Origin: Rhizobium sp.
GTDB taxonomy: Bacteria > Pseudomonadota > Alphaproteobacteria > Rhizobiales > Rhizobiaceae
Length of the DNA: 64,000 nt
Assembly: GCA_019739215.1 (NCBI GenBank)
Contig: JAHHDR010000022.1
Location: 62,001 to 126,000 of the forward strand
Direction of reading: 5' to 3'
Of this stretch, positions 1-64,000 are shown one piece after another. A program made the translations under genes and the position numbers. The notes beneath the pieces were generated by a model that worked only from the letters and a program-made list of their open reading frames with translations, was not told the DNA's origin and searched no databases. Each line of letters opens with the position of its first letter. Position 1 is the first letter of the stretch.

Positions 1-419
1 GGCTGACCAAGGCGACGGTCTATGGCCGCTGGTTGATGGCGACCGGCGCCAATCCGGTGGCGGCGCGATTGATGGGCGTGCCGGTCAAGGTCGTGCAAGC
101 CTCCGCCTATGTCATGAGCGCGTTGATGGCGATGCTCGGTTCGCTGCTGCTGACAGCCTATGTCGGCACGCCGAGTCTGGGCATTGGCGATCAGTTCCTG
201 TTCTCGGCGGTGGCCGCGGCCGTCGTCGGCGGGGTCGCGCTGACCGGCGGCATGGGCAGCATTCCCGCGGCGGTCGGCGGCGCGATTTTCATCACCGAGC
301 TCGCAAGCTTCACCAACATGATCCGCATCAGCACCGGCACGCAGATGGTGCTGCAGGGTCTCATCATCGCCCTGAGCGTCCTGCTCTACCGGACGATCGC
401 CCGTAAACGGCGCGCATAA
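1..419 (+). CDS. Sugar ABC transporter permease, RbsC-like (5' end outside window)
   Basis: C-terminal part of an inner-membrane permease of the ribose/xylose type (BPD_transp_2 family). The frame is open from base 3, so the start lies upstream of the window. Seen: a segment reading YGRWLMATGANPVAARLMGV, which matches the conserved cytoplasmic loop of RbsC-type permeases (GR-x-x-x-A-x-G-x-N-x-x-AA-x-x-x-GI), then hydrophobic helices and a basic C-terminus (ARKRRA). A binding-protein gene follows 21 bases later and then an ATPase-permease fusion, so this is one of two permeases in the same importer. The substrate is not readable from sequence; the downstream enzymes suggest a sugar or sugar acid. 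Confidence 0.9.
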   Translation, partial: LTKATVYGRWLMATGANPVAARLMGVPVKVVQASAYVMSALMAMLGSLLLTAYVGTPSLGIGDQFLFSAVAAAVVGGVALTGGMGSIPAAVGGAIFITELASFTNMIRISTGTQMVLQGLIIALSVLLYRTIARKRRA

Positions 420-440
420 ATCTACCCAAGGGAGGAAAGC

Positions 441-1532
441 ATGAAGCATATCGATCTCAACGTCACGCGACGCAATCTGCTGAAATATGGCGCTGCCGGC
501 ATCGGTCTTGCCGCCGGCTCCGGATGGCTGCCGGCCTTCGCCGACACGATCTCTGACGCGACCAAGACCTTTGACGGTCCCAGGATCTCGGGCAAGAAGA
601 AGGACGGTCCCTATCGCATCGGCTTCGCCAACGGCTTTTCAGGCAACAGCTGGCGCGCCATGTGCATCCGTGCGCTGGAAATCGAGGCTGCCGCCCACAA
701 GGATGTCGCCGAACTGCTCATCGTCGATGGCCAGAACGACATCACCAAGCAGGTCAACGACATCGAGTCGCTGATCAACCAGCAGGTCGATGCTATTCTC
801 GTCATCGCCAATTCGGGCTCTGCCGTGGTCCCGGCGCTCAATTCGGCCCGTCAGGAAGGCATCCTCGTTGCACCGTTCAACCTGCCCATTGAGGGCGACG
901 GTTACGACGTCTATGTCGGCACCAATCCGGCCTTCAAGGGCAAGTCCTCGGGCACATGGCTCAAGAACGCGCTTGGCGGCAAGGGCAAGATCGTGGCGCT
1001 CGGCGGCATCGCCGGCAATTCCTACACTGCTGCCGGATGGAAGGGCGCGCAGGAAGCGTTCGCCGGTTCGGAGATCGAGGTCCTGGCCTTCCGGGACACC
1101 GACTGGTCGGAAGACAAGGCGAAGGTCATCATGGCGGACCTGATCGCGGCGCATCCGGAGATCGACGGTATCTGGGCCGATGGCGGCCAGGTGACGTCGG
1201 GCGCCTCCGCAGCGCTTTCAGCCGCCGGCCGGCCGCTCGTCCCGGTCACCGGCGACGACTATAACGGCCTGCTGAAGATGTACGATGCCAAGAAGGCTTC
1301 GGAACCCAAGTTCGATATCGGACTGATTTCCGAGCCGACCTGGGAAGGCGTCGTCGCATTGCGCAACACGCTCGCACTCCTGCGCGGAGAGGAACTGCAG
1401 CGCGACCTCTACATCACGCCCAAGCTGATCACCAAGGACAACTACAAGGATTATATGCGCCCGGACCTGCCGGACCCGGTTTTCGTCGACACCAATCTTT
1501 CGACGGAAGAGCTGAAGAAGATCTTCAGCTGA
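441..1532 (+). CDS. Sugar ABC transporter substrate-binding protein, Tat-exported
   Basis: Periplasmic binding protein of the RbsB-like type (periplasmic-binding-protein-4 fold), 363 aa. The N-terminus has a twin-arginine signal: TRRNLLKYGAAGIGLAAG with Arg10-Arg11, then a hydrophobic stretch, so export is predicted through Tat rather than Sec, which is less usual for this family. The mature part has the two-lobe pattern (YRIGFANGFSGNSWR at the start of lobe 1, DAILVIANSGSAVVPAL, then GKGKIVALGGIAGNS in lobe 2). A strong Shine-Dalgarno GGGAGGAAAG lies just before the ATG. It lies between the partial permease and the ATPase-permease fusion and should capture the substrate for them. Confidence 0.93.
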   Translation: MKHIDLNVTRRNLLKYGAAGIGLAAGSGWLPAFADTISDATKTFDGPRISGKKKDGPYRIGFANGFSGNSWRAMCIRALEIEAAAHKDVAELLIVDGQNDITKQVNDIESLINQQVDAILVIANSGSAVVPALNSARQEGILVAPFNLPIEGDGYDVYVGTNPAFKGKSSGTWLKNALGGKGKIVALGGIAGNSYTAAGWKGAQEAFAGSEIEVLAFRDTDWSEDKAKVIMADLIAAHPEIDGIWADGGQVTSGASAALSAAGRPLVPVTGDDYNGLLKMYDAKKASEPKFDIGLISEPTWEGVVALRNTLALLRGEELQRDLYITPKLITKDNYKDYMRPDLPDPVFVDTNLSTEELKKIFS

Positions 1533-1553
1533 ACGGGACAGCAGGTGCGTGCA

Positions 1554-4073
1554 ATGACCATACCGCTCAAGGTGGACGGCATCGTGAAGAGCTTTCCGGG
1601 CGTCAAGGCGCTCAAGGGGGTTTCGCTGGAATGCCGGCCGGGAGAAATCCAGGCGCTTGTCGGCGAAAACGGCGCCGGCAAGTCCACCCTGATGCGCGTC
1701 CTGGCCGGTGCCTACCAGCCGGATTCCGGTTCGATCACGGTCGATGGCAAGCCTGTCACGCTTGCCGGCCCGCGCGATGCCGCCGATCGCGGCATCGCCA
1801 TGGTCTACCAGGACACGCGCCTCGTGCCCGATCTGGACACGCCGCAAAACATCTTCCTCGGGCGTGAGCCCGGGGGAGTGCTTCTCGATTATCGCAAGAT
1901 GCGGGCGGATGCTGCAACCCTGCTGGCGCGGCTCGGGGAGACGCTGGATCTGTCGGAGCGGGTCGGTGACAAGCCGTTGGCCGAGCGGCAGATCATCGAA
2001 CTGGCGCGCGCGCTGTCGAGCAATGCGCGCGTCCTCATTCTCGACGAGCCGACATCGGCGCTGACGCCGCGCGAAGTGGACAGGCTCTTTGCCATCCTGC
2101 GCGATCTGCGCGCCGCCGGCACGTCCATCGTCTTCATTTCCCATCGCCTGCCCGAGGTCTTCGCAATTTCCGACCGCATCACCGTTCTCAAGGATGGCGA
2201 GATGATTGGCACGGTGGATGCTGACACGGTTCACGAAGACTCGATCGTCAGGATGATGGTCGGCCGCGACCTTGCCCTGGCCTATCCGCCACGCAACGAT
2301 AACCCGGGTGAGGTCGTGCTCTCCGCCACCCGGCTTTCGGCGCCGGGCCGGTTCGACGGCGTGAACCTCACCGTGCGGGCGGGTGAAATCCTCGGTCTTG
2401 GCGGCATCGCGGGCAGCGGGCAGCAGGACATCGTCCGCGCATTGTTCGGCCTCGTGCCGGGGGCCACGGGACAAATCACGATCCGTGGAAAGGTGGCCGC
2501 GATAGACACGCCCGGTGCCGCCATCCGCGCCGGCGTCGTCTATCTCCCCTCCGACCGGCGCGGCGAGGGCATGTTCCTGCCGCATTCGATTTCCGACAAT
2601 ATCGTGCTCCCCCATGTGAAGGACTGGTCGCGACTCGGCATTCTCGACACGGCCAGGGAGCGCGAGGCCGTCGCGCGGCAGGTCGCATCGCTGCAGGTCA
2701 AGACACCCAGCGTGGCGCAGCCTGTCGAACTTCTGTCCGGCGGCAACCAGCAGAAGGTGACTTTTGCTCGCTGGCTGCTGGCTGATCCGAAGGTCTGCAT
2801 CTTCGACGAGCCGACACAGGGCGTCGATGTCGGCACCAAGCTGGAAATCTATACGCTCGTCCGGCAACTTGCCGATCGCGGCATCGCCGTCATCGTCGTC
2901 TCGTCCGACGTCATGGAACTGATCGGTATTTCGGATCGCATCCAGGTCGTCGCCGATGGGCGTATCGTCGACGAGGTTCCAGGGGCGGAGGCCACCGAGC
3001 AGCGCATCATCGGCGCGGCGGTGAAGGCATCGACAACTGCGACCGACACCGGCCCGGCGCCAGCTCAGCGGCGTCCCCGGCCGAAATCAGGCATGATCGC
3101 GCGCTATGGTGCGTCACTCATGCTGCTCTCCATCGTCATTCTCGCATGCGCCTATGCCGCCATCGCAACGCCCTATTTCTTCACGCCGCGCAACTTTGCC
3201 TCGCTCGCCATCCAGATTTCGCCGCTCGTCATCGTCGCGCTCGGCCAGTTCACCGTGATCGTGCTCGGCGGCATCGATCTCTCGGCGGGTCCGAATATCA
3301 GTCTCGCGACCGCCATTGCCTCTTTCCTCATCGCTGCGGATTCGGTGACGGGCATTCCTGCCGGCATTGTGGTCGTGCTGTTGGCGGGGCTCGCGGTCGG
3401 ATGTCTCAACGGTATCCTGGTCCAGTGGCTCCGCCTGCCGGATCTGGTCGCAACGCTGTCGACTTTCTCGATGGTCGCGGGTCTGGCACTCATCGTCCGC
3501 CCGGCGCCTGGCGGGCTGGTCGACCCCGGTTTTGCAGGCACCGTGCTGCTGCGGATCGGTTATGTCCCCGTGGCCTTCATCGTCGCCGTCCTCGCCGTGA
3601 TCGTGATCGAGGTCCTGCTGCTGCGCGGGCGGCTGGGGATGCGGCTCTATTCGGTTGGCTCCAGCCCCGATGCCGCCTTCGTCGCCGGCGTGCCCACGGG
3701 ACACGTGCGCTTCATGGCCTATCTGTTCTGCGGCCTGATGGCCTCGATCGCGGGTCTCATCATCGCCTCGCGCATCGGCAGCGGCGATCCGCAGGCCGGC
3801 ACCAATTTCACGCTGCTGTCGGTAACGGCGGTGGTCCTCGGCGGCACCAGCGTCTTCGGCGGTCGCGGCACCGTGGTCGGCGTCTTCTTCGCCGCATGCC
3901 TGCTCATGGTCATCCAGAACGCCATGAACCACCTGCAGGTCTCGGCATACTGGCAATATATCTTCACCGGAGGACTGACCCTGGCCGCCGTGGCCATCTA
4001 CAGTCGCGAGAGTGGTCGCAGCCTCCTTTCGCTTCTCCGGTCACCGTCCAGGGGAGGTCAACATGCAGCCTGA
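1554..4073 (+). CDS. Fused sugar ABC transporter ATPase-permease
   Basis: A single polypeptide of about 839 aa carrying a double ATPase module (RbsA-like, about residues 1-490) followed by a complete RbsC-type permease (about 505-835). First ABC domain: Walker A GENGAGKST near residue 40 and Walker [11 protein letters not shown]; its signature region reads PLAERQ, a departure from the usual LSxxQ. Second ABC domain: the degenerate Walker A normal for this family (GIAGSGQQD), signature LSGGNQQKV, and IFDEPTQGVDVG. The permease half has GGIDLSAGPNISL and a run of hydrophobic helices. ATG 1554 is chosen over GTG 1545 because it aligns with the family start; either is possible. These proteins are usually separate. 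With the upstream permease the operon encodes two permease units. Confidence 0.9.
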   Translation: MTIPLKVDGIVKSFPGVKALKGVSLECRPGEIQALVGENGAGKSTLMRVLAGAYQPDSGSITVDGKPVTLAGPRDAADRGIAMVYQDTRLVPDLDTPQNIFLGREPGGVLLDYRKMRADAATLLARLGETLDLSERVGDKPLAERQIIELARALSSNARVLILDEPTSALTPREVDRLFAILRDLRAAGTSIVFISHRLPEVFAISDRITVLKDGEMIGTVDADTVHEDSIVRMMVGRDLALAYPPRNDNPGEVVLSATRLSAPGRFDGVNLTVRAGEILGLGGIAGSGQQDIVRALFGLVPGATGQITIRGKVAAIDTPGAAIRAGVVYLPSDRRGEGMFLPHSISDNIVLPHVKDWSRLGILDTAREREAVARQVASLQVKTPSVAQPVELLSGGNQQKVTFARWLLADPKVCIFDEPTQGVDVGTKLEIYTLVRQLADRGIAVIVVSSDVMELIGISDRIQVVADGRIVDEVPGAEATEQRIIGAAVKASTTATDTGPAPAQRRPRPKSGMIARYGASLMLLSIVILACAYAAIATPYFFTPRNFASLAIQISPLVIVALGQFTVIVLGGIDLSAGPNISLATAIASFLIAADSVTGIPAGIVVVLLAGLAVGCLNGILVQWLRLPDLVATLSTFSMVAGLALIVRPAPGGLVDPGFAGTVLLRIGYVPVAFIVAVLAVIVIEVLLLRGRLGMRLYSVGSSPDAAFVAGVPTGHVRFMAYLFCGLMASIAGLIIASRIGSGDPQAGTNFTLLSVTAVVLGGTSVFGGRGTVVGVFFAACLLMVIQNAMNHLQVSAYWQYIFTGGLTLAAVAIYSRESGRSLLSLLRSPSRGGQHAA

Positions 4074-4938
4074 GGTCAGATGCGTCGTCGATTGCGCCAA
4101 CGTACTGGGCGAGGTGCCGCTGTGGGACGTGACAGAGCAGGCGCTATACTGGGTCGATATCGAGGGCAAGCGGCTCCATCGGCTCATGCCCGTGTCGGGG
4201 AAGGTCGACGTCTGGGAGATGCCCGAGCGTATTTCCAGCTTTGCGCTGCGGGAGAGGGGCGGTCTCGTCGTTGCCTTCGCCTCAGGTCTCGCCTTCCTGG
4301 ACCTGCCCACGATGAGGATCGACTGGATCGCGCGGCCGGAAGCGCATTTGCCTGGCAACCGCTTCAACGAGGGCAAGGTCGATCGCAAGGGCCGCTTATG
4401 GGCCGGCACGATGGACGACAGCCTGGCCAATCACACGGCCGGGCTCTACAGGCTGGACCCGGATCTGACGCTCACCAAGGTGCTCGGTGATATCGGCATC
4501 TCAAACTGTTTCATCTGGTCGCGCGCCAATGATCGTTTCTGGTTTGCCGACACGCTCGACAAACAGGTCTTCACCTTCGACTACGACCATGAGGCCGGCA
4601 CCATCGCCAACCGCACACTGTTCACCGACACGGCCGGGCTCGGCTATGGCCCCGACGGCGGCACGATCGACGATGAGGGGTTCATCTGGATCGCGATGTG
4701 GGACGGCTGGAAGGTCTCGCGCTTCGCGCCGGACGGCCGGCTGGATCGGGAGATTGTGCTCCCCGTATCGAGGCCGACGAGTTGCATGTTCGGCGGCCCC
4801 GATCTCGCGACGCTCTACGTCACCAGCGCCGTCTGGGACACCACGCCGGAAGACCTGAAGGCGCAACCCCAGGCCGGAGGCCTGTTCGCCATCGATGCCG
4901 GCGTCCGGGGACTGCCTGAACCAAGATTTGCAGGATGA
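4063..4938 (+). CDS. SMP-30/gluconolactonase (LRE) family lactonase
   Basis: Six-bladed beta-propeller metal-dependent lactonase, 291 aa. Seen: GEVPLWD near the start (metal-binding Glu), NRFNEGKVDRKGRLWAGTMD in the middle (metal-binding Asn), and GYGPDGGTIDDEGFIWIAMW (metal-binding Asp in the PDG position). The start is ATG 4063, 11 bases inside the end of the transporter gene and preceded by GGGGAGGT, so translation is likely coupled; an in-frame codon at 4012 gives a longer, unconvincing N-terminus. Role by family: opens the lactone made when a sugar is oxidised by a dehydrogenase, giving the aldonate used by the next gene product. Confidence 0.9.
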   Translation: MQPEVRCVVDCANVLGEVPLWDVTEQALYWVDIEGKRLHRLMPVSGKVDVWEMPERISSFALRERGGLVVAFASGLAFLDLPTMRIDWIARPEAHLPGNRFNEGKVDRKGRLWAGTMDDSLANHTAGLYRLDPDLTLTKVLGDIGISNCFIWSRANDRFWFADTLDKQVFTFDYDHEAGTIANRTLFTDTAGLGYGPDGGTIDDEGFIWIAMWDGWKVSRFAPDGRLDREIVLPVSRPTSCMFGGPDLATLYVTSAVWDTTPEDLKAQPQAGGLFAIDAGVRGLPEPRFAG

Positions 4939-6117
4939 ATGAAGATGAAGATCACCGCCATCAGGACAGTCGTCGTCAATGCGGAAATGCGCAACTGGAT
5001 CTTCGTGAAGGTCGAGACCAACACGCCCGGCCTTTATGGCTGGGGCGAGGCGACGCTCGAGTGGAAGACCCGTGCCGTCACCGGCGCGGTCGCCGATCTC
5101 GAACCGCTGCTTGTCGGCCGGGACCCGCGCGATATCGAGCAGGCGGTGCGGGTGATGCACAAGCATGGCTTCTGGAAAATGGGTTCCATCGGCGCGACGG
5201 CGATTTCGGGCATCGAGGTCGCGCTATGGGATATTCTCGGCAAGGATCTCGGCGTACCCGTGTGGCGGCTCCTGGGCGGCAAGACCCGTGATGTCGTTCC
5301 CGTCTACACCCATCTCGGCCTCGGCGACATGACGGCGGTCTATGAGACCATGCAGGTGGAGCCGTTGAAGGAGCGAGCCTTGGAGGTTGTCGAGAAGGGC
5401 TACAAGGCGCTCAAGGTCGTCTTCATTCCCTACACCCACTACACCACGACGGTGAAAGGCGTCGATCACGTTGCAAAACTGATGGCCGGCCTGCGTGAGG
5501 CCGTCGGCGACGAGATCGACATCATGATCGACTTTCACGGCCGGCCTGCATCGGCCTCGGCTGCACTCGATTACATCAACGCTCTGGCGCCCGGCCGGCC
5601 GCTGTTCGTCGAGGAGCCCGTACCGCCCTATGATCCGCTGCTGATGGCCGAGGTCACGCAGCGTTCGCCGGTGCCGATCGCGACCGGCGAGCGGCTCATC
5701 GGCCGTACGGAGTTCGAGCCGCTGTTCCGGGCGCGTGCATTGCATATCGCCCAGCCCGACATCGCCCATACCGGTGGCCTCTCGGAGGCGCGCAAGATCG
5801 CGGCGGCAGCGGAGACGGCGGGCGTCGGCATCGCGCCGCACAACCCGCTCGGGCCGATCGCCGGCGTGACCGCGCTGCATTTCGACATCGCGACCCCGAA
5901 TTTCGTCATTCAGGAAGAGATGAGCGGCGCCGTACCGTGGTATGACGAGGTGGTGGATTCCCCGATCCGCCGCGTGGATGGCGCATGGCAGATTCCAGAC
6001 CGCCCCGGCCTTGGCATCGAAGTCAACGAGGCCGTTGCGGCAAGGCATCCCTTCCAGCAGGAGGTCCTTCACACCAGGCACGCAGTCATGCCGGATGGAA
6101 CGATCGTTGACTGGTAG
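4939..6117 (+). CDS. Mandelate racemase/enolase-superfamily sugar-acid dehydratase (galactonate dehydratase-like)
   Basis: Cytoplasmic enolase-superfamily enzyme of 392 aa that would dehydrate an aldonate to a 2-keto-3-deoxy acid. Seen in order: N-terminal capping domain with GWGEAT; GIEVALWDILGK; metal ligands in DIMIDFHG (Asp near 200), FVEEPVPP (Glu near 225) and IATGERL (Glu near 250); IAHTGGLSEARKIA; and the catalytic His in IAPHNPLGPI near 300, followed by IQEEMSG. The DFHG and APHNPLGP patterns are those of D-galactonate dehydratase-type members, but the exact stereoisomer cannot be fixed. The ATG abuts the stop of the lactonase gene. With transport and lactonase genes upstream this forms a non-phosphorylating sugar oxidation route. 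Confidence 0.9.
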   Translation: MKMKITAIRTVVVNAEMRNWIFVKVETNTPGLYGWGEATLEWKTRAVTGAVADLEPLLVGRDPRDIEQAVRVMHKHGFWKMGSIGATAISGIEVALWDILGKDLGVPVWRLLGGKTRDVVPVYTHLGLGDMTAVYETMQVEPLKERALEVVEKGYKALKVVFIPYTHYTTTVKGVDHVAKLMAGLREAVGDEIDIMIDFHGRPASASAALDYINALAPGRPLFVEEPVPPYDPLLMAEVTQRSPVPIATGERLIGRTEFEPLFRARALHIAQPDIAHTGGLSEARKIAAAAETAGVGIAPHNPLGPIAGVTALHFDIATPNFVIQEEMSGAVPWYDEVVDSPIRRVDGAWQIPDRPGLGIEVNEAVAARHPFQQEVLHTRHAVMPDGTIVDW

Positions 6118-6300
6118 CCGCCTGACCAGGTGAATACTATCCCGTGAAGAATGAGTTCGTTTCGATCCGCTTGGGTACGTCGACCTTCCCACATTGGCTG
6201 GTTTCAGCCGATGGTATTGTGCTCGGCGGGAGCCTCACGCGCGCGGGCATTGTGCCCGCCGTCACGATCGGGCTATGCGTCTACAAGTTCGGAAGAAGCT

Positions 6301-6353
6301 TCCATAACGATGCTGCAATTCATGGTCTGCAAGAATTGCAGCATCGTTATGGA
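6301..6353. terminator. Long perfect hairpin between convergent genes
   Basis: A 19-base arm (6302-6320, CCATAACGATGCTGCAATT) is exactly complementary to 6334-6352, with a 13-base loop; 6301/6353 also pair. It lies in the 273-base gap (6118-6390) between the dehydratase gene ending at 6117 and the aldolase gene ending at 6391 from the other side, so a bidirectional terminator is the simplest role. It has no clear T-run, and the stem is AT-richer than its surroundings, so a mobile palindromic unit is an alternative. No gene is seen in the rest of the gap. Confidence 0.6.
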
Positions 6354-6390
6354 TCCCTATCCGCCCCAATCAAAATTCCTGGTCGAGCAT

Positions 6391-7221
6391 TCATTTCCGC
6401 TTGAGCACTGCAAGGAGACGCCTTGTCGCCTCAAAGACTGGCTCGTGGGTATCCTTCAGGATCGACACCCGGTCAAAACGTGTGGGATCAAGGTTTACCG
6501 CCGACCGCAGGGCATCTCCAAATACCACGCGCAGTTCGGTGCCAATGTTGAATTTGCAGATGCTGGACCCCAGCGCAAGCTTTCTGCGCTGCGCCTGAGA
6601 GACCCCTGATCCACCATGAATGACCAGAGGTACGTTGGTTACCGCTTCAATCGCCCTGATACGCTCCTCATCCAGACCCCTCCCTCGGTCCCGTTGCAGA
6701 TGAAGATTGCCGACAGAGATTGCCATCGCGTCCACGCCGGTTTGCCTGGCAAACTGTGCTGCTTCCTCGGGATCTGTTCCGGCGGAGTTTTCGCCGCCTG
6801 CATAGCCCACAAAGCCGATTTCACCCTCACATGAAATCCCCGCCGCATGCGCCAGTTCCGCGATCGCCGCCGTCTCGTCGATGTTCTGGTGCAGGGGCTT
6901 TCGCGAACCGTCGAACATCAGCGAGGTAAATCCCGCATCCAGTGCTTCCTTGCATTCGTCATAGGTATAACCATGGTCCAGATGCGCCACCACAGGCACT
7001 GAGGCATGTTCGGCGAGATAGCCGAACATCTTCCCCAGGATCGCAATTGGCGTATGAGCGCGGCAGGAGGGCCCGGCCTGCAGGATCACCGGCACCCCTT
7101 CCGCCTCGGCTGCGGCCACATAGGCGCGCATGTCTTCCCATCCCAGGGTAACCAATCCTGCTACCGCATAACCATCACGCAGCGCCGGTTGCAGCACTTC
7201 GGAAAGCGTGGCACGGCTCAT
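6391..7221 (-). CDS. Class II aldolase, fructose-bisphosphate aldolase family (IolJ-like)
   Basis: Zinc-dependent class II aldolase of 276 aa. Seen: zinc-site HLDHG near residue 82, GEIGFVG in the middle, HGGSG and KFNIGTEL near the C-terminal third, all hallmarks of the FbaA/GatY/IolJ family. Its start overlaps the iolB stop by four bases (ATGA), so it is the last gene of the iolD-iolC-iolB operon. In inositol catabolism IolJ cleaves 5-dehydro-2-deoxygluconate 6-phosphate to dihydroxyacetone phosphate and malonate semialdehyde; that role is inferred from the operon, and tagatose- or fructose-bisphosphate aldolase activity is possible on sequence alone. Not inside the visible part of the inverted repeat. 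Confidence 0.85.
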   Translation of the reverse strand: MSRATLSEVLQPALRDGYAVAGLVTLGWEDMRAYVAAAEAEGVPVILQAGPSCRAHTPIAILGKMFGYLAEHASVPVVAHLDHGYTYDECKEALDAGFTSLMFDGSRKPLHQNIDETAAIAELAHAAGISCEGEIGFVGYAGGENSAGTDPEEAAQFARQTGVDAMAISVGNLHLQRDRGRGLDEERIRAIEAVTNVPLVIHGGSGVSQAQRRKLALGSSICKFNIGTELRVVFGDALRSAVNLDPTRFDRVSILKDTHEPVFEATRRLLAVLKRK

Positions 7222-8060
7222 CTGAACTTCGCAATCATGTCCTTGATGCCGGGGATCGTTTCGATCTGGGCCGCATGCGTCGGCTGGAAATACTGTACCA
7301 GCGAGCGTTGGCTTAGGCCGCCCAGTATCGTGAAATAATACATTTCGTATCCGGGCAGCACCGCACAGGGATGATAGCCATGGTCGATGCAGACCGTCGA
7401 TCCGTCCAGGATGTGATAGGCATCGCCCGGCTTGCCGTCCTCACGCTGCAACATCTGCAGTCCCGAGCCATGGTCCGGGCGGAAGCGGAAGTTGTAGGTC
7501 TCGTCATGGCGGGTTTCCAAGGGGAGGCGGTCCGTGTCGTGCTTGTGGCTCGGAAAGCCCGACCAGCCGCCTTGACCGACGGTGAACAATTCGCTCACCA
7601 GCAGACGTCCGACTTTGTGGTGATATTTCGTACCAAGAATATGCTTGATCTTGCGGTGGGTTTTCGTCTCGTCGCTGCCGTACTGCACCATATCGATATC
7701 AGAGCTACGGACGTCGAACGGATCAAGCACCTTGTCATAGCGCGCGCCCGCTACAAAGGTTTCAGTGGTGTCCGACTTGCAGACAATCGACACCCTGGCC
7801 CCAACCGGCACATAGACGCCCTGCGGCTCGCCGTCCCAGACATCCTTGTTTCGACTGCCCAGATCAGTGAACCGCACGCCCTCGACATCCACATCCACCG
7901 TGCCGGTTGCAGGCACGATGCATGTCTCGTAGCCAGGCACCTGATACTCGAATGCTTCGCCTCTCCTCAGCTTGACGATATTGAAATAGTTGAGTGGAAC
8001 AACGGTGTCATCGATATCGATGATCGGCTTGTTGGCATTTTCGTAGGGCGCAATATGCAT
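7218..8060 (-). CDS. iolB: 5-deoxy-glucuronate isomerase IolB
   Basis: Cupin-fold isomerase of 280 aa that converts 5-deoxy-glucuronate to 5-dehydro-2-deoxygluconate in myo-inositol degradation. Recognised by GGWSGFPSHKHD near residue 166 and by YHPCAVLPGYEMYYFTILGG near the C-terminus, which supply the metal-binding His/Glu residues of the KduI/IolB family. Length is normal for IolB. It lies 12 bases after iolC and overlaps the aldolase start by four bases, so it belongs to the operon reading from iolD. Confidence 0.95.
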   Translation of the reverse strand: MHIAPYENANKPIIDIDDTVVPLNYFNIVKLRRGEAFEYQVPGYETCIVPATGTVDVDVEGVRFTDLGSRNKDVWDGEPQGVYVPVGARVSIVCKSDTTETFVAGARYDKVLDPFDVRSSDIDMVQYGSDETKTHRKIKHILGTKYHHKVGRLLVSELFTVGQGGWSGFPSHKHDTDRLPLETRHDETYNFRFRPDHGSGLQMLQREDGKPGDAYHILDGSTVCIDHGYHPCAVLPGYEMYYFTILGGLSQRSLVQYFQPTHAAQIETIPGIKDMIAKFR

Positions 8061-8072
8061 GGCCTTGTCCCT

Positions 8073-9050
8073 TCAGACGGATGTGACGCCGGGATGTGTG
8101 GCAAGAAAATCTTCCAGCTCGGCGGGGAACGGCATGGCAGGGGCACATCCGGGCTTCGCGACAACGATCGAGGCACAGGCAGAACCTCGAAGGACGGCCT
8201 CCTGAACTGGCCGGCCTTCCCCCAGTGATGCCAGGAAACCAGCGAGAAAGCTGTCGCCTGCACCCGTCGGCTTCAGGGCGACAACGGGAAAGATGCCGGT
8301 GCGCAGTTCACGTCTGTCGGCAAAGGTGATCGAGCCGCCCGGGCCTTGCTTATAGACCACGATTGCGGCGCTGGAGGTGGCCAGTTCGCGTGCTTTGGCC
8401 AGACCTGCCGTGACGTCGCCAGCCATGAAGCCAAACTCTTCATCGTTTCCGACGATCACGTCAGCCATTTCACCGGCGCGCGCGAGGACGTCTTTTGCCA
8501 CCCCTGGAGAGGGCCAGATGTAGGGTCGGTAATCGATGTCGAATACAATCGCTACACCGGCAGCCCGGGCCATTTCGAACGCTCTGAATGCTGCACTTCG
8601 CGACGGTTCGGCGGAGAATACGGTGCCCGTGGTGATCATTGCGCCAAAGGCGGGAAAATCCACGGCTTCGACATCTGCGACAGTCATCTGGAAATCGGCG
8701 GCGTTGTTCCGATATATGACCGACTGGTGCTCATCTTTCCGGGTTTCATAGACGGCAAGAGAGGTCCGCGCTTCACCCTTGATCGCCTTAACATGGCGAC
8801 GGTCGATGTGATAATGATCGAGTTGGTCAAGGCAGTACCATCCGACCGCGTCATCTGACACGGTGGTCAACAATGCGGCGTAGCAGCCAAGTCTGGACAG
8901 GCCGGCTGCGATATTGGCTGAAGACCCTCCCATCGCGACCATCATCGTGGTGGCATCGCGGGTGCGGGTGTTCACCGGGGAAGGGGTCAGGTCCATTCCG
9001 ACCCGCCCGATGACCAGGAATGTCTTACTGGAGATCCGATCAAGCACCAT
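8073..9050 (-). CDS. iolC: 5-dehydro-2-deoxygluconokinase IolC (PfkB family)
   Basis: Ribokinase/PfkB-family kinase, about 325 aa, that phosphorylates 5-dehydro-2-deoxygluconate. Seen: GGSSANIAAGLSRLG near residue 42 (PfkB N-terminal signature region), DIDYRPYIWPS in the middle, and the C-terminal ATP/anion-hole motif PTGAGDSFLAGF with the catalytic Asp. The start ATG overlaps the iolD stop (TGATG), so translation is coupled. The inverted repeat visible in this window begins inside this gene (8653): its 5' part has a mirror copy at 63603-64000. Confidence 0.94.
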   Translation of the reverse strand: MVLDRISSKTFLVIGRVGMDLTPSPVNTRTRDATTMMVAMGGSSANIAAGLSRLGCYAALLTTVSDDAVGWYCLDQLDHYHIDRRHVKAIKGEARTSLAVYETRKDEHQSVIYRNNAADFQMTVADVEAVDFPAFGAMITTGTVFSAEPSRSAAFRAFEMARAAGVAIVFDIDYRPYIWPSPGVAKDVLARAGEMADVIVGNDEEFGFMAGDVTAGLAKARELATSSAAIVVYKQGPGGSITFADRRELRTGIFPVVALKPTGAGDSFLAGFLASLGEGRPVQEAVLRGSACASIVVAKPGCAPAMPFPAELEDFLATHPGVTSV

Positions 9051-10915
9051 CACACGCCCTTACGCTGCAGGTGTCGTGACGCTTCCCAGTCCTGATGCGC
9101 CGCCGTCACTTTGGGATCTTCCGAAACATGAGGCGTGCCGCATTCCCACCAGGTGTGTCCCTCGGTCGTCCATCCGTCAAAGGGATCGACCTTCATGCAT
9201 ATCACGGTGGTTTTGGTGGCCGCTTTGGCGCGTTTGAATGCCGCAGCCAATTCGGAAGCATTGGCCGCTGTCTCGGCGATTGCCCCCTGTGCGCGGGCAT
9301 GGGCCTCGAAATCCACGGTGAAGGGTTCCGGGATCGTCGGGCAGTCCGACAGCAGATTGTTGAAGCTCTGGTTGCCGGTGTTGTTCTGTAGCTTGTTGAT
9401 CACGGCGAAGCCGCCATTGTCCAGCACCAAGATGATCAGCTTCTTCTGGCTGAGAACAGAGGAGTAGATATCGGAATTCATCAACATGAACGATCCGTCG
9501 CCGACAAAGACGATCGTGTCATGGTCCGCGTCACGTTCGGCCTGGGCGATACGGGCCCCCCACGCACCGGAAATCTCGTATCCCATGCAGGAGAAGCCGA
9601 ATTCTATATCCACCGTCCCGGTTTCAAGTGTGCGCCAATTGGCCGTCAGTTCTGCGGGCAAACCGCCAGCCGCGGCGACCACCCGATCGCGCGCGTCACA
9701 GAGTTCGTTCACCACGCCGATGGCCATGGCGTAGGAGTTGGGTCTGTTGCCTGACGCGACGTTCTTGGCGACGTAGGTATCCCAGATTGCGCGATGACGT
9801 TGAGCGGTACCCACCCACTCTCCCGGCGCGGCATAATCCCCCAGTCCGTCGGAAAGTGCGACAAGCGACAGCTTCGCGTCACCCACCACCGGAAGCGACA
9901 AGTGCTTGGCAGCATCATGGCGTGCCGCATTGACCGAGATAAACCTGGCCTCTCTCGAAAACGCGGTCCAGGACCCCGTCGTAAAGTCCTGCAGCCTTGT
10001 CCCGACGGCCAGGATCACATCGGCTTCGGCAGCGATCGCATTGGCTGAATTTGATCCCGTGACGCCGATCGGGCCGATATTCAGCGAGTTTGTTGCGGTC
10101 ATGTTCGCGCGGCCCGCAATAGTCTCCACCACGGGGATCCGATGTGTTTCAGCGAAGGCGGTCAGTTCTGCCACGGCGCGGGAATACTGAACGCCGCCGC
10201 CTGCAATAATCATCGGCCTTGCTGCTGTTTTCAACAGCGCCACGGCATCGGCTATTTCTGCCACGTCCGGATTTTGGCGACGGATTCGGTGTATCTTCTT
10301 TTCAAACCAGACGCTCGGGTAATCATAGACCCATCCCTGAACGTCCTGAGGCAAGCCGATGAATGCGGGGCCACAATCGGCAGGGTCCAGCATGGTGGCA
10401 ACAGCGTTGGGAAGCGACTGAAGTATCTGTGCCGGATGGGTAATCCTGTCCCAGTACCGCACGACCGGTTTGAATGCGTCGTTCAATCCAAAGGTAGGGT
10501 CGCCGAAGTTTTCCATTTGCTGCAAGACGGGATCGGGCAACCGGGTAACGTAGGTGTCGCCGCACAGCAGGAGCACCGGCAGGCGATTGGCGTGTGCCAG
10601 GGCCGCGCTTGTCAACATGTTGGCAGTGCCGGGGCCGGCGCTGGCGGTGCAGAACATGAAGCGCTGGCGAAGCCATTGTTTCGCATAACCCGCCGCGGCA
10701 AAGCCCATGCCCTGTTCATTCTGGCCCCGGTACAGCGGAAGCTGTTCCCTCGCCGCATAAAGTGCCTCACCAAGACATGTCACGTTTCCATGGCCGAAGA
10801 TGCCGAATCCGCCGCCGAACACGCGCATTTCCTCGCCGTCGATTTCAATGAACTGACTGGCGAGGTGACGGATGATGGCCTGCGCTGTCGTCAGGCGAAT
10901 TGTGTTCTGTTTCAT
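9050..10915 (-). CDS. iolD: 3D-(3,5/4)-trihydroxycyclohexane-1,2-dione hydrolase IolD
   Basis: Thiamine-diphosphate enzyme of about 621 aa that opens the ring in myo-inositol catabolism. Seen: N-terminal pyrimidine-binding domain beginning MKQNTIRLTTAQAIIRHLASQ with the catalytic Glu region (PLYRGQNEQGMGFAAAGYAK), central domain with PMIIAGGGVQYS, and the C-terminal ThDP motif GDGSFMLMNSDIYSS. A much longer open frame runs upstream, but ATG 10915 gives the family N-terminus and has AGGAGG ahead of it. It is the first gene of the iolD-iolC-iolB-aldolase operon. The 123-base gap to the divergent dehydrogenase gene holds a LacI-type operator. A mirror copy is at 61738-63603. Confidence 0.95.
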   Translation of the reverse strand: MKQNTIRLTTAQAIIRHLASQFIEIDGEEMRVFGGGFGIFGHGNVTCLGEALYAAREQLPLYRGQNEQGMGFAAAGYAKQWLRQRFMFCTASAGPGTANMLTSAALAHANRLPVLLLCGDTYVTRLPDPVLQQMENFGDPTFGLNDAFKPVVRYWDRITHPAQILQSLPNAVATMLDPADCGPAFIGLPQDVQGWVYDYPSVWFEKKIHRIRRQNPDVAEIADAVALLKTAARPMIIAGGGVQYSRAVAELTAFAETHRIPVVETIAGRANMTATNSLNIGPIGVTGSNSANAIAAEADVILAVGTRLQDFTTGSWTAFSREARFISVNAARHDAAKHLSLPVVGDAKLSLVALSDGLGDYAAPGEWVGTAQRHRAIWDTYVAKNVASGNRPNSYAMAIGVVNELCDARDRVVAAAGGLPAELTANWRTLETGTVDIEFGFSCMGYEISGAWGARIAQAERDADHDTIVFVGDGSFMLMNSDIYSSVLSQKKLIILVLDNGGFAVINKLQNNTGNQSFNNLLSDCPTIPEPFTVDFEAHARAQGAIAETAANASELAAAFKRAKAATKTTVICMKVDPFDGWTTEGHTWWECGTPHVSEDPKVTAAHQDWEASRHLQRKGV

Positions 10916-10998
10916 TTCCGAATAGCCCCTCCTGCCGAACGCGCGAACGGCGGCGCCGCGATTTCGACTTGTAAAATCTCGAAGCGTAGGATACGAAT

Positions 10999-11016
10999 TT
11001 TGCAATCGGTTGCAAA
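10999..11016. promoter_or_regulatory. LacI-type operator, iolD / dehydrogenase divergent gap
   Basis: TTTGCAATCGGTTGCAAA, an 18-base near-perfect palindrome with a CG centre, typical of LacI-family sites. It lies between the divergent starts of iolD (10915) and the Gfo/Idh gene (11039). The same 18 bases occur at 15296-15313 next to the lacI-family gene, so one repressor probably controls both operons. Confidence 0.8.
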
Positions 11017-11038
11017 CAAAAAATCGCCAGAGGTCAAC

Positions 11039-12160
11039 ATGCCGGATATAGGGATTGGGATCGTCGGCGGCGGCTACATGGGCAAAGCCCACGCCGTCGC
11101 GATGCTGGCCGTCGGAGCGGTGTTCAACACGGCCCTGCGTCCCCGTCTCGAAATGGTTTGCGCCACGACTGCAGGCAGTGCTGAACAGTATCGTAAGGCC
11201 TATGGTTTTGCGCGGGCGACTGCCGTCTGGCAGGATCTGGTCGACGATCCGAAGGTCGAAGCCATCGTGATCGCGTCGCCACAAGACACGCATCGTGCAA
11301 TTGCCGAGGCCGCCTTTGCGCTGGGCAAGCCGGTCCTGTGCGAAAAGCCGATGGGCGTCTCGTTCGAGGACAGCCGCGCGATGGTCGCTGCTGCGGAAGC
11401 CAGCGGCTGCGTCAATATGGTGGGGTTCAACTACATTCGCACGCCTGCCAGCCAGCATGCCCGCCAACTGATCGCTTCGGGCGCCATCGGTGACGTGACA
11501 TGGTTTCGCGGTGAGCATACGGAGGACTTTCTGGCCGATCCGCAGGCTCCGGCGACCTGGCGGACGAGCGGCATGGCGAATGGCACCATGGGCGATCTGG
11601 CGCCCCACATGATCAACGCCGCGCTGGCTCTGCTTGGTCCGATCCGAAGTGTTATCGCTGAGGTGGAAACCGTGCACAGGCAGCGGCCCGGGGGAACGGT
11701 CTGCAACGACGACCACGCACAGATGATGTGCCGCTTTGAAAGCGGGGCAATGGGGCAGATGTATTTCAGCCGGATCTCGACAGGTCGCAAAATGGGATAT
11801 GCCTATGAGGTCACCGGAAGCAGGGGTGCGATCCGTTTTGATCAGGAAGACCAGAATGCGATCTGGCTCTATCGTGCCGAGGGCCCGCAGGCCAATCGCG
11901 GATTCACCAAGATTTTGACGGGGCCGGAGCATCCGGACTACCTGCCGTTCTGCCAGGGAGCAGGGCATGGCACCGGATATCAGGACCAGATCATCATTGA
12001 GGCCAAGGATTTTCTGGAAGCCATTCATCGCGGCGAGGCATCGTGGCCGACCTTTCGGGACGGCATGCTGGTCAATCAGATTGTTGCCGCTGCGCTGGCG
12101 TCATCGATGAAAAAGGCATGGCAGGACGTAACGGCATTCCAGGCATCCGGAAGGTTTTGA
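11039..12160 (+). CDS. Gfo/Idh/MocA family NAD(P)-dependent dehydrogenase
   Basis: Oxidoreductase of about 373 aa. Seen: Rossmann motif GIVGGGYMGKAH at the N-terminus, AIVIASPQDTH, and CEKPMG near residue 101 with the catalytic-site Lys typical of the family; the C-terminal alpha/beta domain contains NMVGFNYIRTP and FRGEHTEDF. ATG 11039 is chosen because the Rossmann fold starts there and AGAGG precedes it; an open frame continues about 300 codons upstream but is antisense to iolD. Members next to iol genes oxidise myo- or scyllo-inositol, or inosamine in the case of MocA; which one applies here is not determined. First gene of a three-gene operon divergent from iolD. Confidence 0.9.
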   Translation: MPDIGIGIVGGGYMGKAHAVAMLAVGAVFNTALRPRLEMVCATTAGSAEQYRKAYGFARATAVWQDLVDDPKVEAIVIASPQDTHRAIAEAAFALGKPVLCEKPMGVSFEDSRAMVAAAEASGCVNMVGFNYIRTPASQHARQLIASGAIGDVTWFRGEHTEDFLADPQAPATWRTSGMANGTMGDLAPHMINAALALLGPIRSVIAEVETVHRQRPGGTVCNDDHAQMMCRFESGAMGQMYFSRISTGRKMGYAYEVTGSRGAIRFDQEDQNAIWLYRAEGPQANRGFTKILTGPEHPDYLPFCQGAGHGTGYQDQIIIEAKDFLEAIHRGEASWPTFRDGMLVNQIVAAALASSMKKAWQDVTAFQASGRF

Positions 12161-12161
12161 A

Positions 12162-13052
12162 ATGAGTATTCGCATCGGCAACGCGCCCTGCTCCTGGGGA
12201 ATAGAATTCCCGAGCGATCCGTCCTATCCACGCTGGCAAACCGTTCTGGATCAATGCGCTGCGGCTGGTTACAGGGGAATCGAACTAGGCCCCATCGGCT
12301 ATATGCCTGAAGATCCTTCTATCCTCGCGCCCGAACTTGCCTTGCGGGATCTGGCCATTATCGGCGGTGTCGTCTTCCAGCCGCTCCATGATCCGGCGAA
12401 ATGGGACGAGGTCATGGATGCCTCTGTTCGCACATGCAAGGCGCTGGTCGCACATGGGGCGCGGCATCTGGTTCTGATCGACAGCATTTCGCCGCGCCGC
12501 GCGCCGACGGCTGGGCGCGCACAGGAAGCCGAGCAGATGGACAAAGCCGAGTGGGACGCCTTTCGCGACCGAATCGCGACCATCGCCAAAATGGCAACCG
12601 AAGACTATGGCCTGACCGCAGGCATCCATGCCCATGCGGCAGGCTTTATCGACTTCGAACCTGAGCTTGAGCGATTGCTTGAAGAGGTGGACGAGAACAT
12701 CCTCAAGATATGTTTTGACACCGGGCATCATTACTATGCGGGTTTTGATCCCGTGGCCTTCATGGACCGGCATATGGATCGAATTTCCTATATGCATTTC
12801 AAGGATATAGACCCGAAGGTGAAGGCTCGGGTCGTCGCCAATCGGACCGGCTTCTACAAAGCCTGCGGGGAGGGAATTTTCTGCAATCTCGGCAAGGGCG
12901 ATGTCAATTTTCCCGCCGTTCGGCAACGCTTGCTAGATGCCGAATTTGATGGCTGGTGCACGGTCGAACAGGATTGCGACCCGTCATTGCCAGGAACACC
13001 GTTCGAGGATGCGCGCGCCAACCGCGAATACCTGCAATCCATTGGCTTCTAA
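12162..13052 (+). CDS. TIM-barrel sugar isomerase/dehydratase, IolE/MocC-like
   Basis: AP-endonuclease-family-2 TIM barrel, 296 aa. Seen: RIGNAPCSWGIEF at the N-terminus, GYRGIELGPIGYMP (conserved Glu), IHAHAAGF (His), ICFDTGHHYY (Asp and His metal ligands) and MHFKDID. The family includes inosose dehydratase IolE, inosose isomerase IolI and the rhizopine protein MocC; the opening segment looks closest to the IolE/MocC side. It begins one base after the preceding dehydrogenase stop and is followed by a second Gfo/Idh/MocA gene, the same pairing as in moc-type clusters. An IolE-like step (scyllo-inosose to the diketone hydrolysed by IolD) would complete the route with the divergent iolD operon. 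Confidence 0.85.
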   Translation: MSIRIGNAPCSWGIEFPSDPSYPRWQTVLDQCAAAGYRGIELGPIGYMPEDPSILAPELALRDLAIIGGVVFQPLHDPAKWDEVMDASVRTCKALVAHGARHLVLIDSISPRRAPTAGRAQEAEQMDKAEWDAFRDRIATIAKMATEDYGLTAGIHAHAAGFIDFEPELERLLEEVDENILKICFDTGHHYYAGFDPVAFMDRHMDRISYMHFKDIDPKVKARVVANRTGFYKACGEGIFCNLGKGDVNFPAVRQRLLDAEFDGWCTVEQDCDPSLPGTPFEDARANREYLQSIGF

Positions 13053-13064
13053 GGGTCTTACGCA

Positions 13065-14198
13065 ATGAAAAAACTGAAGTGGGGCATGATCGGTGGTGGC
13101 GAGGGCAGCCAGATCGGCCCGGCGCATCGTCTGGGCGCACTGGCGGATGGGCATTTCGAGTTTGCCGCCGGCGCCCTCGATCATCGGTCCGACGTGGGAC
13201 GAGACTATGCCTTGAGGCTGGGGATCGCTGCTGAGCGGGCATATGGTGACTGGACAGAGATGCTCGCCGGCGAAAAGGGGCGGGCGGATCGAATTGACCT
13301 CGTTACCGTGGCGACGCCGAACGCCACACATTTCGAGATTACCAAGGCCTTTCTCGAGGCTGGATTCAATGTGTTGTGCGAAAAGCCGATGACCATGACA
13401 GTGGAAGAGGGCGAAGAGATCGTTCGCGTCGCCAAGTCCGCTGGCAAGATCTGTGCTGTGAACTATTGTTACTCCGCATACCCGATGGTGCGGCAGGCCC
13501 GCGCGATGGTGCGTGCCGGGGAGATCGGCAGGATCCGCGTGGTGGTGACAAATTTCAGTCATGGCCACCATGGAGATGCCGCCAATGCGGACAATCCGCG
13601 CGTGCGCTGGCGCTATGACGCTGCTGTTGCGGGCGTGTCGGGGCAGTTTGCCGATTGCGGCATTCATGCGCTGCATATGGCCAGCTTTATCTGCAACGAC
13701 GACGTCGAGAAATTGTCTGCCGACTTTGCGTCGACGATCGGGAGTCGAGCATTGGAAGATGATGCGATGGTGAACTTCCGAATGGCAGGCGGCACCGTGG
13801 GGCGTCTTTGGACGTCGTCGGTTGCGATTGGCCGGCAGCATGGGTTTGACATCCAGGTCTTTGGCGAAACTGGCGGACTTCGGTGGGCGTCGGAACAGCC
13901 GAACCAACTGATGTTTACCCCTGTCAACGGACGGACCCAGATCATTGAGAAGGGCGAGAGCGACCTGCACGAGGATGCGCAGCGCCTGTCGCGGGTTGCC
14001 ATTGCCCATCCGGAAGGATTTCCCCTGGCGGTCGCAAACATCTATTGCGACTTTGCCGATGCGATACGGGGCGAGGTACGTGACGGTTTGCCTACGGCTG
14101 AAAGCGGCCTTCGATCGATGGCAGCGGTTTATGCCGCGGTGGCCTCTGCACGGGCAGAGGGCGCGTGGGTTGAGGCGCGGCCACCGATGTTCCGTTAG
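13065..14198 (+). CDS. Gfo/Idh/MocA family oxidoreductase (second copy in cluster)
   Basis: Dehydrogenase of 377 aa. Seen: MIGGGEGSQIGPAH, a longer glycine-rich loop than in the first dehydrogenase, TVATPNATHFE, CEKPMTMTVEEGEEI, and GQFADCGIHALHM in the C-terminal domain. It is clearly different from the gene at 11039, so the two are not a recent tandem duplication. Twelve bases separate it from the IolE/MocC-like gene. It ends in a four-base tail-to-tail overlap with the lacI-family gene. Likely substrate: an inositol stereoisomer or derivative; not assignable from sequence. Confidence 0.9.
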   Translation: MKKLKWGMIGGGEGSQIGPAHRLGALADGHFEFAAGALDHRSDVGRDYALRLGIAAERAYGDWTEMLAGEKGRADRIDLVTVATPNATHFEITKAFLEAGFNVLCEKPMTMTVEEGEEIVRVAKSAGKICAVNYCYSAYPMVRQARAMVRAGEIGRIRVVVTNFSHGHHGDAANADNPRVRWRYDAAVAGVSGQFADCGIHALHMASFICNDDVEKLSADFASTIGSRALEDDAMVNFRMAGGTVGRLWTSSVAIGRQHGFDIQVFGETGGLRWASEQPNQLMFTPVNGRTQIIEKGESDLHEDAQRLSRVAIAHPEGFPLAVANIYCDFADAIRGEVRDGLPTAESGLRSMAAVYAAVASARAEGAWVEARPPMFR

Positions 14199-15217
14199 TC
14201 GTCCGACGCCGCCTGCACTTCTTTCAAGGGGCGTAGCGTTCCGCGCTCAACAATGTGGCACGCAAAGATGCGTGCTTCCGGCAAGCGTACCGGATCGCGA
14301 AGCATCGCCGTGATCAGTTCGATCGACGAGTTGACGATCTGCCGGATCGGCTGGCGGATTGTGGTCAGATTGATGTTGTTCCAGCCGGCGATCTCCATAT
14401 CGTTCAATCCAAGGATACCGATGTCGCGTGGAACGGAAAGCTGCTGGTCCTGTATAGCCGACAGTGCGCCGATCGACAGCACATCGTCGCCGCAGAAATA
14501 GGCCTCGGCCGGTTCGCCGTCCAGGAGGTCCTGCATTTCGGCTCGACCTGCCTCGAAGGAATAGGCTGTGGCAAATGATTGGCTGACGCTGACTTGGGGA
14601 TGAAGGCTGAGTTCCTGCAAAAATCCCTTCAATCGATCCTGCGTTGAAGTGGCAATCTCCGGTCCACCCATGAACCCAAGCCGCCGATAGCCCCGTGCCG
14701 TCAGGGTCTGTGCCGCCAATCGTCCGGCGTCGATGTTGTCTATGCCCACGACATGCACCTCCGGCGCGCTCGTCACGCGACCGAATGCGTGGACAACCGG
14801 GACGCCCGCGTCGCGGAATGCCTTTCCGAAAGCTGGCGGCAGAGTGGATGACGCTACGACAACGCCGTCCACGGAATATTGGCGAAGCATGCGCACGGAG
14901 TTTGCAGGATCGGTTTCGTCGGTCAGGTTGACAAGCAGCGGGCGCAATCCCTGGTCCTGTAGCGCGCGTGTGAAAAGATCGAAGACCTCAAGGAAGATCG
15001 GATTGTGAAAATTATTAGAGACCAAGCCGATGAGCTTCGTTCGGCCAGTCGTCAGGCTGGAAGCGAGAACGTTGGGGCTGAAACCAAGTTCTGAGGCCGC
15101 CTTCTCCACGCGCTTGCGCATCTTTGCCGAGACGGAGGCGCCATCGGTAAACGCACGCGAGACTGCAGAACGGGATACTCCCGCCCGTTCGGCCACGTCT
15201 TTCAAGGTCGGCGTCAT
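14195..15217 (-). CDS. LacI family transcriptional regulator of the inositol-type cluster
   Basis: DNA-binding repressor of 340 aa. N-terminal helix-turn-helix TLKDVAERAGVSRSAVSRAF, then hinge region GFSPNVLASSL, then a periplasmic-binding-protein-like sensor domain (LIGLVSNNFHNPIFLEV to GILGLNDMEIAGWNNI). It is divergent from the binding-protein gene at 15402; the gap contains an operator palindrome identical to the one upstream of iolD. Inference: it represses both operons and itself, and is released by an inositol-related ligand. Confidence 0.93.
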   Translation of the reverse strand: MTPTLKDVAERAGVSRSAVSRAFTDGASVSAKMRKRVEKAASELGFSPNVLASSLTTGRTKLIGLVSNNFHNPIFLEVFDLFTRALQDQGLRPLLVNLTDETDPANSVRMLRQYSVDGVVVASSTLPPAFGKAFRDAGVPVVHAFGRVTSAPEVHVVGIDNIDAGRLAAQTLTARGYRRLGFMGGPEIATSTQDRLKGFLQELSLHPQVSVSQSFATAYSFEAGRAEMQDLLDGEPAEAYFCGDDVLSIGALSAIQDQQLSVPRDIGILGLNDMEIAGWNNINLTTIRQPIRQIVNSSIELITAMLRDPVRLPEARIFACHIVERGTLRPLKEVQAASDD

Positions 15218-15276
15218 GGCCAGTGTCTCCAGTCTGTCGTCGTTACCTTATAGCGCGACATCCAGCACTGAATATA

Positions 15277-15292
15277 GGTCAGTGAATTGACC
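15277..15292. promoter_or_regulatory. Second palindrome beside the LacI operator
   Basis: GGTCA-gtgaat-TGACC, a 16-base inverted repeat three bases before the LacI-type operator at 15296. It could be an extra regulator half-site pair or part of the promoter geometry. Sequence pattern only; no factor is assigned. Confidence 0.35.
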
Positions 15293-15295
15293 AGT

Positions 15296-15313
15296 TTTGC
15301 AATCGGTTGCAAA
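15296..15313. promoter_or_regulatory. LacI-type operator, lacI / binding-protein divergent gap
   Basis: TTTGCAATCGGTTGCAAA, base-for-base the same as 10999-11016. It sits 79 bases before the lacI start and 89 bases before the binding-protein start, so it can control the importer operon and autoregulate lacI. Confidence 0.8.
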
Positions 15314-15401
15314 ATTTTATCCGGTGTGCTCTAGTGTCTATGAGAGTTGGAGGAGACTGGCTCTCGGCAACACGCAGTTTTTTCGTTGGGAGAGAGAAAC
15401 A

Positions 15402-16349
15402 ATGTCTTTTATCAAGAACTTTGCTGTGGGTGCGGCGGCTGTCCTTGCGCCGCTCCTTGCGGCAACGCCCGCGTTGGCAGACGGTGAACGCTATGTCCTT
15501 GTCAGCCACGCACCTGACAGCGACAGTTGGTGGAACACGGTCAAGAACGGTATCAAGCTGGCTGGCGAGCAGATGGGCGTGACCGTCGAGTACCGAAATC
15601 CGCCAACTGGTGACATTGCCGACATGGCGCGGATCATTGATCAGGCCGCGGCTTCAAATCCGGATGGAATCATCACCACGCTTGCTGACTTCGACGTGCT
15701 GAAAGGGCCGATCAAGAAAGCCGTGGATCAGGGTATCGACGTTATCATCATGAACACCGGGACGCCCGAACAGGCCCGGGAAGTCGGTGCGCTGATGTAT
15801 GTCGGCCAGCCGGAATATGACGCAGGCCTCGCCGCCGGCATGCGTGCAAAGGCCGATGGGGTGACATCCTTCCTCTGTGTCAATCACGCCATACAGCAGC
15901 CGACAGTCGCCGAGCGCTGCCGCGGCTTTGCCGTTGGGTTGGGCGTCGACCTGGGCGGATCCATGCTCGACAGCGGCACGGACCCAGCCGAGATCAAGAA
16001 CAAGGTTCTGGCCTATCTCTCGGCGCATCCTGATACAAACGGCATCCTGACGCTTGGCCCGGTATCGGCAGATCCGACCATCGCGGCGTTGAAGGAGAAT
16101 GGCATGGCGGGCCAGATCTATTTTGGAACGTTCGATCTTGGCGAGGAAATCGTCAAGGCGATCAAGGGCGACATCATCCGCTGGGGCATCGACCAGCAAC
16201 CGTTCCTGCAAGCCTACATGCCGGTTGTCATCCTGACCAACTACGATCGCTATGGTGTGCTGCCCGGCAACAACATCAACTCGGGTCCCGGCTTCGTGAC
16301 CAAGGACGGGTTGGAAAAGGTTGAGAAATTTGCGGGCGAGTACCGCTGA
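15402..16349 (+). CDS. Sugar/inositol-type ABC transporter substrate-binding protein
   Basis: Periplasmic binding protein of about 315 aa, RbsB/IbpA/MocB type. Sec signal peptide MSFIKNFAVGAAAVLAPLLA ending ALA-DG. Mature part: YVLVSHAPDSDSWWNTVKNG, PDGIITTLADFDVLKGPIKKA, GVTSFLCVNHAIQQPTVAERC. ATG 15402 has GGAGAGAG before it; an in-frame codon at 15297 lies inside the operator and is rejected. Operon context (LacI operator upstream, permease and ATPase downstream, iol/moc-like genes next door) suggests an inositol, inosamine or glycosylated inositol ligand. Confidence 0.92.
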   Translation: MSFIKNFAVGAAAVLAPLLAATPALADGERYVLVSHAPDSDSWWNTVKNGIKLAGEQMGVTVEYRNPPTGDIADMARIIDQAAASNPDGIITTLADFDVLKGPIKKAVDQGIDVIIMNTGTPEQAREVGALMYVGQPEYDAGLAAGMRAKADGVTSFLCVNHAIQQPTVAERCRGFAVGLGVDLGGSMLDSGTDPAEIKNKVLAYLSAHPDTNGILTLGPVSADPTIAALKENGMAGQIYFGTFDLGEEIVKAIKGDIIRWGIDQQPFLQAYMPVVILTNYDRYGVLPGNNINSGPGFVTKDGLEKVEKFAGEYR

Positions 16350-16359
16350 TTTCCGGGAA

Positions 16360-16391
16360 ACAGGGCGGCCGATGAAGATCGGCCGCCCTGT
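16360..16391 (+). terminator. Intercistronic hairpin after binding-protein gene
   Basis: Perfect 14-base stem (ACAGGGCGGCCGAT at 16360-16373 pairing with 16378-16391) with GAAG loop, 10 bases after the stop codon. There is only a weak T-rich tail. Between a binding-protein and a permease gene such hairpins usually act as partial terminators or 3' stabilisers that raise binding-protein mRNA over the rest of the operon. Confidence 0.75.
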
Positions 16392-16426
16392 TGTCACATT
16401 TTCGGCTGCAATTCCAGGGGGACTAG

Positions 16427-17548
16427 ATGTCCGGGACACCAGCACTTCGCCATAGCGATGAGCGCGTCAAGTCAAGATCGAGGTTCAGGGAAGCGTTGAT
16501 CATTCCGGAACTTGGCGGAATATGCGGAACGGTGCTGGTGTTCACCTTCTTCCTGCTGACAGCCCATGATTCCGGCATGTTCAATGCCGCGGGCGTTCTG
16601 AACTGGTCGGTCGTGTCGGCACAGTTCATGATCATCGCCGTCGGAGCCTGCCTGCTGATGATCGCCGGTGAATTTGACCTGTCGGTCGGCTCGATGATCG
16701 GCTTTGCGGGGATGATGATCGCTATTTTCAGCGTCAATATGGGCTGGCCGATGTGGATCGCCATTCTGGTGACCTTTGTCATGTGTCTCGCGATTGGCGC
16801 GCTCAACGGTTGGATATGCGTGAGGACTGGTTTGCCGAGCTTCATCGTGACCCTGGCATCGCTGTTCGTCTTGCGCGGATTTACAATATTCCTGCCCCAG
16901 ACCCTTGAGAACAAAACCATTATTGGAGGTATCCGTGAAGCAGCCGAGGGCGACTGGCTGGCCCCGGTGTTTGGCGGAAAGATCCTGACGGGTCTGTTTC
17001 AATGGTTTGGCGAAATAGGCCTGATTGCGACATTCGACCGGGGCGTGAACAAGGGATTGCCCGTGGTGGATGGCATACCGATGCTGATAGTGTGGGCGCT
17101 GGCTCTCATCGCATTTGGCCATGTGCTTCTGACGAGAACGAGATTTGGCAACTGGATCTTCGCTGCGGGGGGAGACGCGGAATCGGCCAGGTACTCTGGA
17201 GTACCCGTGGGCCGCGTGAAGATCTTGATGTTCATGTTCACCGCATTTTGCGCGACTGTATTCGCGACATGTCAGGTCATCGAGTTCGGATCGGCAGGGG
17301 CGGATCGCGGCCTGCTCAAGGAGTTCGAGGCGATCATTGCCGTGGTGATTGGTGGTGCCTTGCTGACAGGGGGCTATGGGTCGGTGCTGGGCGCGGCGCT
17401 CGGCGCGTTGATTTTCGGTGTCGTCCAGCAGGGCCTCTTCTTTGCCGGCGTGGAGAGTTCGCTCTTCCGGGTGTTTCTGGGGGTGATTCTGCTCTTCGCT
17501 GTGGTCCTGAACACCTACATCCGCCGCATCATCACCGGGGAGAAGTGA
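16427..17548 (+). CDS. Sugar/inositol-type ABC transporter permease
   Basis: Inner-membrane permease of 373 aa (BPD_transp_2). Seen: basic N-terminus, then multiple hydrophobic helices; [17 protein letters not shown] (family signature near residue 85), and the cytoplasmic loop [25 protein letters not shown] slightly longer periplasmic insertion is present between about 165 and 215. It follows the binding-protein gene after a hairpin and is one base before the ATPase gene. Confidence 0.92.
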
Positions 17549-17549
17549 A

Positions 17550-18338
17550 ATGGACGTGCAAACCGCGCCCCTCATTCGGATGAAGGACATCGAAAAACAC
17601 TTCGGTTCAGTGATCGCGCTGGCGGGCGTGTCCGTGGATCTCTTTTCCGGAGAGTGCCATTGCCTGCTGGGCGACAATGGCGCCGGAAAATCGACGTTCA
17701 TCAAGACAATGTCGGGCGTCTATAAGCCAACCAAGGGCGAAATCATGTTCGAAGGGCGGCCGATGCGTTTCGCAGATCCGCGCGATGCCATCGCCGCCGG
17801 CATTGCCACGGTGCATCAGCATCTGGCGATGATCCCGCTGATGTCTGTCAGCCGCAACTTCTTTATGGGCAATGAACCGCTTCGCAAAATCGGACCCATG
17901 AAATTTTTCGACCATGACTTCGCCAACAGGGTGACCATGGAGGAAATGCGAAAAATGGGTATCAACCTGCGTGGGCCGGATCAGGCGGTGGGCACGCTTT
18001 CAGGCGGTGAGCGTCAAACAGTGGCGATTGCCCGTGCCGTCTATTTCGGCGCCAAGGTTCTGATTTTGGATGAACCGACCTCTGCACTCGGCGTGCGGCA
18101 AACGGCGAATGTGCTTTCGACGATCGACAAAGTCCGCAAACAAGGAATCGGTGTCGTCTTTATCACCCATAATGTCCGACATGCCATGGCAGTAGGTGAC
18201 AGGTTCACAGTGTTAAACCGTGGAAAGACGATGGGGACGGCGCTACGCGGTGAAATTGCCGCGGAAGAGCTGCAGGACCTGATGGCTGGTGGGCAGGAAC
18301 TGGTCGAACTGGAAGGCAGCTTGGGCGGTACAGTATAG
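17550..18338 (+). CDS. Sugar/inositol-type ABC transporter ATPase, single domain
   Basis: ATPase of 262 aa with one ABC domain: Walker A GDNGAGKS (41-48), signature LSGGERQ (150-156), Walker [11 protein letters not shown] (171-180), switch His in FITHNV. Related importers often use a double-domain RbsA-type ATPase; this single-domain form would work as a homodimer, as in FrcA-like systems. The stop codon lies only three bases before the IS remnant at 18342, so the element may have trimmed or ended the transcript here. Confidence 0.92.
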
Positions 18339-18341
18339 CAG

Positions 18342-18929
18342 GGCTTGTCGCAAAGTCGGGTTCGGCCGGCAGTAGGTGCCCCTCATCGACTGCCGCCTTG
18401 ATCGTTTAGGGGAAGGTGTTGGCACCGTCGGTGCCGATCTTCCATGGCGAGAGCAGCGGCTCGTCCTTGAGCATCGAAAGAATCGCTTAGCGGCATCAAG
18501 GTCGCGTCCTGCTGTGAGCAGGGAGTCGATCGGGTTCCCGTGCTTGTCGATGGCTCGGCTCGGTACAGATAGCGCCACTAGCCGCGGATCTTAACGTAGT
18601 CTCGTCAATCCGGATTGAGCCCGAATGCGGTCGGCGGAACTGGCGTAGCCGCTTCTCGATGACAGGTGCATAGGCGAGAACCCGGCGATTGATCGTGCTG
18701 TGATCGACCTCAAAGCCGCACTCGCAGAACATCTCCTCCAGATCTCGATAGCTGAGCGGATAGCGCAGATACCAGGTTACCGCCTGCACGATGAGCTATG
18801 CCTGGAAATGCCGCCCCTTGAAATCATCCGTCGACTGGCGCATCAGCTTTTCGGCAATGGCACTCAGAATCATGGGCCCGCTCCGAAGCATTGGGAGCGG
18901 AATTTTCTCCATGCTTGGTCAACAGAGCC
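18342..18929 (-). mobile_element. IS6-family insertion sequence remnant
   Basis: 588 bases bounded by imperfect inverted ends: GGCTTGTCGCAAAG at 18342 and, on the other strand from 18929, GGCTCTGTTGACCA, both resembling the GGCTCTGTTGCAAA end of IS6/IS26-type elements. On the minus strand it encodes pieces of an IS6 transposase: DDFKGRHFQA then a stop, then WYLRYPLSYRDLEEMFCE, VDHSTINRRVLAYAPVIEKR, RIDETT, and in a shifted frame RAIDKHGNPIDSLLTAGR and DLDAAKRFF. The 3' half, with the last catalytic residues, is missing. No 8-base target duplication is seen. It separates the inositol-type cluster from the polyamine-type cluster. Confidence 0.88.
18360..18877 (-). pseudogene. IS6-family transposase, broken
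   Basis: Transposase reading frame with at least one in-frame stop near its start (after DFKGRHFQA), a frameshift or deletion after RIDETT (just past the first catalytic Asp), and loss of the C-terminal part. Intact IS6 transposases are about 230-240 aa; here only scattered segments totalling perhaps 150 codons can be recognised. It is not expected to be active. Confidence 0.85.
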
Positions 18930-18934
18930 CCTTG

Positions 18935-20203
18935 TCAGCGCAAGAGACCGATTATGGCTTCGGCGGCGCGAGTGGCGCCGGCGAATCCCTGCATCTTGAT
19001 GGCGTTCACGCTGAGGCGAGCCTTCATGACGTCATTGTCCAGAAGCGCCCGGATCATTCCAGCCAGTTGGTCCGGTGGCCAGTCATAGCGGTGAAGCATG
19101 TGCCCGACGCCCGTTTCGGCTGCTCGCCGCGCGTTGTCGTGGCCATCCCAGCAATAGGGCATCACAAGGGACGGCACCCCGAAATAGAGGGCTTCGCAAA
19201 AGCTGTTGTTGCCGCCGTGATGGATGAAGAGACTGGCTTGCGACACGACGGAGGGTTGCGGGAACCAGCTGTCGAGGAAAATATTGTCCGGCACCTGAAC
19301 ATATTCATCGCGCCAGTGGCCGACATTGATCAGGAAGCGATAGGGCAAAGTGGAGAAGACCTCCATCATTCGCCTGAGCAGTTCGACATCCATGGCGCCA
19401 AGTGACCCGAAGCTGGTCAGGATGAGGGCAGAATCGTTGTGGCTGGCAAAGCGTGGCGGTTGGTACGGCGTTTCCCGACGCACGCATCCATCCAGGAACA
19501 GGAAACGCTGCGGGTCGAGCGGTTTGGCGCGGTGATGGCGAATGATCTCAGGGGCCAGGATCAGATTGAGATAGGGTGAGGAATCCAGGAAGAGGGGCGG
19601 TGCGGGTGGCTTCAATCCGCAGTCGAGCATGAAGGCTGACAGGCGCCTGTGCGCCGTTGCCGTCGTTTTCTCGTACCGCGCCGAAAACTCCGCCCACTCT
19701 TCGCTGGTCGCTTGACCTAGGCCCGACAGGTAGGGCGGTACGAGCGGATCAGGGATCTCGGTTTCAGCACAAGAGACCACCCTGATCCAGGGGACCCCGG
19801 CCGTCGCGACCGCGGGGAACATCACAACGTTGTCCAGAACGATAGCATCCGGTTTCAGTCGTGCCAACAACTGACGCAAGGGCTCCTCGACCCCGATCGC
19901 GGTCTCCACGATGGCCTCCCAGGTCGGGCCTACATAGGATGTCAGTTGTTCCCGGGCTGTCTGGCGGAAAGCATCCTGATGACGACTGATGAACTCGTTC
20001 CAATCCGTGGCCTGACCCGGTTCGATGTCGCCCAATTGGTATTCCGCAAAGCCGTATTCCGCAAAGACGCCGCTGAAACCCGGATGGCAGATGAAGACGG
20101 GTCTGGCGCCCAGCCTGCGCAGTTCCTGCGCAATACCGACGCAGTTGAGAGCCGCGCCGTAGCTCGCTTCCGGAAAGAGCGCAATCGTCTTTTGTGCTGA
20201 CAT
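18935..20203 (-). CDS. UGT/MGT-like glycosyltransferase (first of two)
   Basis: Family-1-like (GT-B) glycosyltransferase of about 422 aa. Seen: N-terminal KTIALFPEASYGAALNCVGIAQEL, a strand-loop-helix typical of the acceptor domain; DAIVLDNVVMFPA; LILTSFGSLGAMD at the start of the donor domain; and the donor-site block IHHGGNNS (about 327-334) followed by PYCWDGHDNARRA, which is the PSPG-like motif of UGT/MGT enzymes. ATG 20203 is chosen by alignment with the paralogue at 25316. It lies 17 bases after the GntR gene and ends five bases from the IS remnant. Acceptor and sugar donor are unknown. Confidence 0.88.
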   Translation of the reverse strand: MSAQKTIALFPEASYGAALNCVGIAQELRRLGARPVFICHPGFSGVFAEYGFAEYQLGDIEPGQATDWNEFISRHQDAFRQTAREQLTSYVGPTWEAIVETAIGVEEPLRQLLARLKPDAIVLDNVVMFPAVATAGVPWIRVVSCAETEIPDPLVPPYLSGLGQATSEEWAEFSARYEKTTATAHRRLSAFMLDCGLKPPAPPLFLDSSPYLNLILAPEIIRHHRAKPLDPQRFLFLDGCVRRETPYQPPRFASHNDSALILTSFGSLGAMDVELLRRMMEVFSTLPYRFLINVGHWRDEYVQVPDNIFLDSWFPQPSVVSQASLFIHHGGNNSFCEALYFGVPSLVMPYCWDGHDNARRAAETGVGHMLHRYDWPPDQLAGMIRALLDNDVMKARLSVNAIKMQGFAGATRAAEAIIGLLR

Positions 20204-20220
20204 GGAGTTCTTTGGCTGAT

Positions 20221-21153
20221 TTACCGCGATATGACCTGGAGTGCGGGCGGAACGCCGCGTCCCACTAGGCGCGGCCTCTGGGACTGCGAAAGTTGTATAT
20301 GCACACGCATCAGATCCGCAGCAAGCTCCATCAAGCCACGCTCGATCTGCTCCAGTATCTGGATGTGTTCCAGATTGGACTGCATCAGCCGATAGGTGTT
20401 CACATGGGCTGCCGCGCTGTTGGAGCGCCGGCGGCGGTGATGGCTCGCCAGGGCTTCCGCCATGAAGGGGTTGCCGCATCCTCGTGCCACCAGCATGTGA
20501 ATGTCAAAGTCGGTGCGCTCGAAGAGCCTGCGATCGAAATCAGCCTCGCTCATGCTGCGAAGGATCAACATGGATTGCCTGAGCGACGTCAGGGCCGGCA
20601 TATCGCGACGAAAATCGGGCAGCGTCAGCGCAAGGGGTTCGGTTGCAAGGCGAAACTCATAGGATTTGGCAATCGCATCGGCTCCCAATGCAAACTGCTT
20701 CAAGAGCCATTGCTGCCCGGCACCCCGCTCAGCAAGATTGTCCTCCGAGAGTTTTTGTAGCGCGTTCTGTACCGCCTGGCGGGACACATCGTAACGTCTC
20801 TGCAGGGCGGCAACCGTTTGAGCTTCGCCGATTCGTCCTGCGGCGAGGTCCCTCAGGATTGCCGAGGAGACCTCTGAATCTCCATCCTTCTCGTCCGGAT
20901 CGTCAAGGCGCGCCACCGTCATAGGATCGATGGCCAGAACAAAACCTCCGTCCGCATCGGCTTCGACCAGATCACGTTCTGCAAGCACGTGCAGCGCCTT
21001 TCGCACCGGTGTCCGGGAAACATTGCAATGCGAGGCGAGCGTCTGTTCTGCCAGCCGCTCTCCAGGGGACATCCCTCGTTCACTGGCATAATCCAGTATT
21101 TTTTGCGCCAATTCCACATGGCGGTAGCGTATGCGCCCGGGCTCTGTCGACAT
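20221..21153 (-). CDS. GntR-family regulator with two winged-helix segments
   Basis: Transcriptional regulator of 310 aa. The N-terminal GntR winged helix contains HCNVSRTPVRKALHVLAERDLVE (about residues 42-64). A second HTH-like segment, YDVSRQAVQNALQKLSEDNLAE, occurs near 125-146, which is unusual for a simple FadR/FCD regulator. The C-terminal part is helical with FERTDFDIHMLVARGCGNPFMAEAL and resembles an FCD ligand domain. It is divergent from the polyamine-type importer (210-base gap) and co-transcribed with the downstream glycosyltransferase. Likely the local regulator of both. Confidence 0.88.
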   Translation of the reverse strand: MSTEPGRIRYRHVELAQKILDYASERGMSPGERLAEQTLASHCNVSRTPVRKALHVLAERDLVEADADGGFVLAIDPMTVARLDDPDEKDGDSEVSSAILRDLAAGRIGEAQTVAALQRRYDVSRQAVQNALQKLSEDNLAERGAGQQWLLKQFALGADAIAKSYEFRLATEPLALTLPDFRRDMPALTSLRQSMLILRSMSEADFDRRLFERTDFDIHMLVARGCGNPFMAEALASHHRRRRSNSAAAHVNTYRLMQSNLEHIQILEQIERGLMELAADLMRVHIQLSQSQRPRLVGRGVPPALQVISR

Positions 21154-21261
21154 GGATCACCTGCTGTCTATCGGCTGCATGCTGGCTTCTTAATGGCCGA
21201 TTGGCAAGCGGGAACGTTCCGCTTTTCACTTGAATCAAGAAAATTCAAAGGGTCTATTGAC

Positions 21262-21283
21262 GTATTATTTTTTCAATTAATAC
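21262..21283. promoter_or_regulatory. Palindrome in GntR / importer divergent gap
   Basis: GTATTA-10 bases-TAATAC in an AT-rich stretch between the divergent GntR gene and importer operon. It is a candidate operator for the GntR regulator, or promoter DNA of one of the two operons. The call rests on symmetry and position alone. Confidence 0.4.
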
Positions 21284-21363
21284 TGCATGCCAGTGGCGAC
21301 ATGAGATCGGGTCACCGACGCCTCGCCTGCGAGTGGGAACAATTATCAAACGAGGAGAGAACC

Positions 21364-22434
21364 GTGAGAACACGAAGCGGATACGCCATACTAGGTGTTT
21401 GTGCATGCAAGCTGCTCGCCGCGACGATGCTCGCAGGCAGCGTGAGCGCGGCCAATGCGGCTGATCTCGTCATCTCGAACTGGGATGGCTACATGGCAAA
21501 GGACATCGCTGAGACCTTCAAGGCCGCCACCGGCCTGGAGATCGAAGTGGTCAACCACGCCACCAACGAAGAAATCATGGGCAAGCTGATGGCGAGCCAG
21601 GGCAAGGGCTATGACCTTGTTTTCGTGTCTTCTCCTTTTGCCGAAGTCCTCAACCACCAGAACCTCGTGGAGCCGCTCGACAAGGCGGCGATCCCGAATC
21701 TCGCCAACCTCTATCCCGAGGCGGCAAGCCTCGCCTATGACCCGGGCAATGCCTACTCCGTACCCTATACCTGGGGTACGACCGGTCTCTGCTATCGCTC
21801 CGATCTGGTCAAGACCACGCCCGACAGCTGGATGAACCTGCTTGCCCCCTCCGATGACATCAAGGGCAAGACCACCATGCTGGCGACCGACCGCTGGTTG
21901 ATGGCGGCGGGCGCACTGGCCAAGGGCTATTCGGTCAACGAAACCGACCCGGCAAAGGTCGCCGAGGTCAAGGATCTGCTGATCGCGGCCAAGAAGACGC
22001 TTCTCGCCTATGATGATACGACCTTCTATTCGAAGCTCGTCTCCGGCGAGGCCTCGCTCGTGCATGCATGGGACGGCTGGTGCAACTATGGCATCACCGA
22101 GAACAAGGACATCAAGTTCGTTGTGCCGAAAGAAGGCTCCGACCTCTGGGTCGACACCATCGTCGTCATGAAGAATTCGGAGAAGAAGGATGCCGCGATG
22201 AAGTTCATCAACTTCATCCTCGATCCCGCAAATCATGCCTGGGCGGCCCAGAACATCCTCTACAAGGTGCCGAACAAGGCGGCGATGGAAAGCCTCGGCG
22301 CGTCGCTGATCGAGCAATATCCGAACATGGGCATGACACCGGCGGAACTGACAAAGTTCGAATTGCTGCGTGATCTCGGTGCTTCCCAGAAGGACTATTC
22401 TCGCGCCGTCAGCGAGATCAAGGCCGCCAACTGA
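21364..22434 (+). CDS. Polyamine-type ABC transporter substrate-binding protein
   Basis: Periplasmic binding protein of the PotD/PotF type, about 356 aa. GTG start 21364 with GAGGAGAG ahead. Signal peptide: basic MRTRSGY then AILGVCACKLLAATMLAGSV, cleaved near ANA-AD. Mature start DLVISNWDGYMAKDIAETF has the WDGY/W-x-Y pattern of this family, followed by GYDLVFVSSPFAEVL and SVPYTWGTTGLCYRSDL. An open frame continues upstream to 20989 but overlaps the divergent GntR gene and is not used. The ligand may be a polyamine or another small cation; the neighbouring enzymes do not settle it. Confidence 0.92.
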   Translation: MRTRSGYAILGVCACKLLAATMLAGSVSAANAADLVISNWDGYMAKDIAETFKAATGLEIEVVNHATNEEIMGKLMASQGKGYDLVFVSSPFAEVLNHQNLVEPLDKAAIPNLANLYPEAASLAYDPGNAYSVPYTWGTTGLCYRSDLVKTTPDSWMNLLAPSDDIKGKTTMLATDRWLMAAGALAKGYSVNETDPAKVAEVKDLLIAAKKTLLAYDDTTFYSKLVSGEASLVHAWDGWCNYGITENKDIKFVVPKEGSDLWVDTIVVMKNSEKKDAAMKFINFILDPANHAWAAQNILYKVPNKAAMESLGASLIEQYPNMGMTPAELTKFELLRDLGASQKDYSRAVSEIKAAN

Positions 22435-22472
22435 GCCGATCCCCGGCAACCGAAATGGGCTGCCTGCACTGC

Positions 22473-22500
22473 ATCGAGGGAGACATTCGTCTCCTTCGAT
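22473..22500 (+). terminator. Intercistronic hairpin after binding-protein gene
   Basis: 12-base stem (ATCGAGGGAGAC at 22473-22484 with 22489-22500, one G-T wobble) and ATTC loop, 38 bases after the binding-protein stop and about 70 bases before the first permease start. Probably a partial terminator or mRNA stabiliser giving excess binding protein. Confidence 0.7.
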
Positions 22501-22567
22501 CGCCCCTCGGGATTTCCCCAGTCCTTCGACGACATCCCCTGCCACGTCATCGCCCTGGAACGCCCGC

Positions 22568-23455
22568 ATGTCCTATCAATCTGCCCGATTGAACCTGCTT
22601 GCCGCGCCGGCTGTCGCCTGGCTCGTGGCATTCATGGTCGTGCCATGCCTGCTCATACTCTCCTATGCCTTCTTTGAACGCGGCATCTGGGGTGGCATCG
22701 AATACACGCTGACACTCGAGAACTTCGCCCGCGTCATCGATCCTCTCTACGCCAATATCTTTCTGACGTCGGCGCGCATCGCCGGTCTTGCCACGCTGCT
22801 GGCGATCCTGATCGCCTATCCGGCGGCCTATGCGATCAGCCGTGCGCCAAAGATACGCCAGCCCATGCTGCTGTTCTTTGCCGTTCTGCCCTTCTGGAGC
22901 AATTACCTGATCCGCACCTATGCCTGGGTGGTGCTTCTCAACAGGGAAGGGCTTATCAACAACGTCTTGCGCTGGTTCGGCTATCAGGGCGAGCCGCTGT
23001 CTCTTCTTTACACGGAGGGCGCGGTGATCGTCGGTCTTGTCTACAACTATCTGCCCTTCGTCATCCTGGCGATCTACTCATCTCTTTCGCGGCTCAATCC
23101 GGAACTGATGGAGGCCTCCCGTGACCTCGGCGGCGGCCCGGTCCGTACTTTCTGGCGTGTCATACTGCCGCTCACCCTGCCCGGGGTCGCAGCCGGCGGT
23201 GTCTTTGTCTTCGTCCTGTCGATCGGCAATTTCGTCACGCCGGCCCTGCTTGGAGGCGGGCGGTTCCAGATGATCGGCAATGTCGTCTATGACCAGTTCC
23301 TGAGCGCGAATGACTGGCCGTTTGGTGCTGCACTCGGCCTCGTGCTGATTGCGATAATGATCCTCCTCCTTATGCTGCAGGGGCGGGCAACGGCGCGTGC
23401 AAGTGGTGAAAGAGCGATCGAAAATGCAGGTCCACAGGCGAGGGCAGCGGCATGA
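22568..23455 (+). CDS. Polyamine-type ABC transporter permease 1 (PotB/PotH-like)
   Basis: Inner-membrane permease of 295 aa. Seen: LLAAPAVAWLVAFMVVPCLLILSYAFF as first helix, NYLIRTYAWVVLLNREGLIN (PotB/PotH hallmark), and the EAA loop EASRDLGGGPVRTFWRVILP for contact with the ATPase. ATG 22568 begins the family N-terminus; an in-frame extension to 22370 overlaps the binding-protein gene. It overlaps the next permease by four bases. Confidence 0.92.
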   Translation: MSYQSARLNLLAAPAVAWLVAFMVVPCLLILSYAFFERGIWGGIEYTLTLENFARVIDPLYANIFLTSARIAGLATLLAILIAYPAAYAISRAPKIRQPMLLFFAVLPFWSNYLIRTYAWVVLLNREGLINNVLRWFGYQGEPLSLLYTEGAVIVGLVYNYLPFVILAIYSSLSRLNPELMEASRDLGGGPVRTFWRVILPLTLPGVAAGGVFVFVLSIGNFVTPALLGGGRFQMIGNVVYDQFLSANDWPFGAALGLVLIAIMILLLMLQGRATARASGERAIENAGPQARAAA

Positions 23456-24240
23456 CGATCGCCCATACCTCGCGCCTTTCGGGACGGCTTGTCCTGCTTG
23501 CCGTCTTTGGTTTTCTCTACCTGCCGATCGTGGTCCTTGTTTGCCTGTCCTTCAACGAGGCGGGCCTGCCGACAAGCTGGTCCGGCTTTTCGTTCAAGTG
23601 GTATGCGGCGCTAGCCGGCAATGGCGAGATCCTAGGCGCCGCCTGGAACACGCTGATCGTTGCCGTCTTTGCCACGGCGATTGCCACGGCGCTCGGAACC
23701 CTGCTGGCGCTCGGCATGGAAACCCGTCGCCGCAAGAGTGCAGGGCTTGAGGCGCTCGCCTTTGCACCGATGGTCATTCCCGATATCGTTCTGGCGGTCG
23801 CACTTCTAACCTTCTTCTCGTTGCTCAACGTCACGCTGGGACTGCACACGATCATCATCAGCCATGTCATCTTCGACCTGGCCTTCGTATGCTCCGTGGT
23901 CAGGGCGCGGCTCAAGTATTTCGACTATTCCATTGTCGAGGCTTCGCGTGATCTGGGCGCCTCCGCCTGGACGACTTTCTGGCGTGTTACGTTCCCGGTT
24001 CTCATGCCGGCAATCGTCGCGGGTGCCTTGCTCGCCTTCACGCTCTCGATCGACGAGTTCATCATCGCCTTCTTCACGGCCGGCGCCGGTCGTTCCTCGA
24101 TCACGTTGCCGATCCAGATCTATTCGATGATTCGCTTTGGCATCACGCCGGAAATCAACGCCCTTGCCACCATCGTCATGGGGGTCAGTGCTGCCGCGCT
24201 GCTGATCTCGCAACGGCTCAACAAAGAACAGATGCAATGA
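23452..24240 (+). CDS. Polyamine-type ABC transporter permease 2 (PotC/PotI-like)
   Basis: Inner-membrane permease of 262 aa. Seen: FNEAGLPTSWSGFSFKWY after helix 1, as in PotC/PotI; EALAFAPMVIPDIVLAVALL; EAA loop EASRDLGASAWTTFWRVTFP; and FTLSIDEFIIAFF near the C-terminus. ATGA overlaps at both ends tie it to the upstream permease and the downstream ATPase. Confidence 0.92.
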   Translation: MTIAHTSRLSGRLVLLAVFGFLYLPIVVLVCLSFNEAGLPTSWSGFSFKWYAALAGNGEILGAAWNTLIVAVFATAIATALGTLLALGMETRRRKSAGLEALAFAPMVIPDIVLAVALLTFFSLLNVTLGLHTIIISHVIFDLAFVCSVVRARLKYFDYSIVEASRDLGASAWTTFWRVTFPVLMPAIVAGALLAFTLSIDEFIIAFFTAGAGRSSITLPIQIYSMIRFGITPEINALATIVMGVSAAALLISQRLNKEQMQ

Positions 24241-25298
24241 CCGATACGCCTCTTTCGCACGACGCGCCGATCCTGGCGATTGACGGCCTTCACAAGAGTT
24301 TTGGGCCGGTCATCGCCGTCGATCACGTGTCGCTCGAGATCCGCCGTAACGAGTTCTTTGCGCTGCTCGGCCCCTCTGGCTGCGGCAAGACCACGCTGTT
24401 GCGCATGCTGGCCGGCTTCGAGACCCCGACCCACGGTCGTATCCTGCTGGAAGGTCGGGATATCTCCGCGTTGCCGCCGGAGAAGCGTCCGCTCAACCTG
24501 ATGTTCCAGTCCTATGCGCTCTTTCCCCATATGACCGTCGCCCGCAACCTGGCCTACGGGCTTGAAATGGACCGGTTACCGAAGGCGGAAATTGCTCGGC
24601 GGGTCGAGGAAATCATGGCCGTGACGGACCTTGGCCAGTTTGCTGCGCGCAAGCCCGATCAACTGTCCGGCGGGCAGAAACAGCGGGTGGCGCTGGCCCG
24701 GGCCCTGGTAAAGCGACCCAAGGTGCTGCTTCTCGACGAACCGCTCGGCGCGCTCGACAAGAAGCTGCGCGAACGTATGCAGCTTGAGCTCAAGCGGCTT
24801 CAGCATGAGGTCGGTATCACTTTCATCATGGTCACCCATGACCAGGAAGAGGCCCTCGTCATGGCCGACCGGATGGCGATCCTGAAGGATGGCGAATTGC
24901 TTCAATGCGGCTCGCCGGAAGAGGTCTATGAGAGGCCGGCCGATCGCTTCGTCGCCAACTTCATAGGGGTGATGAATTTCATCGATGGCGCGGTCGCAGC
25001 CGACGGCAGTTTTGCCGCTGTCGGTGTCAGTCTGCCCGTCGCGACCGAGATCCGCGGCGTCGCCGTCCTGGCCGTGCGGCCGGAGAACATCACGGTGGCG
25101 ACCGCCGGAGCGGGGATCGAGGGCAGCGTCGTCGACATGGCCTATCACGGCCTTGACCGCGTCTTGCATGTGAAGATCGCCGCCAGCGAAACACCGCTGC
25201 AGGTCCGGGTGCCGGCGAATGCCGCCGTGCCGCACTCGGTCGGCGACAAGATCAGCATCGCGATCGATCCGGATCGCATCCGTCTTTTCAAAGTTTGA
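24237..25298 (+). CDS. Polyamine-type ABC transporter ATPase (PotA/PotG-like)
   Basis: ATPase of 353 aa. Walker A GPSGCGKTT (45-53), Q-loop MFQSYALFPHMTV, signature LSGGQKQR (143-150), Walker B LLLDEPLGALD (164-174), switch His in MVTHDQEEAL, then a C-terminal TOBE-type domain with VLAVRPENITV. Full family length. It powers the importer formed with the two upstream permeases; its stop is 17 bases before the glycosyltransferase start. Confidence 0.94.
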   Translation: MTDTPLSHDAPILAIDGLHKSFGPVIAVDHVSLEIRRNEFFALLGPSGCGKTTLLRMLAGFETPTHGRILLEGRDISALPPEKRPLNLMFQSYALFPHMTVARNLAYGLEMDRLPKAEIARRVEEIMAVTDLGQFAARKPDQLSGGQKQRVALARALVKRPKVLLLDEPLGALDKKLRERMQLELKRLQHEVGITFIMVTHDQEEALVMADRMAILKDGELLQCGSPEEVYERPADRFVANFIGVMNFIDGAVAADGSFAAVGVSLPVATEIRGVAVLAVRPENITVATAGAGIEGSVVDMAYHGLDRVLHVKIAASETPLQVRVPANAAVPHSVGDKISIAIDPDRIRLFKV

Positions 25299-25315
25299 GA
25301 ACAAAGGGAAGCCCC

Positions 25316-26611
25316 ATGTCGCAAAAGACCATCGCATTCTTTCCGGAAGCAGCCTTCGGCCCCGCCCTGAACTCCGTCGGCATTGCTCAGGCCGCCGAGG
25401 CGATGGGCTACAGGGTTGTCTTCCTCTCCGATCCGGGCTTTGTCTCGGTCTATGAAGGCTATGGTTTCGAGGCCCACCCGGTAAACCTGTCCGAGCCGAT
25501 GCCGCCCGAACAAATGGCGAAGTTCTGGGAAGACTTTATAAACGGCCACATTCCCAACTTCCGCAAGAGCCCCTACGAGCAGATCGACACCTACGTGAAG
25601 GACTGCTGGACGGCGATCGTAGACAGCGCGAAATGGGCGCAGAAGGATCTGCCGGGCGTGCTTGCCCGCATCAACCCGGACCTGATCTGCGTCGACAATG
25701 TCATCCTGTTTCCCGCCATCAAGCAGTTCGGCAAGCCTTGGGTGCGCATCATTTCCTGCTCGGAAAACGAGATCGAGGATCCGAAGATCCCGCCGCATCT
25801 GTCCGGCTGTGGCGCGGATGATCATGCCTGCCACGCCGCCTATCGCGCGCACTTCAATGCCGTGATCCAGCCGATCCATGATGACTTCAACGCCTTCCTG
25901 GAAGCGAACGGCGAGGTGGTCTATCCGATCGGTCAGTTCTTCGAAGCTTCGCCCTTCATGAATCTGCTGCTCTATCCGGAAGCGGTCAAGTTCGAGCGCG
26001 AGCACCCTCTCGACCCACGGCAATTCCAATATCTCGAAGGTTGCGTGCGCACCGAAAAGCCCTATGACGTGCCGGTCTTCAAGGCAAACAACGACAAGCC
26101 GCTGCTCTATGTTTCCTTCGGTTCGCTTGGCGCTGGCGATACCGAGCTTCTCAAGCGGATCATCGCCAGCATCGCGATGCTGCCCTACCGCGCCCTCGTC
26201 AATGTCGGTGACTACAAGGACCAGTATTCCAATGTGCCAGACAACGTGATCATCGACAGCTGGTTCCCGCAGCCTTCCGTGATCCCGCAGGTCGATGCCG
26301 TCATCCATCACGGCGGCAACAACTCCTTCACCGAATGCCTCTATTTCGGCAAGCCCGCCATCATCATGCCCTATGTCTGGGACGGCCATGACAATGCGAC
26401 CCGCGTCGATGAAACCGGCCACGGTTTCAAGATGCCGCGCTACGACTGGACCGATGCGGAACTGGAGGCCCGGATTGATCACATGATCAACGATCCGGGC
26501 ATGAAGGCGAAGCTGAACGCCACCTCGAAACACATGCAGAGCCAGAACGGACCGAAAAAGGCGGCCGGCATTCTCGATGCGTTGCTGACGACCGGAGCCT
26601 ATAATGGTTGA
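25316..26611 (+). CDS. UGT/MGT-like glycosyltransferase (second of two)
   Basis: GT-B enzyme of about 431 aa, clearly a paralogue of the one at 18935: the same N-terminal pattern KTIAFFPEAAFGPALNSVGIAQ, the same SFGSLGAGDTELL, DSWFPQPSV, HHGGNNS (331-337) and PYVWDGHDNATR blocks. Predicted cytosolic: no signal peptide or membrane anchor is seen. ATG 25316 is chosen by alignment with the paralogue. It is inside the importer operon, with its end overlapping the first cupin gene by eight bases. A glycosyltransferase in an uptake/oxidation operon is unusual; acceptor unknown. Confidence 0.88.
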   Translation: MSQKTIAFFPEAAFGPALNSVGIAQAAEAMGYRVVFLSDPGFVSVYEGYGFEAHPVNLSEPMPPEQMAKFWEDFINGHIPNFRKSPYEQIDTYVKDCWTAIVDSAKWAQKDLPGVLARINPDLICVDNVILFPAIKQFGKPWVRIISCSENEIEDPKIPPHLSGCGADDHACHAAYRAHFNAVIQPIHDDFNAFLEANGEVVYPIGQFFEASPFMNLLLYPEAVKFEREHPLDPRQFQYLEGCVRTEKPYDVPVFKANNDKPLLYVSFGSLGAGDTELLKRIIASIAMLPYRALVNVGDYKDQYSNVPDNVIIDSWFPQPSVIPQVDAVIHHGGNNSFTECLYFGKPAIIMPYVWDGHDNATRVDETGHGFKMPRYDWTDAELEARIDHMINDPGMKAKLNATSKHMQSQNGPKKAAGILDALLTTGAYNG

Positions 26612-26966
26612 CACCCTCAAGACGACCGCACCACACATCCACGGTGCCACCACCTTTGCCGACCTCGTCGACTGGGGCGTGCAGGCCGATGCCCTGGAGG
26701 GCAGTTCTGCCTCCACGGGACGCCTGCTGTTCAAGGGGCCGGACAACCAGCCGGAAACCGGCATCTGGGTCTGCACGCCGGGAAAATGGCGCCTGTCCAT
26801 ACCGCGCGACGAATTCTGCCACTTCGTCTCAGGGGCCGCGACCTATCGCTCGGACGACGGCGAGGTGATCGAAGTCACGCCTGGAACGGCGGTGATGTTC
26901 AAGGCCGGCTGGACCGGCGAATGCACCGTCCATGAGACCATGCGCAATATCTATATGCTGGCCTGA
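26604..26966 (+). CDS. Small cupin protein (DUF861-like), first of tandem pair
   Basis: Single-domain cupin of 120 aa. Seen: TGIWVCTPGKWRLSIPRDEFCHFVSG (first cupin motif, with Glu and His as likely metal ligands) and the second motif GEVIEVTPGTAVMFKAGWTGECTVHET. This resembles the DUF861 cupins found beside amine or polyamine oxidation genes. It overlaps the glycosyltransferase gene and is followed 26 bases later by a related cupin. Confidence 0.85.
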   Translation: MVDTLKTTAPHIHGATTFADLVDWGVQADALEGSSASTGRLLFKGPDNQPETGIWVCTPGKWRLSIPRDEFCHFVSGAATYRSDDGEVIEVTPGTAVMFKAGWTGECTVHETMRNIYMLA

Positions 26967-26992
26967 TCCGGCCCCTCGAAAGGACTATCGCC

Positions 26993-27340
26993 ATGACCAC
27001 CGCACCTCTGATGCGCAATCCCCTTCAGCAGACCGACCTCGTCGACTGGGGCACGATCCCGACCATGATCGAGGGCGTAAGCCACGTCTCTGGCCGGCTG
27101 ATCCACAAGGGTCCGAACGGCGAAAGCGAATGCGGCCTGTGGATCTGCACCCCGGGCAAATGGGATTGCCACGTCACCCGCGACGAATTTTGCCACTTTC
27201 TCGAAGGGCGCAGCACCTATGTGCATGAAAGCGGCGAGGTCATCGAGATCACGCCCGATACCGCCGCCTTCTTTCCGAAGGACTGGAAGGGCGTCTGCAC
27301 CGTCCATGAGACGATCAAGAAGGTCTACATGATCCGCTGA
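26993..27340 (+). CDS. Small cupin protein (DUF861-like), second of tandem pair
   Basis: Cupin of 115 aa related to the preceding gene along its length: CGLWICTPGKWDCHVTRDEF, CHFLEG, GEVIEITPDTAAFFPKDWKG, CTVHETIKKVYMIR. The metal-site Glu and His of motif 1 are kept. The pair is an old tandem duplication (moderate identity) and may form a heterodimer or act on two forms of a substrate; no function is known. Confidence 0.85.
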   Translation: MTTAPLMRNPLQQTDLVDWGTIPTMIEGVSHVSGRLIHKGPNGESECGLWICTPGKWDCHVTRDEFCHFLEGRSTYVHESGEVIEITPDTAAFFPKDWKGVCTVHETIKKVYMIR

Positions 27341-27417
27341 CCGATGACGCGGCCGTACAAAAGGCATGCGCCAGATGCGCCGTCCCATTCCACAATCGAC
27401 CTTGCAGGCAGGATGCC

Positions 27418-28930
27418 ATGAGCGCCTATGACATAACCAGACCCACCTATTTTGCGGCGGGTGACTATAGGCATAGCCGGGGGCCGATCCTCGAGGTCAT
27501 CGATCCTGCCCGGGTCGAAACGGTCGGGGTGATCACCGAAGTCACGGGAGACGAGCTCGCCGCGACCCTGGAGGCCGCAACCTTGGCGCAGCGCAAGTGG
27601 AAGGCGCTTGATGCCAAGACACGGGCCACCACCTTGCACAGGATCGCCAATCGCATCGAGGCGACCGACATGCGTCGCTGTGCCGAGATCATGTCGCGGG
27701 AAATGGGCAAACCCTACCCTGAGGCGATCGGCGAAGTCGCCAATTGCGCTGGCGCTTTCCGCTACTTCGCCGAAATGGCGCGTGACGAGGCCGGCAAGGT
27801 CGCCGGCACCACGCAGGCCGGGTCCTTCCAATTCGCGCGCTACGAACCGCTGGGCCTGTCCGTGCACATCATGCCGTTCAACTTTCCGATCCTTTTGATG
27901 TGCTGGACGGTGGCGGCATCGCTGGCCTCGGGCAATGGCTGCATCGTTAAGCCTGCCCCTGCCACCACGTTGTCCACGCTGGAATTCATGCAGGTCTTTG
28001 CCGATCTGCCGGAGGGACTGATTGCCTGTCTGCCGGGTGGCGCAGCGCTTGCCGAGGCACTGATCGCGTCGCCGAAGACCCATGCCGTTGCCTTTACCGG
28101 CTCGGTTGCGACGGGCAGGGCGGTCGCCATGGCCGCCGCCGGACAGATGAAGCCGGCGGTGATCGAGGCGGGCGGCTCCGATCCGATGATCATCAGTGCG
28201 CATGCGCCGCTGGAGATTGCCGCAGCCGGCGCCGTTACCGCGGCCTTCCACATGTCCGGACAGGTCTGCACCTCGGCCGAACGCTTCTTCGTGGTTGATG
28301 CCGTGTTTGACGATTTCATCGCAAAATTTGTCGCCGAGACAAAGCGCCTGCGCATCGGCCACGGACTTGGCCGCTCTGAAATCGGCCCTCTCGTGTCGGA
28401 AGCCGCCCGTGCCAAGGTTATCAGGCTGGTCGAGGATGCCGTTTCAAAGGGCGCGAGGGTCGAAACCGGAGGCCGCATTCCGCCGTCGGAAACCGATCGG
28501 CTGGTTCTATGAACCGACCATCCTCACCGGCTGCACCGCCGATATGGCGATCATGCACGAGGAATGCTTCGGCCCAGTCGCCGCCGTCATGCGCGTCGCC
28601 GATTTCAACGAAGCCATCGACAAGGCGAATGACAGCGAATTCGGCCTTGGCGCCTCGGTCTTTACCACCTCGCTCGAAGAGGCCATGGACGCGGTGGAGC
28701 GGCTGGAGGCCGGCATGGTCTGGGTGAACAATCCGCTGATCGACAATGACGCGCTGCCCTTCGGGGGCTGGAAGACGTCGGGTATCGGCCGAGAACTCTC
28801 GCGTCTCGGCCTCGATACGTTCCGCCGCTCCAAGATGGTCATCATCGACCACAAGCCGATGCGCCAGGAATGGTGGTATCCCTATCCGGATGACTGGTTC
28901 TACGAAACAGGCGGCCGCCAGCACTCCTGA
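27418..28930 (+). pseudogene. Aldehyde dehydrogenase, one frameshift
   Basis: NAD(P)-dependent aldehyde dehydrogenase of about 503 codons split into two frames. The first (27418-28512) holds the N-terminus to residue 364: MPFNFPILL, FTGSVATGRA, the catalytic Glu in VIEAGGSDP and the catalytic Cys in MSGQVCTSAERFF. The second resumes with GWFYEPTILTG and runs through MHEECFGPVA and PFGGWKTSGIGRE to 28930. One base is gained or lost near 28490-28500. All catalytic residues are present, so a sequencing error is as likely as a true mutation; the same break is in the mirror copy. It would oxidise an aldehyde (betaine- or aminoaldehyde-like). Confidence 0.88.
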
Positions 28931-28979
28931 GATAGTCGGCCGGCAGGCGCACATGAGATGACAACAGGGACAAAAATAC

Positions 28980-30167
28980 ATGATCATCACCATCCTTGGA
29001 GGCGCCGGCCTGATGGGCTCCGGCATCATCCGCGATCTGCTTTCAGACCGGTGCATCATCGACATCACGACCATCCGTCTTTGCGATGCGGCTCGCCCGC
29101 GCATGGAAGCCTTGCAGGCCGAACTGTCAGACCCCCGCATCGAGGTTGTCGATCTTGACGTCGCCGCCGGTGCGAGCCTGTCTGCGGCGATCGCCGGATC
29201 CGATCTGTGCATCAACTGCGTACCGACCCTTCTCGGTTTCCAGATGGCCATCTTCGAGGCCGCCCTGATGGAAAAGGTTCATTATGTCGACCTGGGTGGG
29301 CTTGGGACTTTCACCGTCAAGCAACTGGCCGAGCGTGACCGTTTCAAAGCTGCCGGTGTCACTGCCGTCATCGGTTGCGGCGCGGATCCTGGCATGTCGA
29401 ATGTGATCTGCCGCGCAGTGGCCGACCAGCTCGATGAAATCGATTCCATCAAGCTCTACTGGGCCGCCGAATTCGTTGGCGAGGAAAATCCGGTTCTCGT
29501 CCCTCCCTACAGCATTTCGACCGTGCTGGCGGAATATGCACTGGAAAGCACCCAGTTCTATGGCGGGCAGCATGTGACCTGTGCCCCGATGAGCGGGCGG
29601 GAAATCCTCGAACTCCCGGAGCCATGGGGATCGTGTGAATTCATGCATTCTCCGCATTCCGAACAGTTGACGGTGCCTCTGGCGGAGGGGATCCGGGAAA
29701 AGGGTATCAAGGAGTTTTCTTGGAAGCTGCACCTGCCGCATCGCGAGCATGAGGCTTGGGTCGGTCTGGTCAAGGCCGGCTTCGGAGATTTTGCCGATCC
29801 TCTTGTCGTCAACAATGTCGAGATCAGTCCCCTGGACGTGTTGCAAAAGGTCATCAGTCGCAACATCGAACGCAATCGCGACCGGATCCCCGAACAGGAC
29901 AGCCACGAGATTCACTTCGCCATCGGCAAGGGAAGAAAGAACGGCAGGCCGGCGACCGTGCGGGTGGAAGTCACCGTCGAGCCGGATCCGCTCTATGCAC
30001 CCTATGTCGATGCGTGCACATCGATGAACGGTTCGATTGCCGCACAGCTGATGCTGGCCGGCACCATGAAGCCGGGTGTCTGGGCGCCGGAAGAATATTT
30101 CGAGGTGTCGTCCTACTTCGCCGAGCTCGCGAAGCGGAAGTTCAAGGTCGTTAGCCATGTGGAATGA
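28980..30167 (+). CDS. Saccharopine dehydrogenase-like NAD(P)-binding protein
   Basis: 395-aa protein with a Rossmann N-terminus (ITILGGAGLMGSGIIRDLL), ADPGMSNVICRAVADQL and a C-terminal domain like that of saccharopine dehydrogenase/homospermidine synthase relatives (VHYVDLGGLGTF, CGADPGMSN). These enzymes form or cleave a C-N bond by reductive amination, or act on amino-acid-derived substrates. It lies 49 bases after the aldehyde dehydrogenase and closes the importer operon. Substrate unknown. Confidence 0.88.
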   Translation: MIITILGGAGLMGSGIIRDLLSDRCIIDITTIRLCDAARPRMEALQAELSDPRIEVVDLDVAAGASLSAAIAGSDLCINCVPTLLGFQMAIFEAALMEKVHYVDLGGLGTFTVKQLAERDRFKAAGVTAVIGCGADPGMSNVICRAVADQLDEIDSIKLYWAAEFVGEENPVLVPPYSISTVLAEYALESTQFYGGQHVTCAPMSGREILELPEPWGSCEFMHSPHSEQLTVPLAEGIREKGIKEFSWKLHLPHREHEAWVGLVKAGFGDFADPLVVNNVEISPLDVLQKVISRNIERNRDRIPEQDSHEIHFAIGKGRKNGRPATVRVEVTVEPDPLYAPYVDACTSMNGSIAAQLMLAGTMKPGVWAPEEYFEVSSYFAELAKRKFKVVSHVE

Positions 30168-30173
30168 GGTCTC

Positions 30174-30586
30174 GACATCAATCTAAAGAGCCAGCAACTG
30201 CAGCTGGTCGGTGCTGAGAGACACGCTGGCCCGGCGCAGCGGCGTCATCCTCAATATGGCCTCGACCCCATGCCTTCACCGCGATCCCGCATGCCTCCCT
30301 ATCCGCCTGCCAAGCACGCGCTGCTCGGCATGACGAAATCGCTCTGCCTCAAGTTCTCTGCTGACAAAATCCTGGTGAACGCCCTGGCCCCCGACTATGC
30401 GCGACGCAGAAGGTGATCGACGACTGGAACGGCTTTTCCGATCCCGAAGCCGCAAAGGCTGAGACGATGAAGCTGCGTCCCGGCGGACAGATCGCCTCGC
30501 CGCAGGGAAACGCCCTGGTGGCGGTGTTCGTGATTTCCGACGAGTGCCCCTTCACGAATGCAACCTGCCTGATCGTCGATGGTTGA
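30174..30586 (+). pseudogene. Short-chain dehydrogenase remnant
   Basis: C-terminal half of an SDR enzyme, broken by several frameshifts. Pieces seen in different frames: LVLRDTLARRSGVILNMAS-like, then YPPAKHALLGMTKSLCLKF with the catalytic YxxxK, ILVNALAP, then KVIDDWNGFSDPEAAKAETM and FVISDECPFTNATCLIVDG ending at a stop. The glycine-rich cofactor motif of the N-terminal half is absent. It lies between two operons facing each other. Confidence 0.72.
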
Positions 30587-30616
30587 TTGAGTGCGCAGCA
30601 GCATTCGTTGTCGCCT

Positions 30617-31465
30617 CTAATCCCGGGCGTCCGTGACACCCTTCATCGTCACGACGCCGGCGGTATCCGTGAGCCAGAGCGCAAGCCCATCATTCTGGCG
30701 ACGGGCATGAACATGCGGCGTACCACCGGCAAATAGCGGATGAACCGACCGGAACGAGAAGCCGGCCGGGACGCGGCCGCCGGACAGTTCCTCTGCCAGC
30801 GCCAGCAGCAGGGTCGCCTGCAGGGGGCCATGGAAGATCAGGCCGGGATAGTTCTCCTCCCCGGTCACATAGGGCTGGTCGTAATGAATTCGGTGGCCGT
30901 TGAAGGTGATCGCCGAATAGCGAAACAGCAGCACCGGGCCGGCATCGATGGCGCGCCGGTGCTCGAAAGGTTCGTCCGATGGCGCCGGGTCGGTCGTCAG
31001 CCCGGCGGGAGCCAATTGGCGGTAGACGACGTCCTGTCGCTCCGTCAGCGCCAACCCGCGCGGCGTCTCGTAATGATGCCTGAGCGTGACGAAGATCATA
31101 TCGCCGCTGCGGCCGGACTTGAGCGCGACGTCTTCGATGACCGAGCGCTTGGCGACGCTGTCGCCGACGAGGAAGCTACCGCTGAAAGTTAGTTCTCCGC
31201 CCGCCCACATGCGGCGCGGAAACGGAACCGGCGGCAGGAAGCCGCCGCGCGCCGGATGCCCATCCGCTCCTATGCCGCGCATCGGCACGATGTCGGGGGC
31301 GAGGCACCAATGGATGCCGACCGGGGCGGGCGCTCCCGAAACAGCGGCATGGTCCCGGTCGAGCACCGCGTCGAGGCTGCTCGCCAGCCGAGGCGTGATG
31401 ATATCCTCGACCGTCCGCTCCCGCCCGATCCAGGTCCTCAGATGTTCGATATCGACCTCGCTCAT
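30617..31465 (-). CDS. MaoC/FAS1-like CoA hydratase (mesaconyl/itaconyl-CoA hydratase-like)
   Basis: Hot-dog-fold acyl-CoA hydratase of 282 aa. The N-terminal half resembles the FAS1-like dehydratase domain (IGRERTVEDIITPRLASSLDAVL, LPPVPFPRRMWAGGEL), and the C-terminal half has the hydratase block HYDQPYVTGEENYPGLIFHGPLQ. This layout is that of mesaconyl-C4-CoA and itaconyl-CoA hydratases. It lies 12 bases after the acyl-CoA dehydrogenase gene and ends the block started by the CitE-like gene. Confidence 0.85.
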   Translation of the reverse strand: MSEVDIEHLRTWIGRERTVEDIITPRLASSLDAVLDRDHAAVSGAPAPVGIHWCLAPDIVPMRGIGADGHPARGGFLPPVPFPRRMWAGGELTFSGSFLVGDSVAKRSVIEDVALKSGRSGDMIFVTLRHHYETPRGLALTERQDVVYRQLAPAGLTTDPAPSDEPFEHRRAIDAGPVLLFRYSAITFNGHRIHYDQPYVTGEENYPGLIFHGPLQATLLLALAEELSGGRVPAGFSFRSVHPLFAGGTPHVHARRQNDGLALWLTDTAGVVTMKGVTDARD

Positions 31466-31477
31466 GTCACTCTCCGC

Positions 31478-32632
31478 TCAATAGGATCGCGGCATGCCGA
31501 GGACATGCTCGGCGATGTAGCTCAGGATCAGATTGGTCGAAATCGGCGCGACCTGGTATAGCCGGGTCTCTCGGAACTTCCGCTCGACGTCATATTCTTC
31601 GGCGAAGGCGAAGCCGCCATAGGTCTGGACGCAGGCTTCGGCCGCGGCCCAGGAGGCCTCGGCCGCCAGCATCTTGGCGATGTTTGCCTCCTCGCCGCAA
31701 TTCTCGCCCTGCTCGTAGAGGCGGGCAGCCTCGTGTACCATCAGTTCGGCAGCGCGCATCTGGGCGTGGGCACGGGCGATCGGAAACTGGATGCCCTGAT
31801 TCTGGCCGATCGGGCGGCCGAAAACGACGCGCTCTTTGGAATAGTCGCTCGCCTTCTTGATGAACCACTTGGCGTCGCCGATACATTCCGCGGCGATCAG
31901 GATGCGCTCGGCATTCATGCCCGACAGGATGTAGCGGAAGCCCTTGCCTTCCTCTCCGATGAGGTTTTCGGCGGGGACCTTCACATTGTCGAAGAAGACC
32001 TCGGTCGTGGCATGGTTCATCATCGTCCGGATCGGGCGGATCGTCATGCCGGCTTTACGGGCCTCCTGCATGTCGACGATGAAGACGGAGAGGCCGTCGG
32101 TCTTCTTGGCGACCTCGTCCTTCGGGGTCGTGCGCGCGAGCAGCAGCATCAGGTCGGAATATTCGGCGCGCGAGGTCCAGATCTTCTGGCCGTTGACCAC
32201 ATAATGGTCGCCCTCGCGCCGGGCGAAAGTCTTGAGCGAGGTCGTGTCGGTGCCGCTGGTCGGTTCCGTTACGCCGAAGGCCTGGAGCCGCAGTTCGCCC
32301 GAGGCGATGCGGGGCAGATAGCGCTGCTTCTGGTCCTCGTTGCCGTGGCGCAGGATGGAGCCCATGATATACATCTGGGCATGGCAGGCGCCGCCATTGC
32401 AGCCGGAACGCTGGACCTCCTCGAGGATCGCGGCCGCCGCCGACAGCGGCAGGCCCGAGCCGCCATATTCCTCGGGGATCAGGGCCGAGAGATAGCCAGC
32501 ATCGGTCAGCGCCTGTACGAATGCGTCGGGATAGGCGCTGTCGCGCTCGAGCCGCTGCCAGTATTCGCCCGGAAACCCGGCGCAGAGCTTGGCCACTTCC
32601 TCGCGGATCTCGGCATAATCTTGTTTCGACAC
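31478..32632 (-). CDS. Acyl-CoA dehydrogenase
   Basis: FAD-dependent acyl-CoA dehydrogenase of about 384 aa. Seen: PEEYGGSGLPLSAAAAIL, LQAFGVTEPTSGTDTTSL (substrate/FAD region), YVVNGQKIWTSRAEYSD, ERVVFGRPIGQNQGIQFPIA, and C-terminal YGGFAFAEEYDVERKFRETR. GTG 32632 is chosen as start because GGGAGGTGGG precedes it by the right distance. Within a CoA-linked C5-acid block it could act on a methylsuccinyl-CoA-like substrate; this is inference. Confidence 0.93.
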   Translation of the reverse strand: MSKQDYAEIREEVAKLCAGFPGEYWQRLERDSAYPDAFVQALTDAGYLSALIPEEYGGSGLPLSAAAAILEEVQRSGCNGGACHAQMYIMGSILRHGNEDQKQRYLPRIASGELRLQAFGVTEPTSGTDTTSLKTFARREGDHYVVNGQKIWTSRAEYSDLMLLLARTTPKDEVAKKTDGLSVFIVDMQEARKAGMTIRPIRTMMNHATTEVFFDNVKVPAENLIGEEGKGFRYILSGMNAERILIAAECIGDAKWFIKKASDYSKERVVFGRPIGQNQGIQFPIARAHAQMRAAELMVHEAARLYEQGENCGEEANIAKMLAAEASWAAAEACVQTYGGFAFAEEYDVERKFRETRLYQVAPISTNLILSYIAEHVLGMPRSY

Positions 32633-32753
32633 GGCGTTCCCACCTCCCAATCAGACAATACGGGATGGAGTCTAGGGATTGCGTGTTATAACCACAAATA
32701 CAGTTTGATGAGTGTGCCTATACGAGAAAGATATGACGCTGAGCGGGCGCGGT

Positions 32754-34106
32754 TCAGAATTCGCTGATGTTGGCGATGCTTTCCATCTGCTCAAGCCGGG
32801 AGAACAGCGACGAGGCTGCATTGCCGAGGACAGGTGTGGCAAGCGTCATGAACTTGGCCTCCACGGCCGCACGGTCCGGAAAGGTCTCGGGCTCGCCGGA
32901 CGGGTCGGGGATGTTGCGTTCGATCGTCCCGGCCGCTGTCGTGACGGCGATGTTGGCGCCGAACGGATGCCGCAGCCCTTCCAGCCGCTCATCGCGCTGC
33001 ACGTCGATGCGGGCCGCGATCGCCTCGACATCGGGATTGCCGAGCAGGGCATAGTCGTCCCAGCCGAAACTGCCCTTGTAGAGCGCAACGGCGGCGGCGA
33101 AGGGCATGGAGAACTGGCCCTCGACGACACTGCGCGGGCGGCGCTTCTCGTCGAGCGGCGCGCCTGTCAGCACGATGCCATTCTGGTGCAGGCCGATGGT
33201 CACGGCGCGGATATCCGATGCCGACAAGTCATGTTCGCGCTGCAGGGCGAGAAGCCCGTCGACGGCGGCATGGGTGTAGCGGCAGGCCGGATAGGGCTTC
33301 ATGCCGATCTTCATCGTCTCGTAGACCTGACCGAGATCGGCCGTGGCCCGTTCCGGCCTGGCGCCGTCGGTATAGCCGACGAGCAGACCGTGCTTGCCTT
33401 CGATGGCTTCGGCCGCGCCGATGAAATTCTCCTTGGCCAGGGCGGCGGCGATCAGGCCGTTCATCGCGGCGGCACCGACCTGGTAGCGCTTGTTCCAGGC
33501 GCCGTTGACGAGAAACTGCAGCGATCCGGCCGCCTGGCTGGCGGCGACGCCGAAGGCCGAGGCGATGCCTGCTGCATCGAGGCCCAGCAGTTTGCCGGCT
33601 GCAGCGGCCGCGCCGAATGTGCCGGCCGTTGCGGTGGGGTGGAAGCCGCGCGCGTAATGGGCGGTCGGGTCGAGCGCATTGCCGAGGCGGCAGCAGACCT
33701 CGTAGCCCGCGACGATCGCCGTGATGAGTTCCTTGCCGGACGCGCCGGATATTTCCGCAGCGGCAAAAGCGGCCGGCACGACGGGGGCACTGGGGTGCAG
33801 CGAACTGTCGGCATGCGTATCGTCGAAATCCAGCGAATGGCCAAGCGCGCCATTGAGCAGTGCGGCTGTCGCGGGCGCATAGCCACGCGTCAGGCCAAAC
33901 ACCCTGGACTGTCCCGGGCCGTCCATGCCGAGCCGCTTGAGCATACCCAGCAATGACGGCGTCGAATCCGCTTCCTTGCCTGCTCTGACGATGCTGCCGA
34001 TCAGGTCGATCGTCAGGTGGCGTGCGCGCTCCGGCACTGCCTCAGGCAGGTCGGCATAGTGGAGGTCGGCGACATAGCGGGCGAGGGTCTTGGTGATGCC
34101 TGTCAT
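32754..34106 (-). CDS. MmgE/PrpD family protein
   Basis: 450-aa member of the 2-methylcitrate dehydratase/cis-aconitate decarboxylase family. Seen: N-terminal helical domain, the family block HSLDFDDTHADSSLHPSAPVVPAAFA near residue 90, YEVCCRLGNALDP, GFHPTATAGTFGAAAAAG, and KPYPACRYTHAAVDGLL. Full length. Its start is four bases from the stop of the CitE-like gene, so they are one operon. Family members include itaconate-forming decarboxylases as well as dehydratases; the reaction here is not fixed. Confidence 0.92.
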   Translation of the reverse strand: MTGITKTLARYVADLHYADLPEAVPERARHLTIDLIGSIVRAGKEADSTPSLLGMLKRLGMDGPGQSRVFGLTRGYAPATAALLNGALGHSLDFDDTHADSSLHPSAPVVPAAFAAAEISGASGKELITAIVAGYEVCCRLGNALDPTAHYARGFHPTATAGTFGAAAAAGKLLGLDAAGIASAFGVAASQAAGSLQFLVNGAWNKRYQVGAAAMNGLIAAALAKENFIGAAEAIEGKHGLLVGYTDGARPERATADLGQVYETMKIGMKPYPACRYTHAAVDGLLALQREHDLSASDIRAVTIGLHQNGIVLTGAPLDEKRRPRSVVEGQFSMPFAAAVALYKGSFGWDDYALLGNPDVEAIAARIDVQRDERLEGLRHPFGANIAVTTAAGTIERNIPDPSGEPETFPDRAAVEAKFMTLATPVLGNAASSLFSRLEQMESIANISEF

Positions 34107-34110
34107 TGTC

Positions 34111-34937
34111 CTATCCGTTCGTCAGCCGGTCGCGGCGCTGGAGTATATGGTGGGCGCGGGCCAGAACGGGGGCATCGACCATGATGCCATCGACAGCGCG
34201 GGCGGCGCCGTCGGCGCTGCCGGCAACGATCCGCTCGGCCCAGGCAATGTCCTCGGCCGCAGGCGCGAGGCCGCGACGCGCCGCAGCCACCTGTGCGGGG
34301 TGAATGAGAAGCTTGCCGCCAAGGCCGAGCGCCGCCGCATAGCGGGCATCGTCCTCCACCGCATCATCGTCCTTGACAGACAATGTCACGCCGTCGATCG
34401 GTGGGGCTTTGCCGGCGAGCCGCGCGGCCAGCACGAGCCGGCTCCGTGCCAGCAGCAGGGCGTCACGGCTATGGGCGCAGCCGAGATCGGCGGCGAAGTC
34501 CACCGAACCGAAGGCAAGCCGGTCGCAGGCGCCGGCGATCTCCTCGGCCGCAGACAGGCCTGCCGCGGTTTCGACCAGCGCGATGAGCGCCATTTTGCCC
34601 GCGCGCGGACCGGATGTCCTGAAGGTCCTGTGCACGTTCGGTCTTTGGCAGGACGAGACCGGCAATCGGCAGGGTCACTAGGGCAAGCGCAAGGTCGGCG
34701 TCGTGCCATGGCGTGCCTGTTTCCGTTGATGCGGAGGAAGACCGGCACCTTCAGGGCAAGTCCGGCGAGGCCGGTCGCAAGCCCCGAACGGGCGCTGTCC
34801 TTCGCCGCGGGCGCCACCGCATCCTCCAGGTCGATGATGATGGCATCGGCCCCGGCCGACGCCGCCTTATCGAAACGCTCCGGCCGGTCGGCCGGCACGA
34901 ACAGGAACAGTGAAGCGAAGTCATGTGGCGTGGGCAT
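34111..34937 (-). pseudogene. HpcH/HpaI-CitE-like lyase, frameshifted
   Basis: Citrate-lyase-beta-type (citramalyl-/malyl-CoA lyase) gene interrupted twice. First segment: MPTPHDFASLFLFVPADRPERF, then AGADAIIIDLEDAVAP (metal-site Asp/Glu) and VPVFLRINGN; a one-base insertion near 34715 shifts to TPWHDADLALALVTLPIAGLVLPKTE; a second shift near 34595 leads to MALIALVETAAGL, LAFGSVDFAADLG and KLLIHPAQVAAA. All family motifs exist, so the protein would be complete if two bases were corrected. The mirror copy has the same breaks. Confidence 0.88.
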
Positions 34938-35179
34938 GCAAGGCGGAATCCCGATGATGATCAGGGCATTATCGGAGGCCGACCCTCGCCTTGCCAATAC
35001 TATTTTGCTGGCCGGATCATATAAGCGTCTTATGGGGGCAGGACCGCCGGCTAGAACATTGCGCTATGGCCGCCCCATTTACACTGTTATTTGAAGTGAT
35101 GACGAAAATCGGCAATGCTTTTCCATGGGGTCGCGGGTAGGACGGCCCGGAGGAAAACCCACTTCATCCGGCGGACGAT
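34938..35179. promoter_or_regulatory. Divergent promoter region, CitE-like / CoA-transferase
   Basis: 242 bases between two outward-reading genes, AT-richer than the flanks around 34990-35110, with CGGAGGAAAA at about 35150 upstream of the CoA-transferase start. Promoters for both directions must lie here; no operator palindrome or clear -35/-10 pair was recognised. Confidence 0.4.
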
Positions 35180-36320
35180 ATGAAATCAGATCTCGAAGGC
35201 GTGCTCGTCGTTTCCGTCGAACAGGCGGTGGCCGCGCCCTATCTGTCCGGGCAAGCCTGGCCGAAGCGGGGCGCCCGCGTCATCAAGGTCGAGCGGCCGG
35301 AAGGCGATTTCGCCCGCCAATACGATCATCTCGTCCACGGGCGAGAGCGCCTATTTCGTCCTGGCTCAACCGCGGCAAGGAATCGGTCTGCCTCGACCTC
35401 AAGCAGGAGAGCGACCGGCAGGTTCTGATGAACATGGTCAGCCAGGCCGACATCTTCATACCAGAACCTCGCCCCCGGCGCCGTAGAGCGGCTTGGGATT
35501 CGGCGCACAGGCGCTCCGGTCGCGCTTTCCCCGCCTCATTACATGCTCCGAATTTCAGGCTATGGCGACGAGGGGCCGCTGCGGGACCTCAAGGCCTATG
35601 ATCTGCTCGTGCAGGCTGAAAGCGGGCTTTCTGCCATAACCGGCAACGAGCACGGCTCGGCCCGCGTCGGCGTCCTCGGTCTGCGACATCGCAGCCGGCA
35701 TGACCGCGACGCAGGCCGTGATGCAGGCGCTGTATGCTCGCTCGGTGACCGGCGAAGGCCGGCATATCGCGGTCTCGCTCTATCATGCCCTGTCGGACTG
35801 GATGAACGTGCCCTATCTGCAGTTCGTCTATGGCGGCAAGGTTCCCGCACGCAGCGGCCTCAACCACCCGACCATCGCGCCCTATGGCGCCTATGCCTGC
35901 GCCGACGGCAAGTCGGTGCTGTTCTCGATCCAGAACGAACGCGAATGGGCGATGCTTTGCGCCGATGCATTGGGCCGGCCCGATCTCGCAACAGATCCGC
36001 GCTTTGCCTCCAACAGCGAGCGCGTCCGCAACCGCGAAGCGCTCGACGCCGAGATCCTGCCGATCTTCGCCTCCATCGGTCGCGACGACATGGCGGAGCG
36101 GCTGCGGGCCGCTAAGATCGCCTATGGCCGGGTCAGCACGCTCGAGGATGTGGCAAGCCATCCGCAGAACCGCTTCGTCTCTGTCGATACGCCAACCGGT
36201 CCGGTCCGCATGCTGGCGCCCGGCGCGCTGGTCGATGGCGGCGTGCCCGCGTTCGGTCCGGTCCCGGCGCTAGGCGAGGACACGGCGCGCCTCAGGCAGG
36301 AATTCTCAACGCTGCCCGCG
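35180..36320 (+). pseudogene. CaiB/BaiF-type CoA-transferase, heavily frameshifted (left copy, runs into fold)
   Basis: Family III CoA-transferase. Segments in order: VLVVSVEQAVAAPYLSGQ and GARVIKVERPEGDFARQYDH (frame of 35180); WLNRGKESVCLDLKQESDRQVLM (shift near 35345); QNLAPGAVERLG (shift at 35461); FGAQALRSRFPRLITC (shift near 35495); ISGYGDEGPLRDLKAYDLLVQ (shift near 35550); then CDIAAGMTATQAVMQALYAR and a clean frame from about 35679 to GEDTARLRQEF. At least five indels fall in 340 bases. The reading frame then crosses the repeat centre into antisense of itself, so its end is chimeric. Likely role: CoA activation of a dicarboxylate. Confidence 0.82.
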
Positions 36321-36331
36321 ACCTATTCGGC
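36321..36331. other. Centre of inverted repeat
   Basis: ACCTATTCGGC, the only non-repeated bases between the two arms, flanked by GCTGCCCGCG and CGCGGGCAGC. Inside it CC and GG can still pair, leaving a TATTC loop. It lies at the 3' end of the CoA-transferase gene. A short natural hairpin here could have primed snap-back synthesis or a fold-back join. Confidence 0.85.
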
Positions 36332-37473
36332 CGCGGGCAGCGTTGAGAATTCCTGCCTGAGGCGCGCCGTGTCCTCGCCTAGCGCCGGGACCGGACCGAA
36401 CGCGGGCACGCCGCCATCGACCAGCGCGCCGGGCGCCAGCATGCGGACCGGACCGGTTGGCGTATCGACAGAGACGAAGCGGTTCTGCGGATGGCTTGCC
36501 ACATCCTCGAGCGTGCTGACCCGGCCATAGGCGATCTTAGCGGCCCGCAGCCGCTCCGCCATGTCGTCGCGACCGATGGAGGCGAAGATCGGCAGGATCT
36601 CGGCGTCGAGCGCTTCGCGGTTGCGGACGCGCTCGCTGTTGGAGGCAAAGCGCGGATCTGTTGCGAGATCGGGCCGGCCCAATGCATCGGCGCAAAGCAT
36701 CGCCCATTCGCGTTCGTTCTGGATCGAGAACAGCACCGACTTGCCGTCGGCGCAGGCATAGGCGCCATAGGGCGCGATGGTCGGGTGGTTGAGGCCGCTG
36801 CGTGCGGGAACCTTGCCGCCATAGACGAACTGCAGATAGGGCACGTTCATCCAGTCCGACAGGGCATGATAGAGCGAGACCGCGATATGCCGGCCTTCGC
36901 CGGTCACCGAGCGAGCATACAGCGCCTGCATCACGGCCTGCGTCGCGGTCATGCCGGCTGCGATGTCGCAGACCGAGGACGCCGACGCGGGCCGAGCCGT
37001 GCTCGTTGCCGGTTATGGCAGAAAGCCCGCTTTCAGCCTGCACGAGCAGATCATAGGCCTTGAGGTCCCGCAGCGGCCCCTCGTCGCCATAGCCTGAAAT
37101 TCGGAGCATGTAATGAGGCGGGGAAAAGCGCGACCGGAGCGCCTGTGCGCCGAATCCCAAGCCGCTCTACGGCGCCGGGGGCGAGGTTCTGGTATGAAGA
37201 TGTCGGCCTGGCTGACCATGTTCATCAGAACCTGCCGGTCGCTCTCCTGCTTGAGGTCGAGGCAGACCGATTCCTTGCCGCGGTTGAGCCAGGACGAAAT
37301 AGGCGCTCTCGCCCGTGGACGAGATGATCGTATTGGCGGGCGAAATCGCCTTCCGGCCGCTCGACCTTGATGACGCGGGCGCCCCGCTTCGGCCAGGCTT
37401 GCCCGGACAGATAGGGCGCGGCCACCGCCTGTTCGACGGAAACGACGAGCACGCCTTCGAGATCTGATTTCAT
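36323..37473 (-). pseudogene. CaiB/BaiF-type CoA-transferase, frameshifted (right copy)
   Basis: Mirror of 35180-36320 with one extra base (4 A at 37124-37127), which changes the reading frame locally so that LGFGAQALRSRF joins in frame to RISGYGDEGP through a different short linker. Other frameshifts are shared with the left copy. Here the frame ends at a stop after LPAAE (36323-36325), inside the repeat centre, a plausible natural end. It carries the family blocks VEQAVAAPYLSGQ, GARVIKVERPEGDF, GMTATQAVMQALYAR and ARSGLNHPTIAPYGAY. Predicted CoA transfer to an organic acid. Confidence 0.8.
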
Positions 37474-37715
37474 ATCGTCCGCCGGATGAAGTGGGTTTTC
37501 CTCCGGGCCGTCCTACCCGCGACCCCATGGAAAAGCATTGCCGATTTTCGTCATCACTTCAAATAACAGTGTAAATGGGGCGGCCATAGCGCAATGTTCT
37601 AGCCGGCGGTCCTGCCCCCATAAGACGCTTATATGATCCGGCCAGCAAAATAGTATTGGCAAGGCGAGGGTCGGCCTCCGATAATGCCCTGATCATCATC
37701 GGGATTCCGCCTTGC
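37474..37715. promoter_or_regulatory. Divergent promoter region, right-arm copy
   Basis: Mirror of 34938-35179, between the CoA-transferase and CitE-like copies. No distinct promoter motif recognised. Confidence 0.35.
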
Positions 37716-38542
37716 ATGCCCACGCCACATGACTTCGCTTCACTGTTCCTGTTCGTGCCGGCCGACCGGCCGGAGCGTTTCGATAAGGCGGCGTCGGCCG
37801 GGGCCGATGCCATCATCATCGACCTGGAGGATGCGGTGGCGCCCGCGGCGAAGGACAGCGCCCGTTCGGGGCTTGCGACCGGCCTCGCCGGACTTGCCCT
37901 GAAGGTGCCGGTCTTCCTCCGCATCAACGGAAACAGGCACGCCATGGCACGACGCCGACCTTGCGCTTGCCCTAGTGACCCTGCCGATTGCCGGTCTCGT
38001 CCTGCCAAAGACCGAACGTGCACAGGACCTTCAGGACATCCGGTCCGCGCGCGGGCAAAATGGCGCTCATCGCGCTGGTCGAAACCGCGGCAGGCCTGTC
38101 TGCGGCCGAGGAGATCGCCGGCGCCTGCGACCGGCTTGCCTTCGGTTCGGTGGACTTCGCCGCCGATCTCGGCTGCGCCCATAGCCGTGACGCCCTGCTG
38201 CTGGCACGGAGCCGGCTCGTGCTGGCCGCGCGGCTCGCCGGCAAAGCCCCACCGATCGACGGCGTGACATTGTCTGTCAAGGACGATGATGCGGTGGAGG
38301 ACGATGCCCGCTATGCGGCGGCGCTCGGCCTTGGCGGCAAGCTTCTCATTCACCCCGCACAGGTGGCTGCGGCGCGTCGCGGCCTCGCGCCTGCGGCCGA
38401 GGACATTGCCTGGGCCGAGCGGATCGTTGCCGGCAGCGCCGACGGCGCCGCCCGCGCTGTCGATGGCATCATGGTCGATGCCCCCGTTCTGGCCCGCGCC
38501 CACCATATACTCCAGCGCCGCGACCGGCTGACGAACGGATAG
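37716..38542 (+). pseudogene. HpcH/HpaI-CitE-like lyase, frameshifted (right copy)
   Basis: Mirror of 34111-34937. CitE-type citramalyl/malyl-CoA lyase with N-terminal LFVPADRPERF, AGADAIIIDLEDAV and VFLRING, then frameshifts near 37935 (before TPWHDADLALAL) and near 38060 (before MALIALVETAAGL), then FGSVDFAADLG and LIHPAQVAAA. Both breaks are at the same places as in the left copy, which means the two arms are not independent reads of the gene. It is followed four bases later by the MmgE/PrpD gene. Confidence 0.86.
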
Positions 38543-38546
38543 GACA

Positions 38547-39899
38547 ATGACAGGCATCACCAAGACCCTCGCCCGCTATGTCGCCGACCTCCACTATGCC
38601 GACCTGCCTGAGGCAGTGCCGGAGCGCGCACGCCACCTGACGATCGACCTGATCGGCAGCATCGTCAGAGCAGGCAAGGAAGCGGATTCGACGCCGTCAT
38701 TGCTGGGTATGCTCAAGCGGCTCGGCATGGACGGCCCGGGACAGTCCAGGGTGTTTGGCCTGACGCGTGGCTATGCGCCCGCGACAGCCGCACTGCTCAA
38801 TGGCGCGCTTGGCCATTCGCTGGATTTCGACGATACGCATGCCGACAGTTCGCTGCACCCCAGTGCCCCCGTCGTGCCGGCCGCTTTTGCCGCTGCGGAA
38901 ATATCCGGCGCGTCCGGCAAGGAACTCATCACGGCGATCGTCGCGGGCTACGAGGTCTGCTGCCGCCTCGGCAATGCGCTCGACCCGACCGCCCATTACG
39001 CGCGCGGCTTCCACCCCACCGCAACGGCCGGCACATTCGGCGCGGCCGCTGCAGCCGGCAAACTGCTGGGCCTCGATGCAGCAGGCATCGCCTCGGCCTT
39101 CGGCGTCGCCGCCAGCCAGGCGGCCGGATCGCTGCAGTTTCTCGTCAACGGCGCCTGGAACAAGCGCTACCAGGTCGGTGCCGCCGCGATGAACGGCCTG
39201 ATCGCCGCCGCCCTGGCCAAGGAGAATTTCATCGGCGCGGCCGAAGCCATCGAAGGCAAGCACGGTCTGCTCGTCGGCTATACCGACGGCGCCAGGCCGG
39301 AACGGGCCACGGCCGATCTCGGTCAGGTCTACGAGACGATGAAGATCGGCATGAAGCCCTATCCGGCCTGCCGCTACACCCATGCCGCCGTCGACGGGCT
39401 TCTCGCCCTGCAGCGCGAACATGACTTGTCGGCATCGGATATCCGCGCCGTGACCATCGGCCTGCACCAGAATGGCATCGTGCTGACAGGCGCGCCGCTC
39501 GACGAGAAGCGCCGCCCGCGCAGTGTCGTCGAGGGCCAGTTCTCCATGCCCTTCGCCGCCGCCGTTGCGCTCTACAAGGGCAGTTTCGGCTGGGACGACT
39601 ATGCCCTGCTCGGCAATCCCGATGTCGAGGCGATCGCGGCCCGCATCGACGTGCAGCGCGATGAGCGGCTGGAAGGGCTGCGGCATCCGTTCGGCGCCAA
39701 CATCGCCGTCACGACAGCGGCCGGGACGATCGAACGCAACATCCCCGACCCGTCCGGCGAGCCCGAGACCTTTCCGGACCGTGCGGCCGTGGAGGCCAAG
39801 TTCATGACGCTTGCCACACCTGTCCTCGGCAATGCAGCCTCGTCGCTGTTCTCCCGGCTTGAGCAGATGGAAAGCATCGCCAACATCAGCGAATTCTGA
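38547..39899 (+). CDS. MmgE/PrpD family protein (right copy)
   Basis: Mirror of 32754-34106, 450 aa, intact. 2-methylcitrate dehydratase/cis-aconitate decarboxylase family with DFDDTHADSSLHPSAPVVPA, GFHPTATAGTFGAA and KPYPACRYTHAAVDG. Starts four bases after the CitE-like gene; 121 bases then separate it from the acyl-CoA dehydrogenase gene. Confidence 0.91.
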   Translation: MTGITKTLARYVADLHYADLPEAVPERARHLTIDLIGSIVRAGKEADSTPSLLGMLKRLGMDGPGQSRVFGLTRGYAPATAALLNGALGHSLDFDDTHADSSLHPSAPVVPAAFAAAEISGASGKELITAIVAGYEVCCRLGNALDPTAHYARGFHPTATAGTFGAAAAAGKLLGLDAAGIASAFGVAASQAAGSLQFLVNGAWNKRYQVGAAAMNGLIAAALAKENFIGAAEAIEGKHGLLVGYTDGARPERATADLGQVYETMKIGMKPYPACRYTHAAVDGLLALQREHDLSASDIRAVTIGLHQNGIVLTGAPLDEKRRPRSVVEGQFSMPFAAAVALYKGSFGWDDYALLGNPDVEAIAARIDVQRDERLEGLRHPFGANIAVTTAAGTIERNIPDPSGEPETFPDRAAVEAKFMTLATPVLGNAASSLFSRLEQMESIANISEF

Positions 39900-40020
39900 A
39901 CCGCGCCCGCTCAGCGTCATATCTTTCTCGTATAGGCACACTCATCAAACTGTATTTGTGGTTATAACACGCAATCCCTAGACTCCATCCCGTATTGTCT
40001 GATTGGGAGGTGGGAACGCC

Positions 40021-41175
40021 GTGTCGAAACAAGATTATGCCGAGATCCGCGAGGAAGTGGCCAAGCTCTGCGCCGGGTTTCCGGGCGAATACTGGCAGCG
40101 GCTCGAGCGCGACAGCGCCTATCCCGACGCATTCGTACAGGCGCTGACCGATGCTGGCTATCTCTCGGCCCTGATCCCCGAGGAATATGGCGGCTCGGGC
40201 CTGCCGCTGTCGGCGGCGGCCGCGATCCTCGAGGAGGTCCAGCGTTCCGGCTGCAATGGCGGCGCCTGCCATGCCCAGATGTATATCATGGGCTCCATCC
40301 TGCGCCACGGCAACGAGGACCAGAAGCAGCGCTATCTGCCCCGCATCGCCTCGGGCGAACTGCGGCTCCAGGCCTTCGGCGTAACGGAACCGACCAGCGG
40401 CACCGACACGACCTCGCTCAAGACTTTCGCCCGGCGCGAGGGCGACCATTATGTGGTCAACGGCCAGAAGATCTGGACCTCGCGCGCCGAATATTCCGAC
40501 CTGATGCTGCTGCTCGCGCGCACGACCCCGAAGGACGAGGTCGCCAAGAAGACCGACGGCCTCTCCGTCTTCATCGTCGACATGCAGGAGGCCCGTAAAG
40601 CCGGCATGACGATCCGCCCGATCCGGACGATGATGAACCATGCCACGACCGAGGTCTTCTTCGACAATGTGAAGGTCCCCGCCGAAAACCTCATCGGAGA
40701 GGAAGGCAAGGGCTTCCGCTACATCCTGTCGGGCATGAATGCCGAGCGCATCCTGATCGCCGCGGAATGTATCGGCGACGCCAAGTGGTTCATCAAGAAG
40801 GCGAGCGACTATTCCAAAGAGCGCGTCGTTTTCGGCCGCCCGATCGGCCAGAATCAGGGCATCCAGTTTCCGATCGCCCGTGCCCACGCCCAGATGCGCG
40901 CTGCCGAACTGATGGTACACGAGGCTGCCCGCCTCTACGAGCAGGGCGAGAATTGCGGCGAGGAGGCAAACATCGCCAAGATGCTGGCGGCCGAGGCCTC
41001 CTGGGCCGCGGCCGAAGCCTGCGTCCAGACCTATGGCGGCTTCGCCTTCGCCGAAGAATATGACGTCGAGCGGAAGTTCCGAGAGACCCGGCTATACCAG
41101 GTCGCGCCGATTTCGACCAATCTGATCCTGAGCTACATCGCCGAGCATGTCCTCGGCATGCCGCGATCCTATTGA
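40021..41175 (+). CDS. Acyl-CoA dehydrogenase (right copy)
   Basis: Mirror of 31478-32632, about 384 aa. FAD-dependent dehydrogenase with PEEYGGSGLPLS, FGVTEPTSGTDTTS, VVNGQKIWTSRAEYSD and YGGFAFAEEYDVERKFRE. GTG start 40021 preceded by GGGAGGTGGG; the in-frame TTG at 40003 lies in front of the Shine-Dalgarno sequence and is rejected. Confidence 0.92.
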   Translation: MSKQDYAEIREEVAKLCAGFPGEYWQRLERDSAYPDAFVQALTDAGYLSALIPEEYGGSGLPLSAAAAILEEVQRSGCNGGACHAQMYIMGSILRHGNEDQKQRYLPRIASGELRLQAFGVTEPTSGTDTTSLKTFARREGDHYVVNGQKIWTSRAEYSDLMLLLARTTPKDEVAKKTDGLSVFIVDMQEARKAGMTIRPIRTMMNHATTEVFFDNVKVPAENLIGEEGKGFRYILSGMNAERILIAAECIGDAKWFIKKASDYSKERVVFGRPIGQNQGIQFPIARAHAQMRAAELMVHEAARLYEQGENCGEEANIAKMLAAEASWAAAEACVQTYGGFAFAEEYDVERKFRETRLYQVAPISTNLILSYIAEHVLGMPRSY

Positions 41176-41187
41176 GCGGAGAGTGAC

Positions 41188-42036
41188 ATGAGCGAGGTCG
41201 ATATCGAACATCTGAGGACCTGGATCGGGCGGGAGCGGACGGTCGAGGATATCATCACGCCTCGGCTGGCGAGCAGCCTCGACGCGGTGCTCGACCGGGA
41301 CCATGCCGCTGTTTCGGGAGCGCCCGCCCCGGTCGGCATCCATTGGTGCCTCGCCCCCGACATCGTGCCGATGCGCGGCATAGGAGCGGATGGGCATCCG
41401 GCGCGCGGCGGCTTCCTGCCGCCGGTTCCGTTTCCGCGCCGCATGTGGGCGGGCGGAGAACTAACTTTCAGCGGTAGCTTCCTCGTCGGCGACAGCGTCG
41501 CCAAGCGCTCGGTCATCGAAGACGTCGCGCTCAAGTCCGGCCGCAGCGGCGATATGATCTTCGTCACGCTCAGGCATCATTACGAGACGCCGCGCGGGTT
41601 GGCGCTGACGGAGCGACAGGACGTCGTCTACCGCCAATTGGCTCCCGCCGGGCTGACGACCGACCCGGCGCCATCGGACGAACCTTTCGAGCACCGGCGC
41701 GCCATCGATGCCGGCCCGGTGCTGCTGTTTCGCTATTCGGCGATCACCTTCAACGGCCACCGAATTCATTACGACCAGCCCTATGTGACCGGGGAGGAGA
41801 ACTATCCCGGCCTGATCTTCCATGGCCCCCTGCAGGCGACCCTGCTGCTGGCGCTGGCAGAGGAACTGTCCGGCGGCCGCGTCCCGGCCGGCTTCTCGTT
41901 CCGGTCGGTTCATCCGCTATTTGCCGGTGGTACGCCGCATGTTCATGCCCGTCGCCAGAATGATGGGCTTGCGCTCTGGCTCACGGATACCGCCGGCGTC
42001 GTGACGATGAAGGGTGTCACGGACGCCCGGGATTAG
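41188..42036 (+). CDS. MaoC/FAS1-like CoA hydratase (right copy)
   Basis: Mirror of 30617-31465, 282 aa, intact. Double hot-dog type hydratase with IGRERTVEDIITPRLASSL and ENYPGLIFHGPLQATLLL, like mesaconyl-C4-CoA or itaconyl-CoA hydratases. Last gene of the CoA-linked block, 12 bases after the acyl-CoA dehydrogenase. Confidence 0.84.
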   Translation: MSEVDIEHLRTWIGRERTVEDIITPRLASSLDAVLDRDHAAVSGAPAPVGIHWCLAPDIVPMRGIGADGHPARGGFLPPVPFPRRMWAGGELTFSGSFLVGDSVAKRSVIEDVALKSGRSGDMIFVTLRHHYETPRGLALTERQDVVYRQLAPAGLTTDPAPSDEPFEHRRAIDAGPVLLFRYSAITFNGHRIHYDQPYVTGEENYPGLIFHGPLQATLLLALAEELSGGRVPAGFSFRSVHPLFAGGTPHVHARRQNDGLALWLTDTAGVVTMKGVTDARD

Positions 42037-42066
42037 AGGCGACAACGAATGCTGCTGCGCACTCAA

Positions 42067-42479
42067 TCAACCATCGACGATCAGGCAGGTTGCATTCGTG
42101 AAGGGGCACTCGTCGGAAATCACGAACACCGCCACCAGGGCGTTTCCCTGCGGCGAGGCGATCTGTCCGCCGGGACGCAGCTTCATCGTCTCAGCCTTTG
42201 CGGCTTCGGGATCGGAAAAGCCGTTCCAGTCGTCGATCACCTTCTGCGTCGCGCATAGTCGGGGGCCAGGGCGTTCACCAGGATTTTGTCAGCAGAGAAC
42301 TTGAGGCAGAGCGATTTCGTCATGCCGAGCAGCGCGTGCTTGGCAGGCGGATAGGGAGGCATGCGGGATCGCGGTGAAGGCATGGGGTCGAGGCCATATT
42401 GAGGATGACGCCGCTGCGCCGGGCCAGCGTGTCTCTCAGCACCGACCAGCTGCAGTTGCTGGCTCTTTAGATTGATGTC
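42067..42479 (-). pseudogene. Short-chain dehydrogenase remnant (right copy)
   Basis: Mirror of 30174-30586. Frameshifted C-terminal half of an SDR enzyme with YPPAKHALLGMTKSL (catalytic Tyr and Lys) and CPFTNATCLIVDG; the cofactor-binding half is absent. Confidence 0.7.
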
Positions 42480-42485
42480 GAGACC

Positions 42486-43673
42486 TCATTCCACATGGCT
42501 AACGACCTTGAACTTCCGCTTCGCGAGCTCGGCGAAGTAGGACGACACCTCGAAATATTCTTCCGGCGCCCAGACACCCGGCTTCATGGTGCCGGCCAGC
42601 ATCAGCTGTGCGGCAATCGAACCGTTCATCGATGTGCACGCATCGACATAGGGTGCATAGAGCGGATCCGGCTCGACGGTGACTTCCACCCGCACGGTCG
42701 CCGGCCTGCCGTTCTTTCTTCCCTTGCCGATGGCGAAGTGAATCTCGTGGCTGTCCTGTTCGGGGATCCGGTCGCGATTGCGTTCGATGTTGCGACTGAT
42801 GACCTTTTGCAACACGTCCAGGGGACTGATCTCGACATTGTTGACGACAAGAGGATCGGCAAAATCTCCGAAGCCGGCCTTGACCAGACCGACCCAAGCC
42901 TCATGCTCGCGATGCGGCAGGTGCAGCTTCCAAGAAAACTCCTTGATACCCTTTTCCCGGATCCCCTCCGCCAGAGGCACCGTCAACTGTTCGGAATGCG
43001 GAGAATGCATGAATTCACACGATCCCCATGGCTCCGGGAGTTCGAGGATTTCCCGCCCGCTCATCGGGGCACAGGTCACATGCTGCCCGCCATAGAACTG
43101 GGTGCTTTCCAGTGCATATTCCGCCAGCACGGTCGAAATGCTGTAGGGAGGGACGAGAACCGGATTTTCCTCGCCAACGAATTCGGCGGCCCAGTAGAGC
43201 TTGATGGAATCGATTTCATCGAGCTGGTCGGCCACTGCGCGGCAGATCACATTCGACATGCCAGGATCCGCGCCGCAACCGATGACGGCAGTGACACCGG
43301 CAGCTTTGAAACGGTCACGCTCGGCCAGTTGCTTGACGGTGAAAGTCCCAAGCCCACCCAGGTCGACATAATGAACCTTTTCCATCAGGGCGGCCTCGAA
43401 GATGGCCATCTGGAAACCGAGAAGGGTCGGTACGCAGTTGATGCACAGATCGGATCCGGCGATCGCCGCAGACAGGCTCGCACCGGCGGCGACGTCAAGA
43501 TCGACAACCTCGATGCGGGGGTCTGACAGTTCGGCCTGCAAGGCTTCCATGCGCGGGCGAGCCGCATCGCAAAGACGGATGGTCGTGATGTCGATGATGC
43601 ACCGGTCTGAAAGCAGATCGCGGATGATGCCGGAGCCCATCAGGCCGGCGCCTCCAAGGATGGTGATGATCAT
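42486..43673 (-). CDS. Saccharopine dehydrogenase-like protein (right copy)
   Basis: Mirror of 28980-30167, 395 aa, intact. Rossmann start ITILGGAGLMGSGII, VHYVDLGGLGTF and CGADPGMSNVICRA. Last gene of the polyamine-type importer operon; a C-N bond-forming or -cleaving NAD(P) enzyme is likely, substrate unknown. Confidence 0.87.
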   Translation of the reverse strand: MIITILGGAGLMGSGIIRDLLSDRCIIDITTIRLCDAARPRMEALQAELSDPRIEVVDLDVAAGASLSAAIAGSDLCINCVPTLLGFQMAIFEAALMEKVHYVDLGGLGTFTVKQLAERDRFKAAGVTAVIGCGADPGMSNVICRAVADQLDEIDSIKLYWAAEFVGEENPVLVPPYSISTVLAEYALESTQFYGGQHVTCAPMSGREILELPEPWGSCEFMHSPHSEQLTVPLAEGIREKGIKEFSWKLHLPHREHEAWVGLVKAGFGDFADPLVVNNVEISPLDVLQKVISRNIERNRDRIPEQDSHEIHFAIGKGRKNGRPATVRVEVTVEPDPLYAPYVDACTSMNGSIAAQLMLAGTMKPGVWAPEEYFEVSSYFAELAKRKFKVVSHVE

Positions 43674-43722
43674 GTATTTTTGTCCCTGTTGTCATCTCAT
43701 GTGCGCCTGCCGGCCGACTATC

Positions 43723-45235
43723 TCAGGAGTGCTGGCGGCCGCCTGTTTCGTAGAACCAGTCATCCGGATAGGGATACCACCATTCCTGGCGCATCGGCTT
43801 GTGGTCGATGATGACCATCTTGGAGCGGCGGAACGTATCGAGGCCGAGACGCGAGAGTTCTCGGCCGATACCCGACGTCTTCCAGCCCCCGAAGGGCAGC
43901 GCGTCATTGTCGATCAGCGGATTGTTCACCCAGACCATGCCGGCCTCCAGCCGCTCCACCGCGTCCATGGCCTCTTCGAGCGAGGTGGTAAAGACCGAGG
44001 CGCCAAGGCCGAATTCGCTGTCATTCGCCTTGTCGATGGCTTCGTTGAAATCGGCGACGCGCATGACGGCGGCGACTGGGCCGAAGCATTCCTCGTGCAT
44101 GATCGCCATATCGGCGGTGCAGCCGGTGAGGATGGTCGGTTCATAGAACCAGCCGATCGGTTTCCGACGGCGGAATGCGGCCTCCGGTTTCGACCCTCGC
44201 GCCCTTTGAAACGGCATCCTCGACCAGCCTGATAACCTTGGCACGGGCGGCTTCCGACACGAGAGGGCCGATTTCAGAGCGGCCAAGTCCGTGGCCGATG
44301 CGCAGGCGCTTTGTCTCGGCGACAAATTTTGCGATGAAATCGTCAAACACGGCATCAACCACGAAGAAGCGTTCGGCCGAGGTGCAGACCTGTCCGGACA
44401 TGTGGAAGGCCGCGGTAACGGCGCCGGCTGCGGCAATCTCCAGCGGCGCATGCGCACTGATGATCATCGGATCGGAGCCGCCCGCCTCGATCACCGCCGG
44501 CTTCATCTGTCCGGCGGCGGCCATGGCGACCGCCCTGCCCGTCGCAACCGAGCCGGTAAAGGCAACGGCATGGGTCTTCGGCGACGCGATCAGTGCCTCG
44601 GCAAGCGCTGCGCCACCCGGCAGACAGGCAATCAGTCCCTCCGGCAGATCGGCAAAGACCTGCATGAATTCCAGCGTGGACAACGTGGTGGCAGGGGCAG
44701 GCTTAACGATGCAGCCATTGCCCGAGGCCAGCGATGCCGCCACCGTCCAGCACATCAAAAGGATCGGAAAGTTGAACGGCATGATGTGCACGGACAGGCC
44801 CAGCGGTTCGTAGCGCGCGAATTGGAAGGACCCGGCCTGCGTGGTGCCGGCGACCTTGCCGGCCTCGTCACGCGCCATTTCGGCGAAGTAGCGGAAAGCG
44901 CCAGCGCAATTGGCGACTTCGCCGATCGCCTCAGGGTAGGGTTTGCCCATTTCCCGCGACATGATCTCGGCACAGCGACGCATGTCGGTCGCCTCGATGC
45001 GATTGGCGATCCTGTGCAAGGTGGTGGCCCGTGTCTTGGCATCAAGCGCCTTCCACTTGCGCTGCGCCAAGGTTGCGGCCTCCAGGGTCGCGGCGAGCTC
45101 GTCTCCCGTGACTTCGGTGATCACCCCGACCGTTTCGACCCGGGCAGGATCGATGACCTCGAGGATCGGCCCCCGGCTATGCCTATAGTCACCCGCCGCA
45201 AAATAGGTGGGTCTGGTTATGTCATAGGCGCTCAT
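43723..45235 (-). pseudogene. Aldehyde dehydrogenase, one frameshift (right copy)
   Basis: Mirror of 27418-28930. The N-terminal 364 codons (catalytic Glu in VIEAGGSDP, catalytic Cys in GQVCTSAERFF) and the C-terminal part (GWFYEPTILTG to PFGGWKTSGIGRE) are in different frames, broken near 44155 exactly as in the left copy. Repairing one base would give a complete enzyme. Confidence 0.87.
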
Positions 45236-45312
45236 GGCATCCTGCCTGCAAGGTCGATTGTGGAATGGGACGGCGCATCTGGCGCATGCCTTTTGTACGG
45301 CCGCGTCATCGG

Positions 45313-45660
45313 TCAGCGGATCATGTAGACCTTCTTGATCGTCTCATGGACGGTGCAGACGCCCTTCCAGTCCTTCGGAAAGAAGGCGGCGGTATCGGGC
45401 GTGATCTCGATGACCTCGCCGCTTTCATGCACATAGGTGCTGCGCCCTTCGAGAAAGTGGCAAAATTCGTCGCGGGTGACGTGGCAATCCCATTTGCCCG
45501 GGGTGCAGATCCACAGGCCGCATTCGCTTTCGCCGTTCGGACCCTTGTGGATCAGCCGGCCAGAGACGTGGCTTACGCCCTCGATCATGGTCGGGATCGT
45601 GCCCCAGTCGACGAGGTCGGTCTGCTGAAGGGGATTGCGCATCAGAGGTGCGGTGGTCAT
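45313..45660 (-). CDS. Small cupin protein, second of tandem pair (right copy)
   Basis: Mirror of 26993-27340, 115 aa. DUF861-like cupin with LWICTPGKWDCHVTRDEF and CTVHETIKKVYMIR; metal-site residues retained. Confidence 0.84.
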   Translation of the reverse strand: MTTAPLMRNPLQQTDLVDWGTIPTMIEGVSHVSGRLIHKGPNGESECGLWICTPGKWDCHVTRDEFCHFLEGRSTYVHESGEVIEITPDTAAFFPKDWKGVCTVHETIKKVYMIR

Positions 45661-45686
45661 GGCGATAGTCCTTTCGAGGGGCCGGA

Positions 45687-46049
45687 TCAGGCCAGCATAT
45701 AGATATTGCGCATGGTCTCATGGACGGTGCATTCGCCGGTCCAGCCGGCCTTGAACATCACCGCCGTTCCAGGCGTGACTTCGATCACCTCGCCGTCGTC
45801 CGAGCGATAGGTCGCGGCCCCTGAGACGAAGTGGCAGAATTCGTCGCGCGGTATGGACAGGCGCCATTTTCCCGGCGTGCAGACCCAGATGCCGGTTTCC
45901 GGCTGGTTGTCCGGCCCCTTGAACAGCAGGCGTCCCGTGGAGGCAGAACTGCCCTCCAGGGCATCGGCCTGCACGCCCCAGTCGACGAGGTCGGCAAAGG
46001 TGGTGGCACCGTGGATGTGTGGTGCGGTCGTCTTGAGGGTGTCAACCAT
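45687..46049 (-). CDS. Small cupin protein, first of tandem pair (right copy)
   Basis: Mirror of 26604-26966, 120 aa. DUF861-like cupin with IWVCTPGKWRLSIPRDEF and GECTVHETMRNIYML. Overlaps the end of the glycosyltransferase gene by eight bases. Confidence 0.84.
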   Translation of the reverse strand: MVDTLKTTAPHIHGATTFADLVDWGVQADALEGSSASTGRLLFKGPDNQPETGIWVCTPGKWRLSIPRDEFCHFVSGAATYRSDDGEVIEVTPGTAVMFKAGWTGECTVHETMRNIYMLA

Positions 46050-47337
46050 TATAGGCTCCGGTCGTCAGCAACGCATCGAGAATGCCGGCCGCCTTTTTCG
46101 GTCCGTTCTGGCTCTGCATGTGTTTCGAGGTGGCGTTCAGCTTCGCCTTCATGCCCGGATCGTTGATCATGTGATCAATCCGGGCCTCCAGTTCCGCATC
46201 GGTCCAGTCGTAGCGCGGCATCTTGAAACCGTGGCCGGTTTCATCGACGCGGGTCGCATTGTCATGGCCGTCCCAGACATAGGGCATGATGATGGCGGGC
46301 TTGCCGAAATAGAGGCATTCGGTGAAGGAGTTGTTGCCGCCGTGATGGATGACGGCATCGACCTGCGGGATCACGGAAGGCTGCGGGAACCAGCTGTCGA
46401 TGATCACGTTGTCTGGCACATTGGAATACTGGTCCTTGTAGTCACCGACATTGACGAGGGCGCGGTAGGGCAGCATCGCGATGCTGGCGATGATCCGCTT
46501 GAGAAGCTCGGTATCGCCAGCGCCAAGCGAACCGAAGGAAACATAGAGCAGCGGCTTGTCGTTGTTTGCCTTGAAGACCGGCACGTCATAGGGCTTTTCG
46601 GTGCGCACGCAACCTTCGAGATATTGGAATTGCCGTGGGTCGAGAGGGTGCTCGCGCTCGAACTTGACCGCTTCCGGATAGAGCAGCAGATTCATGAAGG
46701 GCGAAGCTTCGAAGAACTGACCGATCGGATAGACCACCTCGCCGTTCGCTTCCAGGAAGGCGTTGAAGTCATCATGGATCGGCTGGATCACGGCATTGAA
46801 GTGCGCGCGATAGGCGGCGTGGCAGGCATGATCATCCGCGCCACAGCCGGACAGATGCGGCGGGATCTTCGGATCCTCGATCTCGTTTTCCGAGCAGGAA
46901 ATGATGCGCACCCAAGGCTTGCCGAACTGCTTGATGGCGGGAAACAGGATGACATTGTCGACGCAGATCAGGTCCGGGTTGATGCGGGCAAGCACGCCCG
47001 GCAGATCCTTCTGCGCCCATTTCGCGCTGTCTACGATCGCCGTCCAGCAGTCCTTCACGTAGGTGTCGATCTGCTCGTAGGGGCTCTTGCGGAAGTTGGG
47101 AATGTGGCCGTTTATAAAGTCTTCCCAGAACTTCGCCATTTGTTCGGGCGGCATCGGCTCGGACAGGTTTACCGGGTGGGCCTCGAAACCATAGCCTTCA
47201 TAGACCGAGACAAAGCCCGGATCGGAGAGGAAGACAACCCTGTAGCCCATCGCCTCGGCGGCCTGAGCAATGCCGACGGAGTTCAGGGCGGGGCCGAAGG
47301 CTGCTTCCGGAAAGAATGCGATGGTCTTTTGCGACAT
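46042..47337 (-). CDS. UGT/MGT-like glycosyltransferase, second (right copy)
   Basis: Mirror of 25316-26611, about 431 aa. GT-B glycosyltransferase with KTIAFFPEAAFGPALNSVG at the N-terminus and the donor-site blocks HHGGNNS and WDGHDNATR. Lies between the importer ATPase and the cupins in the same operon. Confidence 0.87.
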   Translation of the reverse strand: MSQKTIAFFPEAAFGPALNSVGIAQAAEAMGYRVVFLSDPGFVSVYEGYGFEAHPVNLSEPMPPEQMAKFWEDFINGHIPNFRKSPYEQIDTYVKDCWTAIVDSAKWAQKDLPGVLARINPDLICVDNVILFPAIKQFGKPWVRIISCSENEIEDPKIPPHLSGCGADDHACHAAYRAHFNAVIQPIHDDFNAFLEANGEVVYPIGQFFEASPFMNLLLYPEAVKFEREHPLDPRQFQYLEGCVRTEKPYDVPVFKANNDKPLLYVSFGSLGAGDTELLKRIIASIAMLPYRALVNVGDYKDQYSNVPDNVIIDSWFPQPSVIPQVDAVIHHGGNNSFTECLYFGKPAIIMPYVWDGHDNATRVDETGHGFKMPRYDWTDAELEARIDHMINDPGMKAKLNATSKHMQSQNGPKKAAGILDALLTTGAYNG

Positions 47338-47354
47338 GGGGCTTCCCTTTGTTC

Positions 47355-48416
47355 TCAAACTTTGAAAAGACGGATGCGATCCGGATCGATCGCGATGCTG
47401 ATCTTGTCGCCGACCGAGTGCGGCACGGCGGCATTCGCCGGCACCCGGACCTGCAGCGGTGTTTCGCTGGCGGCGATCTTCACATGCAAGACGCGGTCAA
47501 GGCCGTGATAGGCCATGTCGACGACGCTGCCCTCGATCCCCGCTCCGGCGGTCGCCACCGTGATGTTCTCCGGCCGCACGGCCAGGACGGCGACGCCGCG
47601 GATCTCGGTCGCGACGGGCAGACTGACACCGACAGCGGCAAAACTGCCGTCGGCTGCGACCGCGCCATCGATGAAATTCATCACCCCTATGAAGTTGGCG
47701 ACGAAGCGATCGGCCGGCCTCTCATAGACCTCTTCCGGCGAGCCGCATTGAAGCAATTCGCCATCCTTCAGGATCGCCATCCGGTCGGCCATGACGAGGG
47801 CCTCTTCCTGGTCATGGGTGACCATGATGAAAGTGATACCGACCTCATGCTGAAGCCGCTTGAGCTCAAGCTGCATACGTTCGCGCAGCTTCTTGTCGAG
47901 CGCGCCGAGCGGTTCGTCGAGAAGCAGCACCTTGGGTCGCTTTACCAGGGCCCGGGCCAGCGCCACCCGCTGTTTCTGCCCGCCGGACAGTTGATCGGGC
48001 TTGCGCGCAGCAAACTGGCCAAGGTCCGTCACGGCCATGATTTCCTCGACCCGCCGAGCAATTTCCGCCTTCGGTAACCGGTCCATTTCAAGCCCGTAGG
48101 CCAGGTTGCGGGCGACGGTCATATGGGGAAAGAGCGCATAGGACTGGAACATCAGGTTGAGCGGACGCTTCTCCGGCGGCAACGCGGAGATATCCCGACC
48201 TTCCAGCAGGATACGACCGTGGGTCGGGGTCTCGAAGCCGGCCAGCATGCGCAACAGCGTGGTCTTGCCGCAGCCAGAGGGGCCGAGCAGCGCAAAGAAC
48301 TCGTTACGGCGGATCTCGAGCGACACGTGATCGACGGCGATGACCGGCCCAAAACTCTTGTGAAGGCCGTCAATCGCCAGGATCGGCGCGTCGTGCGAAA
48401 GAGGCGTATCGGTCAT
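47355..48416 (-). CDS. Polyamine-type ABC transporter ATPase (right copy)
   Basis: Mirror of 24237-25298, 353 aa. Walker A GPSGCGKTT, signature LSGGQKQR, Walker B LLLDEPLGALD, C-terminal TOBE-type domain. PotA/PotG-like; overlaps the permease gene by four bases. Confidence 0.93.
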   Translation of the reverse strand: MTDTPLSHDAPILAIDGLHKSFGPVIAVDHVSLEIRRNEFFALLGPSGCGKTTLLRMLAGFETPTHGRILLEGRDISALPPEKRPLNLMFQSYALFPHMTVARNLAYGLEMDRLPKAEIARRVEEIMAVTDLGQFAARKPDQLSGGQKQRVALARALVKRPKVLLLDEPLGALDKKLRERMQLELKRLQHEVGITFIMVTHDQEEALVMADRMAILKDGELLQCGSPEEVYERPADRFVANFIGVMNFIDGAVAADGSFAAVGVSLPVATEIRGVAVLAVRPENITVATAGAGIEGSVVDMAYHGLDRVLHVKIAASETPLQVRVPANAAVPHSVGDKISIAIDPDRIRLFKV

Positions 48417-49201
48417 TGCATCTGTTCTTTGTTGAGCCGTTGCGAGATCAGCAGCGCGGCAGCACTGACCCCCATGACGATGGTGGCAAGGGCGTTGATT
48501 TCCGGCGTGATGCCAAAGCGAATCATCGAATAGATCTGGATCGGCAACGTGATCGAGGAACGACCGGCGCCGGCCGTGAAGAAGGCGATGATGAACTCGT
48601 CGATCGAGAGCGTGAAGGCGAGCAAGGCACCCGCGACGATTGCCGGCATGAGAACCGGGAACGTAACACGCCAGAAAGTCGTCCAGGCGGAGGCGCCCAG
48701 ATCACGCGAAGCCTCGACAATGGAATAGTCGAAATACTTGAGCCGCGCCCTGACCACGGAGCATACGAAGGCCAGGTCGAAGATGACATGGCTGATGATG
48801 ATCGTGTGCAGTCCCAGCGTGACGTTGAGCAACGAGAAGAAGGTTAGAAGTGCGACCGCCAGAACGATATCGGGAATGACCATCGGTGCAAAGGCGAGCG
48901 CCTCAAGCCCTGCACTCTTGCGGCGACGGGTTTCCATGCCGAGCGCCAGCAGGGTTCCGAGCGCCGTGGCAATCGCCGTGGCAAAGACGGCAACGATCAG
49001 CGTGTTCCAGGCGGCGCCTAGGATCTCGCCATTGCCGGCTAGCGCCGCATACCACTTGAACGAAAAGCCGGACCAGCTTGTCGGCAGGCCCGCCTCGTTG
49101 AAGGACAGGCAAACAAGGACCACGATCGGCAGGTAGAGAAAACCAAAGACGGCAAGCAGGACAAGCCGTCCCGAAAGGCGCGAGGTATGGGCGATCGTCA
49201 T
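48413..49201 (-). CDS. Polyamine-type ABC transporter permease 2 (right copy)
   Basis: Mirror of 23452-24240, 262 aa. PotC/PotI-like inner-membrane protein with EAA loop EASRDLGASAWTTFWRV and FTLSIDEFIIAFF. Four-base overlaps with both neighbours. Confidence 0.91.
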   Translation of the reverse strand: MTIAHTSRLSGRLVLLAVFGFLYLPIVVLVCLSFNEAGLPTSWSGFSFKWYAALAGNGEILGAAWNTLIVAVFATAIATALGTLLALGMETRRRKSAGLEALAFAPMVIPDIVLAVALLTFFSLLNVTLGLHTIIISHVIFDLAFVCSVVRARLKYFDYSIVEASRDLGASAWTTFWRVTFPVLMPAIVAGALLAFTLSIDEFIIAFFTAGAGRSSITLPIQIYSMIRFGITPEINALATIVMGVSAAALLISQRLNKEQMQ

Positions 49202-50085
49202 GCCGCTGCCCTCGCCTGTGGACCTGCATTTTCGATCGCTCTTTCACCACTTGCACGCGCCGTTGCCCGCCCCTGCAGCATAAGGAGGAGGATCATTATC
49301 GCAATCAGCACGAGGCCGAGTGCAGCACCAAACGGCCAGTCATTCGCGCTCAGGAACTGGTCATAGACGACATTGCCGATCATCTGGAACCGCCCGCCTC
49401 CAAGCAGGGCCGGCGTGACGAAATTGCCGATCGACAGGACGAAGACAAAGACACCGCCGGCTGCGACCCCGGGCAGGGTGAGCGGCAGTATGACACGCCA
49501 GAAAGTACGGACCGGGCCGCCGCCGAGGTCACGGGAGGCCTCCATCAGTTCCGGATTGAGCCGCGAAAGAGATGAGTAGATCGCCAGGATGACGAAGGGC
49601 AGATAGTTGTAGACAAGACCGACGATCACCGCGCCCTCCGTGTAAAGAAGAGACAGCGGCTCGCCCTGATAGCCGAACCAGCGCAAGACGTTGTTGATAA
49701 GCCCTTCCCTGTTGAGAAGCACCACCCAGGCATAGGTGCGGATCAGGTAATTGCTCCAGAAGGGCAGAACGGCAAAGAACAGCAGCATGGGCTGGCGTAT
49801 CTTTGGCGCACGGCTGATCGCATAGGCCGCCGGATAGGCGATCAGGATCGCCAGCAGCGTGGCAAGACCGGCGATGCGCGCCGACGTCAGAAAGATATTG
49901 GCGTAGAGAGGATCGATGACGCGGGCGAAGTTCTCGAGTGTCAGCGTGTATTCGATGCCACCCCAGATGCCGCGTTCAAAGAAGGCATAGGAGAGTATGA
50001 GCAGGCATGGCACGACCATGAATGCCACGAGCCAGGCGACAGCCGGCGCGGCAAGCAGGTTCAATCGGGCAGATTGATAGGACAT
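49198..50085 (-). CDS. Polyamine-type ABC transporter permease 1 (right copy)
   Basis: Mirror of 22568-23455, 295 aa. PotB/PotH-like with NYLIRTYAWVVLLNREGLIN and EAA loop EASRDLGGGPVRTFWRV. Start ATG at 50085 chosen by the family N-terminus. Confidence 0.91.
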   Translation of the reverse strand: MSYQSARLNLLAAPAVAWLVAFMVVPCLLILSYAFFERGIWGGIEYTLTLENFARVIDPLYANIFLTSARIAGLATLLAILIAYPAAYAISRAPKIRQPMLLFFAVLPFWSNYLIRTYAWVVLLNREGLINNVLRWFGYQGEPLSLLYTEGAVIVGLVYNYLPFVILAIYSSLSRLNPELMEASRDLGGGPVRTFWRVILPLTLPGVAAGGVFVFVLSIGNFVTPALLGGGRFQMIGNVVYDQFLSANDWPFGAALGLVLIAIMILLLMLQGRATARASGERAIENAGPQARAAA

Positions 50086-50152
50086 GCGGGCGTTCCAGGG
50101 CGATGACGTGGCAGGGGATGTCGTCGAAGGACTGGGGAAATCCCGAGGGGCG

Positions 50153-50180
50153 ATCGAAGGAGACGAATGTCTCCCTCGAT
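50153..50180 (-). terminator. Intercistronic hairpin (right copy)
   Basis: Mirror of 22473-22500: 12-base stem with one wobble and a four-base loop between the binding-protein and permease genes. Likely partial terminator or mRNA stabiliser. Confidence 0.68.
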
Positions 50181-50218
50181 GCAGTGCAGGCAGCCCATTT
50201 CGGTTGCCGGGGATCGGC

Positions 50219-51289
50219 TCAGTTGGCGGCCTTGATCTCGCTGACGGCGCGAGAATAGTCCTTCTGGGAAGCACCGAGATCACGCAGCAATTCGAACTTT
50301 GTCAGTTCCGCCGGTGTCATGCCCATGTTCGGATATTGCTCGATCAGCGACGCGCCGAGGCTTTCCATCGCCGCCTTGTTCGGCACCTTGTAGAGGATGT
50401 TCTGGGCCGCCCAGGCATGATTTGCGGGATCGAGGATGAAGTTGATGAACTTCATCGCGGCATCCTTCTTCTCCGAATTCTTCATGACGACGATGGTGTC
50501 GACCCAGAGGTCGGAGCCTTCTTTCGGCACAACGAACTTGATGTCCTTGTTCTCGGTGATGCCATAGTTGCACCAGCCGTCCCATGCATGCACGAGCGAG
50601 GCCTCGCCGGAGACGAGCTTCGAATAGAAGGTCGTATCATCATAGGCGAGAAGCGTCTTCTTGGCCGCGATCAGCAGATCCTTGACCTCGGCGACCTTTG
50701 CCGGGTCGGTTTCGTTGACCGAATAGCCCTTGGCCAGTGCGCCCGCCGCCATCAACCAGCGGTCGGTCGCCAGCATGGTGGTCTTGCCCTTGATGTCATC
50801 GGAGGGGGCAAGCAGGTTCATCCAGCTGTCGGGCGTGGTCTTGACCAGATCGGAGCGATAGCAGAGACCGGTCGTACCCCAGGTATAGGGTACGGAGTAG
50901 GCATTGCCCGGGTCATAGGCGAGGCTTGCCGCCTCGGGATAGAGGTTGGCGAGATTCGGGATCGCCGCCTTGTCGAGCGGCTCCACGAGGTTCTGGTGGT
51001 TGAGGACTTCGGCAAAAGGAGAAGACACGAAAACAAGGTCATAGCCCTTGCCCTGGCTCGCCATCAGCTTGCCCATGATTTCTTCGTTGGTGGCGTGGTT
51101 GACCACTTCGATCTCCAGGCCGGTGGCGGCCTTGAAGGTCTCAGCGATGTCCTTTGCCATGTAGCCATCCCAGTTCGAGATGACGAGATCAGCCGCATTG
51201 GCCGCGCTCACGCTGCCTGCGAGCATCGTCGCGGCGAGCAGCTTGCATGCACAAACACCTAGTATGGCGTATCCGCTTCGTGTTCTCAC
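50219..51289 (-). CDS. Polyamine-type ABC transporter substrate-binding protein (right copy)
   Basis: Mirror of 21364-22434, about 356 aa. PotD/PotF-like with Sec signal peptide, DLVISNWDGYMAKD and VPYTWGTTGLCYRSD. GTG start at 51289 with GAGGAGAG upstream. Confidence 0.91.
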   Translation of the reverse strand: MRTRSGYAILGVCACKLLAATMLAGSVSAANAADLVISNWDGYMAKDIAETFKAATGLEIEVVNHATNEEIMGKLMASQGKGYDLVFVSSPFAEVLNHQNLVEPLDKAAIPNLANLYPEAASLAYDPGNAYSVPYTWGTTGLCYRSDLVKTTPDSWMNLLAPSDDIKGKTTMLATDRWLMAAGALAKGYSVNETDPAKVAEVKDLLIAAKKTLLAYDDTTFYSKLVSGEASLVHAWDGWCNYGITENKDIKFVVPKEGSDLWVDTIVVMKNSEKKDAAMKFINFILDPANHAWAAQNILYKVPNKAAMESLGASLIEQYPNMGMTPAELTKFELLRDLGASQKDYSRAVSEIKAAN

Positions 51290-51369
51290 GGTTCTCTCCT
51301 CGTTTGATAATTGTTCCCACTCGCAGGCGAGGCGTCGGTGACCCGATCTCATGTCGCCACTGGCATGCA

Positions 51370-51391
51370 GTATTAATTGAAAAAATAATAC
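51370..51391. promoter_or_regulatory. Palindrome in GntR / importer gap (right copy)
   Basis: Mirror of 21262-21283, GTATTA-N10-TAATAC. Candidate GntR operator by position and symmetry only. Confidence 0.38.
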
Positions 51392-51499
51392 GTCAATAGA
51401 CCCTTTGAATTTTCTTGATTCAAGTGAAAAGCGGAACGTTCCCGCTTGCCAATCGGCCATTAAGAAGCCAGCATGCAGCCGATAGACAGCAGGTGATCC

Positions 51500-52432
51500 A
51501 TGTCGACAGAGCCCGGGCGCATACGCTACCGCCATGTGGAATTGGCGCAAAAAATACTGGATTATGCCAGTGAACGAGGGATGTCCCCTGGAGAGCGGCT
51601 GGCAGAACAGACGCTCGCCTCGCATTGCAATGTTTCCCGGACACCGGTGCGAAAGGCGCTGCACGTGCTTGCAGAACGTGATCTGGTCGAAGCCGATGCG
51701 GACGGAGGTTTTGTTCTGGCCATCGATCCTATGACGGTGGCGCGCCTTGACGATCCGGACGAGAAGGATGGAGATTCAGAGGTCTCCTCGGCAATCCTGA
51801 GGGACCTCGCCGCAGGACGAATCGGCGAAGCTCAAACGGTTGCCGCCCTGCAGAGACGTTACGATGTGTCCCGCCAGGCGGTACAGAACGCGCTACAAAA
51901 ACTCTCGGAGGACAATCTTGCTGAGCGGGGTGCCGGGCAGCAATGGCTCTTGAAGCAGTTTGCATTGGGAGCCGATGCGATTGCCAAATCCTATGAGTTT
52001 CGCCTTGCAACCGAACCCCTTGCGCTGACGCTGCCCGATTTTCGTCGCGATATGCCGGCCCTGACGTCGCTCAGGCAATCCATGTTGATCCTTCGCAGCA
52101 TGAGCGAGGCTGATTTCGATCGCAGGCTCTTCGAGCGCACCGACTTTGACATTCACATGCTGGTGGCACGAGGATGCGGCAACCCCTTCATGGCGGAAGC
52201 CCTGGCGAGCCATCACCGCCGCCGGCGCTCCAACAGCGCGGCAGCCCATGTGAACACCTATCGGCTGATGCAGTCCAATCTGGAACACATCCAGATACTG
52301 GAGCAGATCGAGCGTGGCTTGATGGAGCTTGCTGCGGATCTGATGCGTGTGCATATACAACTTTCGCAGTCCCAGAGGCCGCGCCTAGTGGGACGCGGCG
52401 TTCCGCCCGCACTCCAGGTCATATCGCGGTAA
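51500..52432 (+). CDS. GntR-family regulator with two winged-helix segments (right copy)
   Basis: Mirror of 20221-21153, 310 aa. HTH segments CNVSRTPVRKALHVLAERDL and YDVSRQAVQNALQKLSEDNL, FCD-like helical C-terminus. Divergent from the importer operon and followed 17 bases later by a glycosyltransferase gene. Confidence 0.87.
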   Translation: MSTEPGRIRYRHVELAQKILDYASERGMSPGERLAEQTLASHCNVSRTPVRKALHVLAERDLVEADADGGFVLAIDPMTVARLDDPDEKDGDSEVSSAILRDLAAGRIGEAQTVAALQRRYDVSRQAVQNALQKLSEDNLAERGAGQQWLLKQFALGADAIAKSYEFRLATEPLALTLPDFRRDMPALTSLRQSMLILRSMSEADFDRRLFERTDFDIHMLVARGCGNPFMAEALASHHRRRRSNSAAAHVNTYRLMQSNLEHIQILEQIERGLMELAADLMRVHIQLSQSQRPRLVGRGVPPALQVISR

Positions 52433-52449
52433 ATCAGCCAAAGAACTCC

Positions 52450-53718
52450 ATGTCAGCACAAAAGACGATTGCGCTCTTTCCGGAAGCGAGCTACGGCGCG
52501 GCTCTCAACTGCGTCGGTATTGCGCAGGAACTGCGCAGGCTGGGCGCCAGACCCGTCTTCATCTGCCATCCGGGTTTCAGCGGCGTCTTTGCGGAATACG
52601 GCTTTGCGGAATACCAATTGGGCGACATCGAACCGGGTCAGGCCACGGATTGGAACGAGTTCATCAGTCGTCATCAGGATGCTTTCCGCCAGACAGCCCG
52701 GGAACAACTGACATCCTATGTAGGCCCGACCTGGGAGGCCATCGTGGAGACCGCGATCGGGGTCGAGGAGCCCTTGCGTCAGTTGTTGGCACGACTGAAA
52801 CCGGATGCTATCGTTCTGGACAACGTTGTGATGTTCCCCGCGGTCGCGACGGCCGGGGTCCCCTGGATCAGGGTGGTCTCTTGTGCTGAAACCGAGATCC
52901 CTGATCCGCTCGTACCGCCCTACCTGTCGGGCCTAGGTCAAGCGACCAGCGAAGAGTGGGCGGAGTTTTCGGCGCGGTACGAGAAAACGACGGCAACGGC
53001 GCACAGGCGCCTGTCAGCCTTCATGCTCGACTGCGGATTGAAGCCACCCGCACCGCCCCTCTTCCTGGATTCCTCACCCTATCTCAATCTGATCCTGGCC
53101 CCTGAGATCATTCGCCATCACCGCGCCAAACCGCTCGACCCGCAGCGTTTCCTGTTCCTGGATGGATGCGTGCGTCGGGAAACGCCGTACCAACCGCCAC
53201 GCTTTGCCAGCCACAACGATTCTGCCCTCATCCTGACCAGCTTCGGGTCACTTGGCGCCATGGATGTCGAACTGCTCAGGCGAATGATGGAGGTCTTCTC
53301 CACTTTGCCCTATCGCTTCCTGATCAATGTCGGCCACTGGCGCGATGAATATGTTCAGGTGCCGGACAATATTTTCCTCGACAGCTGGTTCCCGCAACCC
53401 TCCGTCGTGTCGCAAGCCAGTCTCTTCATCCATCACGGCGGCAACAACAGCTTTTGCGAAGCCCTCTATTTCGGGGTGCCGTCCCTTGTGATGCCCTATT
53501 GCTGGGATGGCCACGACAACGCGCGGCGAGCAGCCGAAACGGGCGTCGGGCACATGCTTCACCGCTATGACTGGCCACCGGACCAACTGGCTGGAATGAT
53601 CCGGGCGCTTCTGGACAATGACGTCATGAAGGCTCGCCTCAGCGTGAACGCCATCAAGATGCAGGGATTCGCCGGCGCCACTCGCGCCGCCGAAGCCATA
53701 ATCGGTCTCTTGCGCTGA
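52450..53718 (+). CDS. UGT/MGT-like glycosyltransferase, first (right copy)
   Basis: Mirror of 18935-20203, about 422 aa. GT-B enzyme with KTIALFPEASYGAALNCVG, SFGSLGAMDVELL, HHGGNNS and WDGHDNARR. The longer open frame to 52174 overlaps the GntR gene and is not used. Confidence 0.87.
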   Translation: MSAQKTIALFPEASYGAALNCVGIAQELRRLGARPVFICHPGFSGVFAEYGFAEYQLGDIEPGQATDWNEFISRHQDAFRQTAREQLTSYVGPTWEAIVETAIGVEEPLRQLLARLKPDAIVLDNVVMFPAVATAGVPWIRVVSCAETEIPDPLVPPYLSGLGQATSEEWAEFSARYEKTTATAHRRLSAFMLDCGLKPPAPPLFLDSSPYLNLILAPEIIRHHRAKPLDPQRFLFLDGCVRRETPYQPPRFASHNDSALILTSFGSLGAMDVELLRRMMEVFSTLPYRFLINVGHWRDEYVQVPDNIFLDSWFPQPSVVSQASLFIHHGGNNSFCEALYFGVPSLVMPYCWDGHDNARRAAETGVGHMLHRYDWPPDQLAGMIRALLDNDVMKARLSVNAIKMQGFAGATRAAEAIIGLLR

Positions 53719-53723
53719 CAAGG

Positions 53724-54311
53724 GGCTCTGTTGACCAAGCATGGAGAAAATTCCGCTCCCAATGCTTCGGAGCGGGCCCATGATTCTGAGTGCCATTGCC
53801 GAAAAGCTGATGCGCCAGTCGACGGATGATTTCAAGGGGCGGCATTTCCAGGCATAGCTCATCGTGCAGGCGGTAACCTGGTATCTGCGCTATCCGCTCA
53901 GCTATCGAGATCTGGAGGAGATGTTCTGCGAGTGCGGCTTTGAGGTCGATCACAGCACGATCAATCGCCGGGTTCTCGCCTATGCACCTGTCATCGAGAA
54001 GCGGCTACGCCAGTTCCGCCGACCGCATTCGGGCTCAATCCGGATTGACGAGACTACGTTAAGATCCGCGGCTAGTGGCGCTATCTGTACCGAGCCGAGC
54101 CATCGACAAGCACGGGAACCCGATCGACTCCCTGCTCACAGCAGGACGCGACCTTGATGCCGCTAAGCGATTCTTTCGATGCTCAAGGACGAGCCGCTGC
54201 TCTCGCCATGGAAGATCGGCACCGACGGTGCCAACACCTTCCCCTAAACGATCAAGGCGGCAGTCGATGAGGGGCACCTACTGCCGGCCGAACCCGACTT
54301 TGCGACAAGCC
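53724..54311 (+). mobile_element. IS6-family insertion sequence remnant (right copy)
   Basis: Mirror of 18342-18929, 588 bases with ends GGCTCTGTTGACCA (53724) and, on the other strand from 54311, GGCTTGTCGCAAAG. Contains a broken IS6 transposase (WYLRYPLSYRDLEEMFCE, VDHSTINRR, RAIDKHGNPID) with a stop, a frameshift and a missing 3' half. Confidence 0.86.
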
Positions 54312-54314
54312 CTG

Positions 54315-55103
54315 CTATACTGTACCGCCCAAGCTGCCTTCCAGTTCGACCAGTTCCTGCCCACCAGCCATCAGGTCCTGCAGCTCTTCCGCGGCAATTT
54401 CACCGCGTAGCGCCGTCCCCATCGTCTTTCCACGGTTTAACACTGTGAACCTGTCACCTACTGCCATGGCATGTCGGACATTATGGGTGATAAAGACGAC
54501 ACCGATTCCTTGTTTGCGGACTTTGTCGATCGTCGAAAGCACATTCGCCGTTTGCCGCACGCCGAGTGCAGAGGTCGGTTCATCCAAAATCAGAACCTTG
54601 GCGCCGAAATAGACGGCACGGGCAATCGCCACTGTTTGACGCTCACCGCCTGAAAGCGTGCCCACCGCCTGATCCGGCCCACGCAGGTTGATACCCATTT
54701 TTCGCATTTCCTCCATGGTCACCCTGTTGGCGAAGTCATGGTCGAAAAATTTCATGGGTCCGATTTTGCGAAGCGGTTCATTGCCCATAAAGAAGTTGCG
54801 GCTGACAGACATCAGCGGGATCATCGCCAGATGCTGATGCACCGTGGCAATGCCGGCGGCGATGGCATCGCGCGGATCTGCGAAACGCATCGGCCGCCCT
54901 TCGAACATGATTTCGCCCTTGGTTGGCTTATAGACGCCCGACATTGTCTTGATGAACGTCGATTTTCCGGCGCCATTGTCGCCCAGCAGGCAATGGCACT
55001 CTCCGGAAAAGAGATCCACGGACACGCCCGCCAGCGCGATCACTGAACCGAAGTGTTTTTCGATGTCCTTCATCCGAATGAGGGGCGCGGTTTGCACGTC
55101 CAT
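54315..55103 (-). CDS. Sugar/inositol-type ABC transporter ATPase (right copy)
   Basis: Mirror of 17550-18338, 262 aa. Single ABC domain with [15 protein letters not shown] and [10 protein letters not shown]. Ends three bases from the IS remnant. Confidence 0.91.
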
Positions 55104-55104
55104 T

Positions 55105-56226
55105 TCACTTCTCCCCGGTGATGATGCGGCGGATGTAGGTGTTCAGGACCACAGCGAAGAGCAGAATCACCCCCAGAAACACCCGGAAGAGCGAACTCTC
55201 CACGCCGGCAAAGAAGAGGCCCTGCTGGACGACACCGAAAATCAACGCGCCGAGCGCCGCGCCCAGCACCGACCCATAGCCCCCTGTCAGCAAGGCACCA
55301 CCAATCACCACGGCAATGATCGCCTCGAACTCCTTGAGCAGGCCGCGATCCGCCCCTGCCGATCCGAACTCGATGACCTGACATGTCGCGAATACAGTCG
55401 CGCAAAATGCGGTGAACATGAACATCAAGATCTTCACGCGGCCCACGGGTACTCCAGAGTACCTGGCCGATTCCGCGTCTCCCCCCGCAGCGAAGATCCA
55501 GTTGCCAAATCTCGTTCTCGTCAGAAGCACATGGCCAAATGCGATGAGAGCCAGCGCCCACACTATCAGCATCGGTATGCCATCCACCACGGGCAATCCC
55601 TTGTTCACGCCCCGGTCGAATGTCGCAATCAGGCCTATTTCGCCAAACCATTGAAACAGACCCGTCAGGATCTTTCCGCCAAACACCGGGGCCAGCCAGT
55701 CGCCCTCGGCTGCTTCACGGATACCTCCAATAATGGTTTTGTTCTCAAGGGTCTGGGGCAGGAATATTGTAAATCCGCGCAAGACGAACAGCGATGCCAG
55801 GGTCACGATGAAGCTCGGCAAACCAGTCCTCACGCATATCCAACCGTTGAGCGCGCCAATCGCGAGACACATGACAAAGGTCACCAGAATGGCGATCCAC
55901 ATCGGCCAGCCCATATTGACGCTGAAAATAGCGATCATCATCCCCGCAAAGCCGATCATCGAGCCGACCGACAGGTCAAATTCACCGGCGATCATCAGCA
56001 GGCAGGCTCCGACGGCGATGATCATGAACTGTGCCGACACGACCGACCAGTTCAGAACGCCCGCGGCATTGAACATGCCGGAATCATGGGCTGTCAGCAG
56101 GAAGAAGGTGAACACCAGCACCGTTCCGCATATTCCGCCAAGTTCCGGAATGATCAACGCTTCCCTGAACCTCGATCTTGACTTGACGCGCTCATCGCTA
56201 TGGCGAAGTGCTGGTGTCCCGGACAT
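55105..56226 (-). CDS. Sugar/inositol-type ABC transporter permease (right copy)
   Basis: Mirror of 16427-17548, 373 aa. RbsC-type permease with [16 protein letters not shown] and [20 protein letters not shown]. One base from the ATPase gene. Confidence 0.91.
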
Positions 56227-56261
56227 CTAGTCCCCCTGGAATTGCAGCCGAAAATGTGACA

Positions 56262-56293
56262 ACAGGGCGGCCGATCTTCATCGGCCGCCCTGT
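56262..56293 (-). terminator. Intercistronic hairpin (right copy)
   Basis: Mirror of 16360-16391: 14-base perfect stem with a four-base loop just after the binding-protein stop. Confidence 0.72.
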
Positions 56294-56303
56294 TTCCCGG
56301 AAA

Positions 56304-57251
56304 TCAGCGGTACTCGCCCGCAAATTTCTCAACCTTTTCCAACCCGTCCTTGGTCACGAAGCCGGGACCCGAGTTGATGTTGTTGCCGGGCAGCACACCA
56401 TAGCGATCGTAGTTGGTCAGGATGACAACCGGCATGTAGGCTTGCAGGAACGGTTGCTGGTCGATGCCCCAGCGGATGATGTCGCCCTTGATCGCCTTGA
56501 CGATTTCCTCGCCAAGATCGAACGTTCCAAAATAGATCTGGCCCGCCATGCCATTCTCCTTCAACGCCGCGATGGTCGGATCTGCCGATACCGGGCCAAG
56601 CGTCAGGATGCCGTTTGTATCAGGATGCGCCGAGAGATAGGCCAGAACCTTGTTCTTGATCTCGGCTGGGTCCGTGCCGCTGTCGAGCATGGATCCGCCC
56701 AGGTCGACGCCCAACCCAACGGCAAAGCCGCGGCAGCGCTCGGCGACTGTCGGCTGCTGTATGGCGTGATTGACACAGAGGAAGGATGTCACCCCATCGG
56801 CCTTTGCACGCATGCCGGCGGCGAGGCCTGCGTCATATTCCGGCTGGCCGACATACATCAGCGCACCGACTTCCCGGGCCTGTTCGGGCGTCCCGGTGTT
56901 CATGATGATAACGTCGATACCCTGATCCACGGCTTTCTTGATCGGCCCTTTCAGCACGTCGAAGTCAGCAAGCGTGGTGATGATTCCATCCGGATTTGAA
57001 GCCGCGGCCTGATCAATGATCCGCGCCATGTCGGCAATGTCACCAGTTGGCGGATTTCGGTACTCGACGGTCACGCCCATCTGCTCGCCAGCCAGCTTGA
57101 TACCGTTCTTGACCGTGTTCCACCAACTGTCGCTGTCAGGTGCGTGGCTGACAAGGACATAGCGTTCACCGTCTGCCAACGCGGGCGTTGCCGCAAGGAG
57201 CGGCGCAAGGACAGCCGCCGCACCCACAGCAAAGTTCTTGATAAAAGACAT
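56304..57251 (-). CDS. Sugar/inositol-type ABC transporter substrate-binding protein (right copy)
   Basis: Mirror of 15402-16349, about 315 aa. Sec signal peptide ending ALA-DG, then YVLVSHAPDSDSWWNTVKNG. RbsB/MocB type. Preceded by the LacI-type operator at 57340. Confidence 0.91.
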   Translation of the reverse strand: MSFIKNFAVGAAAVLAPLLAATPALADGERYVLVSHAPDSDSWWNTVKNGIKLAGEQMGVTVEYRNPPTGDIADMARIIDQAAASNPDGIITTLADFDVLKGPIKKAVDQGIDVIIMNTGTPEQAREVGALMYVGQPEYDAGLAAGMRAKADGVTSFLCVNHAIQQPTVAERCRGFAVGLGVDLGGSMLDSGTDPAEIKNKVLAYLSAHPDTNGILTLGPVSADPTIAALKENGMAGQIYFGTFDLGEEIVKAIKGDIIRWGIDQQPFLQAYMPVVILTNYDRYGVLPGNNINSGPGFVTKDGLEKVEKFAGEYR

Positions 57252-57339
57252 TGTTTCTCTCTCCCAACGAAAAAACTGCGTGTTGCCGAGAGCCAGTCTC
57301 CTCCAACTCTCATAGACACTAGAGCACACCGGATAAAAT

Positions 57340-57357
57340 TTTGCAACCGATTGCAAA
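57340..57357. promoter_or_regulatory. LacI-type operator, lacI side (right copy)
   Basis: TTTGCAACCGATTGCAAA, reverse complement of 15296-15313, between the divergent lacI and binding-protein copies. Confidence 0.78.
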
Positions 57358-57360
57358 ACT

Positions 57361-57376
57361 GGTCAATTCACTGACC
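57361..57376. promoter_or_regulatory. Second palindrome beside the LacI operator (right copy)
   Basis: Mirror of 15277-15292, GGTCA-N6-TGACC. Function unassigned. Confidence 0.33.
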
Positions 57377-57435
57377 TATATTCAGTGCTGGATGTCGCGC
57401 TATAAGGTAACGACGACAGACTGGAGACACTGGCC

Positions 57436-58458
57436 ATGACGCCGACCTTGAAAGACGTGGCCGAACGGGCGGGAGTATCCCGTTCTGCAGTCTCGCGTGC
57501 GTTTACCGATGGCGCCTCCGTCTCGGCAAAGATGCGCAAGCGCGTGGAGAAGGCGGCCTCAGAACTTGGTTTCAGCCCCAACGTTCTCGCTTCCAGCCTG
57601 ACGACTGGCCGAACGAAGCTCATCGGCTTGGTCTCTAATAATTTTCACAATCCGATCTTCCTTGAGGTCTTCGATCTTTTCACACGCGCGCTACAGGACC
57701 AGGGATTGCGCCCGCTGCTTGTCAACCTGACCGACGAAACCGATCCTGCAAACTCCGTGCGCATGCTTCGCCAATATTCCGTGGACGGCGTTGTCGTAGC
57801 GTCATCCACTCTGCCGCCAGCTTTCGGAAAGGCATTCCGCGACGCGGGCGTCCCGGTTGTCCACGCATTCGGTCGCGTGACGAGCGCGCCGGAGGTGCAT
57901 GTCGTGGGCATAGACAACATCGACGCCGGACGATTGGCGGCACAGACCCTGACGGCACGGGGCTATCGGCGGCTTGGGTTCATGGGTGGACCGGAGATTG
58001 CCACTTCAACGCAGGATCGATTGAAGGGATTTTTGCAGGAACTCAGCCTTCATCCCCAAGTCAGCGTCAGCCAATCATTTGCCACAGCCTATTCCTTCGA
58101 GGCAGGTCGAGCCGAAATGCAGGACCTCCTGGACGGCGAACCGGCCGAGGCCTATTTCTGCGGCGACGATGTGCTGTCGATCGGCGCACTGTCGGCTATA
58201 CAGGACCAGCAGCTTTCCGTTCCACGCGACATCGGTATCCTTGGATTGAACGATATGGAGATCGCCGGCTGGAACAACATCAATCTGACCACAATCCGCC
58301 AGCCGATCCGGCAGATCGTCAACTCGTCGATCGAACTGATCACGGCGATGCTTCGCGATCCGGTACGCTTGCCGGAAGCACGCATCTTTGCGTGCCACAT
58401 TGTTGAGCGCGGAACGCTACGCCCCTTGAAAGAAGTGCAGGCGGCGTCGGACGACTAA
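57436..58458 (+). CDS. LacI family transcriptional regulator (right copy)
   Basis: Mirror of 14195-15217, 340 aa. HTH TLKDVAERAGVSRSAVSRAF and a sugar-binding-like sensor domain. Tail-to-tail four-base overlap with the dehydrogenase gene. Confidence 0.92.
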   Translation: MTPTLKDVAERAGVSRSAVSRAFTDGASVSAKMRKRVEKAASELGFSPNVLASSLTTGRTKLIGLVSNNFHNPIFLEVFDLFTRALQDQGLRPLLVNLTDETDPANSVRMLRQYSVDGVVVASSTLPPAFGKAFRDAGVPVVHAFGRVTSAPEVHVVGIDNIDAGRLAAQTLTARGYRRLGFMGGPEIATSTQDRLKGFLQELSLHPQVSVSQSFATAYSFEAGRAEMQDLLDGEPAEAYFCGDDVLSIGALSAIQDQQLSVPRDIGILGLNDMEIAGWNNINLTTIRQPIRQIVNSSIELITAMLRDPVRLPEARIFACHIVERGTLRPLKEVQAASDD

Positions 58459-59588
58459 CGGAACATCGGTGGCCGCGCCTCAACCCACGCGCCCTCTGCC
58501 CGTGCAGAGGCCACCGCGGCATAAACCGCTGCCATCGATCGAAGGCCGCTTTCAGCCGTAGGCAAACCGTCACGTACCTCGCCCCGTATCGCATCGGCAA
58601 AGTCGCAATAGATGTTTGCGACCGCCAGGGGAAATCCTTCCGGATGGGCAATGGCAACCCGCGACAGGCGCTGCGCATCCTCGTGCAGGTCGCTCTCGCC
58701 CTTCTCAATGATCTGGGTCCGTCCGTTGACAGGGGTAAACATCAGTTGGTTCGGCTGTTCCGACGCCCACCGAAGTCCGCCAGTTTCGCCAAAGACCTGG
58801 ATGTCAAACCCATGCTGCCGGCCAATCGCAACCGACGACGTCCAAAGACGCCCCACGGTGCCGCCTGCCATTCGGAAGTTCACCATCGCATCATCTTCCA
58901 ATGCTCGACTCCCGATCGTCGACGCAAAGTCGGCAGACAATTTCTCGACGTCGTCGTTGCAGATAAAGCTGGCCATATGCAGCGCATGAATGCCGCAATC
59001 GGCAAACTGCCCCGACACGCCCGCAACAGCAGCGTCATAGCGCCAGCGCACGCGCGGATTGTCCGCATTGGCGGCATCTCCATGGTGGCCATGACTGAAA
59101 TTTGTCACCACCACGCGGATCCTGCCGATCTCCCCGGCACGCACCATCGCGCGGGCCTGCCGCACCATCGGGTATGCGGAGTAACAATAGTTCACAGCAC
59201 AGATCTTGCCAGCGGACTTGGCGACGCGAACGATCTCTTCGCCCTCTTCCACTGTCATGGTCATCGGCTTTTCGCACAACACATTGAATCCAGCCTCGAG
59301 AAAGGCCTTGGTAATCTCGAAATGTGTGGCGTTCGGCGTCGCCACGGTAACGAGGTCAATTCGATCCGCCCGCCCCTTTTCGCCGGCGAGCATCTCTGTC
59401 CAGTCACCATATGCCCGCTCAGCAGCGATCCCCAGCCTCAAGGCATAGTCTCGTCCCACGTCGGACCGATGATCGAGGGCGCCGGCGGCAAACTCGAAAT
59501 GCCCATCCGCCAGTGCGCCCAGACGATGCGCCGGGCCGATCTGGCTGCCCTCGCCACCACCGATCATGCCCCACTTCAGTTTTTTCAT
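58455..59588 (-). CDS. Gfo/Idh/MocA family oxidoreductase, second (right copy)
   Basis: Mirror of 13065-14198, 377 aa. MIGGGEGSQIGPAH Rossmann loop and CEKPMTMTVEEGEE. Likely acts on an inositol isomer or derivative. Confidence 0.89.
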   Translation of the reverse strand: MKKLKWGMIGGGEGSQIGPAHRLGALADGHFEFAAGALDHRSDVGRDYALRLGIAAERAYGDWTEMLAGEKGRADRIDLVTVATPNATHFEITKAFLEAGFNVLCEKPMTMTVEEGEEIVRVAKSAGKICAVNYCYSAYPMVRQARAMVRAGEIGRIRVVVTNFSHGHHGDAANADNPRVRWRYDAAVAGVSGQFADCGIHALHMASFICNDDVEKLSADFASTIGSRALEDDAMVNFRMAGGTVGRLWTSSVAIGRQHGFDIQVFGETGGLRWASEQPNQLMFTPVNGRTQIIEKGESDLHEDAQRLSRVAIAHPEGFPLAVANIYCDFADAIRGEVRDGLPTAESGLRSMAAVYAAVASARAEGAWVEARPPMFR

Positions 59589-59600
59589 TGCGTAAGACCC

Positions 59601-60491
59601 TTAGAAGCCAATGGATTGCAGGTATTCGCGGTTGGCGCGCGCATCCTCGAACGGTGTTCCTGGCAATGACGGGTCGCAATCCTGTTCGACCGTGCACCAG
59701 CCATCAAATTCGGCATCTAGCAAGCGTTGCCGAACGGCGGGAAAATTGACATCGCCCTTGCCGAGATTGCAGAAAATTCCCTCCCCGCAGGCTTTGTAGA
59801 AGCCGGTCCGATTGGCGACGACCCGAGCCTTCACCTTCGGGTCTATATCCTTGAAATGCATATAGGAAATTCGATCCATATGCCGGTCCATGAAGGCCAC
59901 GGGATCAAAACCCGCATAGTAATGATGCCCGGTGTCAAAACATATCTTGAGGATGTTCTCGTCCACCTCTTCAAGCAATCGCTCAAGCTCAGGTTCGAAG
60001 TCGATAAAGCCTGCCGCATGGGCATGGATGCCTGCGGTCAGGCCATAGTCTTCGGTTGCCATTTTGGCGATGGTCGCGATTCGGTCGCGAAAGGCGTCCC
60101 ACTCGGCTTTGTCCATCTGCTCGGCTTCCTGTGCGCGCCCAGCCGTCGGCGCGCGGCGCGGCGAAATGCTGTCGATCAGAACCAGATGCCGCGCCCCATG
60201 TGCGACCAGCGCCTTGCATGTGCGAACAGAGGCATCCATGACCTCGTCCCATTTCGCCGGATCATGGAGCGGCTGGAAGACGACACCGCCGATAATGGCC
60301 AGATCCCGCAAGGCAAGTTCGGGCGCGAGGATAGAAGGATCTTCAGGCATATAGCCGATGGGGCCTAGTTCGATTCCCCTGTAACCAGCCGCAGCGCATT
60401 GATCCAGAACGGTTTGCCAGCGTGGATAGGACGGATCGCTCGGGAATTCTATTCCCCAGGAGCAGGGCGCGTTGCCGATGCGAATACTCAT
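59601..60491 (-). CDS. TIM-barrel isomerase/dehydratase, IolE/MocC-like (right copy)
   Basis: Mirror of 12162-13052, 296 aa. RIGNAPCSWGIEF, GYRGIELGPIGYMP, IHAHAAGF and CFDTGHHYY give the AP-endonuclease-2 barrel and its metal site. Confidence 0.84.
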   Translation of the reverse strand: MSIRIGNAPCSWGIEFPSDPSYPRWQTVLDQCAAAGYRGIELGPIGYMPEDPSILAPELALRDLAIIGGVVFQPLHDPAKWDEVMDASVRTCKALVAHGARHLVLIDSISPRRAPTAGRAQEAEQMDKAEWDAFRDRIATIAKMATEDYGLTAGIHAHAAGFIDFEPELERLLEEVDENILKICFDTGHHYYAGFDPVAFMDRHMDRISYMHFKDIDPKVKARVVANRTGFYKACGEGIFCNLGKGDVNFPAVRQRLLDAEFDGWCTVEQDCDPSLPGTPFEDARANREYLQSIGF

Positions 60492-60492
60492 T

Positions 60493-61614
60493 TCAAAACC
60501 TTCCGGATGCCTGGAATGCCGTTACGTCCTGCCATGCCTTTTTCATCGATGACGCCAGCGCAGCGGCAACAATCTGATTGACCAGCATGCCGTCCCGAAA
60601 GGTCGGCCACGATGCCTCGCCGCGATGAATGGCTTCCAGAAAATCCTTGGCCTCAATGATGATCTGGTCCTGATATCCGGTGCCATGCCCTGCTCCCTGG
60701 CAGAACGGCAGGTAGTCCGGATGCTCCGGCCCCGTCAAAATCTTGGTGAATCCGCGATTGGCCTGCGGGCCCTCGGCACGATAGAGCCAGATCGCATTCT
60801 GGTCTTCCTGATCAAAACGGATCGCACCCCTGCTTCCGGTGACCTCATAGGCATATCCCATTTTGCGACCTGTCGAGATCCGGCTGAAATACATCTGCCC
60901 CATTGCCCCGCTTTCAAAGCGGCACATCATCTGTGCGTGGTCGTCGTTGCAGACCGTTCCCCCGGGCCGCTGCCTGTGCACGGTTTCCACCTCAGCGATA
61001 ACACTTCGGATCGGACCAAGCAGAGCCAGCGCGGCGTTGATCATGTGGGGCGCCAGATCGCCCATGGTGCCATTCGCCATGCCGCTCGTCCGCCAGGTCG
61101 CCGGAGCCTGCGGATCGGCCAGAAAGTCCTCCGTATGCTCACCGCGAAACCATGTCACGTCACCGATGGCGCCCGAAGCGATCAGTTGGCGGGCATGCTG
61201 GCTGGCAGGCGTGCGAATGTAGTTGAACCCCACCATATTGACGCAGCCGCTGGCTTCCGCAGCAGCGACCATCGCGCGGCTGTCCTCGAACGAGACGCCC
61301 ATCGGCTTTTCGCACAGGACCGGCTTGCCCAGCGCAAAGGCGGCCTCGGCAATTGCACGATGCGTGTCTTGTGGCGACGCGATCACGATGGCTTCGACCT
61401 TCGGATCGTCGACCAGATCCTGCCAGACGGCAGTCGCCCGCGCAAAACCATAGGCCTTACGATACTGTTCAGCACTGCCTGCAGTCGTGGCGCAAACCAT
61501 TTCGAGACGGGGACGCAGGGCCGTGTTGAACACCGCTCCGACGGCCAGCATCGCGACGGCGTGGGCTTTGCCCATGTAGCCGCCGCCGACGATCCCAATC
61601 CCTATATCCGGCAT
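60493..61614 (-). CDS. Gfo/Idh/MocA family dehydrogenase, first (right copy)
   Basis: Mirror of 11039-12160, about 373 aa. GIVGGGYMGKAH and CEKPMG. The upstream open frame to 62511 is antisense to iolD and is not used. Confidence 0.89.
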   Translation of the reverse strand: MPDIGIGIVGGGYMGKAHAVAMLAVGAVFNTALRPRLEMVCATTAGSAEQYRKAYGFARATAVWQDLVDDPKVEAIVIASPQDTHRAIAEAAFALGKPVLCEKPMGVSFEDSRAMVAAAEASGCVNMVGFNYIRTPASQHARQLIASGAIGDVTWFRGEHTEDFLADPQAPATWRTSGMANGTMGDLAPHMINAALALLGPIRSVIAEVETVHRQRPGGTVCNDDHAQMMCRFESGAMGQMYFSRISTGRKMGYAYEVTGSRGAIRFDQEDQNAIWLYRAEGPQANRGFTKILTGPEHPDYLPFCQGAGHGTGYQDQIIIEAKDFLEAIHRGEASWPTFRDGMLVNQIVAAALASSMKKAWQDVTAFQASGRF

Positions 61615-61636
61615 GTTGACCTCTGGCGATTTTTTG

Positions 61637-61654
61637 TTTGCAACCGATTGCAAA
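61637..61654. promoter_or_regulatory. LacI-type operator, iolD side (right copy)
   Basis: TTTGCAACCGATTGCAAA, mirror of 10999-11016, in the gap between the dehydrogenase and iolD copies. Confidence 0.78.
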
Positions 61655-61737
61655 ATTCGTATCCTACGCTTCGAGATTTTACAAGTCGAAATCGCGGCGC
61701 CGCCGTTCGCGCGTTCGGCAGGAGGGGCTATTCGGAA

Positions 61738-63603
61738 ATGAAACAGAACACAATTCGCCTGACGACAGCGCAGGCCATCATCCGTCACCTCGCCAGTCAG
61801 TTCATTGAAATCGACGGCGAGGAAATGCGCGTGTTCGGCGGCGGATTCGGCATCTTCGGCCATGGAAACGTGACATGTCTTGGTGAGGCACTTTATGCGG
61901 CGAGGGAACAGCTTCCGCTGTACCGGGGCCAGAATGAACAGGGCATGGGCTTTGCCGCGGCGGGTTATGCGAAACAATGGCTTCGCCAGCGCTTCATGTT
62001 CTGCACCGCCAGCGCCGGCCCCGGCACTGCCAACATGTTGACAAGCGCGGCCCTGGCACACGCCAATCGCCTGCCGGTGCTCCTGCTGTGCGGCGACACC
62101 TACGTTACCCGGTTGCCCGATCCCGTCTTGCAGCAAATGGAAAACTTCGGCGACCCTACCTTTGGATTGAACGACGCATTCAAACCGGTCGTGCGGTACT
62201 GGGACAGGATTACCCATCCGGCACAGATACTTCAGTCGCTTCCCAACGCTGTTGCCACCATGCTGGACCCTGCCGATTGTGGCCCCGCATTCATCGGCTT
62301 GCCTCAGGACGTTCAGGGATGGGTCTATGATTACCCGAGCGTCTGGTTTGAAAAGAAGATACACCGAATCCGTCGCCAAAATCCGGACGTGGCAGAAATA
62401 GCCGATGCCGTGGCGCTGTTGAAAACAGCAGCAAGGCCGATGATTATTGCAGGCGGCGGCGTTCAGTATTCCCGCGCCGTGGCAGAACTGACCGCCTTCG
62501 CTGAAACACATCGGATCCCCGTGGTGGAGACTATTGCGGGCCGCGCGAACATGACCGCAACAAACTCGCTGAATATCGGCCCGATCGGCGTCACGGGATC
62601 AAATTCAGCCAATGCGATCGCTGCCGAAGCCGATGTGATCCTGGCCGTCGGGACAAGGCTGCAGGACTTTACGACGGGGTCCTGGACCGCGTTTTCGAGA
62701 GAGGCCAGGTTTATCTCGGTCAATGCGGCACGCCATGATGCTGCCAAGCACTTGTCGCTTCCGGTGGTGGGTGACGCGAAGCTGTCGCTTGTCGCACTTT
62801 CCGACGGACTGGGGGATTATGCCGCGCCGGGAGAGTGGGTGGGTACCGCTCAACGTCATCGCGCAATCTGGGATACCTACGTCGCCAAGAACGTCGCGTC
62901 AGGCAACAGACCCAACTCCTACGCCATGGCCATCGGCGTGGTGAACGAACTCTGTGACGCGCGCGATCGGGTGGTCGCCGCGGCTGGCGGTTTGCCCGCA
63001 GAACTGACGGCCAATTGGCGCACACTTGAAACCGGGACGGTGGATATAGAATTCGGCTTCTCCTGCATGGGATACGAGATTTCCGGTGCGTGGGGGGCCC
63101 GTATCGCCCAGGCCGAACGTGACGCGGACCATGACACGATCGTCTTTGTCGGCGACGGATCGTTCATGTTGATGAATTCCGATATCTACTCCTCTGTTCT
63201 CAGCCAGAAGAAGCTGATCATCTTGGTGCTGGACAATGGCGGCTTCGCCGTGATCAACAAGCTACAGAACAACACCGGCAACCAGAGCTTCAACAATCTG
63301 CTGTCGGACTGCCCGACGATCCCGGAACCCTTCACCGTGGATTTCGAGGCCCATGCCCGCGCACAGGGGGCAATCGCCGAGACAGCGGCCAATGCTTCCG
63401 AATTGGCTGCGGCATTCAAACGCGCCAAAGCGGCCACCAAAACCACCGTGATATGCATGAAGGTCGATCCCTTTGACGGATGGACGACCGAGGGACACAC
63501 CTGGTGGGAATGCGGCACGCCTCATGTTTCGGAAGATCCCAAAGTGACGGCGGCGCATCAGGACTGGGAAGCGTCACGACACCTGCAGCGTAAGGGCGTG
63601 TGA
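61738..63603 (+). CDS. iolD: Trihydroxycyclohexane-1,2-dione hydrolase IolD (right copy)
   Basis: Mirror of 9050-10915, about 621 aa. ThDP-dependent ring-opening enzyme with PLYRGQNEQGMGFAAAGYAK and GDGSFMLMNSDIYSS. ATG 61738 with AGGAGG upstream. Confidence 0.94.
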   Translation: MKQNTIRLTTAQAIIRHLASQFIEIDGEEMRVFGGGFGIFGHGNVTCLGEALYAAREQLPLYRGQNEQGMGFAAAGYAKQWLRQRFMFCTASAGPGTANMLTSAALAHANRLPVLLLCGDTYVTRLPDPVLQQMENFGDPTFGLNDAFKPVVRYWDRITHPAQILQSLPNAVATMLDPADCGPAFIGLPQDVQGWVYDYPSVWFEKKIHRIRRQNPDVAEIADAVALLKTAARPMIIAGGGVQYSRAVAELTAFAETHRIPVVETIAGRANMTATNSLNIGPIGVTGSNSANAIAAEADVILAVGTRLQDFTTGSWTAFSREARFISVNAARHDAAKHLSLPVVGDAKLSLVALSDGLGDYAAPGEWVGTAQRHRAIWDTYVAKNVASGNRPNSYAMAIGVVNELCDARDRVVAAAGGLPAELTANWRTLETGTVDIEFGFSCMGYEISGAWGARIAQAERDADHDTIVFVGDGSFMLMNSDIYSSVLSQKKLIILVLDNGGFAVINKLQNNTGNQSFNNLLSDCPTIPEPFTVDFEAHARAQGAIAETAANASELAAAFKRAKAATKTTVICMKVDPFDGWTTEGHTWWECGTPHVSEDPKVTAAHQDWEASRHLQRKGV

Positions 63604-64000
63604 TGGTGCTTGATCGGATCTCCAGTAAGACATTCCTGGTCATCGGGCGGGTCGGAATGGACCTGACCCCTTCCCCGGTGAACACCCGCACCCGCGATGC
63701 CACCACGATGATGGTCGCGATGGGAGGGTCTTCAGCCAATATCGCAGCCGGCCTGTCCAGACTTGGCTGCTACGCCGCATTGTTGACCACCGTGTCAGAT
63801 GACGCGGTCGGATGGTACTGCCTTGACCAACTCGATCATTATCACATCGACCGTCGCCATGTTAAGGCGATCAAGGGTGAAGCGCGGACCTCTCTTGCCG
63901 TCTATGAAACCCGGAAAGATGAGCACCAGTCGGTCATATATCGGAACAACGCCGCCGATTTCCAGATGACTGTCGCAGATGTCGAAGCCGTGGATTTTCC
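63603..64000 (+). CDS. iolC: 5-dehydro-2-deoxygluconokinase IolC, 5' part (right copy)
   Basis: Mirror of 8653-9050; the gene runs off the window. Start overlaps the iolD stop (TGATG). The visible part carries the N-terminal PfkB region GGSSANIAAGLSRLG. Confidence 0.92.
   Translation, partial: MVLDRISSKTFLVIGRVGMDLTPSPVNTRTRDATTMMVAMGGSSANIAAGLSRLGCYAALLTTVSDDAVGWYCLDQLDHYHIDRRHVKAIKGEARTSLAVYETRKDEHQSVIYRNNAADFQMTVADVEAVDF

Follow-up and report, generated by a model that had tools for sequence, protein, structure and literature searches.

A 32.6-kb palindrome at the end of a rhizobial contig is almost certainly a fold-back chimera, with similar fold-backs at a third of the contig ends of the same assembly

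The palindrome that fills most of the analysed window (the whole stretch of 64,000 bp, C22:62001-126000, of the 130,939-bp contig C22) is almost certainly a fold-back (inverted) chimera, an artefact at an assembled contig end and not a part of the chromosome. The verdict was derived from the comparison of assembled sequences. A preliminary description of the window had already favoured a fold-back join at a contig end as the most likely origin, and this was supported by three results: the arm reaches the contig terminus, fold-backs were found at 31 of the 94 contig ends of the assembly, and likely continuations of the interrupted gene order lie on other contigs.

Structure of the palindrome

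The left arm at window positions 8653-36320 (27,668 bp, forward strand) and the right arm at 36332-64000 (27,669 bp, reverse strand) align over their entire length as reverse complements, without mismatches and with one gap. They are separated by a loop of 11 bases at 36321-36331, read from the sequence as ACCTATTCGGC. An exact match of such length is far beyond chance. The sole difference between the arms is a one-base homopolymer indel, namely a run of three T in the left arm (about 35526-35528, forward strand) and of four in the right arm (about 37124-37127, A on the forward strand). The outer limits 8653 and 64000 are set by the window borders only. The identity continues from the centre to the contig end, and the true arm measures 32,608 bp from window position 3714 to the last base of C22; the mirror copy of the outer left stretch (3714-8652, forward strand) lies outside the window at C22:126001-130939. 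The palindrome with its 11-base centre was hence borne out as first described, the arm of at least 27.7 kb proved to be longer, and position 64000 is followed by further right arm up to the contig terminus. The right arm differs at only one place in 32.6 kb and thus is not the noise of a raw single read, although a consensus after polishing would have this appearance too.

The open reading frames are mirrored with few exceptions. With a minimum length of 60 aa, the left arm has 153 ORFs and the right arm 154, of which 151 form exact mirror pairs, and the unpaired ones (two and three, respectively) are all located around the one-base indel. The two ORFs crossing the centre are unequal with 276 and 209 aa. 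The initial statement that all ORFs are mirrored at the same length holds for the 151 pairs and fails for the exceptions near the indel and for the centre-crossing pair.

The left arm, which is taken as genuine chromosome, carries transporter, sugar, acyl-CoA and other metabolic genes, and its inner end is collinear with a locus of Rhizobium alvei TNR-22 (L157). In a Pfam scan, 20 hand-picked ORFs out of 103 listed (window 441-34106) belonged to transport, metabolic and glycosyltransferase families. The gene content around the palindrome is ordinary.

Two of the reading frames are unusually composed. An ORF of 842 aa at 1545-4070 contains two ABC ATPase stretches and a permease in one frame, and an ORF of 992 aa at 9053-12028, a TPP enzyme, has about 400 residues ahead of its first matched domain. 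Genuine fusions, ORF calls that are too long and consensus errors are all possible causes. Between 35125 and 36115, the matches to the R. alvei CoA-transferase are broken into pieces in differing frames in both arms, which, besides the one-base difference between the arms, suggests consensus indels.

The left end of C22 was found to be a fold-back as well. Contig positions 1-15999 and 16028-32048 are about 99.7% identical in inverse orientation with a spacer of 28 bases, and the unit between the two centres of C22 comprises 82.3 kb. In this pair, 41 of the 47 differing alignment positions fall into one noisy patch of about 390 bp (contig 8407-8794, outside the window) that looks like unpolished read sequence or a thinly covered long-read consensus.

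Fold-backs at other contig ends

The assembly comprises 5.96 Mb in 47 contigs and is listed as 84.63% complete and 5.44% contaminated. Inverted repeats were searched in C22 and in the outer 20 kb at both ends of the other 46 contigs (whole contigs if shorter). Of these 92 ends, 27 were found to fold back, in addition to the two of C22. The search was extended by the next 20 kb, to 40 kb, at 41 of the 65 negative ends and yielded two more, at the right ends of C18 and C41. In total, at least 31 of 94 contig ends fold back; they are distributed over 24 of the 47 contigs, seven of which are affected at both ends. The number is a lower bound, as centres deeper than the stretch read are missed and the scan covered C22 and the ends of the other 46 contigs. 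At the remaining 63 ends, no fold-back was present in the 20 or 40 kb read.

The centres are located 5-33 kb from the contig end. Fifteen of the 31 arms could be traced to their end, and all fifteen reach the contig terminus with no unique flanking DNA at the arm end. The other 16 run up to the border of the stretch read (C18 left after only about 1 kb), and none stops inside. The spacers, which were determined at 29 of the 31 centres, range from 1 to 718 bases with a median of 33, and six of the 29 are only 1-3 bases long. The same k-mer test detected no fold-back in 962,251 bases from 62 loci outside this genome, although these are mostly internal stretches and a weak control for contig ends.

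A common adapter or hairpin oligonucleotide was considered as a cause and dropped, as the 29 spacers were nearly all different by eye with the exception of one pair. This pair, at C14:13282-13307 (L215) and C42:13685-13710 (L216), has a common 26-base core composed of GCTTGCGGCC, a 6-base loop and GGCCGCAAGC, while the outer arms differ. The exact pattern of the core occurs nowhere else among nine genomes of the genus, and the core is perhaps a natural hairpin that favours folding back.

Further peculiarities were noted at single contig ends. The fold-back at the right end of C18 (L183, L070) is complex and composed of multiple pieces with a lower arm identity of 97-99%. The arm of C41, when searched in the genus, gave two inverted copies in the genome under study (G000) and, in each relative, one main set of collinear pieces. 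C11 and C12 start with 6,686 identical bases in inverse orientation (1-6686 in both); C11 seems to extend C12 with an overlap left unmerged.

Interrupted genes and likely continuations on other contigs

Both centres of C22 lie in genes. The frame that runs into the right centre encodes the C-terminal part of a family III CoA-transferase (window 35700-36320, forward strand; PF02515, E 1.2e-40) and reaches the centre without a stop codon. Residue 207 of the matched stretch is the last in the arm, and the frame then goes on for about 70 residues through the loop and the antisense strand to position 36530. In 13 relatives whose C-termini were read, from 59 loci found, the corresponding stretch ends after 205-218 residues, and therefore the CoA-transferase gene breaks off only a few codons away from where its stop would be expected. 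The left centre is situated inside the gene of an N-formylglutamate amidohydrolase (FGase; PF05013, E 5e-44) of the relative G004, and C22 resumes within this gene.

The sequence missing at the left centre is probably continued on C16. The C16 arm leading to the right fold-back of that contig is collinear with G004, G002 and G005, chosen from nine relatives searched, up to positions 17082, 16105 and 15604 of the respective loci, and C22 picks up at 17864, 16918 and 16430. The breakpoints agree in all three relatives and imply a chromosome that is continuous but for a gap of about 0.8 kb, on whose two sides the fold-backs face each other. Shortly before its centre, C16 contains approximately 4 kb without a match in G004, G002 and G005, an apparent insertion.

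Beyond the right centre, the likely continuation is C13, as judged from gene order in one relative. In R. alvei TNR-22, several genes come after the CoA-transferase gene, and three of these match the right end of C13 with 75-95% protein identity; the terminus of C13 falls within one of them. In the nucleotide alignment to L157, the match of C22 ends at position 8575 and that of C13 begins at 13102, which leaves a gap of about 4.4 kb. A similar operon was observed at the left end of C12 with five genes in the same order as in L157, two of them in the gap. It was taken as a paralogue; its identity is 44-70% for the three genes that are also present on C13.

Proposed mechanism

A fold-back of this kind would arise when a copied DNA strand loses its template and its 3' end is primed anew, through a few complementary bases, at a site several tens of bases further back in the same strand or in a sister strand. 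The re-primed 3' end would then be extended backwards. Following reads across the junction, the assembler would pass from the true arm to the reverse complement of that arm and go on as far as the data reach. Given an artefact, the setting was probably phi29 multiple displacement amplification (MDA) of a single cell or of very low input, followed by long-read sequencing. In an MDA of a single E. coli cell, 85% of the chimeras were inverted (406 of 475), the joined points of 337 inverted ones lay less than 10 kb apart, and 2-21 complementary bases had served for priming at 76.8% of the chimeric junctions (PMC1855051). After MDA, 26-38% of nanopore reads were palindromic and the assembly was impaired (PMC13265396). 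The junctions analysed here likewise join inverted segments at close distance (mostly under 10 kb in MDA chimeras), as is evident from the 29 spacers determined, of at most 718 bases.

Short complementarity was seen at one junction, the right centre of C16, where an undisturbed relative can be aligned through the loop. The 34-base loop matches the undisturbed G004 sequence at every base and has six mismatches each in G002 and G005. It is followed by GCGGCA in all three relatives and by CGGCAG in the fold-back; the complement of CGGCA, TGCCG, is present in the arm. This comparison suggests that a 3' end reading about CGGCA paired with TGCCG approximately 35 bases back and was then extended. At the centre of the palindrome in the window, the relatives diverge too far for a comparison of the loop, and the left loop of C22 gave no clear alignment to relatives; we infer re-priming at the window's own centre, as we do the amplification step and the read technology. 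Spacers of 1-3 bases (6/29) are too short for a simple hairpin turn, which would point to sister-strand priming or to an origin in the sequencing library.

Such a library origin is a possible but less likely variant of the artefact. Fold-back reads of a nanopore library, either ligation products or unsplit template-complement reads, would in this case have been carried to the contig ends without any amplification. The literature gives 0.55-0.6% fold-back reads among ONT genomic reads (PMC12870357), 1-4% and up to 20-30% in some cases in another study quoted there, and 0.18-7.33% inverted repeats in ligation libraries (PMC13141652). The very small spacers at six of 29 centres would fit such reads. 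A third of all contig ends, however, seems many for reads whose breakpoints would be expected to vary from read to read, and re-priming by a polymerase accounts better for the long loops (up to 718 bases) and for the few complementary bases at the centre of C16, although the polymerases of end repair could also do so in principle. The library route was still given a substantial minor share, and MDA was rated as probable and not higher, because rates of up to 20-30% for some unamplified data are cited in PMC12870357.

Hairpin-ended replicon and true duplication

Linear replicons with hairpin ends are known from the linear chromosome of Agrobacterium, from N15 and from Borrelia, and a read-through of their ends would give fold-backs at both of them. 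The Rhizobiaceae include Agrobacterium with its hairpin-ended linear chromosome. C22 could accordingly be regarded as a linear replicon of 82.3 kb with covalently closed hairpin ends, both of which were read around, since both contig ends fold back and one unit of this size lies between the centres. This explanation, one of two alternatives named in the preliminary description, led after the second fold-back of C22 had been found and was dropped in view of 27 further fold-backs elsewhere and the continuations; it is now considered highly improbable. Altogether, 29 other contig ends also fold back, with different centres. The ends of a hairpin replicon should spare genes, but both centres of C22 break ordinary gene frames. 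Such a replicon should also end at the centres with nothing beyond, but the chromosome of the relatives passes both of them, as seen with C16 in three relatives and with C13 in one. The 20 hand-picked ORFs of the window belonged to metabolic, transport and glycosyltransferase families. The telomere-resolvase family PF16684 had no match in the genome, a weak negative at a completeness of 84.6%; only one of 14 control genomes, Synechococcus elongatus, was matched with the model, which is unchecked against TelA of Agrobacterium. There is next to no likelihood that C22 is an 82-kb hairpin-ended linear molecule of a bacterium that appears to belong to the Rhizobiaceae, perhaps one of many from a fragmented genome.

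Near-identical arms would equally be expected from a recent duplication, but a true inverted duplication of chromosomal DNA is scarcely credible, and so is an inverted dimer that replicates: unique DNA is expected at the outer arm ends and the right arm meets none before the contig end, as is the case in all 15 traceable arms, the 2.3 kb next to the centre are single copy in G007 (the closest relative for that stretch), and palindromes this large with an 11-base centre are unstable in bacteria.

Consequences for the genome entry

If all 31 arms reach the contig termini as seen for 15 of them, about 390 kb or 6.6% of the 5.96 Mb would be mirrored duplicate. The listed contamination of 5.44% is near this value, and part of it may stem from the fold-backs. 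Gene counts, copy numbers, synteny and centre-crossing ORFs taken from this genome entry would be wrong. The alignment of each contig end with its own reverse complement offers a quick detection of such ends.

Comparison with known systems

A literature search on palindromic contigs in a long-read or metagenome context gave no match. In contrast to the hairpin replicons of Agrobacterium, N15 and Borrelia, the ends of C22 break gene frames, the chromosome goes on elsewhere and no match to the resolvase family was obtained. The nanopore fold-back reads described with Breakinator (PMC12870357) resemble the fold-backs in their near-perfect forward/reverse join with or without intervening sequence. 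They account for about 0.6% of ONT genomic reads, whereas one in three contig ends of a single assembly is concerned here. The palindromic reads from MDA and nanopore sequencing (PMC13265396) are similar in that pervasive palindromes upset long-read assembly, although that study deals with tardigrade mitogenomes and not with a bacterial draft genome. As reported by Lasken and Stockwell (2007, PMC1855051), MDA chimeras share with the fold-backs the inverted, closely joined points, the many independent junctions per sample and the priming at few complementary bases, the latter seen here at the centre of C16. They differ in that they were single reads, while the fold-backs of the present genome, for which we infer an amplification, are ends of assembled contigs with centres 5-33 kb in.
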